Assembly (NCBI GenBank): GCA_036320915.1
Contig: JAXBDG010000012.1
Coordinates: forward strand, 576,001 to 640,000
Direction: 5' to 3'
From: Linnemannia elongata
Taxonomy: Eukaryota; Mortierellomycota; Mortierellomycetes; Mortierellales; Mortierellaceae
Length of the DNA stretch: 64,000 bases
Positions 1-64,000 of the stretch are shown here, piece by piece (the first letter of the stretch is position 1; the number at the start of each line of letters is the position of its first letter). Both the position numbers and the translations under genes were made by a program. The notes beneath the pieces were generated by a model. That model was given only the letters and a program-made list of their open reading frames with translations. It was not told the DNA's origin and did not search any database.

Positions 1-560
1 ATTCAAGAAACGGGAGGCGTGCAGGTGCATGTCGAGACGATCCGACGGAATCTGCGAGGCGAAAGAATCCGGGCACGCGTGCAACAAAGGAGGCTTGATC
101 TCCAACCCAATCCATGTGTGGGATCGGCTTGCATTTGTCCGGTCACACATAGACTGGACAGTGGCTGACTGGAAGCGAGTCATGCTCACTGATGAGGGCA
201 TGATCAGCTGCGTGGGCTCCTTTATCAGGAAGTACAGCGACCGAGAGCACAGCTGTCTGCAGCTTCATCAAATCTGCACATCGCTACAAGGTGGAAGAGG
301 GAAAAAGCTGATCAGGGGATGCATTACTCTTTTTGAACCAGGAGACCTTTCCGGGTACATGGGTTGTTGGATTTGGAATTCTTCTTTACCATCGTCAACG
401 ATTATGTTCTAATCTCATACATTTGGCACGGCATGTATCCTGCGGAATCAAACCTTCAGAAAGACAACTCTCAGGTTCATACTGTAAACGTCGTACAACA
501 ATGGCTTGCCGAGCAGTAGTTTACTGTTCTTGAGGGGCCAGCCAACTCTCCGGACCACAA
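1..560 (+). pseudogene. Decayed Tc1/mariner-like transposase, copy 1
   Basis: The frame opening near 29 contains W-x-x-V-x-x-TDEG followed by GS-x-x-RKY and a GGRGKKL-x-RGCI block. This is the arrangement seen around the first and second catalytic aspartates of Tc1-family DDE transposases, where the usual motif is SDE then GGGS-x-MVWGCI. The open frame ends at 412 and later similarity (LIHLARHVSCG) lies in a shifted frame, so this is a relic. The N-terminal helix-turn-helix part lies left of the window here but is visible in the second copy near 44000-44300. Family assignment is by motif reading and is moderately secure. Confidence 0.6.
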
Positions 561-1390
561 CATCGTCTAGCACGTCTGAGGCTCTATCAAGCATAAACTC
601 GCCCAAGAGCTGGCGCCGAGAAGCATGAAAGATCTCTGGGAGCGCGTGCAGGATATTTGAGCAACTCTCCAGGAGGACTGCCTGTTTGACCTATGCTAGA
701 ACTTGCCCAGACGCATGAAGAAGGGGGTCCGAAACAGAAGATGGTACACCAAATATTAATCGGCCACGCCACAATTGATCAATAAGCATTAAGAAACCAG
801 ATGAATTTGATATCATATCCAGAACGGTTTAGAGTTTAACAGGGCGTCAAGAATGGGCATAAGGATGATAGAGATCTGCGGGGTGAATGCAAGGAAGGAG
901 ATAAATAAGGTACAGGAGGGCAGAGTATTTAAATGTGTGAGGCCAGGTCAAAAAAAGAAAAAAGAACAAAGGAAGAACAAGGAATACAGCTAATGAGCAA
1001 AAACGACTAACAGAAAAAAGTGTCATGGATATTATATCTTCTGCCACGATAAGTGTCGGGAATGAGGCGATGATGGAAGAGAAGGGAAAAGAAGAGAGGA
1101 ATGGCGAGAGAGGAATGAAATGATGGTGAAAATGAGGAATGCAACAAGGAGAATATTTTCCAGAGCCGTTAAGTAAGTGACATGAACGACAATATGGAGC
1201 GACACAATAACCAAACCTGAACTGCGGCCAAATTCTTATCTCGGTGTGGGATAATGAAAAGGAGAGAACAATTTGTGGCAGCAATGTGAGGAACATAATG
1301 AGTTGCTCATGAATAAAAGCAACATCGTACCAAGTTGGTAGAACATATAAGGCACTAATACAGCTCTTTTTTTTACTGTGACATCCATAC

Positions 1391-2540
1391 AGCTATGCCC
1401 AGGACATTCCCCTACCTGTATCTTACCCGTTGTCCAACAAAGCCCGGGGTATTTACGCCACTTGCGGGAAAACATCACACCTCACAAAAGCAAGTCGCCA
1501 ATATCCCTCCAACACAGTTCACAATATATCAGTTGCTTGGCGGCCATTCACACAGGATCTCATTTGCGGACCAAAATTTGACGAGAAAGAGATGCGCCAT
1601 AACTTCCAAGCAATAACAGAGGGACCACACTGCTACGCTTTGGTATGGATACAAGTACGCTCATCCGGCTCAAAGACCAACCCAGTCTTCTCGATATGTT
1701 ACAGCAAGGGACAAATCATCCTCCCTCACATCACGCCTTACGACAAAATTATGGATCTGTTGCGACGCAAAACATTCTGTCGCAAAATCAGAAATACAAC
1801 TCAGCAATGGCGTTTGCCTCTACGATGCAGTCTGGACCAAACTCTTGCCAACACTAAGAAGGGCGCATTCACCTTTCGCACGAGCGGACAAATTATAGCA
1901 CACTAGACGACAATGGCCTCCCACAACATATCATTAAACTAAATGTCGGTCAGCCAATCATCCTTTTACGCAATTTTTCAACGAGAAGAGGAATGTGCAA
2001 TGTTACACGACTACAAGTATCAAAACTGGACGAATACATCATAGAAGCAAAGATCGTTACAGTATCATTCAACTTCGTTCTCATCACACGAAAGCCACTC
2101 TCCTCAAAGACGACGGCACCACACTAATTAAATTCACACGCTTGCAACTTCTAATCCCCGACCTGCTTTCGCACTTACCATCAACAAGGCGCAATGAAAA
2201 TCAATAACAACAACAGGTGTCTATCTACACCAAGCTGGGTTTTCATATGGGCAACTTTATGTTGCACTATCATGTTCAGACCTTGACAACAAATCCTTAG
2301 CCTTAACGCTCTAACAATTCTTCGACCTTCAAACACGCCAACAACACCCTTTACGACAGCCAAAGGAAATTACACCAGAAACATAGTTTTCAAGGTAGCA
2401 CTTTAACCAGCACCCACTCAATCGAACGATCATACAGCAAACCGTTCATTGTTTACTTTGTACAGTACACTTCCAGGAATAAATGGACACAATAATGCAA
2501 CCCCCCAGGAAGAGAACAATTCAAGTGGCAACGCCCTAGT
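1391..2540 (+). pseudogene. Internally deleted Helitron Rep-helicase relic, copy 1
   Basis: 1430-1906 encodes a stretch aligning with the N-terminal region of the Helitron protein read from 14666 leftwards (shared words: DLICGP, RHN-Q--TE-PHC-ALVW, DLLRRKTF, LDQTLAN-KKGAF-FR-SGQ). At about 1903 it jumps directly to the C-terminal helicase region (LDDNGLPQHI, VGQPIILLRN, RRGMCN-TRLQ). The roughly 1,200 residues between, including the HUH endonuclease and the Walker motifs, are absent. The zinc knuckle has lost its first and last cysteines. The end GGCAACGCCCTAGT resembles the end GGCAACTTCCTAGT of the large Helitron at 5802, placing both in one family. It cannot encode an active protein. Confidence 0.85.
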
Positions 2541-2712
2541 ACATATATATAGCAATCAATTCCCAGATAGTTTTGTTCCTTACCTAGTAACTTGAATACA
2601 CTTTGTCAAACCATCTCTCTCTCCCTCTCATCCACATATCTTCTCCCCACCCCCAGCCTCTGCCTTGAGAAAGGTCAACCTCGCCTAGTTCTAGTACGGA
2701 TTCTCGACACTT
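2541..2712 (+). mobile_element. 3' part of an LTR, remnant
   Basis: The stretch from the TATATATAG box through CCAGATAGTTT, AGTAAC-TGAATA-ACTTTGTCA to a terminal TTCTCGACA follows the 3' half of the complete solo LTR at 54867-55298, with divergence in the pyrimidine-rich middle. The Helitron tail ends precisely at its left edge, so the Helitron apparently inserted into or beside this LTR. It carries TATA-like and start-region sequence upstream of the gene at 3054. Confidence 0.6.
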
Positions 2713-3053
2713 GCCCAGTCCTTGGCATTGCAGACTCTACAAAATCCTGCTCTTCCTATCCCCTCTACTGTCGCCTTTATTGAACCTTGAAGTTGGTTTA
2801 CCCTTATACCCTCATCACCACTCCTTGTTAGTCTAGTTCTCATATCAACTGGGGGCCCCCAAAGAACTGGTTGATACCCATTGCCTTGCTTATTCACCTA
2901 TCCCAGGGTTACTGTGTTCTCCACTATCCACCGTCCGGGGTCATTAGTGTTGAGATCGTACACTGGTTGACTTCTTGTCCTGCCACCGTTCGACTTATCC
3001 TGTTCTTTCACACTCTCCCTTTCCCCTGCACGAAGTAGACAGCGTTCGTTATA

Positions 3054-4892
3054 ATGCTGCTTTCTAACGCCGTCACCAACGTGGTGATTGTTGTTCTGTC
3101 CATTAACACAACGCTGTTGCTGACATCGATTGCGAGCATTATTGCATATGCAACTTCCAAGCCGCTATTTGTCGAGGTCCCAACAGCAGGCATTCCGACG
3201 TTGCTGCATATATCAAAGAAGTACGAAGACCGCAAAACCTTCAAATGGGGGCTGCTTGGATATGCTGTGCTCTTTATGGTTTCAACGCACTTGTGCACGC
3301 TGCTGGTTCCAATTTTCCATCCCGTCAAGCCAATGTATCTAGCCAACGACACGCCTGAATTCTTCCCGGTCTTTAGGCAGTTCGATACATCCACCGGGCG
3401 CAATGCATTCACGTCGCGCGACGACACTCATGTTTTGGAGGCTGTTGCCAAAGACTACTGCAATCTTCTCTCCAACTGCAGTATCGGAGAGAGTGCCGGA
3501 TTAAAGCCGGTTTCTTTGGTGCGACTATCTGACATACCACCGAAATGCAGCGACTTCAACATGCAAAACCATCTTTGGTCTGAATATTGCCTAGGGCCGC
3601 AAACAAATACAGCCAAGGATGATCTGTACATTCTGTACTCTCCAGCTACCAATGCCAGCTATGACGGTGGCCATAAGGGAGATGACCTAACTCCTCCGAT
3701 TTGCACTGTTTCGAAAAACTTCACGGAGTCCTGCGACTATACAACCAAATACAACATCAGTGGAAAATTCAACACAACACATAATTTTCAAACCTCCGTG
3801 TTCTACAACCTGCCTGCGTGGACATTTATCTACCCGGATGATTTGGACAGCTATCGGCCACTCTACCGCACTATAGATCGCCTATCGAGCATTTCGCTTT
3901 TCGGCATATCCGGCATTGACAATCCTACCGCAACGCAAAGTCCAGGATGGTACATTGGAAATTATGTCGATGTCATGCATGGAAGCAGCAATACTTCATA
4001 TGTGTATAGCGTTACAATTGATCGCTTGGTGTTTGACATCACGGACCCCGCTATAAACATCACCGACGTTTCTTCTATGGTCGGGCACGATATTCTCCCA
4101 TTCGTCAAGAACCTTAACAGCACTTACTTCGACCCAACAGGATCTGTATATGATACTATTTTAACATACAATGTATCCGTCGATACCAACCAAATGAGCG
4201 GCAAAGCATTTTTCCAAGTCGTGTCGGCCGTGAACAATTTCCCCCGGAACTGCACTCGGTTTATGGTCATAGACACATGGAATTCAAGCGTGATAACGTA
4301 TGCATCGTATACAAGCTGGGATAAATTCGACTGGGCCTCTGACTATCCCAACGGGGCCTACGTTGGCCGTCCAGTAAACGGCAGAGTGTTTGTCCAGCCA
4401 GTCATGGCTCTTTGGATGCGTGCCGGTTTCCCGCAGAGCAGCAGCACCTACACCGCTTTTATACCTAAATTCAGCAACTGGACAACAATTACCGACGAAG
4501 CAGCTAGCTTGATCATACCACTCACCACTCCCTCACGAACAAACGGGACCGTATTGGAATCGTCAGGTTATGGGCAATATGGCACAACTTACAAGGAAGT
4601 CATTGCATCGACCTGGACCGTATTCGAGATCTGCATCATCGCCATCTATTGCGTTATGAACATAATGCTTATGGTGTATGTAAGATTCTACATACCCGAA
4701 CATTGCAGGACTCCGCTTTGGACAACAGCAGCAAAGACAAACACGTCGGACAAGTTCGATCTGAATTTTGTTACACTGGCAGACGGAGACGATGTTGCTC
4801 TCATGTCCAATAATATGGTTATCACTACAACGGCCTCCGGATATAATCTACTGCCCAAAAGCGAGTATCTTCTCCAGCGCGGCGCTACTTGA
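3054..4892 (+). CDS. Predicted multi-pass membrane glycoprotein, 612 aa, unknown function
   Basis: A single uninterrupted 612-codon frame begins at the ATG at 3054. Two hydrophobic segments lie near the N terminus (about residues 8-35 and 65-88) and one near the C terminus (about 520-548), followed by a short tail. The 430-residue region between is polar, contains several cysteines and at least fifteen N-x-S/T sequons, and would be extracytoplasmic. This architecture resembles the spliced gene at 36249-38471, which also has an N-terminal anchor, a large polar domain and a C-terminal membrane segment, but I see no clear sequence identity between them. I do not recognise the family. Transport, adhesion and sensing are all possible. 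The upstream 500 bases are pyrimidine-rich and include LTR-derived sequence that may supply the promoter. Confidence 0.8.
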   Translation: MLLSNAVTNVVIVVLSINTTLLLTSIASIIAYATSKPLFVEVPTAGIPTLLHISKKYEDRKTFKWGLLGYAVLFMVSTHLCTLLVPIFHPVKPMYLANDTPEFFPVFRQFDTSTGRNAFTSRDDTHVLEAVAKDYCNLLSNCSIGESAGLKPVSLVRLSDIPPKCSDFNMQNHLWSEYCLGPQTNTAKDDLYILYSPATNASYDGGHKGDDLTPPICTVSKNFTESCDYTTKYNISGKFNTTHNFQTSVFYNLPAWTFIYPDDLDSYRPLYRTIDRLSSISLFGISGIDNPTATQSPGWYIGNYVDVMHGSSNTSYVYSVTIDRLVFDITDPAINITDVSSMVGHDILPFVKNLNSTYFDPTGSVYDTILTYNVSVDTNQMSGKAFFQVVSAVNNFPRNCTRFMVIDTWNSSVITYASYTSWDKFDWASDYPNGAYVGRPVNGRVFVQPVMALWMRAGFPQSSSTYTAFIPKFSNWTTITDEAASLIIPLTTPSRTNGTVLESSGYGQYGTTYKEVIASTWTVFEICIIAIYCVMNIMLMVYVRFYIPEHCRTPLWTTAAKTNTSDKFDLNFVTLADGDDVALMSNNMVITTTASGYNLLPKSEYLLQRGAT

Positions 4893-5042
4893 GTATTTTT
4901 GTCGTTTATCAAGTCATTACAATTACCACCCCTTTATGATAACTAGGGCGATGCCATTTACACTGTATTTTTTTTTTTTTTTTTTTTTTTTGCAGTGTTA
5001 TTTTATTTTACTGAAAGTGTATAAGTAAAAATTGAATGGTTT

Positions 5043-5546
5043 ATTATATATGTTTTAGAATATGTTGGAGCTGTTTAAATTGCTGCTTTGAATGATGTGT
5101 TTTTAGTATAATGTCCTTTGGCTGTCATAAAAGGCCTTGTGAGTGTGTTTGAAGGTCGAAGCATTGTGGGAAAATTAAGGATAAGGACTTTTAGGTTGTT
5201 GGGGTTGACGGTGCAACATAAAGTTGCCCATGTGAGCAAACAGTTGGTGCAGATACACACCTTTTCCTGTTATTGTCTGCCCTTGCGTTTTGTTGATGGT
5301 GAGAGCGAAAGCAGATCGGACTGGAAAATGTAAACGTGTTAATGTAATTGGTGTAGTGCCGTTGTCTTTTGAGGAGAGGTGGACCGACTTTGAGCGTAAT
5401 AATATGTTGTGGGAGGCTATTGTCATCCAATGTGTTGATGTACTCAGGTGTAAAATGCACTGCATCGTTGGGGTTGGTATCGATGTAGTCGATGCTTGCG
5501 TACATTTTTTTATGATCAGAATGGAACATGTTGGTGACAAAGTTGT
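5043..5546 (-). pseudogene. Helitron helicase C-terminal fragment
   Basis: Minus-strand frames contain DYIDTNPNDAVHF, EYINTLDDNSLPQHI, LKVG and HGQLYVA, matching the C-terminal helicase section of the large Helitron (DYTDINPDQAVHF, LKVGQP, HGQLYVALSR). The reading frame breaks between these blocks, so it is a relic. It ends next to repeat R at 5547. A T-run at about 4971-4991 and a short AT-rich stretch lie on its left. Confidence 0.75.
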
Positions 5547-5801
5547 AATAACTGGCTTGTGGCAGCCAAGCGTTCATAGCGACGTTGCTTTTTGATCCTT
5601 CGATGTCGGCTCTTTCTCTCCTCTTTCTGCCGAATTCGGCGGACGCGTTGTAGATGCTTGTCCACTACTGTGGCTTAATCGTTTTTGTTCTTAAGGGGTG
5701 TGATTTTGAGCTCAGTTTGACGCTACTACAAAAAGATGTGGTGGCTAGGCAGTGGCGGCGATGCCTTAGATTAGCAGTCATTCCCTAGTAGACTAGTATT
5801 A
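5547..5801 (+). repeat. Repeat R, left half (split by the Helitron)
   Basis: The sequence from ATAACTGGCTTGTGG through GCCGAATTCGGCG, AAAAAGATGTGGTGG and GACTAGTATT is shared with 57055-57240 and its first part also with 62315-62480. At 57240 the uninterrupted copy continues into GTGCGCCGAGCTC, but here the match stops at 5801 and the Helitron 3' end begins. The missing right half reappears at 29044. Confidence 0.85.
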
Positions 5802-7923
5802 ACTAGGAAGTTGCCATTGAGTATTATATATATTAAACTAAGCAGCGTTTTTATTCCTGTAGTGTATGCAATGTGAAATGGCTGGAAAGAAGAAATGGTG
5901 AGAACGAAGCTTGGGAATCATTATTCCTATAGTTGGGGTGTTTATATAACGTTTATTAAATATTAAAATAGATTGATGAAGTTATAGCGCAGCTCTAAGC
6001 ACGATGTTGCGAGTGAAATGTCTAATGGGGGGGGTAAGAGGTGTTTTTGGGGGGAGAGTAAGTTGGAGTGTAAGTGGGTTATCTAGAATAAGAACTTTAA
6101 GATTACACGGGTTGGAGCATCGTGATAGGGCTACATAGAGCTGCCCATGCGCAAAGACAGACTGTGGAAGGTATATGCCTGTCGTTGTCAGTGTTTGGCC
6201 CTGCGCTTTGTTGATAGTAAGTGCAAAGGCCGGGCGGATCGGGAACTGGAGGCGCGTAAACTTGACAGGGGAAGTGCCATCGTCGTTTGTTGTAAGTGGT
6301 ATACGGGGGATAAGAACGATGTCGTCGGAGAACGATCCAGCTAATATCCTTGCCTCAATTACAAACACCCCTAGCTTCGTGATCTGGAGTCGGGTCCCGT
6401 TACACATTCCTCGTTTGGTGGAGACATTCCGAAGTAAAATGATTGGCTGCCCCACCTTTAGTGAGAGTTTGTGAGGCGGAATGGAGGAATGGTCAAGCGT
6501 GTTGAGGAACTCGGGCTGGAAATGTACAGCTTGATCAGGGTTGATATCCGTGTAGTCGGTACTGGTATATGTGCGTATTTGATCCGAGTGCAACATTTCG
6601 GTGGCAAGGTCGTTGATTTTGTTGATGTCGACGTTTAGGGGACATAGGATTGCCCTGTCGCCAAAAATGTCGGGTGTGAACGTTGGTGAGTCAATGTCGG
6701 GGAATATGGTGCGTATCAACTGGCGCTCATAATTGTCGTCGATATTATCGCCTGTTGTCTGTAGGATAACAGATTCTGGAATCTTGACAAAGTCGTGGTA
6801 GTTGCCATCGCTGTATGTTGGTTCAGAGCCATTGCCAATCCTGAGGAGGTAGTCGATGTATGGTTGATGTAGGGTGTTGTTGTCGATCCGTAGGTTTTTT
6901 GTGAGCTTTAGTATGGTAACATGACTCCAGATGGGTGACGAATTTTTTAAAGATGCGTTGACAATGTCGGATTCCGTACCGTGTAAGACAATTGGAAGTG
7001 TTTGGCGGAAGTCACCACCAAAGACAACCACCTTGCCGCCGAAAGGAATATTTGGTGATTCCATAAGGTGTCGAAAGGTTCTGTCCACAGCCTCAAACAC
7101 CTTCTTGTGGAGCATCGGGCTTTCGTCCCAGAATATTGCTGATGCGTTGATAACGGCACGACCTAAGATGCATCTCCTGGTGAGGAAACATGTTGTGTTG
7201 TCTGTGATGGAGATAGGGATGTTGAATGCCGAATGTGCTGTATGTCCTTGGTGTAGAATGATGGAAGCGATGCCCGAGGAAGCAACCACAACAACTGATT
7301 TTTTCAGATGCCCGCGTACATATTCAATAAGGGTGTTGTACAGAAAGCTCTTTCCCGTGCCACCGGGGCCGTCGATGAAGTAAAGCCGCGCCTTTTTGGG
7401 TGTGGTGATTGAGGTGATTACGGTGTTGAAAATTGCTTTCTGTTCAGGTGCCAATTGAGCCATGTGTGTTGATGCCAGTTGTTCATACTCCTGACTTGTT
7501 GGTTCATGATGGGTTCGTTCATGGTCGCAGTTATTGTTCCATGGATAGTTGATGATGGCGTCGTCCATGTGTTGAGGTAGAGTAAGGTACTTATCGAGGC
7601 TGGTCTCCATGTCGATAAGCAAGTTGTTGATATGATATAAAGCGTTGTATCGAGCGTCGATTTGCGCCTGCGCGTCATTGGCTGGGTATAGTCCGCACTG
7701 CTTGGCTTTGTGCAGGAGATCGGCGGAAAGCGCATCGGAAAACTGATCCCAGAGCCTTCTTGGATTGGATGGAGCGCAGAAACAGAGAATCATCGCGAAT
7801 AGATAGCGGAGGTGTCGTGGGTGTTGTAACTCATCAGCCTCCTTCAAGCAGTTGATCCATTCGGCATCGTCCTTTAGAAGTCCTCGCGCTTGTGCCGCCG
7901 CCCAAAAGGATGGGTATGTTATG

Positions 7924-8140
7924 CAGTGTTTCTCACGAATATTCGAAATTCGACATTCGATTCGATTCGATTCGAAATTTTCTTATGGTCGAATCGAATG
8001 CCATTCGATTCGAGATAGTCGAATGAAAGTCCCATTCGATTCGATTTTCATTCGATTCGACTTTCATTCGATTCGACTCCCATTCGATTCGACCTTCATT
8101 CGATTCGACCTTTATTCGATTCGATTCGATTCGATTCGAT
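7924..8140 (+). repeat. Left terminal inverted repeat of hAT, TTCGA array
   Basis: About 217 bp built from ATTCGATTCGA units separated by short spacers (CTTTC, CTCC, CTTC and similar). It is the reverse complement of 11538-11741 including the order of the spacers, apart from the outermost 60 bp, which differ more. The pentamer core TCGA is palindromic, so each array can also fold on itself. Confidence 0.93.
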
Positions 8141-8260
8141 CATAGACTATTCTCCTACTCTTCCCCAACTCCCTCTAATTAGCATACCTACTGGCTGCTA
8201 ATCGCACATCTACTCTATCTAATACTCCTTTTTCTTGTACAATAACCTACACCATTCAAT

Positions 8261-10689
8261 TTAATATTTATTGCCAGTGTACTGAGCTGAAAAATATCCA
8301 TACCAGGAATCCAACAGCATTTGCTCCTGGATCTTGTTAGGACCAAGGCGATTCCTGGTATAAGGCAAAAGGGGGCGGGCTTTTGAGAAACATCGTTCAG
8401 AAGGGGCTGACGTTGCTGGAATAGCAAAAAAATCTCTTGCCATCCTAGCTACCTGTGGGTACGACCCACAGTTCTTTCTCCAGAAAACCAAAGGCGTCTC
8501 CATGACTTTTGGACTTGATACAAACTCCTCTAGCTCGTCTGCCTTTGGTTTCTTTATCATTCCAAGAAGAGCAAGCTCAATGTCGTCGTTACTGGCATCC
8601 AGAGATGGTTGGGTGAGATCCTCGCTTGTGCTGGCCGCATACTCCCTCCATGCGTCTCGAACAGCCTTCTTGGCGCTTTTTTCATATTTAGACCCCCATC
8701 TCTGATCGGTCCAATACTGGAAGCGCATTGCTGGATGGATTGCAGTTGCCACTGAATAAATGGGCGAGTTGTCGGTTGCTGCATAGTAATAGCCGAGCTT
8801 GTCGTATGCTGCTTTTGCTCCACGGCATATTTCCGGTAGGCGATCCTTATTATCCTTCATGAAGTTCTCGATAACCTCCATAAGATTATTGTAGACAACA
8901 ATGGTCATGGTGATTGTTGCATAGGTCTTGCTAGCGCAGACTTTAGTTGTGAGGGTGTCGAAGCGTTCCAGAAGCTCTTTTAGGGTGTTGAGTCGGCGCC
9001 ATTCCACCTCGTCCAGAATGCAGTCGGTGAGATTGTCGTCAAGCAATACAGAGGAATAGATGGCCTTGCACTCGATTGCGCGCACAATCATGGTGTATGA
9101 GGATCCCCAGCGCGTACACACATCAAGCAGAGGAGAGAAGCCTTGCCTCCTTTCTGAAGTTGCTGTAAGCTCCTTGAACTTTTCAAGTCGAGGTGGAGAT
9201 CGTCTGCAATTTAAAAAAATAAAATCAATGATAGTTCAGCATGTACTCGTTGGCAATATATAATAGATCCAAGTTCATACTAAAGAACGTTCAACAGTTT
9301 GCATACAGCAAAGCGTACCTGATTTTGATAATGCCCTTTCTCAACTTTTGAAGAGCAAGTCTAGTGGTCGACTTATCATCTATTGGCTGATCAGTGTCTT
9401 CTTCATCCTCCTCCATCGCAATGCTGGTACGAACGAACCCCTCTGCGTCATCATCATCTTCAATATCCATGAATTCCGCGTCACTCGGTGCCTCTGCTCC
9501 TAGACCATCTTTGCCAAGCATGGCCTGTACAGCAAGATTTATAACGTGCGCAAGACAAGGCACATGCTGCTTGCGTGCATTAAATGGTCTCCTACAGATC
9601 AATGTAGATATAATGGATATGGATTAGAACGTTCTACATTTAAAGCGAACTCTTCTAAGGAAATAGCTGTTAAAACCTTTTTGTATACTTACCACTCATT
9701 AGAGCGCGAGTGTGTATATTCCTCAAAATCCGCCGTTAGTTTAAGGACATTAGAGCCGCTGTCGCTGGTGATCGACATGACCTTCTGCTGCAAGTTGAAG
9801 CGCTCCACAACCTTGACAAACGCCTGCATCAACGCCTTGCCCGTGTGCGGGCCTTTTAGGTGTTCAAACCCCAGGGTGACATCCTGCTGTACCCAGTTGT
9901 CATCAATCCAATGAGCAGTAACCGCAAGAAATGACGACTGAAAGGGACTTGTCCAGCCGTCTAGAGTGAAAGCAACCATGGGCACCGTTACAAGGTCGTC
10001 ACGAATAAGTCCCTCATACTCCTCATGCAATTTTGACATCTGCATTGAAAAATGGCAATATTATTATGGTTATTTCATAACGATTACGTTATTGAAAATA
10101 TACATTTGATTTGTTGCTCTTTTGTTCATCTTCCATAAAGTTGACGTACCCTTCTGGTAATTGTATCATTAGATGGTAATTGTAAGTCCTCTATAGAGGG
10201 CGCTGCATGTGCAAGTTCGAGTAGCTCCTTCAGCAAAGGCGACTGTACGAAGGTGTAAGGCAGCTTGTGGCGGACCAGAACTTTACAGATATGCCGTTCA
10301 AATGTATCTTTTGTAAAATGACTTGAGGATCGCTTTCCATTGTTTGCCAGAGCGTATTCGATTGATCCTGTTCGTCCTACATCTGGACTGAGTCTATGGT
10401 CGCCCATGAGGTGATTTCTGACGTTGGTGGTTGAGCCCTTGATCGATACCCATCCAGTTTTTTGTAAGCAGCCTGGGACTGTACAGTAGATCCTGACAAT
10501 ATCATCAGCATCGGTCCGCTTCACGGCCCAGCGCCAAACCCAACTGCCCTCCTTGTTCGGCTTTGTGATGTTTGGTGAAAGTTCTGGAGATGGAAGTTCG
10601 AGTGTGGAGACGGAGCCAAAACTCTGTTGATCTGCTGTAAAGTTTTGTCGATCGGCAGCGTCATTCTCTTCATCTTTCGCCCTCGATGT
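8261..10689 (-). CDS. hAT-family transposase with BED zinc finger
   Basis: Four coding exons are supported: 10689-10150, 10039-9693, 9591-9319 and 9203-8261, each bounded by GT and AG. The last three total 1563 nt and the first is 540 nt, so the phase is zero throughout (701 codons including the stop). At least one further 5' exon must exist, since 10689 follows an AG acceptor and has no in-frame ATG. Domains: a BED-type finger (C-x4-C ... NH-x4-H, exon 1), the DDE core with TLDGWTSPF and SDSGSN, an acidic insertion (exon 3), and the C-terminal hAT dimerisation region with PSER-FS and NRLGPNKI. No stop or frameshift is seen, so the element could be autonomous. Confidence 0.88.
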
Positions 10690-10699
10690 CTACAGTTTA

Positions 10700-11530
10700 T
10701 AATGAAAAAAAAAAAGATTAATATTACAGTAAGTTAATATCTGACTGCAGAAAAGGTAAGGAGATCAAGATCAATTGAGCGGTTTTCATTACAGAAGAAA
10801 GCAAGGTATCCAGTGGTTGAGCCATATCCTTATGAGCAACAAGAGGAATGGATAGCAGAAATGGAGAAGCAGAAACGTGGGTTTATTGCAAGCGTGAAAC
10901 AAGAAAAGAAGGCAAGAGAGAAAGAGCAAGAAAAGGCAAGAGAGAAAGAGCAAGAAAAGGCAAGAGAGAAAGAGGAAAGAAAAAGAGGTGAAAATGAAAA
11001 GAAAGAAGGATATTTTATTACGGACTACAAAGGGGGTACGTGCTCTCTAAGGGGAGTCGTCACCACTTCACCTGCAGCAGTGGAGAGTGCCGTAGAGCTG
11101 GGTTCAAATCTCTTAACCAGCAAGAAAAAAGAAACGTTTGGGCTTAGTCATTTGTGCTCTCCATTTCTACGTTCATGTTGCCGTTTCTAAAATATCTATT
11201 TGTACATGCTATTACCTTTATATCTGCTTACGCCTTTTTTTATCGATATGCTATTAGCTTTACATCCGTTTACACTTCTTAGCGTTCATCTTCCCACTTG
11301 TCCCTGTATTCTTCTGTCTTGCTTTCGTTCTTATCCTTGCCTTTCTTTATGGTTTCCTTTTTCTTCATTTTGCAATAAAAAACAATTAAACCTAGCAATA
11401 TCACGCATGTTCTTTCTTCTCACTCTTCACTTTCTCTTACTTCAACTCATCTTCGGCTCAGAACCTGGCAGAAAGGTTCTTAGAAATAAAAAAAAAATGT
11501 GAGGGTTGTGTAATATTATCATATATGGAA
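10700..11530. other. hAT 5' region with K/E-rich repeats and a B-box-like motif
   Basis: On the plus strand 10813-11190 is open and encodes a lysine/glutamate-rich stretch containing three tandem copies of a 24-bp unit (AAGGCAAGAGAGAAAGAGCA). I do not regard this as a convincing gene. Near 11100 the sequence GGTTCAAATCTC resembles the RNA polymerase III B box, but no A box or complete tRNA fold could be found. The rest is probably the promoter and first exon of the transposase on the minus strand, unresolved. Confidence 0.35.
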
Positions 11531-11537
11531 ATGATAA

Positions 11538-11741
11538 GTCGAATCGAATCGAATCGAATCGAATGGAGGTCGAATCGAATGGGAGTCGAATCGAATGAAA
11601 GTCGAATCGAATGAAAATCGAATCGAATGGGACTTTCATTCGACTATCTCGAATCGAATGGCATTCGATTCGACCTAAAAAAATTCGAATCGAATCGAAT
11701 GTGGCTTGTATTCGATTCGATTCGAAATTTGAGAATCACTG
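11538..11741 (-). repeat. Right terminal inverted repeat of hAT, TTCGA array
   Basis: Reverse-complement partner of 7924-8140, composed of GAATCGAATCG units, ending in GAATCACTG directly before the target duplication at 11742-11749. Confidence 0.93.
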
Positions 11742-14700
11742 ATGTTATGCCATTGAACGACCTTAGCTCCTCAAAGCTTTTGGCTCCGGCGACATGCATA
11801 AGCAAAACTCTGAGCATGTATCGTTCGCCTTCCCGTGGGTGTACTGTATAGATACGGGAAATAACATTCTGTCGTCTTTGCCGTTTGCGCCAGGTTCGAG
11901 ATTGGTGATCGTAAGAATAATGCTCTGGCAGTTGATAGTATGTGTACTTTTGAGCCTCGTTGTCGCGGTTGTTGAGCTTAAAGTACGCCATAAGCATACT
12001 GTCGTTGTTTTTGTTGATCGACTTCTCCAGTGTAGCACCCTTTTTCTTGATCGTCACCATATGTTGTCCAGGCAGGTGTACTTGTAGGCGAGTGACGGAA
12101 GGAGAGTGTCCATGCAAGGGTAGCTTCAGTAACCTCCACATCGCTTCACAGGCTGATACGTAACGGGCATCGAGATATTCGGTTATCTCATCGCGGTCGG
12201 ATCCGGCAGCGAGTCCAAACTTGTTTAAAAAAATGATAATTAAACAATGACAATGATTAGTAATATTAAAGACGTTCAAAAAAAAAATATCTATGGTACA
12301 ACAGTAAATGATTCACAACAAAAAGTGAATTAGTTACCATGGCGCGATCATGGCCCTTGTGCACGTATTTGTACAAATACTTGACCGCTTTAATAGAGCT
12401 GCATATCTCAACATTGATGTGCGCGTCATATTTTGTGGTCAGCCAAGCATTGTATGGGACGACCCAGGTATTGTCAACTTGTTGGTTACGACGGTTAATG
12501 TAATAGGGTCCTTTTCGGCGTCGGTATAATGGGTAGCTGTCCTTCTGCTTGATAGTTGTATCTCGGAGTGGCTTAGGGAATCCCTTTGAACAGTACCACT
12601 TTCCGTTGCTGCCTTCGACCATGCAGGGTGAATCCTTGTGATCCTCTCCGCAAGGTCCATGAATCATCGAGCGAGTGACAGTTGCGTAGGTGAGAGGGTG
12701 TGTATGTTTGTCCGGTAGCTCTGCAGAAACAATGGCATCGAAGTCGGCTGGTGTTTTCGGCTTATGGGCGGGATCCAAAATCAAGAGAATGTGACAATGA
12801 GGCAAGCCTCTCTTTTGAAATTCAATCACCCAGCACCATCCGATAACTTTGCCCAAGACATCATGCAGCAACAGATCGTCAAGGAGGGACTTGAGTTTAA
12901 TGGCGAATACTCTTGTTGTCAGGTCAGGACGATCAGAGGCTGTTTGGCCCCCAAGGAGATACTTAGTGATCTCTGGCCACTTGGGGTTACAGGTAAAGGT
13001 TATAAATAGATCGGGCTTGCCCAATCTGCTTACAATCCCCATAGCGTCTTGAAACTGCTGCTGCATATGCCGAGGGCCACCAGTGAATGTGGACGGTAGG
13101 ATGGTTGAACGACTAACATCGGCAGGGGTGCAGCCATCGTTTGCTGAATACGCATCGGCCAATCCTTGGAAGTGGGCTGAGAGGTAGTCGTCTTGGTTCT
13201 CTCGGTACCATCGAAGTCGCTCGCCCTCCACTTTGGCGTACTGGTCCACCACATATTGCTGAAATAGCCGACCGAACATATGGAGATAGCACCGTCGATC
13301 GTAAGTGGAGAACGGGCGCATTTGCAGTCGATATGCGTAAAACTCCCGGCAGGATACAAACTTGAAAGCCGTTTCCTGTCCATGTTCAGTTGGTATTATG
13401 TTGTCTTCGTCTTGAGCTGTTGGTAGACCGTAACTTTCGATGATGTCGTCAATGTCAATGTTGCTATGACGACGATGTTGTTGGTTGCGGTTGATGCGAT
13501 CCAAGATAGTATGGTTGGTGTAGGTAGCATCACTGGTGTTTGATGTCGCAATGTCGTTGGCGATGCCCAAGGTGTATAGTGAAGTATGGGTAGGAGCATT
13601 TTGAATGATGTTGTATTCGTCGGTGTGGAAATAGTCGAAAGGGTTGAGTCTGAAACTGTTTTTGAGATAAGTTTTGTACGTCCATCCATGCTCTCCTGCT
13701 GGGTGCATGAGAACATAATATAGAGGGTCGTAAGAAGGATGCGTTTCCCATATGCGAGTGAAAGGGCGCCCAGAACCGGACTCGATCGTTTCCAGTAAAA
13801 TATCCCTGTCGCCGTGAAACATGTCGCCGGACCCTGGAAGAAGAACGGCGATTTCTGTTGAGGTGGGTTTGTTATATCCGTATAGCTCTTTATTGGTTGT
13901 CGAACTCCGTATATCTCCGCGCAGAACAAAGGTGAGGTTATGGCTTGAGTTGATTTCATGTTGTCTCATTGTTTTGTACACGGTGCTGAATGGATTGATG
14001 GGGGCGATCCAGGCTTCCAGATCCTTGAGCAAGGCAATGCTGAGTTGATTTTTAAAGACCTTATTCCTGAGAGTTGCTTGTTGGTGAGGGTCGTAAAAAT
14101 AGATTTGAGAGAAGCCTGGAGACTTGTTACTTGGCGGAAAGACTGGGCCGATACTGTGCATCACTTGGCCACTGATGCGGAAAACAAAGGCACCCTTCTT
14201 GGCGTTAGCGAGAGTCTGGTCGAGATTGCACCGCATTGATGCGAATGCCATAGCGGAATTATATTTTCGGATATCCTGATAAAATGTCTTCCGTCGAAGC
14301 AAATCCATGATCTTGTTGTAGGGCATGATCTGGGGAATGGTGATCTGGCCTTTGCCGCAGCAAATGGAAAACAGGGGCCTAGTTCGAGATCCAGCTGTTC
14401 GTTCCTGCACCCACACTAAAGCAAAACAATGTGGGCATTCAGTCATGTCCTGAAGGTTATGGCGCAATTGTCGTTCATCCACATCTGGTCCACAGATTAG
14501 GTCCTGGGAGAAGTTTCGCCGAGCGATAGGAGTGGTGTATAACTTGTTAAACGGGCATTGATGAGACGCTTTGGTGCGGTGAGATGTCTTGCAGCAAGAA
14601 GCGCACATTCCTTGTTCTCTGAACGAAAGTGGAAATGGAGCCGCCTCAGGCAGAGCATTGGTGCTGCTAGCATAGCATATGTATGAAAATTAAAAATTAA

Positions 14701-15418
14701 TATAAATACTTTCCAATTAATACTACAACATAACAGAAACAGGATGAGATAATTACCTATTTGCACGTAGAACATCGTTCTGGTTTTCTGCCATATCAAC
14801 ATCATCATCATCTTCATATTCGTCATGCTCATAGTCGAAGTCGCTGTCGTTTTCATAGTAATCCAAAGGACGTGTGTCGATGCATATGGAAGATGGCGCT
14901 GACGTTTTTTCAGAAAAGGGCACATTGGTTATGGCATTAGATGTGCTGCTTGACATATCACCCACTGCATCTGCACGACTAATAGAGTAAAAGGATGACA
15001 TAAAAAATATAATAATTAATAAGAGCACCATTTCAGACCTGATTTGCACCTTGACAGCACTATAATCACGTGATGATAAGGACGAAGGATACTTAAACAC
15101 CTTCGACCCTAAATCAAACAAACCCTAAAAGCCCAAGGACTCCTTCGCATAAAAGTGCGAGCATCTGATTTCACACTCTTCCAAGCAAGATTCCCAGCGC
15201 TGCATCGATCCTTCAAGGGTGTCGACACAGTTTCTGGATTCACCTCCTCGAAAGCGTCATCATCATCTATTTTTTTCCACCAATCACTCACATTTCACCC
15301 AGCAAAGACCTCTTAAGGTCATCTGATCGACCTTTTTTCGGCAGTTTCCTTCCCCTTCCACCGAAATCCAACCTACCTGCCCTAAAAAACCCACCCCAGC
15401 GTTCCATTCCATTGAACC

Positions 15419-17257
15419 ATGACCGGACAACATCAACAAACACAGCAGCACCGGTCCAACAAACCATCGACAGGCGGCTTCCAGCTTTTACCCCTCAATG
15501 GGGGCGACGTCGACATGCTGCATGGTGACAGCGGTGACACCGACACGCAAGTCACAGAAACCCCTACCAGCCTTGCAGAACCCACCAAGGAGCTAACTGA
15601 ATTCAGCATCGACACCGGCATCCAGGAATTCGTCATCAAGGAGTCAGAGTACAATGCTGGCAGAGCGGTCAAGGACCCGGTCAACAGTCTCCTTTATGAT
15701 CTGACAGGACAAGTCACCATTATCGGCAAACCCACCATCCGATACCTCCAAGTCGGCAGCAACAAAACGGAGAGATACCTGTCTGTCAAACTCAGCGACG
15801 AGCGTTCCAAGGCACATCTCCTTGCACTGGCCTACAAGAATCCGAACACGGATAACGACAACCAGGCTGGGGAGGACACTCAGGAGGAACGACCCCCAGC
15901 ACGCTTCACTCTATACACGGACACAATGGCAGCCGAGAACAGAGGGCGCCAAGTCGAGATTACCTCACTCCAACCAGGAACAACCAAGGACAAAATCAGA
16001 GGAGCATTCACCCCTCTGGGGGAAGTCGAATTCGTCGACATTGCTCACAAGAGATACGGTGCAATGGTAGCGGCCACTGTCACTTTCGTTACCGACAGAC
16101 CGGTCAAGGAATTGCAAGAGCAAGCTACAAGAGTCATGTTCGTCGGGAATGACTCGGGACGGATCACAAGACTAGGAAACGAAGAGATTGTCTTTCACAA
16201 AGACCTGGACCGTAAGTTGACAAACCTCCCCAGACATGCGACACCTCTGACCCTAAAAAGTCTGTGCAGCAAATTTGGAAATTGCTCGGTTACCATACCA
16301 TTCAATTTTAATATGACACGCAGAAAGAGGGAGGCATTCTTTTCGTTCACTTCCAAGGAGACGTTCGACCAATTGACCGGGAAGAATTTCTCATTCGGCA
16401 ACACTATTATGCAGTGGGTTGAGGTGGGAACTAAGTTGTGCAACGAGTGTGGATCGCCAGACCATTTGATCGCAACATGCCCAGAAGTGGCGCTGTGGAA
16501 AGAGCGGGCTGCTAGACGTGTAGCGACACCACGAGCAGCCAACGCGGTGGCCCCCCCGTCTACTAACAAAAATCGTTACAATGGGGCGGTGCCCAAGGCG
16601 CAAGCCGTAGCCCAACCTAATCAGATAGGCCCGGCATATAGCTCGATGGTGAAGCAGGACAAAACCCAGAAAAGTAAGGAAGCACAGATGAACCAGGTAA
16701 GTGCAAACACCGCCAACCAAGAAAACATTGAGGAACTGAAAAGACAAATTCAGCAACAGCAAGCAATGATCAAGAACCTGCAAGAGAGACTAGAAATTCG
16801 GGAAGCAGCGGAAAGGAGAGAAAAAATGGAACAAGAAAATACACAAAACAAGATGATTAGTATGGAAGAAAAAATTGGTACCATTGTAGCAACAGCGGTG
16901 GCAGAGGCTATGACCAGTGCAATGTTGAATATTAGGATGGAGACATGGGTAGCACTTAAAATGTTAAAAGAGGATATGGCAACTGAAACAGAGGGAGCAA
17001 AAGATGAAATCAAAAGGAGAAAACAACCATCCAGAGGAGTAGCAGCAGCCCAACAAGCAGATGAAGAGCAAAGTAGGCAAACGGCGCAAGCTCCAAGCAT
17101 CGCTGAGTCATTTGAGAGTTATAGCAGGAAAATCGCACAGGTCATGAGTCGTAATGAGAACACGCAATTCTCTCCTTTCCTCAGCGTACCTCAAACAATT
17201 GTAGAAACGGGTCAAACCAACGGAGCGAACACATCATCATCCCCTAACCATCAATAA
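15419..17257 (+). CDS. LINE ORF1, gag-like nucleic-acid-binding protein, 612 aa
   Basis: The frame starts at the ATG at 15419 and ends with TAA at 17255-17257, the last base of which is the first base of the ORF2 ATG. Residues about 175-245 look like an RRM-type fold (GRQVEITSLQPGTTKDKIR then GAMVAATVTF). A CCHC zinc knuckle C-x2-C-x4-H-x4-C (CNECGSPDHLIATC) lies near residue 341. A glutamine- and lysine-rich coiled coil follows at about 425-500. ORF1 proteins of this kind bind element RNA and form the ribonucleoprotein used for target-primed reverse transcription. Codons are uninterrupted, consistent with recent activity. Confidence 0.93.
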   Translation: MTGQHQQTQQHRSNKPSTGGFQLLPLNGGDVDMLHGDSGDTDTQVTETPTSLAEPTKELTEFSIDTGIQEFVIKESEYNAGRAVKDPVNSLLYDLTGQVTIIGKPTIRYLQVGSNKTERYLSVKLSDERSKAHLLALAYKNPNTDNDNQAGEDTQEERPPARFTLYTDTMAAENRGRQVEITSLQPGTTKDKIRGAFTPLGEVEFVDIAHKRYGAMVAATVTFVTDRPVKELQEQATRVMFVGNDSGRITRLGNEEIVFHKDLDRKLTNLPRHATPLTLKSLCSKFGNCSVTIPFNFNMTRRKREAFFSFTSKETFDQLTGKNFSFGNTIMQWVEVGTKLCNECGSPDHLIATCPEVALWKERAARRVATPRAANAVAPPSTNKNRYNGAVPKAQAVAQPNQIGPAYSSMVKQDKTQKSKEAQMNQVSANTANQENIEELKRQIQQQQAMIKNLQERLEIREAAERREKMEQENTQNKMISMEEKIGTIVATAVAEAMTSAMLNIRMETWVALKMLKEDMATETEGAKDEIKRRKQPSRGVAAAQQADEEQSRQTAQAPSIAESFESYSRKIAQVMSRNENTQFSPFLSVPQTIVETGQTNGANTSSSPNHQ

Positions 17258-20200
17258 TGACAGACACCACAAACACCAACGGGTACCTTCGCATCGCATC
17301 CATCAACGTGCAAGGGGCAAGGGAATATGGGTTTTTTAAAGCGGTGGCAAGATGGGGCGTGGATATCGGGAATTTCGATATTATAGCGTGCCAAGAAACG
17401 AAACTGCAAGCGGACAAAACTACAAAATACTTGTTATTTGATAAAAACGAACGGAGCCAATATACCGGCTTTTGGGCAAATGCAAAGACCAGAGAGATGG
17501 GAGCGGGAGTAGCATTCTTAGTAAAAGAATCATGGCAAAAACACATCATAAGAAGAAATACACACAACGGTAGAGGCATTTCTTTAGATTTTGGATATCA
17601 TTTGGGGGCCCACTTTCGGATAGTGAACTGTTATGTTCCTGCAAGTAGAGACGAAGAGAGGAAAAGAGAGCTTCAAGAGTTAACCGAGTGGGCAAAAAAA
17701 GAAATTCAAGAGGCAAAAGAGAAAGGCATGGAGACCATTGTGTGCGGGGATTTTAATGGTGTAGTGAACCCCTCACTCGATCGGTCGAACGAAAAGAAAC
17801 AAAACACTAACATAGAAAACGGTCTTCTGGAGTGGTTGGTGGAAAACCAATTCACAGATAGCTTCCGCGAGCTTCATCCAGAGACCCGCGCTTATTCCTT
17901 TCGTGACATTAGCAGATTAGACATGATCTGGCTAGCGGGTGGTCTGAAAGGTGGCCTGACGGAAGCAGGAATGATGCCCTTGGAGGGCGGCATTCACTCG
18001 GATCACAAATGCGTTTTTGCAGAACTAGATGTGCGGACTCTAGTGACACCAACCCCACTTCATATTCTAGAGCAATATAGCTCTCTAGAACATAAAGTAA
18101 AGGTTGACGAAGCCTCAGAGGAACAATGGGAATCATTTTCTATTCGACTCGAACAGGTCTTGGTTGCAAAAATAACACAGGGATCCACGGGGATCAATAT
18201 CATGGAAACGGACACATCAAATCCAAGGGAAGCCCCGATCCTAGCGGAGAACATGATCGACTTTGCATGGGATAACCTCGCAGCGGCAATCATGGATGTG
18301 GCTCTGGAAACCCTCCCTCGGAAACGAGTGGGGAAACAGAGTATGGCCTATCGTACCAATGTACAAAACTACCGGAGAGGACGCTGCCACGGAGAACTGC
18401 TGAGACTATCACACGTTTGGTTTGTCAATCCCAATTGCCCACCCCAGGGTAAGGAGAGACGACAGATGGCTGCCCATGAAACCATTTGCAATGTGTGGAA
18501 CAAGGTCAAAACAGATTTCCCGGAGACCAGAATTGCAGAACCACCGGAATTACAAGCTGAGCGCAGTGAATGGGAACAATGGCGCAACACAGTTAAGAAC
18601 GAGTGGAGCGAGCAGCAACGCATCAGACGGAACGAAGAAAGAAAGCAGAAGACCAAAGATATCGCAGAGGCTATTGAGAGGCGCGACATGCGTTTTTCAA
18701 CCAACACGAAATCTACAATCCAAAGCATTCTCGAAACAAACCGCAGCCATGCTACGTTAGACCGTGTGCAAATCACGGTTGATGACCGCATATCCATTTC
18801 GGACCACCCATCCGATATCCTTACGAATGTCCGACTATACTTCGAAAAGTGGCATGGTCCAAGGCAGAGCAAGGGTATCCCCAAAGGTTCTCTTTGGGAG
18901 CAGATATACCAGCCAGCTGAATACGTCGAAGCAGAATGGTATGACCACCTGTTAGATGTGCCAAGTGACGCTGAGATAGAACGAGCAGTGAGCGCTGCAC
19001 CTTCTGGTAAAGCAGCAGGGGCATCAAAGGTAACGAAAGAACTGTTGATACATATGGGGGAAATGGCAACACGTCTCTTTTACGGGATAGTGAAAGCTTG
19101 TGTCCAATACCAAAAGATACCCCTGCAGTGGACGGAAGGTGTGATCTTCTGCCTCTCCAAGACCAACCCATGGACGGGAAGCCTTGCCGACGTTCGACCG
19201 ATCACACTCCTGGAACATGGGCGAAAAATTCTGTTTTCGATCCTGACAGAACGCCTCTCAACTACCATGCTGGAACACAATATTCTAAAAGGAGCCAACT
19301 TCTCGGTATTAAAGGGGACATCAACAGCAGATCCCATCCACGCTCTTAATGCCGTCATGGAGGACGCGCGACAACACAAGAAGGAGGTCTGGGTCTTACT
19401 CCAGGATATGCGTCGGTGCTACGATTCGGTCAACTGCCATGAGGGGGGGATGCTAGCCCTGGCCCTCCAACGCTTGAAGGTGCCAGAAAGCTGTCAGAAC
19501 CTGCTGTTGTTTATTACCAAGAACAAAAGCAACCGAGTGATTACCAGTTATGGATTGACCGACAAGTACAAACCGATGTGCGGTCTAGACCAAGGCGGCG
19601 TGGAATGTCCACTCCTGTGGAGGATAGCATACGACCCCCTACTGTGTGCCATCGACTCATTGGGAATGGGGTACACAATGTCGACACCGCCGGCCCCGGG
19701 AAAGGCGCCACCCATGGTTTCGGACTTGGCCTTCGTGGACGATACCAGCCTCGTGGGACCAGGACACACAGAACTCACAAGGATGACCGACGTCGGCACG
19801 GAGTTCTTTGGGATGCACGGCATCGAGATCAACGGCAAGAAAACACAATTACTAGCAATCAACCCAACACACATCGACAACATCAACTATGGAGGAAGTT
19901 CGATTCAGCCACAGGTGGCAAGCAAAGCGTCGAGAGTCCTAGGGGTGTGGCTTGCAGCGGATGGATCGGCCAAAACAACAGCTGCTATGGCAATGGAGGA
20001 AACGGAGACGGTATGCGAGATCCTGCTCAGGAAATCGGTCACCGATAAACAGTGTATTTATATCATCAACGCGGTTCTTATCCCAAGGCTGCTCTACCGG
20101 ATGACAGCGCAGATCCCAACATGGACAGTCATAGAACGCATCTCCAAGAAATACAGGACGGTCGTGCGACAAAAACTCGGTTTACCCAGCTCAACACCAG

Positions 20201-23200
20201 CCAGTATATTGCACCACACAAGGCTGTACGGACTACGGGACCTCAAGGACGCTCTCGCCGAACAACACGTCAGCACATTGCATCTGAGAAGCACCCAGAA
20301 AGGGCTCATAGGAGACCTAACCCATTGCCGACTTCAAGACCTGCAAAGGGCGGCAAGACTGCGGGAATCCCCACTTTCCAATCCGGCCATCGCCAGCAAG
20401 TACACCCAACACAACCTCATCGCCAGAGTGTGCCAGCTAATGGTGGAACGAGACGTCAATCTATGCGATGTGAGCGCAAAGGAGGGCGAACGAGTGCTGT
20501 TGTCAAAGGTACTGACACCTGAGATATACGTGAAGCACAGCAAGTGGATGGAGAGGGACAAGGTCTTTTACCTGGAGGATATAATCAACGAGGATCGGAG
20601 TCACACCAGACCGTGGAAAGAAGTTGCGCGTACACATGGGATCAAAGGAGACAGAGTATGGTTTGCAGCGGTGTGTCAGGCCATTTCAGAGTTCCCGCAG
20701 ATCGAGATGAATCGTGTGGGGGAGCGCGAGGAGGAGAACCAGGGGCACGCTTGCGAAACACAGGAAGATGCCGAGGAGGAAGAGGTCGTCTTGTGGGAGT
20801 TCGGAAGCGAAGATGAGGAGGAGCCGCCGATGGAACAACAACAACAAAATCAACAAGAAAAAGACAACAACAGAGAAAAGAACGGAAAAAGAAAAGAAGA
20901 CGGCAGCGATCAAGAGGTGATAAGAGGTAGGGAAAGGGCGGTTGCGATAAGCGACGACAGCCACGGTCCATTGGAGCATCGCTGTCGAAGCCAAGAAAAA
21001 GAACAAGAACAAGAACAAGAAAAAGAAAAAGAAAAAGAAAAAGAAAAGGACCTACAAGAGGGTATTTTGGGTTCGGTTTCTTCCTCGTCACTTTCAGATT
21101 TGAATTCCCCTTTCTTAATTTCTTCACCCCTTACTTTTTGTATGCCCAATATATTCTTTCCCACTCACAACTCGTCAGCACAATCCGAACACACACAACC
21201 CTCCCTTTTTGTTTCTTCACAGTCAACCCAACCCCCAATTGTAGATTTAGATTCCCCCTCTTTTTCTTCTTCCTTCTCTTTTTCGTCACCCCTTTCACTG
21301 CCAGCAACACAACCAACCACACAACCAGCAACACAACCAACCACACAAAACAGAACACCAGAAACAACACGCACCATCGACTTACTACAGCAAACGCCAG
21401 AAAAACCCAGAATCCCATGGACCCCACCCAAGGCGACAGGAGACAAAGCAGTGGACAGGGCGAACTTGAGGGCGTTCAGGGAGAGACGCAATCAGATTAT
21501 TGACCGTCACACAAAGATTCGACGAGAGAAGGAGGTCAGAGACAAATTCAGACAACAGGCAGCAAAGGAGGCCGCAGAGGAGGAGAAGCGTCGAAAGAAG
21601 ACCGAGAAACAGGCTGAGCTAGACAGGCGGAGACAGGAGTTAGAGCGAGCGCTCCCGCCCAAGCGGAGACTAATGCGCGCGGTAAAGGCTCGGCTAAAGG
21701 AAGTGGAGGCGGAGGCTTACCCGCTGCTCATTGCCATCAAGGAACGGATACAACATCATACGGCAAGCAATACACCGAAACACAGCTACAACCACATTAA
21801 CATGGACGAGGCCACACAGGCGGCCATGGAGGAACAGAGGAAACACACACAGCCAGGAGTACGATATATTTATTCGGACGGATCAATGGTCAACCTTGGG
21901 AAGGCCAAGTGCTCGATGGCTTTCGCGGTGGCAGGAGAACAGCAACCGGTCATACAAGGAACAGTCAAAGGATTCGCATCATCCATCAAGCCTGAACTCA
22001 TGGGGCTCATAGCAGGCATCATCGCGACACCACAAGACCAGGACGTGTGCATCCGATCCGACAATCAAAAGGTGGTCAAGATGTTCAATGACATTGTCGT
22101 CAACAGGAGGAGAGCGTCGGTGAGGGCCAAACTGAGGTGCGATTACGCGGTGGAATGGGCAATAGTAGCGCGGATATGCAGCGAGCGGACAGGATCCACA
22201 ACCGTCGAATGGGTCAAGGGACATCGCGGCGACAAGTGGAATGAGGCAGCAGACAAAGCGGCCAAGGAGGCCCAGGCGTTGGTAGGAAAAGAGTGGGAGG
22301 TCAGAGCGGAGGATCAGGACGACCTGCGTTACACAGCAAGAATGGCCGGCACTACACTCGAGATCGATACCAGACAGGCCCTGAAGATGCAGACAACCAG
22401 ACGGTGGCACCAGACATGGAGATCACTCAAGAGGCACAAGAGGTCGATCCAGGACTATGAAGGCACAGACTGGCTCGGTACTCTTGCTATTATCCACAAC
22501 AACAAACCAGTACACACATTCTTCAGTTCGCAGCAGGACACACGACTACGCAGCCACAGGATAAAGAAAATCCATGGCATGCTACCAACAATGGACGCCC
22601 TTCATGCCCGACGACCAGACCTGTACAAAAACGATCAGTGCCGACAGTGTCATGCGACGACGGAGGACAATGAGCACGTATGGTTATGCCCAGAGAGCAA
22701 GGAGGCCCACGATGAAATCTGGAAGGACGGACTCGGGAGGATCGACTTCTGGGGAGAGATTGCCACGAAACACTACAACAGAGAGAGGAAGAAGAAAAGG
22801 AAGGAGGGAGAAACAGAGCCCAAGGAGATCGGGTGGGTAGCGACGAGCGGCAGAGCATGCAAAGCGGCACTGAGGAGGATCATCCAATGGCCAAGCACGG
22901 AGGACCGTAATGAAGGATACACGGGCGATGAGAAGTGGACGGTCTGCCACATACTCAGAGGACTCGTACCCAAGGCTCTTGCCACGGAGTGGGCCAAAGT
23001 CTTCAAGGAGATGCCCAAGAGCGTTGCAGAACACGTCAGCCGACTATTTTGCAAGTACATCGAGAAGGAGGGCCGAGAAAAAATATGGAAACCGCGATGC
23101 GAGAGAACCGTCGAATGGGAGAAACAGCAGGGTATCACAGAAAGACGGAAGCACAAACCCCCGGAGGAGCGGCCCAGGTCCCAATGGCAACAAATATATG

Positions 23201-23400
23201 GACGGAAACCCCGAGCGAATGAATGCGAGTGCGGGCGGCCTCTGGCGGAGCACGAGGAGGGACGATGCCCTGGCGTTCAGAATGATACACATGCAGCCGA
23301 CCGAGCGGTGATCGAGGCCTTACTAGGCCGGAGGAGAATGGATATTATGGAAAAAAGAGGAGCGATGACAGTTAAAGAGTTCGAGACGGAAGACACCTAG
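17257..23400 (+). CDS. LINE ORF2, endonuclease / reverse transcriptase / RNase H, 2047 aa
   Basis: Residues 1-260 form an APE-type endonuclease: SINVQG, QETK, CGDFNG and SDHKC. Residues about 600-900 are the reverse transcriptase, with RPITLLEHGRKIL, the motif A aspartate in LLQDMRRCYDS, GLDQGG and the catalytic FVDD at about 826-829. A long low-complexity acidic and KE-rich linker occupies about 1150-1420. RNase H follows (YSDGSM near 1539, SDNQK, EWVKGHRGDKWNEAAD), then a CCHC finger (C-x2-C-x8-H-x4-C) near 1795, and a second cysteine cluster close to the C terminus (CECGRPLAEHEEGRC). All key residues appear intact. Translation probably follows ORF1 by reinitiation at the TAATG overlap. Confidence 0.96.
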   Translation: MTDTTNTNGYLRIASINVQGAREYGFFKAVARWGVDIGNFDIIACQETKLQADKTTKYLLFDKNERSQYTGFWANAKTREMGAGVAFLVKESWQKHIIRRNTHNGRGISLDFGYHLGAHFRIVNCYVPASRDEERKRELQELTEWAKKEIQEAKEKGMETIVCGDFNGVVNPSLDRSNEKKQNTNIENGLLEWLVENQFTDSFRELHPETRAYSFRDISRLDMIWLAGGLKGGLTEAGMMPLEGGIHSDHKCVFAELDVRTLVTPTPLHILEQYSSLEHKVKVDEASEEQWESFSIRLEQVLVAKITQGSTGINIMETDTSNPREAPILAENMIDFAWDNLAAAIMDVALETLPRKRVGKQSMAYRTNVQNYRRGRCHGELLRLSHVWFVNPNCPPQGKERRQMAAHETICNVWNKVKTDFPETRIAEPPELQAERSEWEQWRNTVKNEWSEQQRIRRNEERKQKTKDIAEAIERRDMRFSTNTKSTIQSILETNRSHATLDRVQITVDDRISISDHPSDILTNVRLYFEKWHGPRQSKGIPKGSLWEQIYQPAEYVEAEWYDHLLDVPSDAEIERAVSAAPSGKAAGASKVTKELLIHMGEMATRLFYGIVKACVQYQKIPLQWTEGVIFCLSKTNPWTGSLADVRPITLLEHGRKILFSILTERLSTTMLEHNILKGANFSVLKGTSTADPIHALNAVMEDARQHKKEVWVLLQDMRRCYDSVNCHEGGMLALALQRLKVPESCQNLLLFITKNKSNRVITSYGLTDKYKPMCGLDQGGVECPLLWRIAYDPLLCAIDSLGMGYTMSTPPAPGKAPPMVSDLAFVDDTSLVGPGHTELTRMTDVGTEFFGMHGIEINGKKTQLLAINPTHIDNINYGGSSIQPQVASKASRVLGVWLAADGSAKTTAAMAMEETETVCEILLRKSVTDKQCIYIINAVLIPRLLYRMTAQIPTWTVIERISKKYRTVVRQKLGLPSSTPASILHHTRLYGLRDLKDALAEQHVSTLHLRSTQKGLIGDLTHCRLQDLQRAARLRESPLSNPAIASKYTQHNLIARVCQLMVERDVNLCDVSAKEGERVLLSKVLTPEIYVKHSKWMERDKVFYLEDIINEDRSHTRPWKEVARTHGIKGDRVWFAAVCQAISEFPQIEMNRVGEREEENQGHACETQEDAEEEEVVLWEFGSEDEEEPPMEQQQQNQQEKDNNREKNGKRKEDGSDQEVIRGRERAVAISDDSHGPLEHRCRSQEKEQEQEQEKEKEKEKEKDLQEGILGSVSSSSLSDLNSPFLISSPLTFCMPNIFFPTHNSSAQSEHTQPSLFVSSQSTQPPIVDLDSPSFSSSFSFSSPLSLPATQPTTQPATQPTTQNRTPETTRTIDLLQQTPEKPRIPWTPPKATGDKAVDRANLRAFRERRNQIIDRHTKIRREKEVRDKFRQQAAKEAAEEEKRRKKTEKQAELDRRRQELERALPPKRRLMRAVKARLKEVEAEAYPLLIAIKERIQHHTASNTPKHSYNHINMDEATQAAMEEQRKHTQPGVRYIYSDGSMVNLGKAKCSMAFAVAGEQQPVIQGTVKGFASSIKPELMGLIAGIIATPQDQDVCIRSDNQKVVKMFNDIVVNRRRASVRAKLRCDYAVEWAIVARICSERTGSTTVEWVKGHRGDKWNEAADKAAKEAQALVGKEWEVRAEDQDDLRYTARMAGTTLEIDTRQALKMQTTRRWHQTWRSLKRHKRSIQDYEGTDWLGTLAIIHNNKPVHTFFSSQQDTRLRSHRIKKIHGMLPTMDALHARRPDLYKNDQCRQCHATTEDNEHVWLCPESKEAHDEIWKDGLGRIDFWGEIATKHYNRERKKKRKEGETEPKEIGWVATSGRACKAALRRIIQWPSTEDRNEGYTGDEKWTVCHILRGLVPKALATEWAKVFKEMPKSVAEHVSRLFCKYIEKEGREKIWKPRCERTVEWEKQQGITERRKHKPPEERPRSQWQQIYGRKPRANECECGRPLAEHEEGRCPGVQNDTHAADRAVIEALLGRRRMDIMEKRGAMTVKEFETEDT

Positions 23401-23719
23401 TCTTACCCCTTGAACCGCCCCCGAAGGGCAGCAAGGGTCATCCGGAGGTATGCGCAGGTGCGCCTGGCGCAGATTACGGATTGTGTTTCCTCGGTTTTGC
23501 GCAGTACACTTTATCTATTCTGCTTTGCTATAACGACGTAGAATACCGTGCTCGCATGAGCTACACTTAGACTTCCGTTTTCGGATTAAAACTTTGACGT
23601 TCCAAAAAAAAAAAACCTAAATCAAACAAACCCTCTCTTATCTCTCATCCTCTTTCCCTGTCAGCCTTCTTGTTATCTCAATCATGGCTAATATTTCCCA
23701 TTAATAATTGATCGCATAA

Positions 23720-24338
23720 TTACTTCGTGTGTGCTTGGACTCCCTTGCAAAGGTGCGATGTTCTTCTAGAGTGATCTGATCCATAGCATGTTGAGCAAAA
23801 CAGGCTTTGTTTTTTATTTGGCGGTCTAGAAGGCAAACGCAATGAAGAGTGCCTTAGCAAAATAATAAAAGGCATATTACAAACAGCCCAATTGAAGTGC
23901 GGTGTGAAATTTGAGCCCATCTTACTGGTAGTTGTGACACTTTTTCGATTTTGCTGTCTTATGCCCTGAGTGGTGGCAGCTTTCACAGAGCACTGCAGAC
24001 TGGTCAATCCGGTCAGGTTGAGAATAGGTGATAGAAGAAGGGATATGGTTCAATTGAAGTGCAGGGTCAAGTGGAACAAACTGTTGTGTATTTGTGTTGA
24101 AGTAGAATAAAGGGTTGGCGTTTAGGGGATGAGAAGTGAGGGAGTATAAAGGTACATATTGAAGCTGGTCATTGGCTGTGATGGGAGCAGGATCAACGGT
24201 AGCGTATGTGAACTCGTTGGTGTGTACCCCATATAAAGGGTCAAAATGTTCCACAGGCAATGATAACATGGGCAAACCCAGGGGATCGATTGGTAACAAA
24301 TTATTGTTTTGGTTATTGATGTACTGGGGTGGTGGCAT
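23720..24338 (-). CDS. Helitron-borne double zinc-knuckle protein, 172 aa
   Basis: Two exons, 24338-23926 and 23825-23720, total 519 nt in frame; the split codon CA/A restores glutamine. The first 130 residues are rich in proline, asparagine and hydrophobic residues and have no recognised domain. The C terminus holds two zinc knuckles of identical spacing C-x2-C-x4-H-x7-C, one ending exon 1 (CESCHHSGH...C) and one in exon 2 (CSTCYGSDH...C). The Rep-helicase N terminus carries the same spacing (CASCCKTSH...C). The gene lies upstream of, and parallel to, the Rep-helicase in the original Helitron, separated only by the LINE insertion. I infer a nucleic-acid- or protein-binding accessory of the Helitron. 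Its function is unproven. Confidence 0.72.
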
Positions 24339-24658
24339 GGTGCGCAAAAAGATGATACAAAAAGAGGGAAAAGTAAGCTGGACAGTAAAAGTGTGAACTG
24401 AGTCGTTTGAAGAAGGAGGATAGTGAATAGGAAGCACTGGACAGAGGGCTCAGCCAAAAAAAAAAAAAAAAAAAAGGAAGTAGGGAGATTTAGTGATTAA
24501 CAGATGAATGATTGGAGCTAAAGTGATGTTAAAGGATGATGGAGATGGTAAGTTAATGAATAGTAGGAAAAATAGATTGAGCAAAGATGAAGGAGACAGT
24601 AAAGATGGACGAAGAAGTTGACGAAAGATGAATGAAAAACGATGGAACACTGCTGGAT

Positions 24659-24820
24659 CCTAATTTTTACTTTCGTCTGCATTCGCCTGTGCTCCTATAC
24701 TCCACTGATTCCTTCCTTGCTCAACTCTCTTTTGCCTGCATTCCTTCATCCTTGATGAGCAAGCAAGGAATCAGTGGAGTATAGGAGCACAGGCGAATGC
24801 AGACGAAAGTAAAAATTAGG
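24659..24820. repeat. Fold-back element, about 64-bp arms
   Basis: 24659-24722 and 24757-24820 are inverted copies differing at about one base, separated by about 34 nt. The outer ends are CCTAATTTTTAC and GTAAAAATTAGG. Such a structure could be a miniature inverted-repeat element or a source of hairpin RNA. I see no unambiguous target duplication. It lies between two genes of the Helitron cargo. Confidence 0.85.
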
Positions 24821-25189
24821 GCCGTCAGTGTGTGGAATGAAAGAGGGATGAAAATGAGATACAGGTGAATAGGATAACGTGCCAGTGGAGTTGGAATTTG
24901 GTGACCCCTTTTGCCTTACATAGAGGGACATTCTGGGGGGATGTATTGGCGCGAGATCTCGGTAAGGAAGTAAAACAAAAACATACACGATCATTCTTTA
25001 TCACAGGTTAAACATAGTTTCAGTGATTAGATTAATTATTTATTCATTGTTTGAAGAATGAAAAGAAAAGAAGTGATTTTTCAAGGCCACGCAAAGTCGC
25101 AAGTGAGAGGGAGAAAGGAGTAGAGAAGAGAGAAGAGAAAGGAGAAAAAAATAAGGAAATGTTGGGTAAGAACCAAGCTCATAACAATA

Positions 25190-27088
25190 TCACATCTTCC
25201 TCTTTTTGCTGTCAGACACTTTTTCTTCTTTAATCTTGTTTTTTTTTCTGATAAGAACTTCCTCTTCTTCATCAGATTCAGTAGCATTTCTTCTTTTCAA
25301 GTTTTTTTTGTTTCCAGTCTCCTCGTCAGTGCAGTCTGGATCCTTTTTATGGTTACTCTTTTTGGCCTCTCCCTCGTCTTCAGTATCACTCTCCATATAT
25401 TTTTTCACCCCTTTTGCTTTTCCTGTTTTGTTGTCGGATCTGGTTCGATTGAGAGAATCGAAGTGAGACTGCTCACTCTCATGAGCGTCCACATCGTCGC
25501 CATCATCCACATGAGGGATATCCTCTCTGGATGCCTGTCGAGTTCGAACAGACGGACGCGAAGGACCTTCGCCATTGGCACCTTCGCCATTGTCGCTGGG
25601 AGATCGCTGTGGCGATGGAGACTCGGACTGATGAGCAGCAGCCCAATATCGCCAAGCTTCAATGAAGTCTGAAGGGAGCTCGCCATCAGGGAACAGATCA
25701 TAGATCAATCGGTTTCTGCGGGCATAGCGAATCATAGGGCAACAGTCCGTCTCTGGCAATGGGTCCGGCGCGTCCATACGCCATGATAAACAGCGTCCCT
25801 TCCAAGGCTCGACACCGTTTAGAAGGGGTAAGCCAAGACAGAGGCGGCAATTAAACTTCACGGCATCAGACCCGCGACAGAGCTTATGGCCCTTGGCTGG
25901 CCAATGGTGCCGGCAAGCAAGGACAGTGTTGCCAGATTTGTCTGGGAAGGTGGTGGGATCATATCCTCCGGTGTTGTAGTAGTTGCCGTCCTGCATTGTG
26001 TAGAACTGCACCCCTGTGCTAGAAGACGTAAAACTACCGGGAATAGCAGTAATTGTCGACTTGGTGGGCATGGTAACAGTGGCATCTGAGAGAACTGCAA
26101 CAGGATTTGTGGTGGCGGGAGTAGGAAATGGCCGGGCGCCACTCGCAGGAGAAACAGCGATTGACTTGAACGCCGTGGCGATAGTCTTGTGGTGGTTGTC
26201 AGTTGGCGCCGAGCTGACTGAAGGTTTTGCCTTAGGGTTTGCCTTGGCCTTAATCCCGCCATCACTGGTCTGTGGCTCATGCATCTTGTGGTCATGATAT
26301 ATGGTATCAAGCGCAGGATCGGGCACAGGATCAGCCTTGGCGCTATACTGGCGTTTCGTCTTGGACTTCTTGGAAGAGGACATGGCGACGGGGCCTGAGT
26401 TGCCATTCGACACTTGGTGATGAGGGGGAGGAGGGAAGTAAGAAGGGTAGGGGTGCAGGTAATGTTGTCCTGCAGATGATTGCATGTATGGGTAGACGCT
26501 GCTTGGAGGATACTGGGTAATAGGAAGAGAGTACCCGTGAATTGGCTCTGACCCCTGGGGCATCTGGTAGTAAGGATAGCCTGGAGGGATACTCTGAGTG
26601 TATCCGGGAGGATGACCATAGGGTGCAGCTGGGTAAACTTGATACCCTGGTCTAGGCGCAAACCCGGCCTCAGGTCCAGGTTGTGGATATCCTGGAAGTG
26701 CATGAGGGCTGGGAGGAGCATCATCAGCTGAGTCACGACCGTATGGCTCATCAGCATCGTTGTTGTAGTTGTTATCAGCGTCATCATCTTCGTCGGCGTC
26801 TGAGTGATGGTTAGACACGCTAGAACTTGCAGCCGCATGGCCACTGCTAGGTGCTATATGACCACCTCTAAGTAATAAATAATAAATATACAATACAATA
26901 GAAATGAACGTATGAATAAATTACGATGAGGATAAATAAAAGAAAGGGAAACCACTACCAAAACTTGAACAAAGCGATTATACGTATTACAGTGCTTACC
27001 TTCCGATAGTCTTGCCATCACGTAATTGAAGGGTACGTGTAGAAACAGACTTTGGTTCCTCATTCTTCGACCCTTTCTTTTTGGCCAT
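25190..27088 (-). CDS. Unknown 588-aa protein, Helitron cargo, low complexity with Cys/His core
   Basis: Exon 1 is 27088-27000 and exon 2 is 26867-25190, together 1767 nt in frame, joined at AG/GTAAGC and TTAG. The N terminus is basic (MAKKKGSKNEE). An acidic Asp/Asn stretch follows, then a long Pro/Tyr/Gly-rich region (about residues 70-190). A compact region near 350-440 contains CRHHWPAKGHKLC, NCRLC and a CC pair and may bind zinc. The last 100 residues alternate acidic clusters with KKSNHKK, KRR, RKKNK and KKRK, which look like nuclear localisation signals. I do not recognise a family. A nuclear, possibly chromatin-related protein is a guess. A three-copy minisatellite lies upstream at 27231-27455. 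Confidence 0.7.
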
Positions 27089-27230
27089 GATTCGTAAAGT
27101 AAGGAGTCGACTTTGGTGTTGCTATGGGATAGTGCTAATGAGGAAATGAAAAAAGGGGGGGAGAATGTACCACTTATACATTATTTCAAAAAGGAGAGCG
27201 ACAACGGATCGGACATGTGAAGGGAATGTA

Positions 27231-27455
27231 CTCTGAGGAAGCGACCAAAAAAGTGGAAGGATTCGAATTTGGCTGCTGATCAGTTGTGTAGGGAATGCAC
27301 ACTCTGAGGTCTGTGGAAGCGACCAAAAAAGTGGAGGATTCGAATTTGGGTGCTGATCAGTTGTGTAGGGAATGCACACTCTGAGGTCTGAGGAGTCGAC
27401 CAAAAAAGCTGAAGGATTCGAATTAGGATGCTGATCAGGCGTGTACGGAATACAT
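27231..27455. repeat. Minisatellite, three copies of about 71-77 bp
   Basis: Units beginning CTCTGAGG at about 27231, 27302 and 27379 share AAGCGACCAAAAAAG, GGATTCGAATT and GCTGATCAG with small indels. The array lies just upstream of the 588-aa gene, and is followed by an A-run of nearly 40 bases at about 27468-27506. Confidence 0.9.
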
Positions 27456-27469
27456 AACGCACTTGAAAG

Positions 27470-27509
<40 letters not shown>

Positions 27510-27900
27510 ATCTAATCACACAGACCAATGCACAATCGCGCTCCCACCCTCCATATCATATCTACTATACTCTCTTCACCCACTTCACCCTTCACCCAAT
27601 TTGCACAGACAAAACGAAAACAAAACAAATGAAGAGACCAAAAAAAGGAATTACGTATCTAACCAACACACAACTGATTCTCAATTGCACACTCTCAACC
27701 TCATGCCCCCGAGTTCATTGACTTGCACGAACGATACCAACGTAAACAGTGAAAAAAAAAAAAAAAAAAAAAAAGGTACCACGTCAAAGAGCAGACCGAT
27801 TCTTCCAAATTCCAAAATGCTCACAACGATGTTGCAGAAAGACGTTTACGTTTATTACACAAACAACAACAACAGAACAACATAGCAAGACACCACAGAA

Positions 27901-28532
27901 TCACTTGTCGCTGTCTATTCTGGGTGCACCATCTCCATCTCTACAATCTGCCAGTTGCAGCTGCAGGGGTACCGCTTGTGAAGAAGCGAGTAGCTCAAGT
28001 GCACTATCAATCAGATTGCGTTCGTATTCAACATACCCATCAATGTCAGCATCACCGTCCACCGTGCCGCGCGCAGTGACAACCACAGCATCCTCGCAGC
28101 CAGCCAAAATAAAGTCGACATCTAACCTCAACCACATTTCGTTTTGTCGCTCTTGCCACCACATATCATACCCTAACGAATCATTGCGGGAAGATACTAA
28201 CAATGACCCAGACTCAGACTCAGACTCAGACTCAGACTTAGACTCGGAACGATGCTGACGCTCAGGAACCATGAGCCCAAGGCCTGTAGAAATCAAACGC
28301 GTAGAAGCAGTACTAAATAAACCAAAAAAAAATAAACGAAATATAAAGAAAAAGTTAATGGAGGCTTGAGCAAACAATGCAGAGTAGAACACACAATCGA
28401 AACAACTCATAGCACACACCATAGCACACAACAGTGAAGGACTTAAACTTACTCGTGGCAGGACCCAGATATGACACGGCTAACATCAGTAGAAAAAGGT
28501 GCTATGGTAAATAGATCCGCAGAGCCGTTCAT
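27901..28532 (-). CDS. Unknown 163-aa acidic protein, Helitron cargo
   Basis: Exon 1 is 28532-28453 (ends before GTAAGT) and exon 2 is 28312-27901 (after TTTAG), total 492 nt in frame. A hexameric repeat GACTCA encodes a Ser-Glu run (SESKSESESESES) near residues 50-62. A more conserved-looking part follows (MWWQERQNEMWLRLDVDF). No transmembrane segment or recognised domain is visible. It is the 5'-most gene inside the inferred Helitron and is parallel to the other cargo genes. A simple A-run (about 27752-27774) lies just past its 3' end. The splice model is supported by phase but not by homology. Confidence 0.6.
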
Positions 28533-29043
28533 ATCAATAGAAAATGTAGGGGGTTATAGAGACAGAGGTATAGGGGGTTATAGAGAAAGAGGTAATGGAT
28601 GCAGAAATCGCGGGAAGATTTAAAGGTATTTGTGATTGTGATCTGTGTGAGGGTAAATGTGGGGGGAGGGAAGGGAAGAAAGAAGCACAACAAAAAGAGG
28701 AAACAGGAAACAAATCAAACAGTGATAGATACATTCTACATAATGCACTGTGCACCACCAAGAAAAAAACGAAGACAAAAGGATGTTGGAGAAAAAACGA
28801 ATCAGAAACAAAGACGGTGGGTGATAGATGCATGCTACATGCACTATGCACCACACCACCAAGCAAAAAACGAAAACGAAGATGAAAGGATGTCAGAGAA
28901 AAAAAGAATGAAACAAAAACAAAAAAAAAAAATACTACATTACATAGAAAAAAATGAAACATTTTCGGAGAATGATTCAAAGTGCGTAAATCACGTTACA
29001 GGGGCAAACTCGCTTATTCCTATAGTATATGTAGAATGTAGAA
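28533..29043 (-). other. 5' end region of the Helitron, no gene seen
   Basis: A purine-rich plus strand with many short frames but no convincing coding sequence. It would hold the promoter of the 163-aa gene and the Helitron left end. The terminal bases on the minus strand are TTCTACATTCTACATATAC, containing a short repeated TTCTACAT. Confidence 0.45.
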
Positions 29044-29275
29044 TAGTGCGCCGAGCTCTTTCGTCTGCTTCTTGTCCTTTTACACAGAACTTCTTGGACA
29101 AGAGCAGAATTGACAAGAGTTTCGCTGGCGCTCTGCAGTTTCGTATTCTTTAGGACCCTATTATCGCTACACTACTACAACCCCTCCCCCCCCCCCCCCC
29201 CCCCCCCTGTACCAATTGAGGACTTTACAGCGGTCCTACAACTCTGGCCCTCGACCCTCTCCCCTGAGTAACAAC
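29044..29275 (+). repeat. Repeat R, right half
   Basis: TAGTGCGCCGAGCTCTTTCG through GACAAGAG, TGTACCAATTGAGGAC and CCCCTGAGTAACAA matches 57244-57535, except for a 20-odd C run here and a 51-bp internal duplication there. Together with 5547-5801 it reconstitutes a contiguous R copy, supporting the Helitron boundaries. From 29276 to 29440 I see only a short GTACCTGAA-GTGGTCT similarity to about 62500. Confidence 0.83.
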
Positions 29276-29440
29276 GCGTACCTGAATGTGGTCTGTGCAC
29301 GTGCGTAAAAAGGTTGGTGTATGAGGTGAATCAAACGCATGGAGTTTACTTTGCGAAGTATCAATATTGATAAGGCCTTACAAAATAAGATACGTCGGCT
29401 CTTTATTTTGAAGGTGAACTTTACTACGTATTGTTACAAA

Positions 29441-30192
29441 ACTAGAATAGTACCCGCGGCTACGCTCGCGGGGGGGGGGGTGCCTTAATAGAATTTGTGC
29501 TGCCTGAGATTCGTTTACAAAGGGAGAAAAATAATAAAAAACATAACCAATGTTTATTGCTCTTCTTTTCTCTTCTTTTTTTGAAAATCAAAAACTGTTG
29601 TAACAGACAATTAGGCAAACTCACGAAGAATCTCCGGATAAACGACATTTGTTGTGCAGTCATATCGTGTATCGGCCTCCTGCCCCTCAATCAACACATG
29701 TACATTGTTCCTGTTTGTCACTCGAGATAGGGCGACATATAGTTGGCCATGGGCGAACACTGGCTTCTTGAGATAGATGCCGACAGTGTCCAAAGTCTGA
29801 CCTTGGGACTTGTTGATAATCATTGCAAAAGCTGGCCGAGCCGGAAACTGGAGTCGCTGGAACTTGAACGGCATATCGAGGTCAGAAGGACACATCGGAA
29901 TGCGAGGAACCGATACTTGGGCGCCGGCATGTGTCCCTGTAATGATAGTGGCTTCAAGATGTACCGAGTGAATGATGTACATATGAGGCGTGTTCCATTG
30001 CAAAGGCCCTCTGGAGGCATGATATTTCGAAGTAGAATGATAGGACAGCCTACGGTCAATCTCAGGCGGTGAGGAGGGAGCGAAGAAGACTTGACGCCAT
30101 GCAGAAACTCGACAGGAAAGAGATTTTCACCTCTACCATCCTCGTCATCGATCACAGAGTCCTGCGAGAGAAACTCCCTTGATTCTCCATCT
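29441..30192 (-). pseudogene. Helitron 3' fragment with hairpin and helicase C terminus
   Basis: On the minus strand 30180-29611 contains the C-terminal PIF1-like helicase region: LPPHRLRLTVGCPIILLRN, GLCNGTRL, TGTHAGA, INKSQGQTLDTVGIYL, HGQLYVALSR. The frame shifts once near 29930-30000. The 3' end reads CCCGCG-AGCGTAGC-CGCGGG then TACTATTCTAGT followed by T, a textbook Helitron terminus with a GC hairpin close to CTAGT. The 5' side is cut off by the DIRS element at 30193. This is a different Helitron family from the one at 5802, which lacks the hairpin. Confidence 0.88.
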
Positions 30193-30245
30193 ATGGTTAA
30201 GCGTTGCCGAATGTAATGACGGCTAAAGCCTATTATTCGACAACG

Positions 30246-30368
30246 CCAGGGACTCTAGATGTGTGTATCTTTCTTTTATTATGACCGTGACTTCCGAAAA
30301 AAAATTGAAAATAAACTCAGATAGAAATAAACAAAAGGGGACTCTAGGTGATCTCTTGATCTCTATCT
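30246..30368 (+). repeat. DIRS left inverted terminal repeat
   Basis: CCAGGGACTCTAGATGTG through GATCTCTATCT; reverse complement of 33607-33724 apart from a 4-bp insertion (ATAG) and an extra A in an A-run. Confidence 0.95.
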
Positions 30369-30397
30369 ACTTGCTAGAAAAGGGTGGGTTGGGTGGG

Positions 30398-30490
30398 ACA
30401 TCTAGAGTCCCTGGCGTTGTCGAATAATAGGCTTTAGCCGTCATTACATTCGGCAACGCTTAACCATTATTCTTCCTAACCAGGGACTCT
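30398..30490 (+). repeat. DIRS internal complementary region
   Basis: The first 70 nt are the exact reverse complement of 30193-30262; the last 25 nt are the exact reverse complement of 33714-33738. In DIRS elements this region is thought to template joining of the ends into a circle. Confidence 0.93.
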
Positions 30491-30506
30491 ATCTGTGGAT
30501 TCAGAG

Positions 30507-30742
30507 TCAGTAAAGAATGGCTGTGGTGAAGTTGCTCGCCAGGGCTCTTGAGATCCTGTCGAACGCTTCAACAATGGCTGGGGACGACCAGTTGCCGTGT
30601 GTGACAACGTCGTCTACGGGGATCCCTCTCTTCAGCATCCATTGAACAAACGCCCGTTGTCCGGGCTTTCGTCTCTTGCGGCGTTTCTGGGCTGCCCTTG
30701 AGTCGAATAATTTGGTGAGGACTCCCGTTCCTGCTCCCTTGT
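30507..30742 (-). pseudogene. Tyrosine recombinase C-terminal remnant of DIRS
   Basis: About 75 codons downstream of the RT-RNase H stop include GIPVDDVVTHGNWSS then EAFDRIS, resembling the C-terminal H-x-NW ... Y box of DIRS tyrosine recombinases. A normal recombinase domain has around 300 residues with R-H-R-Y; here the N-terminal three quarters are absent and the position expected for the nucleophilic tyrosine appears to be phenylalanine. I judge it non-functional. The similarity is short, so the call is tentative. Confidence 0.5.
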
Positions 30743-32680
30743 CTACTGCTTGTTGCCGTCGACGTTCCAGGCTGAGAGTGACCACATTGGGTTCTTCTCG
30801 AGGATGTGTGGGCTGTTTCCCGGGGCTGGTAAGACTTGGTTCCTCGGGATCCGTAGGGGCTTGTCGACCGACATGGCTGTGATTGTAGGGTACCAGAGCG
30901 CGCTCGTCCAGAACGGAGTGATAACCGTTGCCTTGACCTTGTCCTGCTTGATCTTCTGAAGGACCTTGCCGATCAGAGCCCACGGCGGACATGCATAAAC
31001 TCTGTTCATGCCTGACCAGGAGCTGTTGAATGCGTCCTGGCTCCATGCTGTCTCCTCCCGCTTCCATGATATGTATCTGGAAACCTTGGCGTTTGCCGCT
31101 GTCGCGAATAGGTCGATGTGGTGGCGACCCCATGTCGACTCGACATGTTGAAAGAACGATGTGTTGATCGACCACTCCAACTGTGTCACCATCCTCCTGG
31201 AGGGTGCGTCTGCCGGGTTGAACTGTGATGGAACGTATGTCGTCTTGAGTCGTGTGCCCGTCGCCATACAATGGTTCCAAATCCTGGTCGTCAGATCGAG
31301 TAGTGGCTGTGATCGCGTTCCGCCGAATTTGTTGATTTGGGCGATCGTGGTTATGTTGTCGCAAATAACATGAATGGTCTTCCCGATCATTGTAGGAAGG
31401 TGGACCAAGTGCCAAATGACTCGGAGCTCCTTCCAGTTGATGTGGTGTGGTTGCTCTGATGCGGTCCATGTCTTTGACATCTCCTTGCTCTCGATCACCA
31501 TCCCCCACGCATCCTCTGAGGCGTCCGTGTAAACGTCGACTTCCGTCCTCTGAGGTAAGAAACCCTGTCCGTTCCTTTCCGACAGGTGTGACCGCCACCA
31601 GCTGAGATTCTCCAGCGCCGCCGCATCCAGCGTAACCGGGTCCGTCCACTTGCATTTCTTGGCCAGAGCTGCATTCTGAATCTGTATCAGATTTCTCGTC
31701 TTCAGTCGAGCCGGAAAGACCGCTACCGTCATGGCTATCGCCTTTCCAATAAATGCCGCCAGCCTTCGAAGTTGAATGGTTCCTGCCCTGACCATCTTCT
31801 CTGCCTCCCTGCGTAAATCGCGGACCTTCGCTCTTGGTACCGAGAGTGACATATTGGCGGTGTTGATCCTGAACCCAAGATGGTCGATACTTTGGGTAGG
31901 GTCTAGTGTTGACTTGGTGTCCTTGATGAGAAAACCGAGTCGCTCCAGCTGCTCCCGAACCAAACGAGTGTGCTCCTTGGCCTCCTCCTTGGTCCTGGCT
32001 GCAATAAGGATGTCGTCGAGGTATGCCGATATCCTGATCCCCTTCTCCCTTGCCCACTTGAGAATCGGTCGAACGATTTTTGTGAATACGAAGGGGGAAA
32101 GTGAAAGTCCGAAAGGCAGAGTTCGGAACTGGTATGATGCCGCTCCCCATCTGAAGCGGAGGTACTTGCGCGATGCTGGGTGGATCGCCACATGTAGGAA
32201 CGCATCGCTGAGGTTGATACTCGTAAGCCAGTCATTGGGTTTGAGCATCCTGCAAATGTTGGAGAGGGTTTCCATCTTGAACTTGGGCGCCGTTAGAAAC
32301 TTGTTGAGTGGGCGTAGGTTCAATACCGGGCGTAGGTCTCCTGTTTTCTTTGGGATTGTAAATATACGACTGTAGAATCCCATGCCGCTGCATTCTTCGA
32401 TAGCCTTTTTCTGTAATAAAGAACGGACCTCTGAGTCGATGGCTATCCGTTCCTCCGGCGAATTGAACGGATCGTGCAATGGGGGTAGGCGTAGTGGTGG
32501 AGGTCGGTCGAAGATAATACTGTAGCCCGACTTGATGATGTTGTTGACCCATGTTGAGTCCGTCATCTCCCTCCATGCCTCCTTGAAGTGGAGAAGTCGA
32601 CCCCCTACTAATCCGACTTCTCTCCGTCGTTTCCCTGGTCTGACTGCCTCTTGCCTTGTCCGCCGCCAGACCTGTTCCAA
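30743..32680 (-). CDS. DIRS reverse transcriptase-RNase H
   Basis: The frame overlaps the end of the gag-like frame by about 70 nt. Reverse transcriptase motifs in order: KKTGDLRPVLNLRPLN, the motif A aspartate in INLSDAFLHV, FRTLPFGLSLSPFVFTK, and the catalytic AYLDDILIAA. RNase H follows, with VYTDASEDAWGMV, INWKELRVI, CDNITTIAQIN and FNPADAPSR. The C-terminal part (HIDLFATAANAKVSRYIS, GMNRVYACPPW, LSAWNVDGNK) is the tether that in DIRS and Ngaro elements joins RNase H to the recombinase. The frame is open throughout, so expression may be through frameshifting or reinitiation after gag. Confidence 0.92.
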   Translation of the reverse strand: MEQVWRRTRQEAVRPGKRRREVGLVGGRLLHFKEAWREMTDSTWVNNIIKSGYSIIFDRPPPLRLPPLHDPFNSPEERIAIDSEVRSLLQKKAIEECSGMGFYSRIFTIPKKTGDLRPVLNLRPLNKFLTAPKFKMETLSNICRMLKPNDWLTSINLSDAFLHVAIHPASRKYLRFRWGAASYQFRTLPFGLSLSPFVFTKIVRPILKWAREKGIRISAYLDDILIAARTKEEAKEHTRLVREQLERLGFLIKDTKSTLDPTQSIDHLGFRINTANMSLSVPRAKVRDLRREAEKMVRAGTIQLRRLAAFIGKAIAMTVAVFPARLKTRNLIQIQNAALAKKCKWTDPVTLDAAALENLSWWRSHLSERNGQGFLPQRTEVDVYTDASEDAWGMVIESKEMSKTWTASEQPHHINWKELRVIWHLVHLPTMIGKTIHVICDNITTIAQINKFGGTRSQPLLDLTTRIWNHCMATGTRLKTTYVPSQFNPADAPSRRMVTQLEWSINTSFFQHVESTWGRHHIDLFATAANAKVSRYISWKREETAWSQDAFNSSWSGMNRVYACPPWALIGKVLQKIKQDKVKATVITPFWTSALWYPTITAMSVDKPLRIPRNQVLPAPGNSPHILEKNPMWSLSAWNVDGNKQ

Positions 32681-33555
32681 GGCTTGCCCCCAGGCTTGCC
32701 TCCATCCGACTTGTAGCCCGATTTGCCACCGTCTGATTTGTATCCTGACTTGTCCTTGGATTGCTGTTTGTCCGACTGCTGATCCTTGAGTTTGTCGTAT
32801 GATCCGGATTTGTCTTTGCCGGTCTTGTTGTCAGGTTTCTTGGCCTTGTCCTCTGGGGGTTCGTACTTCTTGTATATCTTCCGAACCAGATCAGCGGCTG
32901 CCTTCTTGGCTGCCAGTGATTCCAAAGTGAGAAGGGATTCCTCCTTGTCGTTGCCATGCTTGATACCGAGCTCGTCGAGGTAAAGGTTCTCTCGCATCCG
33001 ATTGATCCTGGAAGCGTCGTGGGATGCTGAGATGCGTACCGTGTTGAGGAAACTGAGCATATGTTTGATCTGAGCCGAGTTGTATTCTCCATTCTTGATG
33101 ACCTCATGGGCGAATGTATCGTAGAACCGGGTTGTGTGCGCCAGGTATCCTTGGATTGTTGCCAGATCCCGTTCGTGTCGTTTGGCTGGATCCGTGAGGG
33201 ACACTTCGGAGTGTTGCAAAACTGGGGGTGGTTTGTAGACCATACCCTCGGTGTAGTGATAGTCGTTCCAGTCGAAAACCTCGTGGTTTTTGGGGAGCTC
33301 GGAATCGAAGAACTTGGATTCTCCAATGGCTGGGTAGACCTCCAGAAGTTCGTCGTAAAGTTTGAGGGTGGTTGCTCGGGGCTTGCAGACCACCATACCG
33401 TCCTGTTCGCCGGAAGAAGCCTCCAGTTGCTGAATCCTGGCTTGCTGTTGTTGTAAAAGGAGCTGCTGTTGTTGCATTTGCTCCTGCCTAAAGCGAAGGG
33501 TTGCGTGAATGTCGATATCGACATCGGGGGTCGTGGGATTAGGTGCATGGGACAT
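32608..33555 (-). CDS. DIRS gag-like protein, 315 aa
   Basis: Starts at an ATG about 180 nt inside the element's 5' end. A glutamine-rich coiled-coil segment (about residues 22-45) precedes a globular region (about 60-230), and the C terminus is highly charged with lysine, aspartate and glycine, including three KSGYKSDGGK-like repeats. No zinc knuckle is visible. Position and composition match the first frame of DIRS elements; sequence conservation of these proteins is low. Confidence 0.75.
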   Translation of the reverse strand: MSHAPNPTTPDVDIDIHATLRFRQEQMQQQQLLLQQQQARIQQLEASSGEQDGMVVCKPRATTLKLYDELLEVYPAIGESKFFDSELPKNHEVFDWNDYHYTEGMVYKPPPVLQHSEVSLTDPAKRHERDLATIQGYLAHTTRFYDTFAHEVIKNGEYNSAQIKHMLSFLNTVRISASHDASRINRMRENLYLDELGIKHGNDKEESLLTLESLAAKKAAADLVRKIYKKYEPPEDKAKKPDNKTGKDKSGSYDKLKDQQSDKQQSKDKSGYKSDGGKSGYKSDGGKPGGKPWNRSGGGQGKRQSDQGNDGEKSD

Positions 33556-33606
33556 AGGGGAGATCGTTCAGAGATTCGGGGAGAGTGTTCCGGCCGTGAA
33601 AAAGAA

Positions 33607-33724
33607 AGATAGAGATCAAGAGATCACCTAGAGTCCCCTTTTGTTTATTTCTGAGTTTATTTTCAATTTTTTTCGGAAGTCACGGTCATAATAAAAGAAA
33701 GATACACACATCTAGAGTCCCTGG
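33607..33724 (-). repeat. DIRS right inverted terminal repeat
   Basis: Reverse-complement partner of 30246-30368; ends AGAGTCCCTGG and continues with GTTAGGAAGAATAAT to the element end at 33738. Confidence 0.95.
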
Positions 33725-33810
33725 TTAGGAAGAATAATAGAGTCCGTGCGAGACCCAAAGTTCAATTCGAATAATTATTGGGCTCGACTTTTCCAGTGGA
33801 CTCCAACGGG

Positions 33811-33836
33811 GTCGAATATTCGATGAGAAAACACTG
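33811..33836 (-). repeat. Orphan hAT-like terminus
   Basis: Read on the minus strand, CAGTGTTTTCTCATCGAA then TATTCGA closely resembles the hAT left end at 7924 (CAGTGTTTCTCACGAATATT). No partner end or 8-bp duplication was found in the window. Confidence 0.5.
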
Positions 33837-34535
33837 CTCATCCCTCTTCTTTCTTTCTCTCATTTTGTTCTTATTTTGCCCTCTGTATCACTGTACCCGC
33901 TTCCCTGTACTCGCTTCCTTGCCATCTCCTCTGCTTTAATGTTCTGAGTGTTGGGCCATCACAGCTTTTTTTTTTTTTTTTTTTTTTTTTCTGGTGGTGA
34001 ATTTTTGGGTGGCGATAGTCAGCTTGGTACCTTGCTGTCATAGCGTGTAGTAGTGCGACATCTCTGGTACTGTGATGAATAATGTTGGCTACTTTTGATC
34101 TTTTTGTTTTGTTCTGATTTTGTTTTATTGATCGATAATGTGTGCAAAGTAAAGAAAACGCACTGCAATAGAACAAAGAAAAGCAAACAAAATGTCCCTG
34201 TGTCCCAGAAGCAGTGAATCAATGAAACGCGATCAGGTAGAGAGTGCAATCGAGTCAACGAACGATCAAAGTGCAAAAAATAGCGATTCGCTCATTATCC
34301 CATCCCATCCTCCTGTCTATCCACTTCCAGGCTGTCAACCAACCAACCCTCCTCTCCTCCTCTTGTAGTCAGGCCAGGTGATTTATTCGAAAAGTGTGAC
34401 AGCGGGCTAAGTCACTTGACTCTCTAAGTGACTCTAAGTGACAGCGAACTAAGTGTGACAGCGAACTAAGTCACTTGACGCTCTAAGTGACTGCGTGCAC
34501 CGAATTTGTTTTATTAGAGAGATAGAGAGATTAGT
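33837..34535. other. Intergenic, T-run and AAGTGAC direct repeats
   Basis: A T-run of about 24 bases lies at 33967-33990. At 34398-34492 short units GTGACAGCGAACTAAGT and CACTTGACTCTCTAAGTGA repeat and partly invert, and may be sub-terminal repeats of a DNA transposon. I see no supported gene. Confidence 0.5.
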
Positions 34536-34553
34536 TGATAAAACAACTCTTTT

Positions 34554-34790
34554 AGTTCGAGACGGAAGACACCTAGTCTTACCCCTTGAACCGCCCCCGA
34601 AGGGCAGCAAGGGTCATCCGGAGGTATGCGCAGGTGCGCCTGGCGCAGATTACGGATTGTGTTTCCTCGGTTTTGCGCAGTACACTTTATCTATTCTGCT
34701 TTGCTATAACGACGTAGAATACCGTGCTCGCATGAGCTACACTTAGACTTCCGTTTTCGGATTAAAACTTTGACGTTCCAAAAAAAAAAA
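34554..34790 (+). mobile_element. 5'-truncated copy of the LINE
   Basis: The sequence repeats the last codons of LINE ORF2 and its whole 3' UTR (compare 23379-23613), by eye without differences, and ends in ten A residues. It is bracketed by the 18-bp duplication TGATAAAACAACTCTTTT at 34536-34553 and 34791-34808, proving target-primed insertion of this family. Confidence 0.97.
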
Positions 34791-35061
34791 TGATAAAACA
34801 ACTCTTTTCTTCTCGTTGACTACAGACCCCATACTTCTCAAGTCAAATTGATGATTTCCGAGTGGTGTTTCTTTTGGTTTGATTTTTCCTAGATCCAAAT
34901 TTTAGTGGTGTGGGCGCGTAGATCCAGACAGTCTAAGTGCCGAGGTTGTGGTCTTGGACTAGACTCGGATGCCCTGTGAGTGCATCCGAGGCTTATCTGA
35001 CAGTTGGTCCGTTGACCTGCCTCAGTATAGATATCCGCGGTTGTGTATCCCTTGATCCTGA

Positions 35062-35766
35062 ACCGTATTCCTGTGTCTGCTACGCCACATCGCCCTCAGA
35101 GAAGAGTTCATCAAGGAATGGGCCAGCCGTGAGGAGGAATTTTTGAACAGAACCGTATTCATCGATGAAGCAGGGTTTCATCTACACATGGTCCGAACTG
35201 AAGGATGGTCTCCGATTGGCAAGCGTGCCGTCACTCATGTCCTGAGCGCTCGTGGAGCAAGCCAAACAATATTCGGGGCAGTGTGCTCCAGCGGCATTGT
35301 TGCTCTATCTGTTCGCCTTCCCAAGGCCTCAAAGAAGAGAAAGGTGGCAGGCTCATCCAAGACTATCCACGGGAACAATGGTGATGGAGGCGGAACTAAG
35401 GGTAGTCATTACCAGGAATTTGTGCTGCAGTTGCTGGACGAAATGGACAAGCACGATATGAAAGGATACAACTTGGTCATGGATAACACCCCGATCCACA
35501 AGGCAGGTGTCCTCCGGGAAATCGTCGAAGAGCGAGGATACAAATGCGTTTACCTGCCACCGTACTCGCCGTTTCTCAACCCAATCGAGGAATGCTGGTC
35601 AAAAATCAAAACAGCCTACTGCAACGATGTGCATGATGAGAACGACAGTGTATCTAAGAGGGTATATGACGCCGCTTGCAAGGTCACCAAGGAGGACCTC
35701 ATTGGTTGGATCCAGCACTCTCTCACGTTCTTCCCTCGATGTCTTGCCAAAGAGCTTGATCTTTAA
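35062..35766 (+). pseudogene. Tc1/IS630-like DDE transposase, 5'-incomplete
   Basis: The frame is open from 35062 to 35766. Catalytic motifs are visible: FIDEAGF (first D), MDNTPIH (second D) and PPYSPFLNPIEECW (E, DD34-36E type), as in the DDE_3 family. Between them are TIFGAV and YQEFV. About 70 codons precede the first aspartate here, but the N-terminal paired helix-turn-helix region of roughly 100 residues is missing and a stop lies at 35059. Either an upstream exon exists or the 5' end was lost. No terminal inverted repeats were identified. The truncated LINE lies 270 bp upstream. Confidence 0.8.
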
Positions 35767-36248
35767 TAAATGAGATTTTATTTTCTAAATGGACCATCGG
35801 TCATTCACCAACATTGATGTTGACGCAAGCCAATATTCGATGCTGATCAAAACAAAATTTCTGTAATTGACCGAGCCAAAGTTCACTGTGTTGAAAGCCC
35901 AACTACTTGAGGTGAGCAATCCCAACTTCCATAAGCAGAGGACACCAATGCTAAAAGGTGCCATGCCAAATTTTGAAATCGGAAAGGTCAATTTTTAAAA
36001 TAGAGAGAACCAACATTTGCAGGAGGATCTTGCCAATACTCGCTGATGCAGAGGTTCAAATTCATCGATACAGCCGACCAATTTTTCATGTACAGTTCAT
36101 CCAAAAAACAATTCAATCTTCCTATTTAATTCGTAAAATGCTGTATATACAACACCAGCCCTTTTGACTAGGATCAAATAAACAATAGCGGTAACAACCC
36201 CGGATATGCATTTATAACAGTGCGCAAGTTCTATTGTTCTCAAGTCTC

Positions 36249-38471
36249 TTAAATAGGCCTCATCTCAAAGGCTGGATCATCCCTGTATGGCGCTGGCACC
36301 CTACTCGCATATGGAGAGGAGTAATCTGACTGGTTCTGGTCATACACTCCCATACCGTATCCGGCTCCTCTAAGCCCCACTGTCTCCTCTCTTGGGGCCT
36401 CCTGGAAGCCTCCAGCATGCGCCGATGTGGCTGTGGGCTCTGTGTTGAACAGTCTCTGTGACCACCCTGTTCGTTGCCTCACATCCTGACCGCCCGACAA
36501 CGAGTCTGTCTTTGCAGTTGTAAACGGGAGTCCTGACGACGACAATGAGGAGGAGCTGGTCTTGTTACTTGACGCATTGGCTCTGGCAAGGTGTTCGTCC
36601 GTATCGACAAGATCCATATCCAAGTAAAACTCACTCAGCAGCGACTCCATGTCCTTGAACCTTTGCTCGTGTCTCTGGATGTAATGCAGGATCCCGGCTT
36701 TGATCTGAATGTCCATTTCTTGGCGCAACGCTACGAAATCTTCGCGTAGATTGACTACATCCTGTGGCTGATTTTGCTGCTGCTGCTGGTGGTGGTAAGG
36801 GCCATCGCTGCGCCCAGGGCTGTTGCTGTTGCTGTTGTACTCAGACTTGATGTCTCCTGTCGCGATTGGCCTTGGAGCATGTGGCGGCTCCTTCGGAGTC
36901 GAGTCGCCTTCGAGTGTCGATAAAGAACTGCTGTAGTTATCCTTTCTCCAGTTGCCGTAGACGCGGCCGAGGTTGGCCTTGGTGCTGGCGCGCAAGAGGA
37001 CTTTCTGGATGACACCGAAAGGCGAATATTGCCTAAGATACACATGTCATGTCACATAAGGGGGGGGGGGAGGGGTTTATTGTTAAAAAAGTTGGAAACC
37101 AGAGTTCCGTGGGGATGAGAGGGACAAAAAAATGGAGACAGGGAGAAAAAGGAAAAAAACCAAACATACCCGTGGCCAAAGAGGGCACCAAAGACTGTAA
37201 GGACGATCGAGAACGCGCCTCCCCAGGAGGAAAACGCCTCTGGAATGCTTAGAATCCTATCAAATGGCCATAAAGTAAAAATTAGTTAGCAACGCACAAG
37301 AAACACGGAGGAAAAAAACACAGAGCGACCATTGGCTGCACATACAACACTTGACGGTTCCTGATCTCGGAGAGGGGCAGATTGAGCCCGATCACCGTGA
37401 AACCGGGATTAAACAGTGTCTCTGCTTCAGACTTCACTCTGTACTCCGTCCCGGTCTTGTTCATGACCCCAAACAATCCCCAGAGGTCATCTCTAAGGAC
37501 CTCTGTAACCTGCATAGAGGTGGAGAGCCTAACATCGGTATAGTTCTGGGCTATAACGTGCGGGTTGCGTTCTTTCGTCGTCCAGGCATTCGTCAGCTTA
37601 TCGTATTTGATGTAGCTCGTTTTTAGGAACGGGTTATTCTCTGGTAGCGTGTGTGTTTAATTATATGGGTATGGAAAAGGCATGAAACACGGGAATAATG
37701 AGTAAGACATCGCAACGCCAACATCATTACGACTATTGCTGCAGTTTCTCGCCGGTTTCTGTTAACCTTACCAGCTGGCACAATAAAAATGTCAAGAAAG
37801 TAGCCCTGCTCGGATAAAAATATGTCGTAAACGCGTTAAGATTAGGCGACATCACCCGACCAACGATAACATGCGTTCAGAATCCCATAAAGAAAGTAGC
37901 GTCCGTTTTACCGAGGAATTCGTCGGAGCGGGAATAAGATAAAAAAAAGACGGTTTTGGAGCGTCCCAGGTGGGCAAGGTGGGGTATATGGTCGAAAAGA
38001 TGTGCATGTCGGTGTGGTAATAGGGTACGCATGGTGAGTAGCGGACCATGCCGGCGGGTACGTCAGGTCCTGTGAGTGGGACTTTGACGGATGTGAAGAA
38101 TTGTGGCAGCACATGCAGCCCACCATCGAAGGGATTGTTATCCACATCCATGTTGCGCGTGCATGCGATGATATGCGGAACGGATATATTCGTTTTTTCA
38201 TCAGAGTAGATGTTGGTGGACTGAAGGACATAGCCTCGGTCGAGAACGGTTGAGATGCGATCCTCGGCGTAATAGATCAATCCTACCACTGTTTTAGGGG
38301 AAGATCATGTAAAGGAGTCGAAACGTTTTTTAGAATAAGTCAAGAACGGTGTCTGCATGATAGCGGCATGGTGCCAAAAGTAAAACAGATTAACATGCCA
38401 GCGACGAGGAAAAAGAACCAATACAGTATGGTGAAGATCAGCGAATCGGACGCCTTTCGGAATTTCACCAT
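36249..38471 (-). CDS. Predicted membrane protein, six exons, 553 aa, unknown function
   Basis: Exons 38471-38387, 38288-37912, 37805-37772, 37640-37346, 37256-37170 and 37032-36249 total 1662 nt, in frame across all five introns. The third exon is only 34 nt. Residues about 8-30 are hydrophobic (LIFTILYWFFFLVAGMLI), a signal anchor. A polar domain of about 210 residues with several N-x-S/T sites follows, then a membrane span in exons 5-6 (FSIVLTVFGALFG). The cytoplasmic tail of some 270 residues has a predicted coiled coil (LREDFVALRQEMDIQIK) with a poly-Gln stretch, and a Ser-rich end. The family is not recognised, but the topology resembles the protein at 3054. The first intron donor (GTTTTA) is unusual. 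Confidence 0.8.
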
Positions 38472-39676
38472 GATGATGTTTCGATCTGCTTTCGATCAGA
38501 GCTGAGGGGATGGGTGGAAGAAAGAGTTGGTTGCAACGAAAAGAAGAAAGAGAAGAGTGCTAGAAAGCGGAAAGAAGAGCAGCGACGAGGGATCCTCCGA
38601 GCGGGCGAACAGTAAGACCATCAAGGCTATTTAATGGAATATAAAACAAAGTTACAGTTTTCGCTTCTGCGGTCCTGAGAAAAAGTGCGGCGTGTCTCTG
38701 CCCAACTTTGTTTTCTTATTTGGCGTACAAGAGGCAGGAGCCAACAGGAGCGCTACCGATCATCGCACGCACTTCGAGGAACGTTTTGTTCCCTTGTTTT
38801 TTGCGTCAATACCTCCTCGGACAACATGGATGAATTGAGCAAGTTGGTCTACATGACGCGCGTGATATTTTCTTCAAAGTCTCGCCTTGATTTTGGTCAT
38901 CCACAGCGCGACGCAGCAACAATGGGCAGCCCCTTGGGTTTGTTTACGAAGTACAGGACTCTTGGCACCACCCAGTTGCACCTCATTGCAACATTCAAGG
39001 CATGCATGGGTGCTTTCAGAAAGTTTAATCGCTCTCAGCTGGCTCGCACATTACTCGAGCCGTGAAGTTGCGAACTGATGGTGTGTGTGCCTGTAATTTC
39101 CCTTTCTGGTTTATTTTGACCGCACGCCATGTCGACTAGAGTACATTACGGAGCGGAACTTGTTGAGCGTGCTAACGAGAGTCCTCAAAAGTACACCCGA
39201 CTATCGAAGTTAGTGATCGCTTCCAGTACATATGCGCAGTGCTTCTCGTACGAGTGGACACGTTTTCCACTGCAAGTTTGAGTCACGAATCTCATGTTCC
39301 TAACCATCTCATTTGTTTACCCAACTTTCATACTTTTTCTGTTGGTTCTTTGGTACAGTCATCTCCTTCGCCCCTGCCTTTGCCCTCGCCCCTATCACTT
39401 TAGGTGGAGGACCCATGAAATTTACTTTTGTTGTATCATGTTGTTACAAGCCCAACAAAGTAAAGCCCATTATATACTGTAGGTGGACTGCATGTGCTTC
39501 GCCCTGTCCAGAGTCAGAACCTAAAAAGTACTTCGCTCTGTCCAGAGTCAGAACCTAAAAAGTGCTTCACCTTGCGATGAACCAGCGTGAATGCGCCCCA
39601 AGAAAGAGCCGACATCGTCGAAAGATCAAAAAGCAACATCGCTGTGAACGCTTGGCTGCCACAACGCATACATGTA
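38472..39676. other. Intergenic; no supported gene; 34-bp tandem duplication
   Basis: Open frames at 38685-39065 and 39294-39558 show no motif or splice support. At 39495-39562 a 34-bp unit (CCAGAGTCAGAACC core) is present twice in tandem. Confidence 0.5.
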
Positions 39677-39893
39677 GAGGCCGCGCCAGTAAGTCGCATA
39701 ACGATATAATTTTTGGCGTTAGAATACAAATGAATTGGAACCCTTAATTTTTAAGGTACGAAAGGGCAGCTGGATGAGCAAGCTCTAGTCACCTGACAAC
39801 AAGTCAATCTCTGTGACAGATATTAAGGGCTCGAATTCATTTGTATTCTAACGCCAAAAATCATATCGTTATGCGACTTACTGGCGCGGCCTC
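39677..39893. mobile_element. MITE with about 58-bp inverted repeats and TA duplication
   Basis: The ends GAGGCCGCGCCAGTAAG and CTTACTGGCGCGGCCTC are perfectly inverted, and the match continues inwards for about 58 bp through GCGTTAGAATACAAATG with one indel. TA flanks both ends (39675-39676 and 39894-39895), the duplication made by Tc1/mariner transposases. The 100-bp centre is non-coding. Confidence 0.9.
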
Positions 39894-40133
39894 TATTATC
39901 AATAAACGAGGTCATTATGAAAATGGGCGACTTACAGTTCACAAGCCCTACCAAAGTCTAATTCTTCTTTTAAATCCGAACAGTTTTCCATAATACGACC
40001 ACGTTCTCCACAATACTCGCAGAGCAGTGAGTCAGGTATTTGGTGTGCGTGTCGGAGTACAGTTGTGCTCTTCCATCGCAATACATGTTATTTTTTTTTT
40101 TTTTTTATCGCAATACATGTTATTTGCATGAAG

Positions 40134-41640
40134 CTTTTTTTTTTTTTTTTTTTTTTTTGGCTTTACGGTATTTTTATTTCTTAAGGGTTAAATAAGCGTT
40201 ATTCGAAATGTAACTTTTGGCGCTACTCGACATGATGTTGTAGATAATATGGGGAGGCAAGAAAAGGTCTTCTAAAAAGGCTTTGACGAAGTATGTCCAA
40301 ATTCCTTGAAGACCACTGGCAACCAATTGGTGGGCTTTGATTGGGTACCGTTTTTGGATCAGTATCTAAAGACCAGGGCAGGAAGGCTTGAGGAGGTTTT
40401 CTAATTCTTGATCGGACCAGTCAACCTTGTGTGTGTATTCGTGCAAAATCTGAGTCCAGGCATCTCTCTTTGCTCTCTTTGCTGGGCAGAGAAAAATATA
40501 GTGCGATAGATCCTCTTGAGGGGTATGGCAATTGGGACACTCTGGAGATGGGGCAGTGTGCCACTTGTAAAAACGGAATGCGGCAGTGGGAATTGCATGG
40601 TGGATGGACCGCCACCAGAAATTCCTGCTTGAGGCATGGATTTTTGCTCTCCAAAATGCGTGCCAGTGTGCTCTTTTGGCAGCAGATCGATCTTGGTCAG
40701 GCGGAAATAAAAAGGAGCGAAGTTGCTTTGTGCTTGCCTGTGCGAAGGGGATGGTAGCTTTCTTGTCTACTGGCGCCTTGATGGCACCTAGGATCTTGTG
40801 TAGGCTCAGATCGGGTAAATCGGAGGTGTGTTTGACTTCGGTGCAAAAGCGAGTAGATCGTCTTTGGAGGTGGTGGACTAGATGGTTGGTAGGCACAGAT
40901 TGCGGACCAGTTGTGAGCAGAGGAACCTGAGGAGCAATGACACCATTCACCTCTTGTAGGAGCTCGCCTGTCCAAAGTCCGTAGTGGTCCTTGGTGGGAC
41001 TCCATGCCTGAGACGCAGCTGGGACAGGTGGATCAGTTCGTTTCCGAGGTGGTATGGCTTCCAACCACCACTCAATAGGTGAGGCAAGGAACAATTCTGT
41101 TGGAGGCTTAGACAATTCTGGCAAAGTGTAGTCCCAGGAAAAACGAGGGAGGTGGGCAAAGGCCTTGAGAACGTTCTTGAGGGTCGAGCTATAGTGACAC
41201 TCCTTCACCATCCCAACTTTGGGCTTGAGGTAGTAGTTTGGGCTGAGAAAGGCGGGAAACGGTGAGGGCGAGTAGGTATACTGTTGCAGTGTAGAGGGCA
41301 TCACTTCACGACCGAAACTAGGAGTGCCTGACAGCATATTCTGCACATGTCGAAGTTGAAAAGTAGTGGCCTGGGTACCAGGATCAATGATACCAAGTTC
41401 ACCCAACTCCTTGGGTGAGCAAAACAACTGCCAGGATGGGGCAGGCTTGTTGGGCAGGATAAATGACTTGAGAAGACTGACGACTTTTTTGAACCAAGAT
41501 TCTGGAGGTGATAGGATCCACAAAGCATGCCATAGCTTAGAGAGGATGAGCGAGTTGACAATGACTGCCTTGCCCAGATGTGAGAGCCTACAGATGTGAC
41601 GAATTGTCATTCGTTCGAGTGGATTAAGCACACAAAAGAA
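40134..41640 (-). pseudogene. 5'-truncated L1-like LINE, ORF2 C terminus
   Basis: A 421-codon minus-strand frame (41631-40366) begins LNPLERMTIRHICRLSHLGKAVIVNSLILSKLWH, the thumb region after the reverse transcriptase palm in L1-like elements. Near its end a zinc-finger-like cluster C-x2-C-x6-SHYIFLC follows FWWRSIHHAIPTA. No endonuclease or polymerase motifs remain. On the plus strand a T-run at about 40137-40158 marks the poly(A) tail, so the 3' end is intact. Next to it the 18-bp ATCGCAATACATGTTATT is duplicated around another T-run. It belongs to a different clade from the LINE at 15127. Confidence 0.85.
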
Positions 41641-43988
41641 TCCATCCTCTGATTCTTTTGTTACTGCTTCCGCTCTAAGCCTCTTCCCTCTCGATCTCAG
41701 CTTTACCTCTTACTTAGCCCTGTCTCTCACTCGCCCCAGCTCCGCCTCTATCAAGTCTCACCCTTCTGTACAACCACATGCACCGGACGCCTGCAAGCCC
41801 ATGTGGTGCCCAGCTCACCACCATATAATATACCCCCAGCCTCATGCCTTTACCAGCCCCATCATGTTGGGGTCCTGCCCGTCTTTAACAACCCGGATCT
41901 ATTTTAGATATTTGTTCTGCTCCTTGTTCTTTATTGTATCTCTGCTATGTAGCTTTTGTCTAGTCCTATAACTATGGCCTCGTTTCTTGGCCTTTGTCGA
42001 GTCCCTTGTCTAACAATAAATTAATACACTTGAATCATACATGCTCCATATCTCCGTCCCCTCCTTTTGCATACCCTTCAAGCTCGGATCTTGACAACAG
42101 ACCACCACGTGTAAGCATGTGGCGTATCATTAAAATTATACCCCTTAAGTGGCATATATTACTTCATAAACAAACATATTGAATAGACTTTTTTAAACAC
42201 TCGCACGCATAAACCTTCTTTACGTTTTTTTTTTTATTATTCCTTTCTTATTCCTTTCTTATTCCTTTCTTATTCCTTTCTTATTCCTTTCTTATTCCTT
42301 TCTTATTCCTTTCTTATTCCTTTCTCATTCCTGTCTTTTCTTTGCTTGGTTTGGCTGTTAATGTGCCATGCAATGGGTGTGCGGCTCACCGTTGTTTTGT
42401 ATCTTATTTTGGGTGGGCTTAGTCGTTTTCACTTCTGTGATGACATCTATGCAAGGCGATGTTGTGACTGCCCCTTTTTTCTGATTGTCCAATTCTATTG
42501 TTGCCTCTGATCATCCGCGGCCCTTACTGTTGTTCCAGTTTCCCGATGCCTTTTCATTTTTTGTTTCTGACCACCATGTTCCTGTATTTAGAGTGCGTTG
42601 ACTGGACCTATTTTTTTTCTCCAAGTGCCCCATTGTCTGTTGATGGTCGATCATTGCGGATTTAGCCTTTTGTTCGCGTCTCCTTCTGCCAATTGAAGAT
42701 TAACATTTTATTTTTATTTATTTTTTTTTATTGCACCAATGCATTGTCCATTGTAAATACTGCTTTATTCTCAGTGGGTGCATTGGCAATCCAGCTTATT
42801 ATTAACCATGTCAGTTAACTTTATATTGAAATGTTAGTGTATATGAACTTGATAGTCAATGTGAAGAAAGAGACCGTTCTCTATTATGCACGGCTATATG
42901 CTTAATACACAGGAGCAGCCATACAGCTAGGGACATCAGTACATAGGGGCTGATGTCTCATATAATGCACTTCTTCATTGAAAAAAAGGGTAACTAAAAT
43001 ACACCCGTGCCATAAAAATAAATGCCTTGAGGCCTACACCATATTTTTTTCCTTTTTTTTCTCTTATTATGTTCCTTATTCCCATTTCTCTCAGAACTGC
43101 AATCTTTATCTCTACTAATCAAATTAACAATGGAAAAAGCACCCAAAGGAAATAATAAACCTCCTTCTGAACCAAGGTTTCCAATTATACTTCGCGATAG
43201 GACGTAGGTTGGAAGACACTTACGCTCTCTACTGTCTGTTATGCGCTATACTGATTGTTAAGTTTATTGCTTTTTTTCAGTTCACTCCATATTAATTTTT
43301 TCTGTCCATTTCTGTTTTTCCAATTAATACCCTTCCTTTGCCTTTCCCAGGGGAAAGGTATCGTCTACGCGTCATGTAATTCCCTCTAAAAATAATCACT
43401 TTACTCGAAGCTTGACAAAGACAGAGGAGGAAAAGGTGTGGAAGATGAGAAAAATGCCGATGATATGGAGGGCGTGGAGGAACTAAAGGGGGGAGAAGAA
43501 GACTACACTACGACGGTGATGTCAATACGCATAAACTAACCACAGGACATCCAACCGCCCATTTTCTTCTCCCTCGACAGTGCGGCCATTTCCCTCTACT
43601 TTGCACACATGCCCAACTAAAGTGTTCAGCATGAGTGATAATACTTTTTGTGATTTCGACTTTGTTTTTGAAATGCTCATCCTAACTCTTACGTTCATCC
43701 CCCAGATCTTTTTCGCCTGTATTTTATTTCTAACTTTTTGCTCTCACATCGCCATTAACGTTAGAGGAGACGATCACGAACAAACGCGCTTTGAACATCT
43801 TGGCGTCAGTTTGATCACATAAATAAAATCAAGTTCATATATCGTTCGCTCTTTAATCCACCTTTCTTCACTTTTCTCTCTTTCATCATCTATTCTTTCT
43901 ATCGCTCCTCCAATCACCTGTTAGACGCCACCGGCAGGACAAAACAATAATAAGAGAGGCAAACGAACTCCACTAGCAACTGTCGTCC
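41641..43988. other. About 2.3 kb without a supported gene
   Basis: 41650-42030 is pyrimidine-rich with an ATATAATATA box and later AATAAATTAATA and could be a degenerate LTR. 42232-42331 is a satellite. 43130-43209 has a short ATG frame followed by GTAGGT that might be a first exon, but I could not find a matching second exon. The remainder is AT-rich and non-coding to my eye. Confidence 0.45.
42232..42331 (+). repeat. Tandem repeat TTATTCCTTTC, about nine copies
   Basis: An 11-bp unit repeats almost perfectly; the last copy changes to TCATTCCTGTC. Confidence 0.96.
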
Positions 43989-44767
43989 ATGATACCCAGC
44001 AACTCATTCAAGGACATTACATCAGAGAAGTGGTCAACTCAGACAGGATCTCGCTCGGATCTACAATTAATATCAGGAACAGGAACAAGAGAACATTGTC
44101 CTCCAAAAATAAGTCCACTTAACAAGATCTCCCCCGAGGACAAAGGAAGCGCTCTTCCATCAATTCAACACAGGCCGACTGAAACCATGTACGATGGCCA
44201 ACGGTTCATTCAAGAAACGGGAGGCGTGCAGGTGCATGTCGAGACGATCCGACTGAATCTGCGAGGCGAAAGAATCCGGGCACGCGTGCAACAAAGGAGG
44301 CTTGATCTCCAACCCAATCCATGTGTGGGATCGGCTTGCATTTGTCCGGTCACACATAGACTGGACAGTGGCTGACTGGAAGCGAGTCATGCTCACTGAT
44401 GAGGGCATGATCAGCTGCGTGGGCTCCTTTATCAGGAAGTACAGCGACCGAGAGCACAGCTGTCTGCAGCTTCATCAAATCTGCACATCGCTACAAGGTG
44501 GAAGAGGGAAAATGCTGATCAGGGGATGCATTACTCTTTTTGAACCAGGAGACCTTTCCGGGTACATGGGTTGTTGGATTTAGAATTCTTCTTTACCATC
44601 GTCAACGATTATGTTCTAATCTCATACATTTGGCACGGCATGTATCCTGCGGAATCAAACCTTCAGAAAGACAACTCTCAGGTTCATACTGTAAACGTCG
44701 TACAACAATGGCTTGCCGAGCAGTAGTTTACTGTTCTTGAGGGGCCAGCCAACTCTCCGGACCACAA
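43989..44767 (+). pseudogene. Decayed Tc1/mariner-like transposase, copy 2
   Basis: This copy extends further 5' than the one at position 1. 43989-44375 encodes a stretch resembling the N-terminal DNA-binding half of Tc1-type transposases (ISGTGTRE ... VHVETIRLNLRGERIRARV), and a second frame from 44302 carries the DWKRVMLTDEG and GGRGKMLIRGCI blocks. A frameshift near 44300-44375 separates the halves, and a stop at 44581 replaces a tryptophan codon of copy 1. It is clearly non-functional. Confidence 0.65.
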
Positions 44768-46747
44768 CATCATCTAGCACGTCTGAGGCTCTATCAAGCA
44801 TAAACTCGCCCAAGAGCTGGCGCCGAGAAGCATGAAAGATCTCTGGGAGCGCGTGCAGGATATTTGAGCAACTCTCCAGGAGGACTGCCTGTATGACCTA
44901 TGCTAGAACTTGCCCAGACGCATGAAGAAGGGGGTCCGAAACAGAAGATGGTACACCAAATATTAATCGGCCACGCCACAATTGATCAATAAGCATTAAG
45001 AAACCAGATGAATTTGATATCATATCCAGAACGGTTTAGAGTTTAACAGGGCGTCAAGAATGGGCATAAGGATGATAGAGATCTGCGGGGTGAATGCAAG
45101 GAAGGAGATAAATAAGGTACAGGAGGGCAGAGTATTTAAATGTGTGAGGCTAGGTCAAAAAAAGAAAAAAGAACAAAGGAAGAACAAGGAATACAGCTAA
45201 TGAGCAAAAACGACTAACAGAAAAAAGTGTCATGGATATTATATCTTCTGCCACGATAAGTGTCGGGAATGAGGCGATGATGGAAGAGAAGGGAAAAGAA
45301 GAGAGGAATGGCGAGAGAGGAATGAAATGATGGTGAAAATGAGGAATGCAAGAAGGAGAATATTTTCCAGAGCCGTTAAGTAAGTGACATGAACGACAAT
45401 ATGGAGCGACACAATAACCAAACCTGAACTGCGGCCAAATTCTTATCTCGGTGTGGGATAATGAAAAGGAGAGAACAATTTGTGGCAGCAATGTGAGGAA
45501 CATAATGAGTTGCTCATGAATAAAAGCAACATCGTGCCAAGTTGGTAGAACATATAAGGCACTAATACAGCTCTTTTTTTTACTGTGACATCCATACAGC
45601 TATGCCCAGGACATTCCCCTACCTGTATCTTACCCGTTGTCCAACAAAGCCCGGGGTATTTACGCCACTTGCGGGAAAACATCACACCTCACAAAAGCAA
45701 GTCGCCAATATCTCTCCAACACAGTTCACAATATATCAGTTGCTTGGCGGCCATTCACACAGGATCTCATTTGCGGACCAAAATTTGACGAGAAAGAGAT
45801 GCGCCATAACTTCCAAGCAATAACAGAGGGGCCACACTGCTACGCTTTGGTATGGATACAAGTACGCTCATCCGGCTCAAAGACCAACCCAGTCTTCTCG
45901 ATATGTTACAGCAAGGGACAAATCATCCTCCCTCACATCACGCCTTACGACAAAATTATGGATCTGTTGCGACGCAAAACATTCTGTCGCAAAATCAGAA
46001 ATACAACTCAGCAATGGCGTTTGCCTCTACGATGCAGTCTGGACCAAACTCTTGCCAACACTAAGAAGGGCCCATTCACCTTTCGCACGAGCGGACAAAT
46101 TATAGCACACTAGACGACAATGGCCTCCCACAACATATCATTAAACTAAATGTCGGTCGGCCAATCATCCTTTCACGCAATGTCTCAACGAGAAGAGGAA
46201 TGTGCAATGTTACACGACTACAAGTATCAAAACTGGACGAATACATCATAGAAGCAAAGATCGGTACAGTATCATTCAACTTCGTTCTCATCACACGAAA
46301 GCCACTCTCCTCAAAAGACGACGGCACCACACTAATTAAATTCACACGCTTGCAACTTCTAATCCCCGACCTGCTTTCGCACTTACCATCAACAAGGCGC
46401 AATGAAAATCAATAACAACAACAGGTGTCTATCTACACCAAGCTAGGTTTTCATATGGGCAACTTTATGTTGCACTATCATGTTCAGACCTTGACAACAA
46501 ATCCTTAGCCTTAACGCTCTAACAATTCTTCGACCTTCAAACACGTCAACAACACCCTTTACGACAGCCAAAGAAATTACACCAGAAACATAGTTTTCAA
46601 GGTAGCACTTTAACCAGCACCCACTCAATCGAACGATCATACAGCAAACCGTTCATTGTTTACTTTGTACAGTACACTTCCAGGAATAAATGGACACAAT
46701 AATGCAACCCCCCAGGAAGAGAACAATTCAAGTGGCAACGCCCTAGT
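44208..46747 (+). repeat. Right copy of the 2.5-kb composite repeat
   Basis: Near-identical to 1-2540. The match ends at CTAGT (46743-46747), after which the flanks diverge. Its left border is probably left of 44208, since the first copy is cut by the window edge. Confidence 0.93.
45598..46747 (+). pseudogene. Internally deleted Helitron Rep-helicase relic, copy 2
   Basis: Same structure as 1391-2540: the N-terminal region jumps to the helicase C terminus at about 46110. Here the C-terminal part retains one more base near 46315, so KDDGTTLIKFTRLQ remains readable where copy 1 is frameshifted. This shows the two copies have decayed independently after a shared deletion. Confidence 0.85.
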
Positions 46748-46827
46748 GGAAAATAATAACCAGTTGTTATTGATAAGATAGAGGGGAGGAACGAATAACG
46801 AAACAAAGAGAGGGGTCTGTTTATTCA

Positions 46828-46857
46828 GGACGAAGAGTCCTTGTGTACTCTTCGTCC
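46828..46857. other. Perfect 11-bp hairpin, 8-nt loop
   Basis: GGACGAAGAGT and ACTCTTCGTCC face each other across 8 nt. It lies about 165 bp upstream of the possible start of the gene at 47023. The rest of 46748-47022 has no supported feature. Confidence 0.7.
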
Positions 46858-47022
46858 ACTGTGACACACGTGATTATGGCTCACATTCTACCATCACACC
46901 TCCGTGTCCATGCGTCCTAAACGCTGCCTGTTGATCGGTGTAATGACGGCCTTCTCGACAAGGATCCGTCTGAACTTACACATGACGAAAGGATCCATTT
47001 CGGACGATATCACCAGCATGCT

Positions 47023-47537
47023 ATGCAACCAGTTGCCCACAACGGTGTCCTCTTCACTTTCCGCCGGGATCCACTTCGACAAAACCAATACGTGTGTGTA
47101 TGTGGTCATCTTCTTTCAACAACCGGCAGTCTCACCCTGCACATTCGGGGATCAGATCGTCCATCAAACAAGAAGCGCCTTGTATCGTCATTTCCAAGAG
47201 GGCTGACGAAATCGTAAGAGATGACGAGACCTTTAACGATAAGGACCAGCCTATTAATTACAGGCCAGCAAAGCCCAAGCCCGAGCGTGACAGGCAACAA
47301 AGCATGGAGAGCCTCTACAACGAGGAGGATGAGGGGCTCGATCTCAACCACGAAGATGAGGGAGTGCATCACAACAAATATGAAGACGACGAGGCCCAGG
47401 AGGGTGATGACGAGTTCCAACGTCTCCTCGAGAAGAATGAGCAAGATCTACAACAAGCTATGAAGAGACTCCACAAACTCCACAAGAAGCGATCAAACAT
47501 CACCAAAGCTCATCTGGCGCGGAAAAAAATAAAATAA
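47023..47537 (+). CDS. Small two-exon protein with Cys-His motif and acidic coiled coil, about 154 aa
   Basis: Exon 1 (47023-47213) and exon 2 (47264-47537) total 465 nt in frame after removing a 50-nt GT-AG intron; the unspliced frame stops right after the donor. Exon 1 encodes YVCVCGHLLSTTGSLTLHIRG, a possible zinc-binding unit. Exon 2 is acidic, then has a heptad-like helical segment (FQRLLEKNEQDLQQAMKRLHKLHKK) and ends in basic residues. Coding-like sequence in the same frame continues upstream to about 46921, where a stop occurs, so the true start may be in an upstream exon. Not recognised; it could be a fragment of a transposon-encoded protein. Confidence 0.5.
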
Positions 47538-48688
47538 ACATATGACATATCTTTTCTATTTAAACTCACTTCACTCCCTTCCTTTACTTCACTCCCTTCC
47601 CTCGCTTCCTTCACTCACCTTCTCTTTACTCACTCGCCTTGCTTCAGTCATCTTCCTTCGCTCATCTTCCTTCATTCCTTTTCCTTTTCGTTTTCCTTTG
47701 ATGCATCGCTTGGGTAAATCACTTAAATCTCGAAATTTCATTGGCTGGTAGTCGAGTTGACCAATAATATTAAATGGGGAATTGGTGATTCACCAAGTGA
47801 GAAAACGTCACCACAGGACCGACAACCACCTGACTTTGTTCCCTGAGGAGACGCCGCCTTATTTCTATTGCTGTTTGCATGGGAATCTCATTTCATGTCT
47901 CTTTGTCCCTTTCATTGCTTTCGCATCATAGCTCAACAGTCATCCTTTTTCTGCCTTCCCATCGCCCCTTCTCGCTCATTGCATACCCGCATTCACCTTT
48001 GTCTTTTTTTACGTTATTTACTTTCGCCATCTACCTCCTCCCTCTCTTGATCCCTTTTTTTCCTCCTTCCATCACCTTCAGGAACAAGAAACGCCCTTTG
48101 GTGCTAAAACATACACGGACACCTTCTCCTGCAAAGTCAAATATCTCGCTAAGAGCCAACAACGACGATATAAACAACAGCAACAACAACAACATAGCTA
48201 CTTGGTAAGTGTCTACATTTATGCAATGAAGTGCTGTTGCTCTAGGAGAGAGCTGTGTGTGTCGCCGTGTATGTGTTTTTTATCTGGACAATTATTAACA
48301 CGCCCACGTTTTATTCACCAAGTAGCTTGAAAAGCCACAGCAGGTACGACCAGAATCTTTTATCGAGCCACAGCAACAACAGAACAGACTGGCGTCCTGT
48401 ATAACAATCCGTTTGCATAAGTGCAGTTGAGTCATTGCGTTGCTTCAGCGCGAGGACTTTGATATAAAAAGATTGCTAACTGTTTCTTTTATTTCGACAA
48501 AGTAGACCTTTCCTTTTTTTTACTTCTTTTACCTGCAATATACTACGCTCTTACATATTCGCAAAGACTCAAGTGCATCAAGTAATTATACCTGCCTGCG
48601 AATATCTTGAAGCCCATACACTAAATAACATGAATACTGATCCTTTTGACTTCAATTTAACCAATTAGCACATTCCCAACAATCATCA
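47538..48688. other. Upstream region of the STAND gene; possible non-coding exon
   Basis: Pyrimidine-rich CTTC/TTCACTC tracts occupy 47570-47700 and 47990-48080. 48082-48205 is bounded by TTCAG and GTAAGTG and contains a CAA/CAG-rich run, so it may be a 5' UTR exon. No coding gene is supported here. Confidence 0.35.
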
Positions 48689-51600
48689 ATGACAACATCC
48701 AAACAGGAGCAACAAGCTTCTGCAACCTCGGGTCATGTCGAAAGTTGCTCGACGTCTAGTCTGGGCAACGTCACACAGAAGCTGTCTCGCATGGACATCA
48801 GCGTCTTTCCTAGAAATACCGCTCCTCCTGCCTTGTCAACCACCTTGCCTCCGCCAGGATCGCGTTTTGAGAACATTGCTCAGTTAGCCTATTGCGGCAA
48901 TTTGCTCCGCAAGTGTTTGTCGCCCTCATTGGTCTCTGCTAGCTCATTCGGCGAATCCCTCGACTCGACTCAGCGTGCGTTGATCGATCCATATGCTCAG
49001 AACGAAGACGAGGTGAACCGGATCCGTTGGCTGATTCAGAGAGCTGTTGAGGAGTTTGCCGCCGACAGTTTGAAGACAGCTGCTATTCTCTCCGAGGTAC
49101 TCCTTCTCGCTTCTTCTCTTGACCAGGAGTACTACCGCAAGTTGCTCAACTGCATGATCGCCAAGTTTGAGACCACCGTGTTACTGGACATCGACTTGCT
49201 GCAGGGAGTGGTCTATTTGGTCGAAAGTACTTCATCCGACTATCTTAACCCCGATGACCTTGTTCGCATTCTGGCTGTTCTCCGCGCCCGTCTGCAGGGT
49301 ACCCACCTACAAGCCTCCAAGCATCCTTATTATTTGACCTGTGCATTATCTCGCCTACTTGATGTCATGGCTGAAGGCAAAGTCCAGGATCTGCGACGCG
49401 TTGTTGACCAAGAGCCTCTATCAGCGCTCTTCAGCCAGCTGAAGGACAGCACCGATCCCTACCTCAAGCATCAGGTTACTTATGCCTTCCAGGCTCTGAT
49501 GCATGTTCCCAATGACGAGACACGCCGGCAGTTTGTGTTGCGACATGCAGGCAACATCACGATGGGACTTCTTGGAGTTGCGAGTGTGTGCAAGCTGGAT
49601 CTCGGACAAGTCAAGGATGGAGTCGACCAATTGTACAAAGTCGCAGGACACGCCCACGAGGTTACCACCAAGGTTGTTGGCGGAGCGCAGTCGTTGCTCG
49701 AAAGTGGCCAGGGCATCTGGGCGAGTGTCAAAGGCGGCATCTTTTCTGGTGGAAGGCAACTCTGGTATTCGGCACTGAGAGAGGCCGAAGAGCACATTCG
49801 CAATGGCCGCCTTCGAGATTTCAATCGTATCGCATTTGAAGCACCCTGTCGTGAACACATCGAATTCCAGTGGGGAATCTGTCGGTTGCTTGGAGAAATT
49901 GCTGTTGACACATTGTGGGAGGATGTCACCCGCAAACATGCTGTTGACATTTTGACTGAGCTGTACAGGAATGATTCCAACTGGACTTCTAACGCGGATA
50001 TTGGCGAATGGATCCTTGACATCCTCCGCCAGATCGAGGCCGCAGCAGATACAACCGTTTCGGACCACGCCCAGTCGATGATCCAAAGTCTGGAAAAGAT
50101 AGCCGATTCTAGCAAGCTGGAACTCTACCTCAACTCAATGGAAGCACCACTCAGCCCCCATCCAATCAAGGCTCACTTGTCGATTCCAATATCATCAACA
50201 TTGCTCTCGCGAGTTCTGGCCATCCCAGATGTCGAATACGATATACACAGATTGAGACAGAAGCGAATCGATGGCCACCACAAAGGCGTCTACATTCCTC
50301 CACAGGCCAAACCCAACCTACAAGCGACCGACAACACCCTTTTTCCGCTCATGCAGAAAGCCCAGGAGTTCCTGTCGGACCAGCGGCAGGTCTTGTTGAT
50401 TCTGGGAGATTCTGGCGCAGGAAAGTCGACATTCAACCTGGAATTGGAGCACACTCTTTGGAAGGACTATACGAAGTGCGGACCGATTCCGCTCTTCATC
50501 AACCTCCCAACCATCGACAACCCAACTCAGGACCTTATCCAGAAGCAGCTGTTCAAGCACAACTTTTCGGACGCTCAAATTCAGGAAATGAAACTGCACC
50601 GACAGTTTATTATCATTTGCGATGGATATGATGAGTGTCAGCTCAAAGTCAACTTGCACACGACCAATGAGTTTAACCAGACAGGACAATGGAAGGTGAA
50701 GGTTGTTATCAGCTGCCGCAGCCAGTACCTTGGACAGGACTATCGATCGCGTTTCCAACCGCAGCCACTCAACCGTTACGATCGCTCCACAAGTGACCTT
50801 TTCCAGGAGGCTGTCGTTGCATCATTCTCAAAAGCGCAGGTTGAGCAGTATGTCAACTTGTACGTCAAGGGATTGTCAGCACATGAATCTCTCCAGGGCA
50901 AGCTCTCATGGACAGTGAGCGAGTACATGGACAAGTTGACGAGGATCCCAAACCTGCTGGACTTGGTCTCTAACCCCTTTCTGCTGACCCTGACGTTGGA
51001 GGCCCTCCCTACGTTTGTCGACTCTAAGACTGATCTTTCCACGCTCAAGATCACTCGAGTGCAGCTGTACGACAGCTTTGTCAAACAATGGCTTGAGTCC
51101 AATCGTGCGCGACTTGAGCGCAGCGCATTGAGCAATGCCGAGCGATCGGAGCTGGACCTACTCATTGAGGACAACTTTCTCTTCCATGGCATCCACTTTC
51201 AGAAAGACCTCGCAACAGCAATCTTTATCAAGCATGCGGGAAACCCAGTCGTCCAGTATACCCACCTTCGCGACCGCAACACATGGAAGGCGACGTTTTT
51301 CAGTCCTGATGGCCAGGCCAAGCTACTTCGAGAGTCAAGCACAGTGACGCGATCTGGCTCGTTCTTCCGGTTCTTACATCGATCCCTTCTGGAATACTTT
51401 TTTTCAAGGACTGTGTACGACCCTTTGGATTACTTGAGCGACGATAATGCTCCTGATGAACGCTCGGCGATCTCAACCGCCAAGACTGGGCTGTTGAGCA
51501 TGAGCCTTACCGAGGAGTCGTCGATCCTTCAGTTCTTGGCCGAGCGTGTGCAGGCGGACCCGGCATTCAAGGCTGATCTTTTTAGCGTCATCGAGGACTC

Positions 51601-53809
51601 CAAGACGGATGCTGGTATGGCGCTGGCAGCAGCGAATGCTATCACGATTTTGGTCACAGCCAACGTTTCGTTCAGTAATATGAATCTACGTAATATCAGG
51701 ATCCCAGGTGCCAACCTCCGTGACGGGCAGTTCGACTCGACGTCTTTTGAGGGGGCTGATCTGACTGCTGTCAATCTGGAAAAGGCATGGCTCCGAAAGG
51801 CGGATCTCAGCAACACTCAGATGTCTCGAGTTCAGTTTGGAGAGTTACATTATCTCAAGGTGGTTGGGAGCGTTTGGACCTCGTCCTTTTCAGCCGACGG
51901 CAGGTTCTTTGCCGTGGCGACTATGGCCATGGAAACCACCGTTTTTGACACCACATCATGGAACATTGCCGCTCACCATCCCAGCGGCATCGCATTGGCG
52001 TTCTCGCCAGTCGGTTATGACCTCGCTATAGGAGTCGAAACTAACGAGTCGGTGGTAGTAAGGGATGCTCTGAATGGACAGTGTCGATTTGTTTTAACTG
52101 GACACAAGGGTGCCGTCATCAACATTGTGTACTCGCCCGACGGAACTCGAATCGCCACTTCAAGCTCCGACACCACCGCGAGGATTTGGTCTTCAGAGTC
52201 TGGAGCTACTGTTCACATCTTGCGCGGTCACAGTAAGCGTGTCTGGGGAGCTGCCTTTGCACCAACCGGAGTTCAACTTGCAACTTGCAGCGAGGACGGA
52301 ACAATTCGGATATGGGATACCCAAACAGGAGAGTCGCTTTCTGTCTTGAAGGAATACATCAGCGGCCCTATCACCTGTGTTGCATATTCTCCTGACGGTT
52401 ATCAGATTGCTTCTGGCGGCAATGAGGCGGTTCTGCAGCTTTGGAATGCACATACAGGCAAACTTACTCACTTCCTAACAAGTCATGCGGGACCTATTCT
52501 CGGCGTCTCGTACTCTCTTGATGGTCGTCAGATTGCAACCTGTGGCGCGGACATGACGGTTCGTCTAGCTGACCCTCACAGTGGAGAGTACTACGACATA
52601 CTCTATGGACATTTATTCCCTAACATTCGCGCAGCCACTTATTCGCCTGTTGGTGGATTTATTGCTTCAGGGGACGACGGCGGATATATTCGACTCTGGA
52701 AAACAGGAGCATCGTTGACAGCTGCCACCCCTACCCTCCATGAAGTCAGGTTTATCAGTTTCTCAGTCGATGGCAGTTGGACGGTACAGGGCTACAGGAA
52801 TAACACCCTATTGCTCCAGGAGACTTTGACCGGTTTTTCTCGGGTCGTCTCGATTAGAGACAAAACACCTTATCATAACGCCTTTGTCTCATCATGCGGA
52901 TTGAAGGTTGCTACCAACTACCCGGACTTTTCGTTGCGGCTTTGGAGGGCCGAGACAGGAACAGGAGAGCTGCTGCATGTCTTTAGAGGCCACACTAAAC
53001 GAGTCCATTCCATGATGTTTTCGCAGGATGGCCGGCGACTCATCTCTTCAAGCTTCGATCTGACAGTTCGAGTCTGGGACACGGCAACGGGCGAGGCGGG
53101 ATTTGTTTTACGAGGCCACAATATGAGCTCGAGATTATTCATCTTTTCGCCGACCGGCGATCAAATTGCATCTAGCGAAACCCATACGGTTCAAGTGTGG
53201 AGTGCAAAGACAGGGGAACGGCTGTTTGAGTTGGACAACAGTAACAGCATTGGTGGGTTTGATTACTCATCGGACGGCAAGTACATCATTGTCGCAGCCC
53301 CTTCTGGTCACTCTTGCTGGGATTCTCAGACTGGCGAGCGCGTGAACCGATTTGCTGCGATCGACACCGAGTTCATTACTTGTACGTTCTCATCGAATGG
53401 GAACTTTCTTACCACGGCGGGGCGCGACGGACTGTTGAGGGTGTGGGATGTTTCTTCTGAGGCGGAGGGTGGATGTAAGGAGGTGTACCAGACCAAGATC
53501 GAGCTCACCCTCAGGATGTATTGGAAGGAATGGAAGGGTGACATGTATTTGGTCACCTTAAACTCGAGCCTGTCGCGGGTGGTTTGGAAAATAGTGATAG
53601 CGTCGGATCCACAGAACAGCAGTAAGGAAGGTGTTGTTGTTGGATTGAAGCTGGCGTCGACGCGAGATGGGCCGGGGGTGTTGTTTTTGGAGGGTGCCAA
53701 AATGGACAATGTGGAGGGGTTGGATATTCCGAATTTGAGGTTGATGAAGCAGCGTGGGGCGAGTGGGTCGAGTGGGTCGGGTGAGAATCGGCACGAAGTT
53801 GTTGGGTAA
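48689..53809 (+). CDS. STAND NTPase: NACHT, pentapeptide and WD40 repeats, 1706 aa
   Basis: One uninterrupted exon. Residues 1-560 are mostly helical with armadillo/HEAT-like character. NACHT follows: Walker A GDSGAGKST near 573, Walker B FIIICDGYDE near 645, then the sensor-like KVVISCRSQYL. A helical stretch contains FFRFLHRSLLEYFF near 900, typical of the end of NACHT modules. Pentapeptide-type A(D/N)Lxx units occupy about 1000-1050 (GANLRDG, GADLTAVNLEKAWLRKADLS). About ten to twelve WD40 units follow to about 1600, several with RIWDTQTGE, RVWDTATGE or RIWSSESGA. Such proteins act as nucleotide-dependent switches; in fungi relatives function in non-self recognition, but no effector domain is evident here. 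GC-rich codons contrast with the AT-rich flanks. Confidence 0.93.
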   Translation: MTTSKQEQQASATSGHVESCSTSSLGNVTQKLSRMDISVFPRNTAPPALSTTLPPPGSRFENIAQLAYCGNLLRKCLSPSLVSASSFGESLDSTQRALIDPYAQNEDEVNRIRWLIQRAVEEFAADSLKTAAILSEVLLLASSLDQEYYRKLLNCMIAKFETTVLLDIDLLQGVVYLVESTSSDYLNPDDLVRILAVLRARLQGTHLQASKHPYYLTCALSRLLDVMAEGKVQDLRRVVDQEPLSALFSQLKDSTDPYLKHQVTYAFQALMHVPNDETRRQFVLRHAGNITMGLLGVASVCKLDLGQVKDGVDQLYKVAGHAHEVTTKVVGGAQSLLESGQGIWASVKGGIFSGGRQLWYSALREAEEHIRNGRLRDFNRIAFEAPCREHIEFQWGICRLLGEIAVDTLWEDVTRKHAVDILTELYRNDSNWTSNADIGEWILDILRQIEAAADTTVSDHAQSMIQSLEKIADSSKLELYLNSMEAPLSPHPIKAHLSIPISSTLLSRVLAIPDVEYDIHRLRQKRIDGHHKGVYIPPQAKPNLQATDNTLFPLMQKAQEFLSDQRQVLLILGDSGAGKSTFNLELEHTLWKDYTKCGPIPLFINLPTIDNPTQDLIQKQLFKHNFSDAQIQEMKLHRQFIIICDGYDECQLKVNLHTTNEFNQTGQWKVKVVISCRSQYLGQDYRSRFQPQPLNRYDRSTSDLFQEAVVASFSKAQVEQYVNLYVKGLSAHESLQGKLSWTVSEYMDKLTRIPNLLDLVSNPFLLTLTLEALPTFVDSKTDLSTLKITRVQLYDSFVKQWLESNRARLERSALSNAERSELDLLIEDNFLFHGIHFQKDLATAIFIKHAGNPVVQYTHLRDRNTWKATFFSPDGQAKLLRESSTVTRSGSFFRFLHRSLLEYFFSRTVYDPLDYLSDDNAPDERSAISTAKTGLLSMSLTEESSILQFLAERVQADPAFKADLFSVIEDSKTDAGMALAAANAITILVTANVSFSNMNLRNIRIPGANLRDGQFDSTSFEGADLTAVNLEKAWLRKADLSNTQMSRVQFGELHYLKVVGSVWTSSFSADGRFFAVATMAMETTVFDTTSWNIAAHHPSGIALAFSPVGYDLAIGVETNESVVVRDALNGQCRFVLTGHKGAVINIVYSPDGTRIATSSSDTTARIWSSESGATVHILRGHSKRVWGAAFAPTGVQLATCSEDGTIRIWDTQTGESLSVLKEYISGPITCVAYSPDGYQIASGGNEAVLQLWNAHTGKLTHFLTSHAGPILGVSYSLDGRQIATCGADMTVRLADPHSGEYYDILYGHLFPNIRAATYSPVGGFIASGDDGGYIRLWKTGASLTAATPTLHEVRFISFSVDGSWTVQGYRNNTLLLQETLTGFSRVVSIRDKTPYHNAFVSSCGLKVATNYPDFSLRLWRAETGTGELLHVFRGHTKRVHSMMFSQDGRRLISSSFDLTVRVWDTATGEAGFVLRGHNMSSRLFIFSPTGDQIASSETHTVQVWSAKTGERLFELDNSNSIGGFDYSSDGKYIIVAAPSGHSCWDSQTGERVNRFAAIDTEFITCTFSSNGNFLTTAGRDGLLRVWDVSSEAEGGCKEVYQTKIELTLRMYWKEWKGDMYLVTLNSSLSRVVWKIVIASDPQNSSKEGVVVGLKLASTRDGPGVLFLEGAKMDNVEGLDIPNLRLMKQRGASGSSGSGENRHEVVG

Positions 53810-54392
53810 GAGAGTGGAGGGAAGGATTGTTGACTTTGTATTTGGTTTTTTACAGTAGGTCAAAAAATTGTTGCTATGTTTTTTTATTTTTTCTCTTTCG
53901 TATTTTTCAAGATAACTTCTCTATCTTATCTATCCAACACTTCTAATACAAAAGAAAGCCCATTCATTCAGGAACGCTATAAAAAAAGTGTCATGGCGCT
54001 ATGGACTTTTATTATGAAGAAATGACTAGAAAGATCTAGACTGGTCATTGCAACAGTTTTTTGACTAGCCTACAACTTTAGTAATCATGGCGTCTTGCTA
54101 ATGCTAGAACATTCCAAAATTGTATTACTCATCTATTAGGATGTCTGTTGAAGTAGTAAGCAAAGATATATTGTCCCTTTCAACCAAAATGATGTAAAAA
54201 ATTAACCACTAATCCAGCTGTGAGTGGGGTTTGCATGGGTGTGGAACAAAAATGCTGTCCTAAATAACTGGCTAATCGGGGTTTAGTGGCCAAAACAAAA
54301 TATTTTATGTGAAATGCCCAATATAAAGAAAGTGGCATATTGCTAAAGCTTCACTACACATTTACTATTCCTATTAACCTAATATTTCCAGA
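53810..54392. other. Intergenic, AT-rich, nothing recognised
   Basis: Downstream region of the STAND gene. Short T-runs only; no gene or repeat shared with the rest of the window was seen. Confidence 0.4.
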
Positions 54393-54861
54393 ATGAAAAG
54401 CATCAACAAAACAACAAAGGAACAGATTCTCTGGCTTCTTCAGAAACAACAATCCATCAGCGGTGTGGCTAAAGCAGTTGGCGTAAACAAGGCAACGGCT
54501 TTAAGACTCAAAAAAGCTTTTCTTCCAACTCTTCCCAGGCAGGCCTCTGGACGTCCATGTATTCTTTCGGATATTAAGCTACGCCAAATCAATAGGAATG
54601 TCTTGAAGGGAGACTGTACGACAGGAAAAGATGTGCACAAGCGTCTACAGCAAGAAGGAATACGAATCTCGTATCAAACAATCCTGAATAGCCTGCGGAA
54701 AATTAGGATCGAACCAAGAAAAAAATCCAAAAAGCCTTTTCTTTCCAAAAAAGCATCAGCAGGAACGATTAAAGTGGGCAAGAGCACACCAACACTGGGC
54801 AATTGATGATTGGAGGCGCATCATCTTCTCAGACGAAACCAAGATCAACCTCTGGAACTCC
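54393..54861 (+). pseudogene. Tc1-like transposase, frameshifted and cut by a solo LTR
   Basis: 54393-54806 encodes an N-terminal helix-turn-helix half (TKEQILWLLQKQQSISGVA, SGRPCILSD, TGKDVHKRLQQEGIRISYQT), then a frameshift near 54770 leads to HWAIDDWRRIIFSDETKINLW, the region of the first catalytic aspartate. The frame is interrupted by the solo LTR at 54867. After the LTR only a few compatible codons remain before unrelated sequence begins. The second aspartate and the glutamate are absent. Confidence 0.82.
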
Positions 54862-54866
54862 GATGG

Positions 54867-55298
54867 TGTCGCGTCCTATACTATAGTTAGATCATGACTG
54901 TCGACTCTTGTTATGATTATGTCGCGTCGTTCAACACGATCGGTCGACTCTTAAGAGTGATCGATCGACTCTTGGTGCGATCAGGCAAACTCGGGCGCAG
55001 CTGTCTTCGCCCAAGTAAATAATTAATTAACATAGCCACAATCATACTTATATATAGTCAGTATCCAGATAGTTTAATCCCCACTTAGTAACTCGAATAT
55101 ACTTTGTCACCACCCTGAACCCGATCCCTACCCTGTAACCTTGTTCTAAATAACACTCTGTCAACACCTTGAAAACCACCTCTGATTCCTGCTCCATTTA
55201 CCCTACCTTTGTCCTGCCTTTGTCCTGCCTGGCCCTGCTTCCTAGCACTGAGAGGTCAATCTCCGTCTGCCCTGTCTGCCCCGTCTAGGTTCGCGACA
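54867..55298 (+). mobile_element. Solo LTR, 432 bp, with 5-bp target duplication
   Basis: Begins TGTCGCGTCC and ends GGTTCGCGACA, so the ends are inverted (TGTCGCG/CGCGACA), and it is flanked by GATGG at 54862-54866 and 55299-55303. Internally it has a TATATATAG box near 55050 and an R-like start region. It contains repeated TCGACTCTT motifs. The internal retrotransposon domain is lost, indicating LTR-LTR recombination. A diverged relative lies at 2541-2712. Confidence 0.95.
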
Positions 55299-55364
55299 GA
55301 TGGCATCAAGTATTATAAAATTGCTCGGTTGTCATACTTAGGCAAAAGTCGCTAACTACACACA

Positions 55365-56488
55365 ATGGCCGCTTTGGATCTTCGAATTGACTGCAACTAG
55401 ACTTTCTCAACTGTCGAATCGAATCGAATATGAGTTTTAATCGTATTCGAATGGAAAAAATCGAATCGAATATCAAGTGTATTCGATTCGACATCAGTCG
55501 AATAGGAACCCCATTCGATTCGACATTTATTCGATTCGACCTTATTAAAATCGAATAAAGGTCGAATCGAGTCGAATAAAGTCGAATCGAATCGAATGGG
55601 AGCACTATTCGTGTTCGAAAAAATCGAATCGAATCGAACGGGGACCACTATTCGAATTCGAAAAAACCGAATCGAATCGAACCGAATGCCGAATGTCGAA
55701 TATTCTTGAGAAAGTCTAACTGCAACACCCCTGACGCCCAACAGTTCGTCATTTTCGTCAACCCCGACGGCATGTCGACCACTGGACAGTTGTTCACCGA
55801 TTTGTTCCCGGTTGCGTGGAAGGTGTTCAGGTTTTCGCCCAGCTGGAATGGAAATACCGAAGCTCAAGCTGACTTTACCCAGGAGAGGACCGTTGGCATT
55901 TCGACCTTCAAGAATGGTAACGAAGTCGTAGCCGGTTGGAAAAGTGACGTTGGGAAGCAGGGGAAGAACAATTGGTTCAAGACCCAGGAAAACGAGGGTG
56001 CCTACAAGTTAGTGTTGAACGACTTTCCCGATGCCCCAGTGTCCGCAAAGGTTAGCAACGTGGCTGGCACGAACTTGAGCATTTTTTTCGGCGACAAGAG
56101 TGGTGCCCCCTTCATGTACCAAAATGTGAGATCGGGAGAAACCCCGTCCTTCTTGGAGACGACCAAGATCCTCATCGTGGCAGTGAGAGGCTACAAGGAG
56201 ACCCAGGTGATCAGGTCGGACATCTTGGGAAGTTGGTTGGAGTTCAACGTCGCCGACACACAAGGTCCCGCGCGTGGGAACAAGTTCTACGTCAAGTACA
56301 CGATTGAAGGCAAATACGAGCTCTATAGCGATAACGGTGTGCCATTCAACCAATACCCCTCCAACATCCCCCCCCTTTCAACAGTCAAAGGCAATGTACT
56401 CGGCGACACTAGACGACGTCAAGGCAATGTAAGTCAAGGTCTAGCTGGAAGTCGAGGTCCAGCCGGATACCCCAATATAAGTCTTTAA
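55365..56488 (+). pseudogene. Unknown gene disrupted by a hAT-type MITE after codon 11
   Basis: An ATG at 55365 opens an 11-codon frame (MAALDLRIDCN) that reaches the 8-bp duplication of the MITE at 55398; beyond the second duplication the same frame continues from 55727 to a stop at 56488, about 254 more codons. The product would be about 265 aa: a globular domain (SWNGNTEAQADF, FKNGNEVVAGWKSDVGKQG, GNKFYVKYTIEG) with no membrane segment and a glycine-rich tail (GLAGSRGPAGYP). An internal GTAAGT at about 56430 could be a splice donor, so the tail may be intronic. I do not recognise the family. Internal starts after the MITE could still give a shortened protein. Confidence 0.78.
55398..55718. 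mobile_element. hAT-type MITE made of TTCGA units, 321 bp
   Basis: Ends TAGACTTTCTCAA and TTGAGAAAGTCTA are inverted, and the element is flanked by the perfect 8-bp duplication ACTGCAAC (55390-55397 and 55719-55726). The interior is a nearly palindromic mosaic of TTCGA/TCGAA units like the hAT terminal repeats at 7924 and 11741. It has no coding capacity, so it would need a transposase supplied in trans. Confidence 0.93.
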
Positions 56489-57054
56489 TTGACGTTTTAC
56501 CCAAGGGTACTCGTCCCGAACACCCAAGCGTCGAGCACGAAAAATAGGCAATGATGGTAACTACCTAGCTTGTGTGCGAGTGGATCTATCCGCTCTATAT
56601 AAAATTAAAAAAAAAGTCACAGAAATAAGACCCGCACCGTTGGCGATTGCTCAATTAGCGAAAACCCTGTTGCCATCCAGCACAATGCGACAGCGATTTC
56701 GAGAGGTTGCTAAGGTTCCAGAAAACTCCTGAAGAAGTAAAAAAGATCCTGTTTTATAATACAAGAGAGAGGTGTTTATACTAATATACAGAGGAGTGGA
56801 CGTGCCAGAGCATTCTAAAATATCGTCACTCTCCATTGCAGACGACTTTAATTGAACGGGGTATTGTAAGCAGTAGAGTAGCCTTGTTGCTACGATCTGC
56901 TGAGATTAAGCCCATTGTTCTATAGATTTGTTCGAAAGAACAACATCTCTTTCTCTCTTTTTTTTTTCGCGAGAGCAGCTTAAGGGTGTTGCAATAAAGG
57001 AATCAGCTGTCGAGTTTTCAAGTGAAGTGGAAGACTTGCACTCCCATGCCTGAG
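56489..57054. other. Intergenic, no supported gene
   Basis: Contains short A- and T-runs and no repeat matched elsewhere until repeat R begins at 57055. Confidence 0.4.
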
Positions 57055-57535
57055 TAACTGGCTTGTGGCCGAATTCGGCGGGCGCGTTGTAGATGCTTTG
57101 TTGGCTGTCCACTTATGTGATGAGTTCTATGCAACTTAAGGGGCTGTACTTTAGTAGATGATCCTGTTACAAAAAGATGTGGTGGCTAGGCAGTGGCGGC
57201 GAGGCTTTAGATTAGCAGTCATTCCTAGCAGACTAGTATTAGTAGTGCGCCGAGCTCTTTCGTCTGCTCCTTGTCCTTTTACACAAGAGCAGAATTGACA
57301 AGAGTCTCGTTGGCGCCCTGCAGGTACTTAACCCTTCCCCCATCAATATTATTAATACAAGGTCCTTTTACACAAGAGCAGAATTGACAAGAGTCTCGTT
57401 GGCGCCCTGCAGTCGTGTATTATTTTAGGATCCCACTATTACTACGCTACCACAACCCCTCCATCCCCCCCGTACCAATTGAGGACTTAACAGCGGTCCT
57501 ATCACTCTGGCCAGGACCTCTCCCCTGAGTAACAA
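57055..57535 (+). repeat. Repeat R, uninterrupted copy
   Basis: Contains both the part matching 5547-5801 and, directly after GACTAGTATTAG, the part matching 29044-29275. A 51-bp unit (CCTTTTACACAAGAGCAGAA to GGCGCCCTGCAG) is duplicated within it. This copy shows the pre-insertion arrangement used to define the Helitron boundaries. Confidence 0.87.
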
Positions 57536-57958
57536 TCCTAAAGTCCATTTTATGGCTAGACCTTGTCAATTACATGTGGATTGTATAACAAAATTCTCAT
57601 AATTGACAAGGTCTAACCATATATATAAAGGCGGTCAGAGCCCTGTGGACCTAAACAGCATGGGTGAGGGGGGTAGAGTGATCATTGCACTCAAAGCATC
57701 TTTCCTTGTTGTATAACATAACACACACTGCAAAGAGGGCTCTACTACCCGACCGATGTCCAAAAGGAGGACAGCGAGAGAGGCCTTACTGACTTCCCTG
57801 TGACCGTCCCCTAATCCAAAGGGTGTCGCCTTTATTTTGGATGCTCTACTTTGTTCACAGCCGTGCCACGACCATTCTGGCTCTTAAGGGTCGTGCTCCT
57901 ATCCAACCAAGTCACGGAACTTTATTCTTTCAGTTCAAGGAGGTGTGATTCGGTAAGC
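57536..57958. other. Intergenic with a 19-bp inverted repeat
   Basis: 57553-57571 and 57601-57619 (TGG-TAGACCTTGTCAATT) are inverted with one mismatch around a 29-nt loop, followed by ATATATAAAGG, a TATA-like sequence. No gene is supported on the plus strand. Confidence 0.6.
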
Positions 57959-60268
57959 CTACTCTCCATCATCATCATCATATCCACCATCCTCATCGTC
58001 ATTGTCATCATACTTGTGTTCCGCCATTGCATCTTGCACTCTCTGCTGGAAACGCTGGTTGTTTGGCTTGTCCATGGCGACAGTAGTCCTTGTAACTCTT
58101 GGCTTTGTGGGTCTATGGAAAATAACATCGTACCAATCGATAAACTCAATCTCTTCGTTCAGATCGCCCTCATCCCTACCCTCAAAATCGCTCTCATTCT
58201 CAACCCCCTTACTCTCCTCCTCCTCTTCCTGTCCTACTGTGTTCCGAGTGCAGTTGAAAATATGAATCTTCTCCTTGGCATCTACCGCATACTCGTGATA
58301 GTACTCCTACATATAGAAAATCATAGGTTAGGTTCAGGCAATAGATGTACCATTTCAGCAAACCCCAATTATTAGATCTTACCAGTAGGTTTTTCAGATG
58401 ATGAGCAGTATTTTCGATAAAGACGTTCCAGGCAGCTTCTGTTGTTGGCAGCACAATAGGATCACAAGCAGGTGCTGCGACAAACACTCCTTTCCATGGT
58501 ACCACCCGAAATACATCAGCCTGGAGACCTACATCCGCGTATGAAGGAAATCCATGTTAGATATTAAGTATTTACTCTTCCGACGTACATGCACCATATT
58601 TATATCTTACCATGGAGAGAGAGCTGGGGGGGACAATCCAGGCCAAACTTGCTCAACTCGAGCATTACAGACCGCGCAATCTTGATGTTCTTCCGTAACT
58701 GGATTTTGACTGCAATAGGTGGAGTCGATGCTCTTTTTGCTTCGCCGTTCCCAAATTGGACCTTTCCGATCGAGAGAGTACAATCACACTTGCGTGCACT
58801 GTAGCCTGTGTTCAAAGCACATGCCAACTTACTCTTCGACACACGAGTGGCAAGGCTTGCCTGTTCACCGCTGTTAAAAGAAAAGTGTATACCCACAGAA
58901 GTCAGAATAAACAAGAAAATACAGTATATACCTATACTAGCAAATAATCATGACTTACAGGTAGAAATTAAATGGTGTCCCCTTTGGCCTCCCATCTTTG
59001 AGGATAGAGCCCCAGATCAACAATGCATCGCACTCTGAGGGCTTGTTATCGCCATGATGTGGGTTGAGGATGTTCTCAATGCTATCATTCAAAATGAGTT
59101 GGCATTAGTGTCTTTTAGATGCAGCCAAGTTTTCTGTACACTCTTCTATCAATGCAAGTGTAACGTACATGTTCCTGAGAACCAATAGAAAGAGCCGGAA
59201 TGTGGGCTTAGAGCTAAGCCATGAGTACACATCCTCTAGGACTGCGTTCAGCTTCCTTGTCTTTGATGTCTTTAGAGAGTCCAGCAGCTTTGTGAGCTCC
59301 TCGTCCTTGAGCTCCAGCTCCGGCATCAAACAGAGACCTTTGGCGTCCATGCAGTCAGCACAGGCCAAAGCTTTTCTTGCTATAGGTGAGTACAAATTTA
59401 AGACTCCAGACAACGCAACGAAGGCGTCACGGAAATGAAGACACGTCTCGTTGTCGATGATTTGTTGTCCCAATGCATTTTTGGCATCTCTGAGATGTCG
59501 CCATGCCAATCCATACAGTTTCTGACGTTCAGGATCCTTCTCAGTGTCCTTGGTCTCCTCTGAGGGAAGATCGACAGCATTACCGTTATACTAAAGAGTA
59601 CGATAGGAAGATAGCATTAATACATCCACATAATCATATAGTAACTGAGGTTGCGCTCAATTTGAAGTCCTTACCAGACAAAGGGCGGCATCCGCCAACT
59701 CGTGCCAAGGATCTTGAAGCCTCATTCTCTTTGTTGGAGCAGCTCTCGTCGTTGTAGTCCTCGTCCTCTTGGCATGGTCCTTGCCCGCAGACTTGGCGCT
59801 CGAGGTAAGACGCAATGTATTGGAGGTCTGATGAGGTGTGTTGGAGGCGTGTGGTACATCGGAGGGTACAGCCGAATGCTGCTTCTGTTCACTGGCGTTT
59901 TCGGTAATAATGGTCTCCACGAACGGCTCTGAGCCTTTGATCATGTTGCCTGCTGTTTTCCATGCTGATTTGTTCGCGATCGCTTTCGTATTCTTGCGCT
60001 CCCAATATATGAGGCTTTCAGACTTCCTCCACGCTTCAAAGTTGTGGATCAAAAGTGTTCTTTCCTTCTCGCATAAAGCAGAGCGACGGAGGGCTGTGGC
60101 ATATCTGCGGTGGCCTTCCTCGCAATTGGGGATGCCAAACTTGTCAAAGAATGCTACAGGAGTTTTGTCGCAGCTCTCTTCAATCCATGAGATGTCCTGT
60201 TCTGTAAATGGCTTCGCACTGTTGCCCTTCCCATTTTTCTTGCCATTGCTGCGACTGGTGGTATCCAT
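57959..60268 (-). CDS. Unknown six-exon gene, about 630 aa
   Basis: Exons 60268-59675, 59590-59169, 59081-58959, 58870-58611, 58528-58383 and 58306-57959 total 1893 nt (631 codons with the stop). All junctions are GT-AG and introns are 69-88 nt. The N terminus is basic, followed by a helical region (FTEQDISWIEESCDKTPVAFF) and a serine/threonine-rich linker with basic clusters (KRTRTTTT, TKRMRL). Exons 2-4 contain a small cysteine group (CADCMDAKGLC) and a globular-looking part (CDALLIWGSILKDGRPKG, CDCTLSIGKVQFG). The C terminus is extremely acidic (DDNDDEDGGYDDDDGE). I do not recognise a family; a nuclear protein is plausible. Confidence 0.78.
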
Positions 60269-60546
60269 GATGGGGCTGCTAGTTGGGATTCAGATGAAAT
60301 AAAGAGTAGCTTGAAAAGAGTGAGACGCGTGAAACAAATAGAGGTACAGCTCGTCAATGGAGGTGATATAATATCATATCTGTCATAAGGGAAGGTTGCC
60401 AGGGATAACGAAGGGGCTGATGCACAGAGTATGTGTCAAATGGAGAGAGAGGGAAAGTGACGATGAGCAACGAAGGATAAGTTTATCAAATTGAAGCAAA
60501 GCTGGTATCGATGTGGGTTTACAAAGGTTCACAAAAGTGAGCGCCA

Positions 60547-60865
60547 ACAAGCACGCGGGCCACGTTAGGACTATCAAATTTTGATGCACCTCCTGTTCAC
60601 AGTCAAGGAAGGTCAAAGAAAGACAGCACACCATGTGGGGGGCGCGGTTTAAACGGGCATTCGACAGCAAAACGCCATAGAATGGGAGCGCGTTGCACGT
60701 CTCACCTTGCGGATGTAACAAACACGCGGGCCACGCGAAGGATATCAGATCTTGATGCACCTCCTGTTCACGGTCAAGGAAGGTCAAAGAAAGATAACAC
60801 ACTCTGTGGGGGGCGCGGTTTAAACGGGCATTCGACAGCAAAACGCCATAGAATGGGAGCGCGTC
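60547..60865 (-). repeat. Tandem duplication with 171-bp period
   Basis: 60547-60695 and 60719-60865 are near-identical (GGGGGGCGCGGTTTAAACGG, GCCATAGAATGGGAGCGCG). The period, 171 bp, is exactly 57 codons, and a 188-codon minus-strand frame (60949-60383) stays open through both. I do not call that frame a gene because it lacks other support. The block lies upstream of the six-exon gene and could be regulatory. Confidence 0.9.
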
Positions 60866-60949
60866 AGCATCCTTATTCCCTTTGCTCATAATGATAAATG
60901 TGTCAGGTGGCAACAGATGCTGAGAGGGTGAGAGGTGCAGCAAACACAA

Positions 60950-61502
60950 GGTGTCGGTGGTGCAGGCAGATAGTTGTGATGTCCTCGACTCAATGGAGAT
61001 AACAGCTTAAAAGGACATGTGGTGCCAGATGACAAAGAGAAGAGTTTGCTGATTGATAATACTATGGGGTCTCCCTTCCCGTCCTACTTCCTTTTTTGGA
61101 CGAGATTCCTTTTTGGGAAGGAGACTGCCAATGGCCTCAGACAAGCGTGCTCCTCGCTTCCTCTACGCTCCTTCACTCCTTCACATCTTCCATAAAGTCA
61201 TCTCTTACACTGAATCCACCCTGCTTCAGTCTCAAGTTAAGCCTCAACATGTCAAATAAAAGGCAGCTCAGGTACAGATGCGCATCTCAAGCAGCAGCAT
61301 CCGAGCATCCGCTGTTCAGTTTGTCTCATCTCTCTTCCTCATCCTCTTATACAAAAATAATAAAAAACGCTCGGTGGATTCTGCTATCATAGTGACATTC
61401 CGCCGTGCAAAGGGACTCCGGCCATGCCAAGTAAACGCGCTTCCGCGGCTTCCAGGGTAAGACACAGTTTGACATAGTGCTCGCCGAGTCTTTTGTTATT
61501 GT
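60950..61502. other. No confident gene
   Basis: A short frame at about 61127-61258 (MASDKRAPRFLYAPS) might be a first exon or a degenerate coding piece, but splice partners were not found. Confidence 0.3.
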
Positions 61503-61535
61503 ACTAGCGAGTACCCGCGGCTTCGCTCGCGGGGG
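61503..61535 (-). mobile_element. Helitron 3' terminus with GC hairpin
   Basis: On the minus strand CCCGCGAGCGAAGCCGCGGG is followed by TACTCGCTAGT at 61503. It is nearly the same as the terminus at 29441, so both belong to the hairpin-type family. No helicase coding was found adjacent on its right, so this may be a non-autonomous or truncated copy. The 3' flank is A rather than T. Confidence 0.75.
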
Positions 61536-61539
61536 AAGG

Positions 61540-62314
61540 TTATAAAGAATAAAACAATGATATTGTCGTGATGGTATTTACTAATATTTATTTTGGTCTT
61601 GTTGCCCTTTCTTTCTCCGTCCCCAGCATGTCTCTTCTTTTTTTTTTTTTTAAAGTAACTCAGTCATTGGAGAATAATTTCTGCAGGTGACGTCATTGCA
61701 CACAGATCAAAAATAAGCTCACCAACAGCTTTCAATGAGAACAACTCTAAAAAGGGCCCAATCGAGTCCAAAAAACACGATCATATAGCTCATGGCCAGA
61801 GCTACCGGGATCCCGAGTATCATGAATTTAGATGGACCCTGTGAAGAGAAAAGCCAATAAGGAGCTTAAAGTACTAGTGAACGAACCATGGAGAAATGTG
61901 AAACATTGTGTCACAGTATCCTAGGCTCACTAATACTGTGCATTCCTTGACCCTTTATTCCCTATTCTATTATAATGACATTCCTAATCCCCTAACCCCT
62001 AATGACCTATCCATATAAATACCCTAGTTATCTGTACAATAAACATCATCCGTTTCTGCCTTCTGACCCTCTCTAGCACCTGGCTTCTGCTCCTATTACA
62101 CATTGCGACTGTCAAGCTATGTTTCAGACAGTTTCTTCTATGGCAACCGGGTCTAATACTGGTCCGATCCGGTTCCCTTAAGCATGATTAGAAAGCCCAT
62201 GGAAAGTTCTCACAGCTTGTCAAATTACAGAATTTTAACACAAGAACTGAGAGGAAGGACGAATTTCGAAGGCGGGAATAAAAGATTTTTTCAAGAAAAT
62301 TTGGTAAAAACAGG
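61540..62314. other. Non-coding; possible degenerate LTR
   Basis: Around 61905-62105 a stretch starting TGTGTCACAG and ending ATTACACA has a TATAAATA box at about 62015 and AATAAA at about 62039, reminiscent of an LTR. No target duplication supports the borders. Nothing else is recognised. Confidence 0.3.
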
Positions 62315-62480
62315 AATAACTGGCTTGTGGCAGCCAAGCGTTCATAGCGACGTTGCTTTTTGATCCTTCGATGTCGGCTCTTTCTCTCCTCCTTCTGCCG
62401 AATTCGGCGTAAGCGTTGTAGATGCTTTGTTCACTATCACTACCATGGTGTATCTATTTTTGTTTTTAAGGGGTTGCTGT
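62315..62480 (+). repeat. Repeat R, 5' part only
   Basis: AATAACTGGCTTGTGGCAGC through TTCTGCCGAATTCGGCG matches 5547-5690 very closely, then diverges after the TTTTTGTT-TTAAGGGG region. Confidence 0.85.
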
Positions 62481-62525
62481 GATCACGTAAAACGCGGTAC
62501 CTGAACGTGGTCTCTGCTCGCGCAT

Positions 62526-62815
62526 TAGAGAATTTTCGGAGGCGGCACTTTTCCTTCGTTGAGTAACCTTCACGAAGAAAAAGTGAACGAAGTTGTTTCG
62601 CAGGTATTTCCTTGATTGTATATGCTGCGGTCGAGAGACTAGAGAAGACAGTGAAGTCAGTGATCTTGACTTTTTTGGGCGAAAGAAATCCTTCACAAAT
62701 TTCCTTCCGCGAAGGACAAACGGGAAGGTTTTCCTTCGTTTCTACCCATACAAATTGAATATGAGCCACAGTGACTGGGAAATGAAGGAAAAGTGCCGCC
62801 TCCGAAAATTCTCTA
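62526..62815. repeat. Inverted repeat, perfect 32-bp arms
   Basis: 62526-62557 and 62784-62815 are exact reverse complements (core TTTTCGGAGGCGGCACTTTT), 226 nt apart. Shorter inverted matches (CCTTCGTT, GAAGGAAA) occur inside. It could be a fold-back element. 62816-63207 has no supported feature. Confidence 0.85.
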
Positions 62816-63207
62816 TTGAGGTAAGGCGATAGTTGGACTGTGTTTATTTTACTATTAAGGGGCTTACACTTTGCGGGTTGCCTTCTCGTTACTTAAGGGG
62901 TGCGTTCCTCCGTTACGCGTGCGCGTCCGAATTGATGTTGGACGTGCTTGTCTTGTGTTTAATGTTGGTGTTTTTTATTAGCATTTGTTATGAAATACTA
63001 TAAAATCGATCTTTTCTTTTCTTCCTCTTCCCTCTTCCCTTTTTTCTACATCTTGTCACTATATTTTTGAATGTTTCAAAGTCTGCTTTGGACCTTTTGT
63101 CCCACTCCTTCCCCGCACATTGTAAGGAATGAAGGGTTAAAGAAGAGATGGCTTTGAGGGAAGTTTCGATGGTATAGATGAGCCTAAGGTGCTGGTCAGG
63201 GTCCTTG

Positions 63208-63639
63208 TTAGTACTCCACTGGTTGTTGTTGGTAGACCACTGGTTTTTGTTGGACGACCACTGGTTGTCTTTGTACTCCTTGTTGTCCGTATAAGGCATT
63301 AGCTTTCGCTTGTGCACCTCCATCATTGCCGCCCATCACGTCTTTTGCAGCTTCGATTGGACCTGCTACAAAACCTTTGGCAAAAGTGTTGGCAAAGTTA
63401 CCAACGTCCCCTGCCAGGTTCTCGAGACCATTACCCCAACTACGAATGGACAGGAAACACGATAAAAAAAAATACTGTCGGTACGGGCTTTTGATCATTA
63501 ATGCATAGAAGAGCAACAGAAGCAATCGCGCCTTTACTTACATGCCAGTAAAGTCACCAAGAGGGTTACCAGGCACTGGCGCGGCAAGAGTGACAGCCAC
63601 AACAAGACTGGCAATAATACATAAATGTTTCAGCTTCAT
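63208..63639 (-). CDS. Small secreted protein, 109 aa
   Basis: Exon 1 63639-63542 and exon 2 63439-63208 total 330 nt in frame (GTAAGT donor, GTAG acceptor). The first 20 residues (KLKHLCIIASLVVAVTLAAP) form a clear signal peptide with likely cleavage after TLAA. The mature part is small, with an amphipathic segment (GDVGNFANTFAKGFVAGPIE) and a C terminus with repeated Gln/Pro/Val (RQPVVVQQKPVVYQQQP). No cysteines are present in the mature part. The protein is probably exported; its role is unknown. Confidence 0.8.
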
Positions 63640-64000
63640 ATTCTACCTTGAGAATGGTAAATATAAATGTCAATCGAAATCATAACAAAGGTCAGTCGAT
63701 TGATATTGTTAGACGTCATGTAATCCTGTGAGCGTAGGCGCAGGTATCTTTCGTTCTTGTGAGCACTAACGTGGTTGTTCTTGGAAGGATCTTGCAGGTG
63801 AGATTGATCGTGTGGCGGTGCTTGCGATGGCCCTTGAAGTAGTTGTGGGTGTTATGAGTCGAAAGTTGTGAGGTACGTTCTCAACTCAGGGCGCCAGGTA
63901 CCAAGTATTTATATGTGTGAAGAGGGACGTCGAAATAAAACCTAAAACGACGACAATGTAAGGGGAGGGACAGAAAAAAGATACCAGGGAATGACAGAAA
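63640..64000 (-). promoter_or_regulatory. Upstream region of the secreted-protein gene
   Basis: No coding sequence is seen. On the minus strand the sequence CATATAAATACTTGG near 63905-63920 resembles a TATA box about 270 bp before the ATG, so a long leader is possible. The assignment rests on position only. Confidence 0.3.

Follow-up and report, generated by a model that had tools for sequence, protein, structure and literature searches.

Does a 23-kb stretch in the genome of Linnemannia elongata that bears a Rep-helicase and several further gene models represent a single transposon, and did that transposon carry captured host genes with it? A preliminary description of this DNA had proposed both, namely that one Helitron moved its Rep-helicase together with three spliced non-Rep genes. 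The window, i.e., the whole stretch of 64,000 nucleotides that we analysed, is C4:576001-640000 of a 51.1-Mb genome in 32 contigs, and its DNA is dense in mobile elements. We confirm that the 23-kb stretch is a genuine rolling-circle transposon that moved as a single unit, so that the first part of the proposal stands while the three non-Rep cargo genes do not. Instead, we consider it highly probable (about 85%) that this Helitron has two resident genes, gene A and a five-exon Rep-helicase gene, and was hit later by a LINE and a hAT element (Table 1).

Table 1. Coordinates of the Helitron, its genes, its flanking host repeat and later insertions (window positions unless a contig is given).
Feature	Position	Strand	Basis or remarks
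Helitron	5803..29043 (or, shifted by one base, 5802-29042)	-	second copy, 27 empty sites, 3' terminus in 14 places
Helitron copy 2	C4:221394-237384		genome match; same contig, 344 kb from window copy
3'-side half of split host repeat	5547..5801		repeat comparison, empty sites
5'-side half of split host repeat (outer limit approximate)	29044..29264		repeat comparison, empty sites
Unbroken host repeat (empty site)	57055..57535	-	repeat comparison, empty sites
Gene C, region with a short ORF (approximate limits)	27886..28255	-	
Gene A exon 1	27000..27088	-	identical to P0001 N-terminus; donor GTAAGC
Gene A exon 2, Cys/His-rich conserved region, stop included	25190..26867	-	
Probable Rep-helicase exon E1, zinc knuckle (earlier non-Rep model adjoining Rep)	23926..24338	-	
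Probable Rep-helicase exon E2, zinc knuckle	23724..23825	-	
Rep-helicase exon E3, acidic	14757..14978	-	
Rep-helicase exon E4, zinc knuckle and Rep domain (PHCH, KYLYKY)	12338..14666	-	
Rep-helicase exon E5, Pif1 helicase, split by hAT	5985..12219	-	
hAT	7924..11741	-	CAGTG...CACTG ends; transposase ORF between Rep and helicase ORFs
LINE	15127..23615	+	RRM ORF1; ORF2 with endonuclease, RT and RNase H; poly-A end

Termini and target site

On the minus strand, the ORF at 12269-14689 matches Helitron_like_N (Rep; E 6.6e-58) and the ORF at 5985-7982 matches PIF1 helicase (E 1.9e-65), and the catalytic motifs PHCH, KYLYKY and GPGGTGK are present in the Rep-helicase. The element is assigned to the Helitrons because of this Rep-helicase, the insertion without target duplication (see below) and a 3' end of the CTRR^T type. 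An endonuclease domain in the transposase and asymmetric terminal inverted repeats are traits of Helentrons/Helitron2, and such an endonuclease domain is absent from the scanned Rep and helicase ORFs.

The 3' terminus ATGGCAACNNCCTAGT has 14 matches in 51.1 Mb (versus 1 for a reversed control), which are the window element, its second copy, 11 elements of a sister subfamily and one other place. CTRR followed by T stands at all eight 3' ends that we inspected (window element, copy 2, X, Y, C6, C28 and window positions 2541 and 46747), and the CTAGT terminus claimed at 5802 is present on the minus strand. The 5' tip is built of a TTCTACA unit whose number varies between copies, so that this end is less sharply defined than the 3' one; it reads TTCTA in the window element versus TGTTCT in the sister subfamily (canonical Helitron 5' TC). 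The usual 3' subterminal palindrome or hairpin was not found in the window Helitron (z +1.12) or in the C6 relative (z +0.22), and at the 3' end of sister copy X we found a stem of 6 bp whose loop is an A-run (z -1.54), which was equalled by 18 of 200 shuffles.

The split host repeat had been correctly recognized, with one half ending at 5801, the other starting at 29044 and an unbroken copy further along the window. This repeat is dispersed, with at least 38 flank-repeat matches in the genome; at all 27 of these loci that were fetched the insertion point is intact, with the halves joined and no insert, and it is likewise intact in the window's 57-kb copy, at a second place in L012 and at one in L040. 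Exactly one base separates the halves in each of the 27 empty sites (C in 26, G in one). Because every empty site thus has one base more than the join proposed earlier, one terminal T belongs to the host and the element, from its CTAG 3' end at 5803 to its 5' end at 29043, measures 23,241 bp including later insertions; the previously given interval of 5802-29043 has both real termini but is one base too long. Since T stands at both junctions of the filled site, it can be read as A^TTCTA...CTAG^T (5803-29043) or as T^TCTA...CTAGT^T (5802-29042), and A^T and T^T targets are indistinguishable; an A^T insertion implies that the target copy had T at the variable base, where T is seen in none of the 27 empty sites. 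The earlier prediction of a target without duplication holds throughout these 27 sites. Within the flanking repeat, 5548-5709 matches eukaryotic LSU rRNA, and a piece of this match recurs at 62315-62427 and about 1 kb past the 3' end of copy 2.

Two copies with reciprocal later insertions

Similarity between the window element and copy 2 spans window positions 29039 to 5802. The flanks, compared over about 1 kb beside the window element and about 2 kb beside copy 2, have nothing in common but a 73-bp rDNA-like piece some 1 kb past the 3' end; two copies with different flanks bear out the claim of movement as one unit. Over 10,829 aligned bases of the common Helitron blocks we counted 14 substitutions, besides 101 gap positions that mostly stem from a tandem repeat. 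The native elements measure 10,915 bp (window copy) and 10,840 bp (copy 2), in good agreement with the roughly 10.9 kb deduced before.

The hAT element, flanked by the 8-bp duplication CATAACAT at 7916-7923 and 11742-11749, interrupts helicase exon E5 of the window copy, and its site is empty in copy 2. The LINE (ORFs at 15416-23397, plus strand) lies in the intron between E2 and E3 with a 19-bp duplication at 15108-15126 and 23616-23634, and this site is also empty in copy 2. Copy 2 in turn has its own LINE of the same family within the same intron, in opposite orientation, about 75-95 bp away and with its own duplication of about 19 bp, where the window copy is empty. The two Helitrons are thus reciprocal empty sites for one hAT and two LINE insertions. 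The two copies are damaged differently, the window copy by the hAT in its helicase exon and copy 2 by in-frame stops, one in gene A and one in E3; the window copy lacks the E3 stop. In the window, hAT and LINE together account for about 12.3 of the 23.2 kb, and such a bulk, along with Rep 5' exons taken for separate genes, can give a Helitron the look of a cargo carrier.

The order of events would then be that the Helitron entered the dispersed host repeat without target duplication as an element of about 10.9 kb, with gene A and a five-exon Rep-helicase on one strand and zinc knuckles in the first Rep exons, and that the LINE subsequently entered a Rep intron and the hAT the helicase exon. 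From established Helitron biology, the Rep protein (HUH, two tyrosines) would be expected to nick at the CTAG end, the helicase to peel off one strand, and the product to be joined between A and T.

Gene A and its conservation beside Rep

The first exon of gene A is given by database models; we located it in the window at 27088-27000, and the sister element has it too. Database matches of gene A are restricted to Mortierellaceae, the best being from Linnemannia elongata (98%) and the other named ones from Linnemannia and Haplosporangium. A Pfam search gave a chance-level match only, with no RPA or other model above chance, the two matches of a gene A profile against the PDB were both at chance level, and two AlphaFold models have very low confidence (mean pLDDT 31.8 and 39.6).

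The sister subfamily comprises 11 loci with 72% identity to the window element in Rep, 37-41% in gene A and 42% in E1. All 11 copies have the 3' terminus in common; one (C4:794397-805315, about 10.92 kb) was read at full length, and a second, on C8, agrees in its ends and differs in its flanks. Gene A lies upstream of Rep in the same order and on the same strand in 10 of the 11, the exception being a C23 locus where it has the opposite orientation and is displaced by 8.3 kb. Genome searches with gene A (all 18 candidates scored) and with E1 gave 13 matches each, which lie at the same loci as the 13 long Rep matches, with equal order and strand in 12. None of the 13 gene A matches in this genome stands away from Helitrons (12 collinear, one displaced beside a Helitron). 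More distant Rep loci, e.g., at C8:1.133 Mb, C4:738 kb and C17:268 kb, give no gene A match; the gene therefore appears confined to this branch and not general in local Helitrons.

Between the subfamilies, the kept codons of gene A (214 of 553 aligned) differ by 0.36/0.33/0.61 at positions 1/2/3, a pattern that fits purifying selection with saturated synonymous change; dN/dS from these codons is 0.47/3.2, with dS saturated. We regard gene A as resident because it holds the same place in the sister subfamily, and to judge by these comparisons it looks like a standing accessory gene and not a recent capture. This shared position and the failure to find a copy away from Helitrons here speak against its earlier description as captured cargo. 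As for function, our guess, by analogy with the part that RPA is thought to play in plant Helitrons, is a nucleic-acid-binding helper or regulator of transposition. It is a tentative idea, to which we give less than even odds, that gene A represents a novel type of accessory protein which a Mortierellaceae Helitron lineage requires or is regulated by, and which was gained before the two subfamilies split, and that short zinc-knuckle-only relatives may make trans-acting competitors. Degenerate pieces resembling exon 1 of the sister gene A occur at window 43130-43393 and in the C4:805590 region.

Resident genes or recent cargo

The gene model at 24338-23724 that adjoins Rep had been taken for another non-Rep cargo gene. 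In the window copy, E1, E2, E3 and E4 join through GT/AG borders into 3,066 nt in one frame with no stop, the same joining is possible in the sister element, and in copy 2 the single in-frame stop within E1-E4 is the one in E3 noted above. CxxC-H-C knuckles are recognizable by eye in E1, E2 and E4, and a Mortierella alpina Rep-helicase in the databases begins with such a knuckle. The model is therefore best read as zinc-knuckle exons encoding the N-terminus of Rep, with one gene as the better reading on these sequence features. We think it unlikely that E1-E2 form a separate third gene beside Rep, as the own ATG at the start of E1 and the lack of an E1-like part joined to Rep in any of seven database matches could suggest: against this stand the single open frame, the recurrence of the knuckle in E4 and the M. 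alpina protein, and zinc-finger-like N-terminal motifs are usual in Helitron transposases according to the accessible parts of PMC5148889 and PMC4778049.

If instead three host genes had recently been captured and carried along by a Rep-only Helitron, they would be expected inside its ends and to have moved with Rep, as they have; gene A moreover has no known domain, is restricted to Mortierellaceae among its database matches and, with no match at distant Rep loci, was gained at some time. We nevertheless judge such a capture improbable, since the same gene order recurs in 10 of the 11 sister copies, whose proteins are 37-42% identical (versus 72% for Rep), none of the 13 gene A matches is a parental copy outside Helitrons, and E1-E2 join Rep in frame. 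Least probable is that no transposition took place and that the locus reflects a segmental duplication, or a repeat split by unrelated rearrangement or assembly error. Two near-identical copies on one contig could point that way, but they are set in different flanks, the break points coincide precisely with conserved Helitron termini, the host repeat has no insert there in 27 of 27 fetched loci, and sister copies have the same ends elsewhere. A Helitron with two resident genes and later insertions remains our preferred reading; its native genes all lie on one strand, as had been noted for the gene models, and genes in this order without a Helitron were not found in this genome.

The most 5' of the supposed cargo genes, gene C, is a short ORF with a single database match, a protein prediction from Linnemannia gamsii with whose N-terminus it shares 46% identity over 70 aa. 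A noncoding reading was at first favoured because the homologous DNA is not open in two of the inspected 5'-end relatives, and was weakened because the L. gamsii prediction matched.

Comparison with known Helitrons

As far as described in the accessible parts of PMC4778049, the element resembles Helraiser/Helibat in its Rep-helicase, its CTAG 3' end followed by T, the A before its 5' end in the A^T reading, the lack of target duplication and a zinc-finger-like N-terminus. Unlike Helraiser/Helibat, it has a second gene, transposase introns, no 3' palindrome that we could find, and a 5' TTC in place of a clear TC. The same source reports that Helraiser without its 3' hairpin is still mobile at about a third of the normal level, and the hairpin is usual in Helitrons yet not strictly defining. 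Putative autonomous copies of HELPO1 from Pleurotus ostreatus, in the available portion of PMC4289320, similarly bear genes of unknown function without copies outside Helitrons, and one copy is interrupted by a retroelement; the cap genes there, compared by description, lie downstream of RepHel, whereas gene A lies upstream. Plant Helitrons with RPA (PMC4683698) likewise have a resident second gene in an autonomous lineage, but gene A matches no RPA Pfam model above chance. FoHeli of Fusarium oxysporum differs in its terminal sequences, and its ends have hairpins and inverted repeats (PMC5148889, accessible part).

Among the matches listed for Helitron literature on Mortierella, Linnemannia or Mortierellomycotina we found no description of this family, though earlier publication is possible. 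What seems new here is gene A as an accessory gene retained in a Mortierellaceae Helitron lineage. Overall, our verdict is one of ordinary Helitron mechanics combined with a lineage-restricted accessory protein without Pfam match, PDB match or reliable model. The locus provides a Helitron family of one early-diverging fungal lineage for which precise ends and empty sites are available, together with two near-identical copies and 11 loci of a sister family, and this makes the role of a resident non-Rep gene testable.

Further Helitron relatives

Beyond the elements described above, a genome search with Rep gave at least 44 further matches (56 of 95 candidates scored), some of which are more distant Rep cores, and the Helitron 5' stretch with its flank gave at least 67. 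In 17 fetched relatives (L035-L050 and L054) similarity to the 5' tip sets in at 29027-29047, as BLAST starts with individual ends unproven, and none begins well inside 29043; similarity continues to about 28098 at 70-88%, and the tips have one to several TTCTACA-like units. L059 matches the 5' stretch in pieces only. A pair of these related 5' ends faces each other head to head at C4:777.2 kb (L039, L045).

At least 28 loci match Rep residues of about 12-178 only, 27 of them without an inner stop, and seven have a window-like 5' end about 3.9 kb upstream. Such an open zinc-knuckle N-terminal fragment in many short copies might act in trans. Window 1-2541 and 44208-46753 (plus strand) are 3' parts, 99% identical to each other, of a different Helitron type that is internally deleted and ends with TGGCAACGCCCTAG followed by T; they have a helicase remnant and an open Rep N-terminus of 174 aa but lack a Rep core. 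An element related to them extends over about C28:179.6-184.7 kb. Finally, window 48650-53806 (plus strand) holds an ORF of 1719 aa in which ARM-like repeats and many WD40 repeats were recognized.
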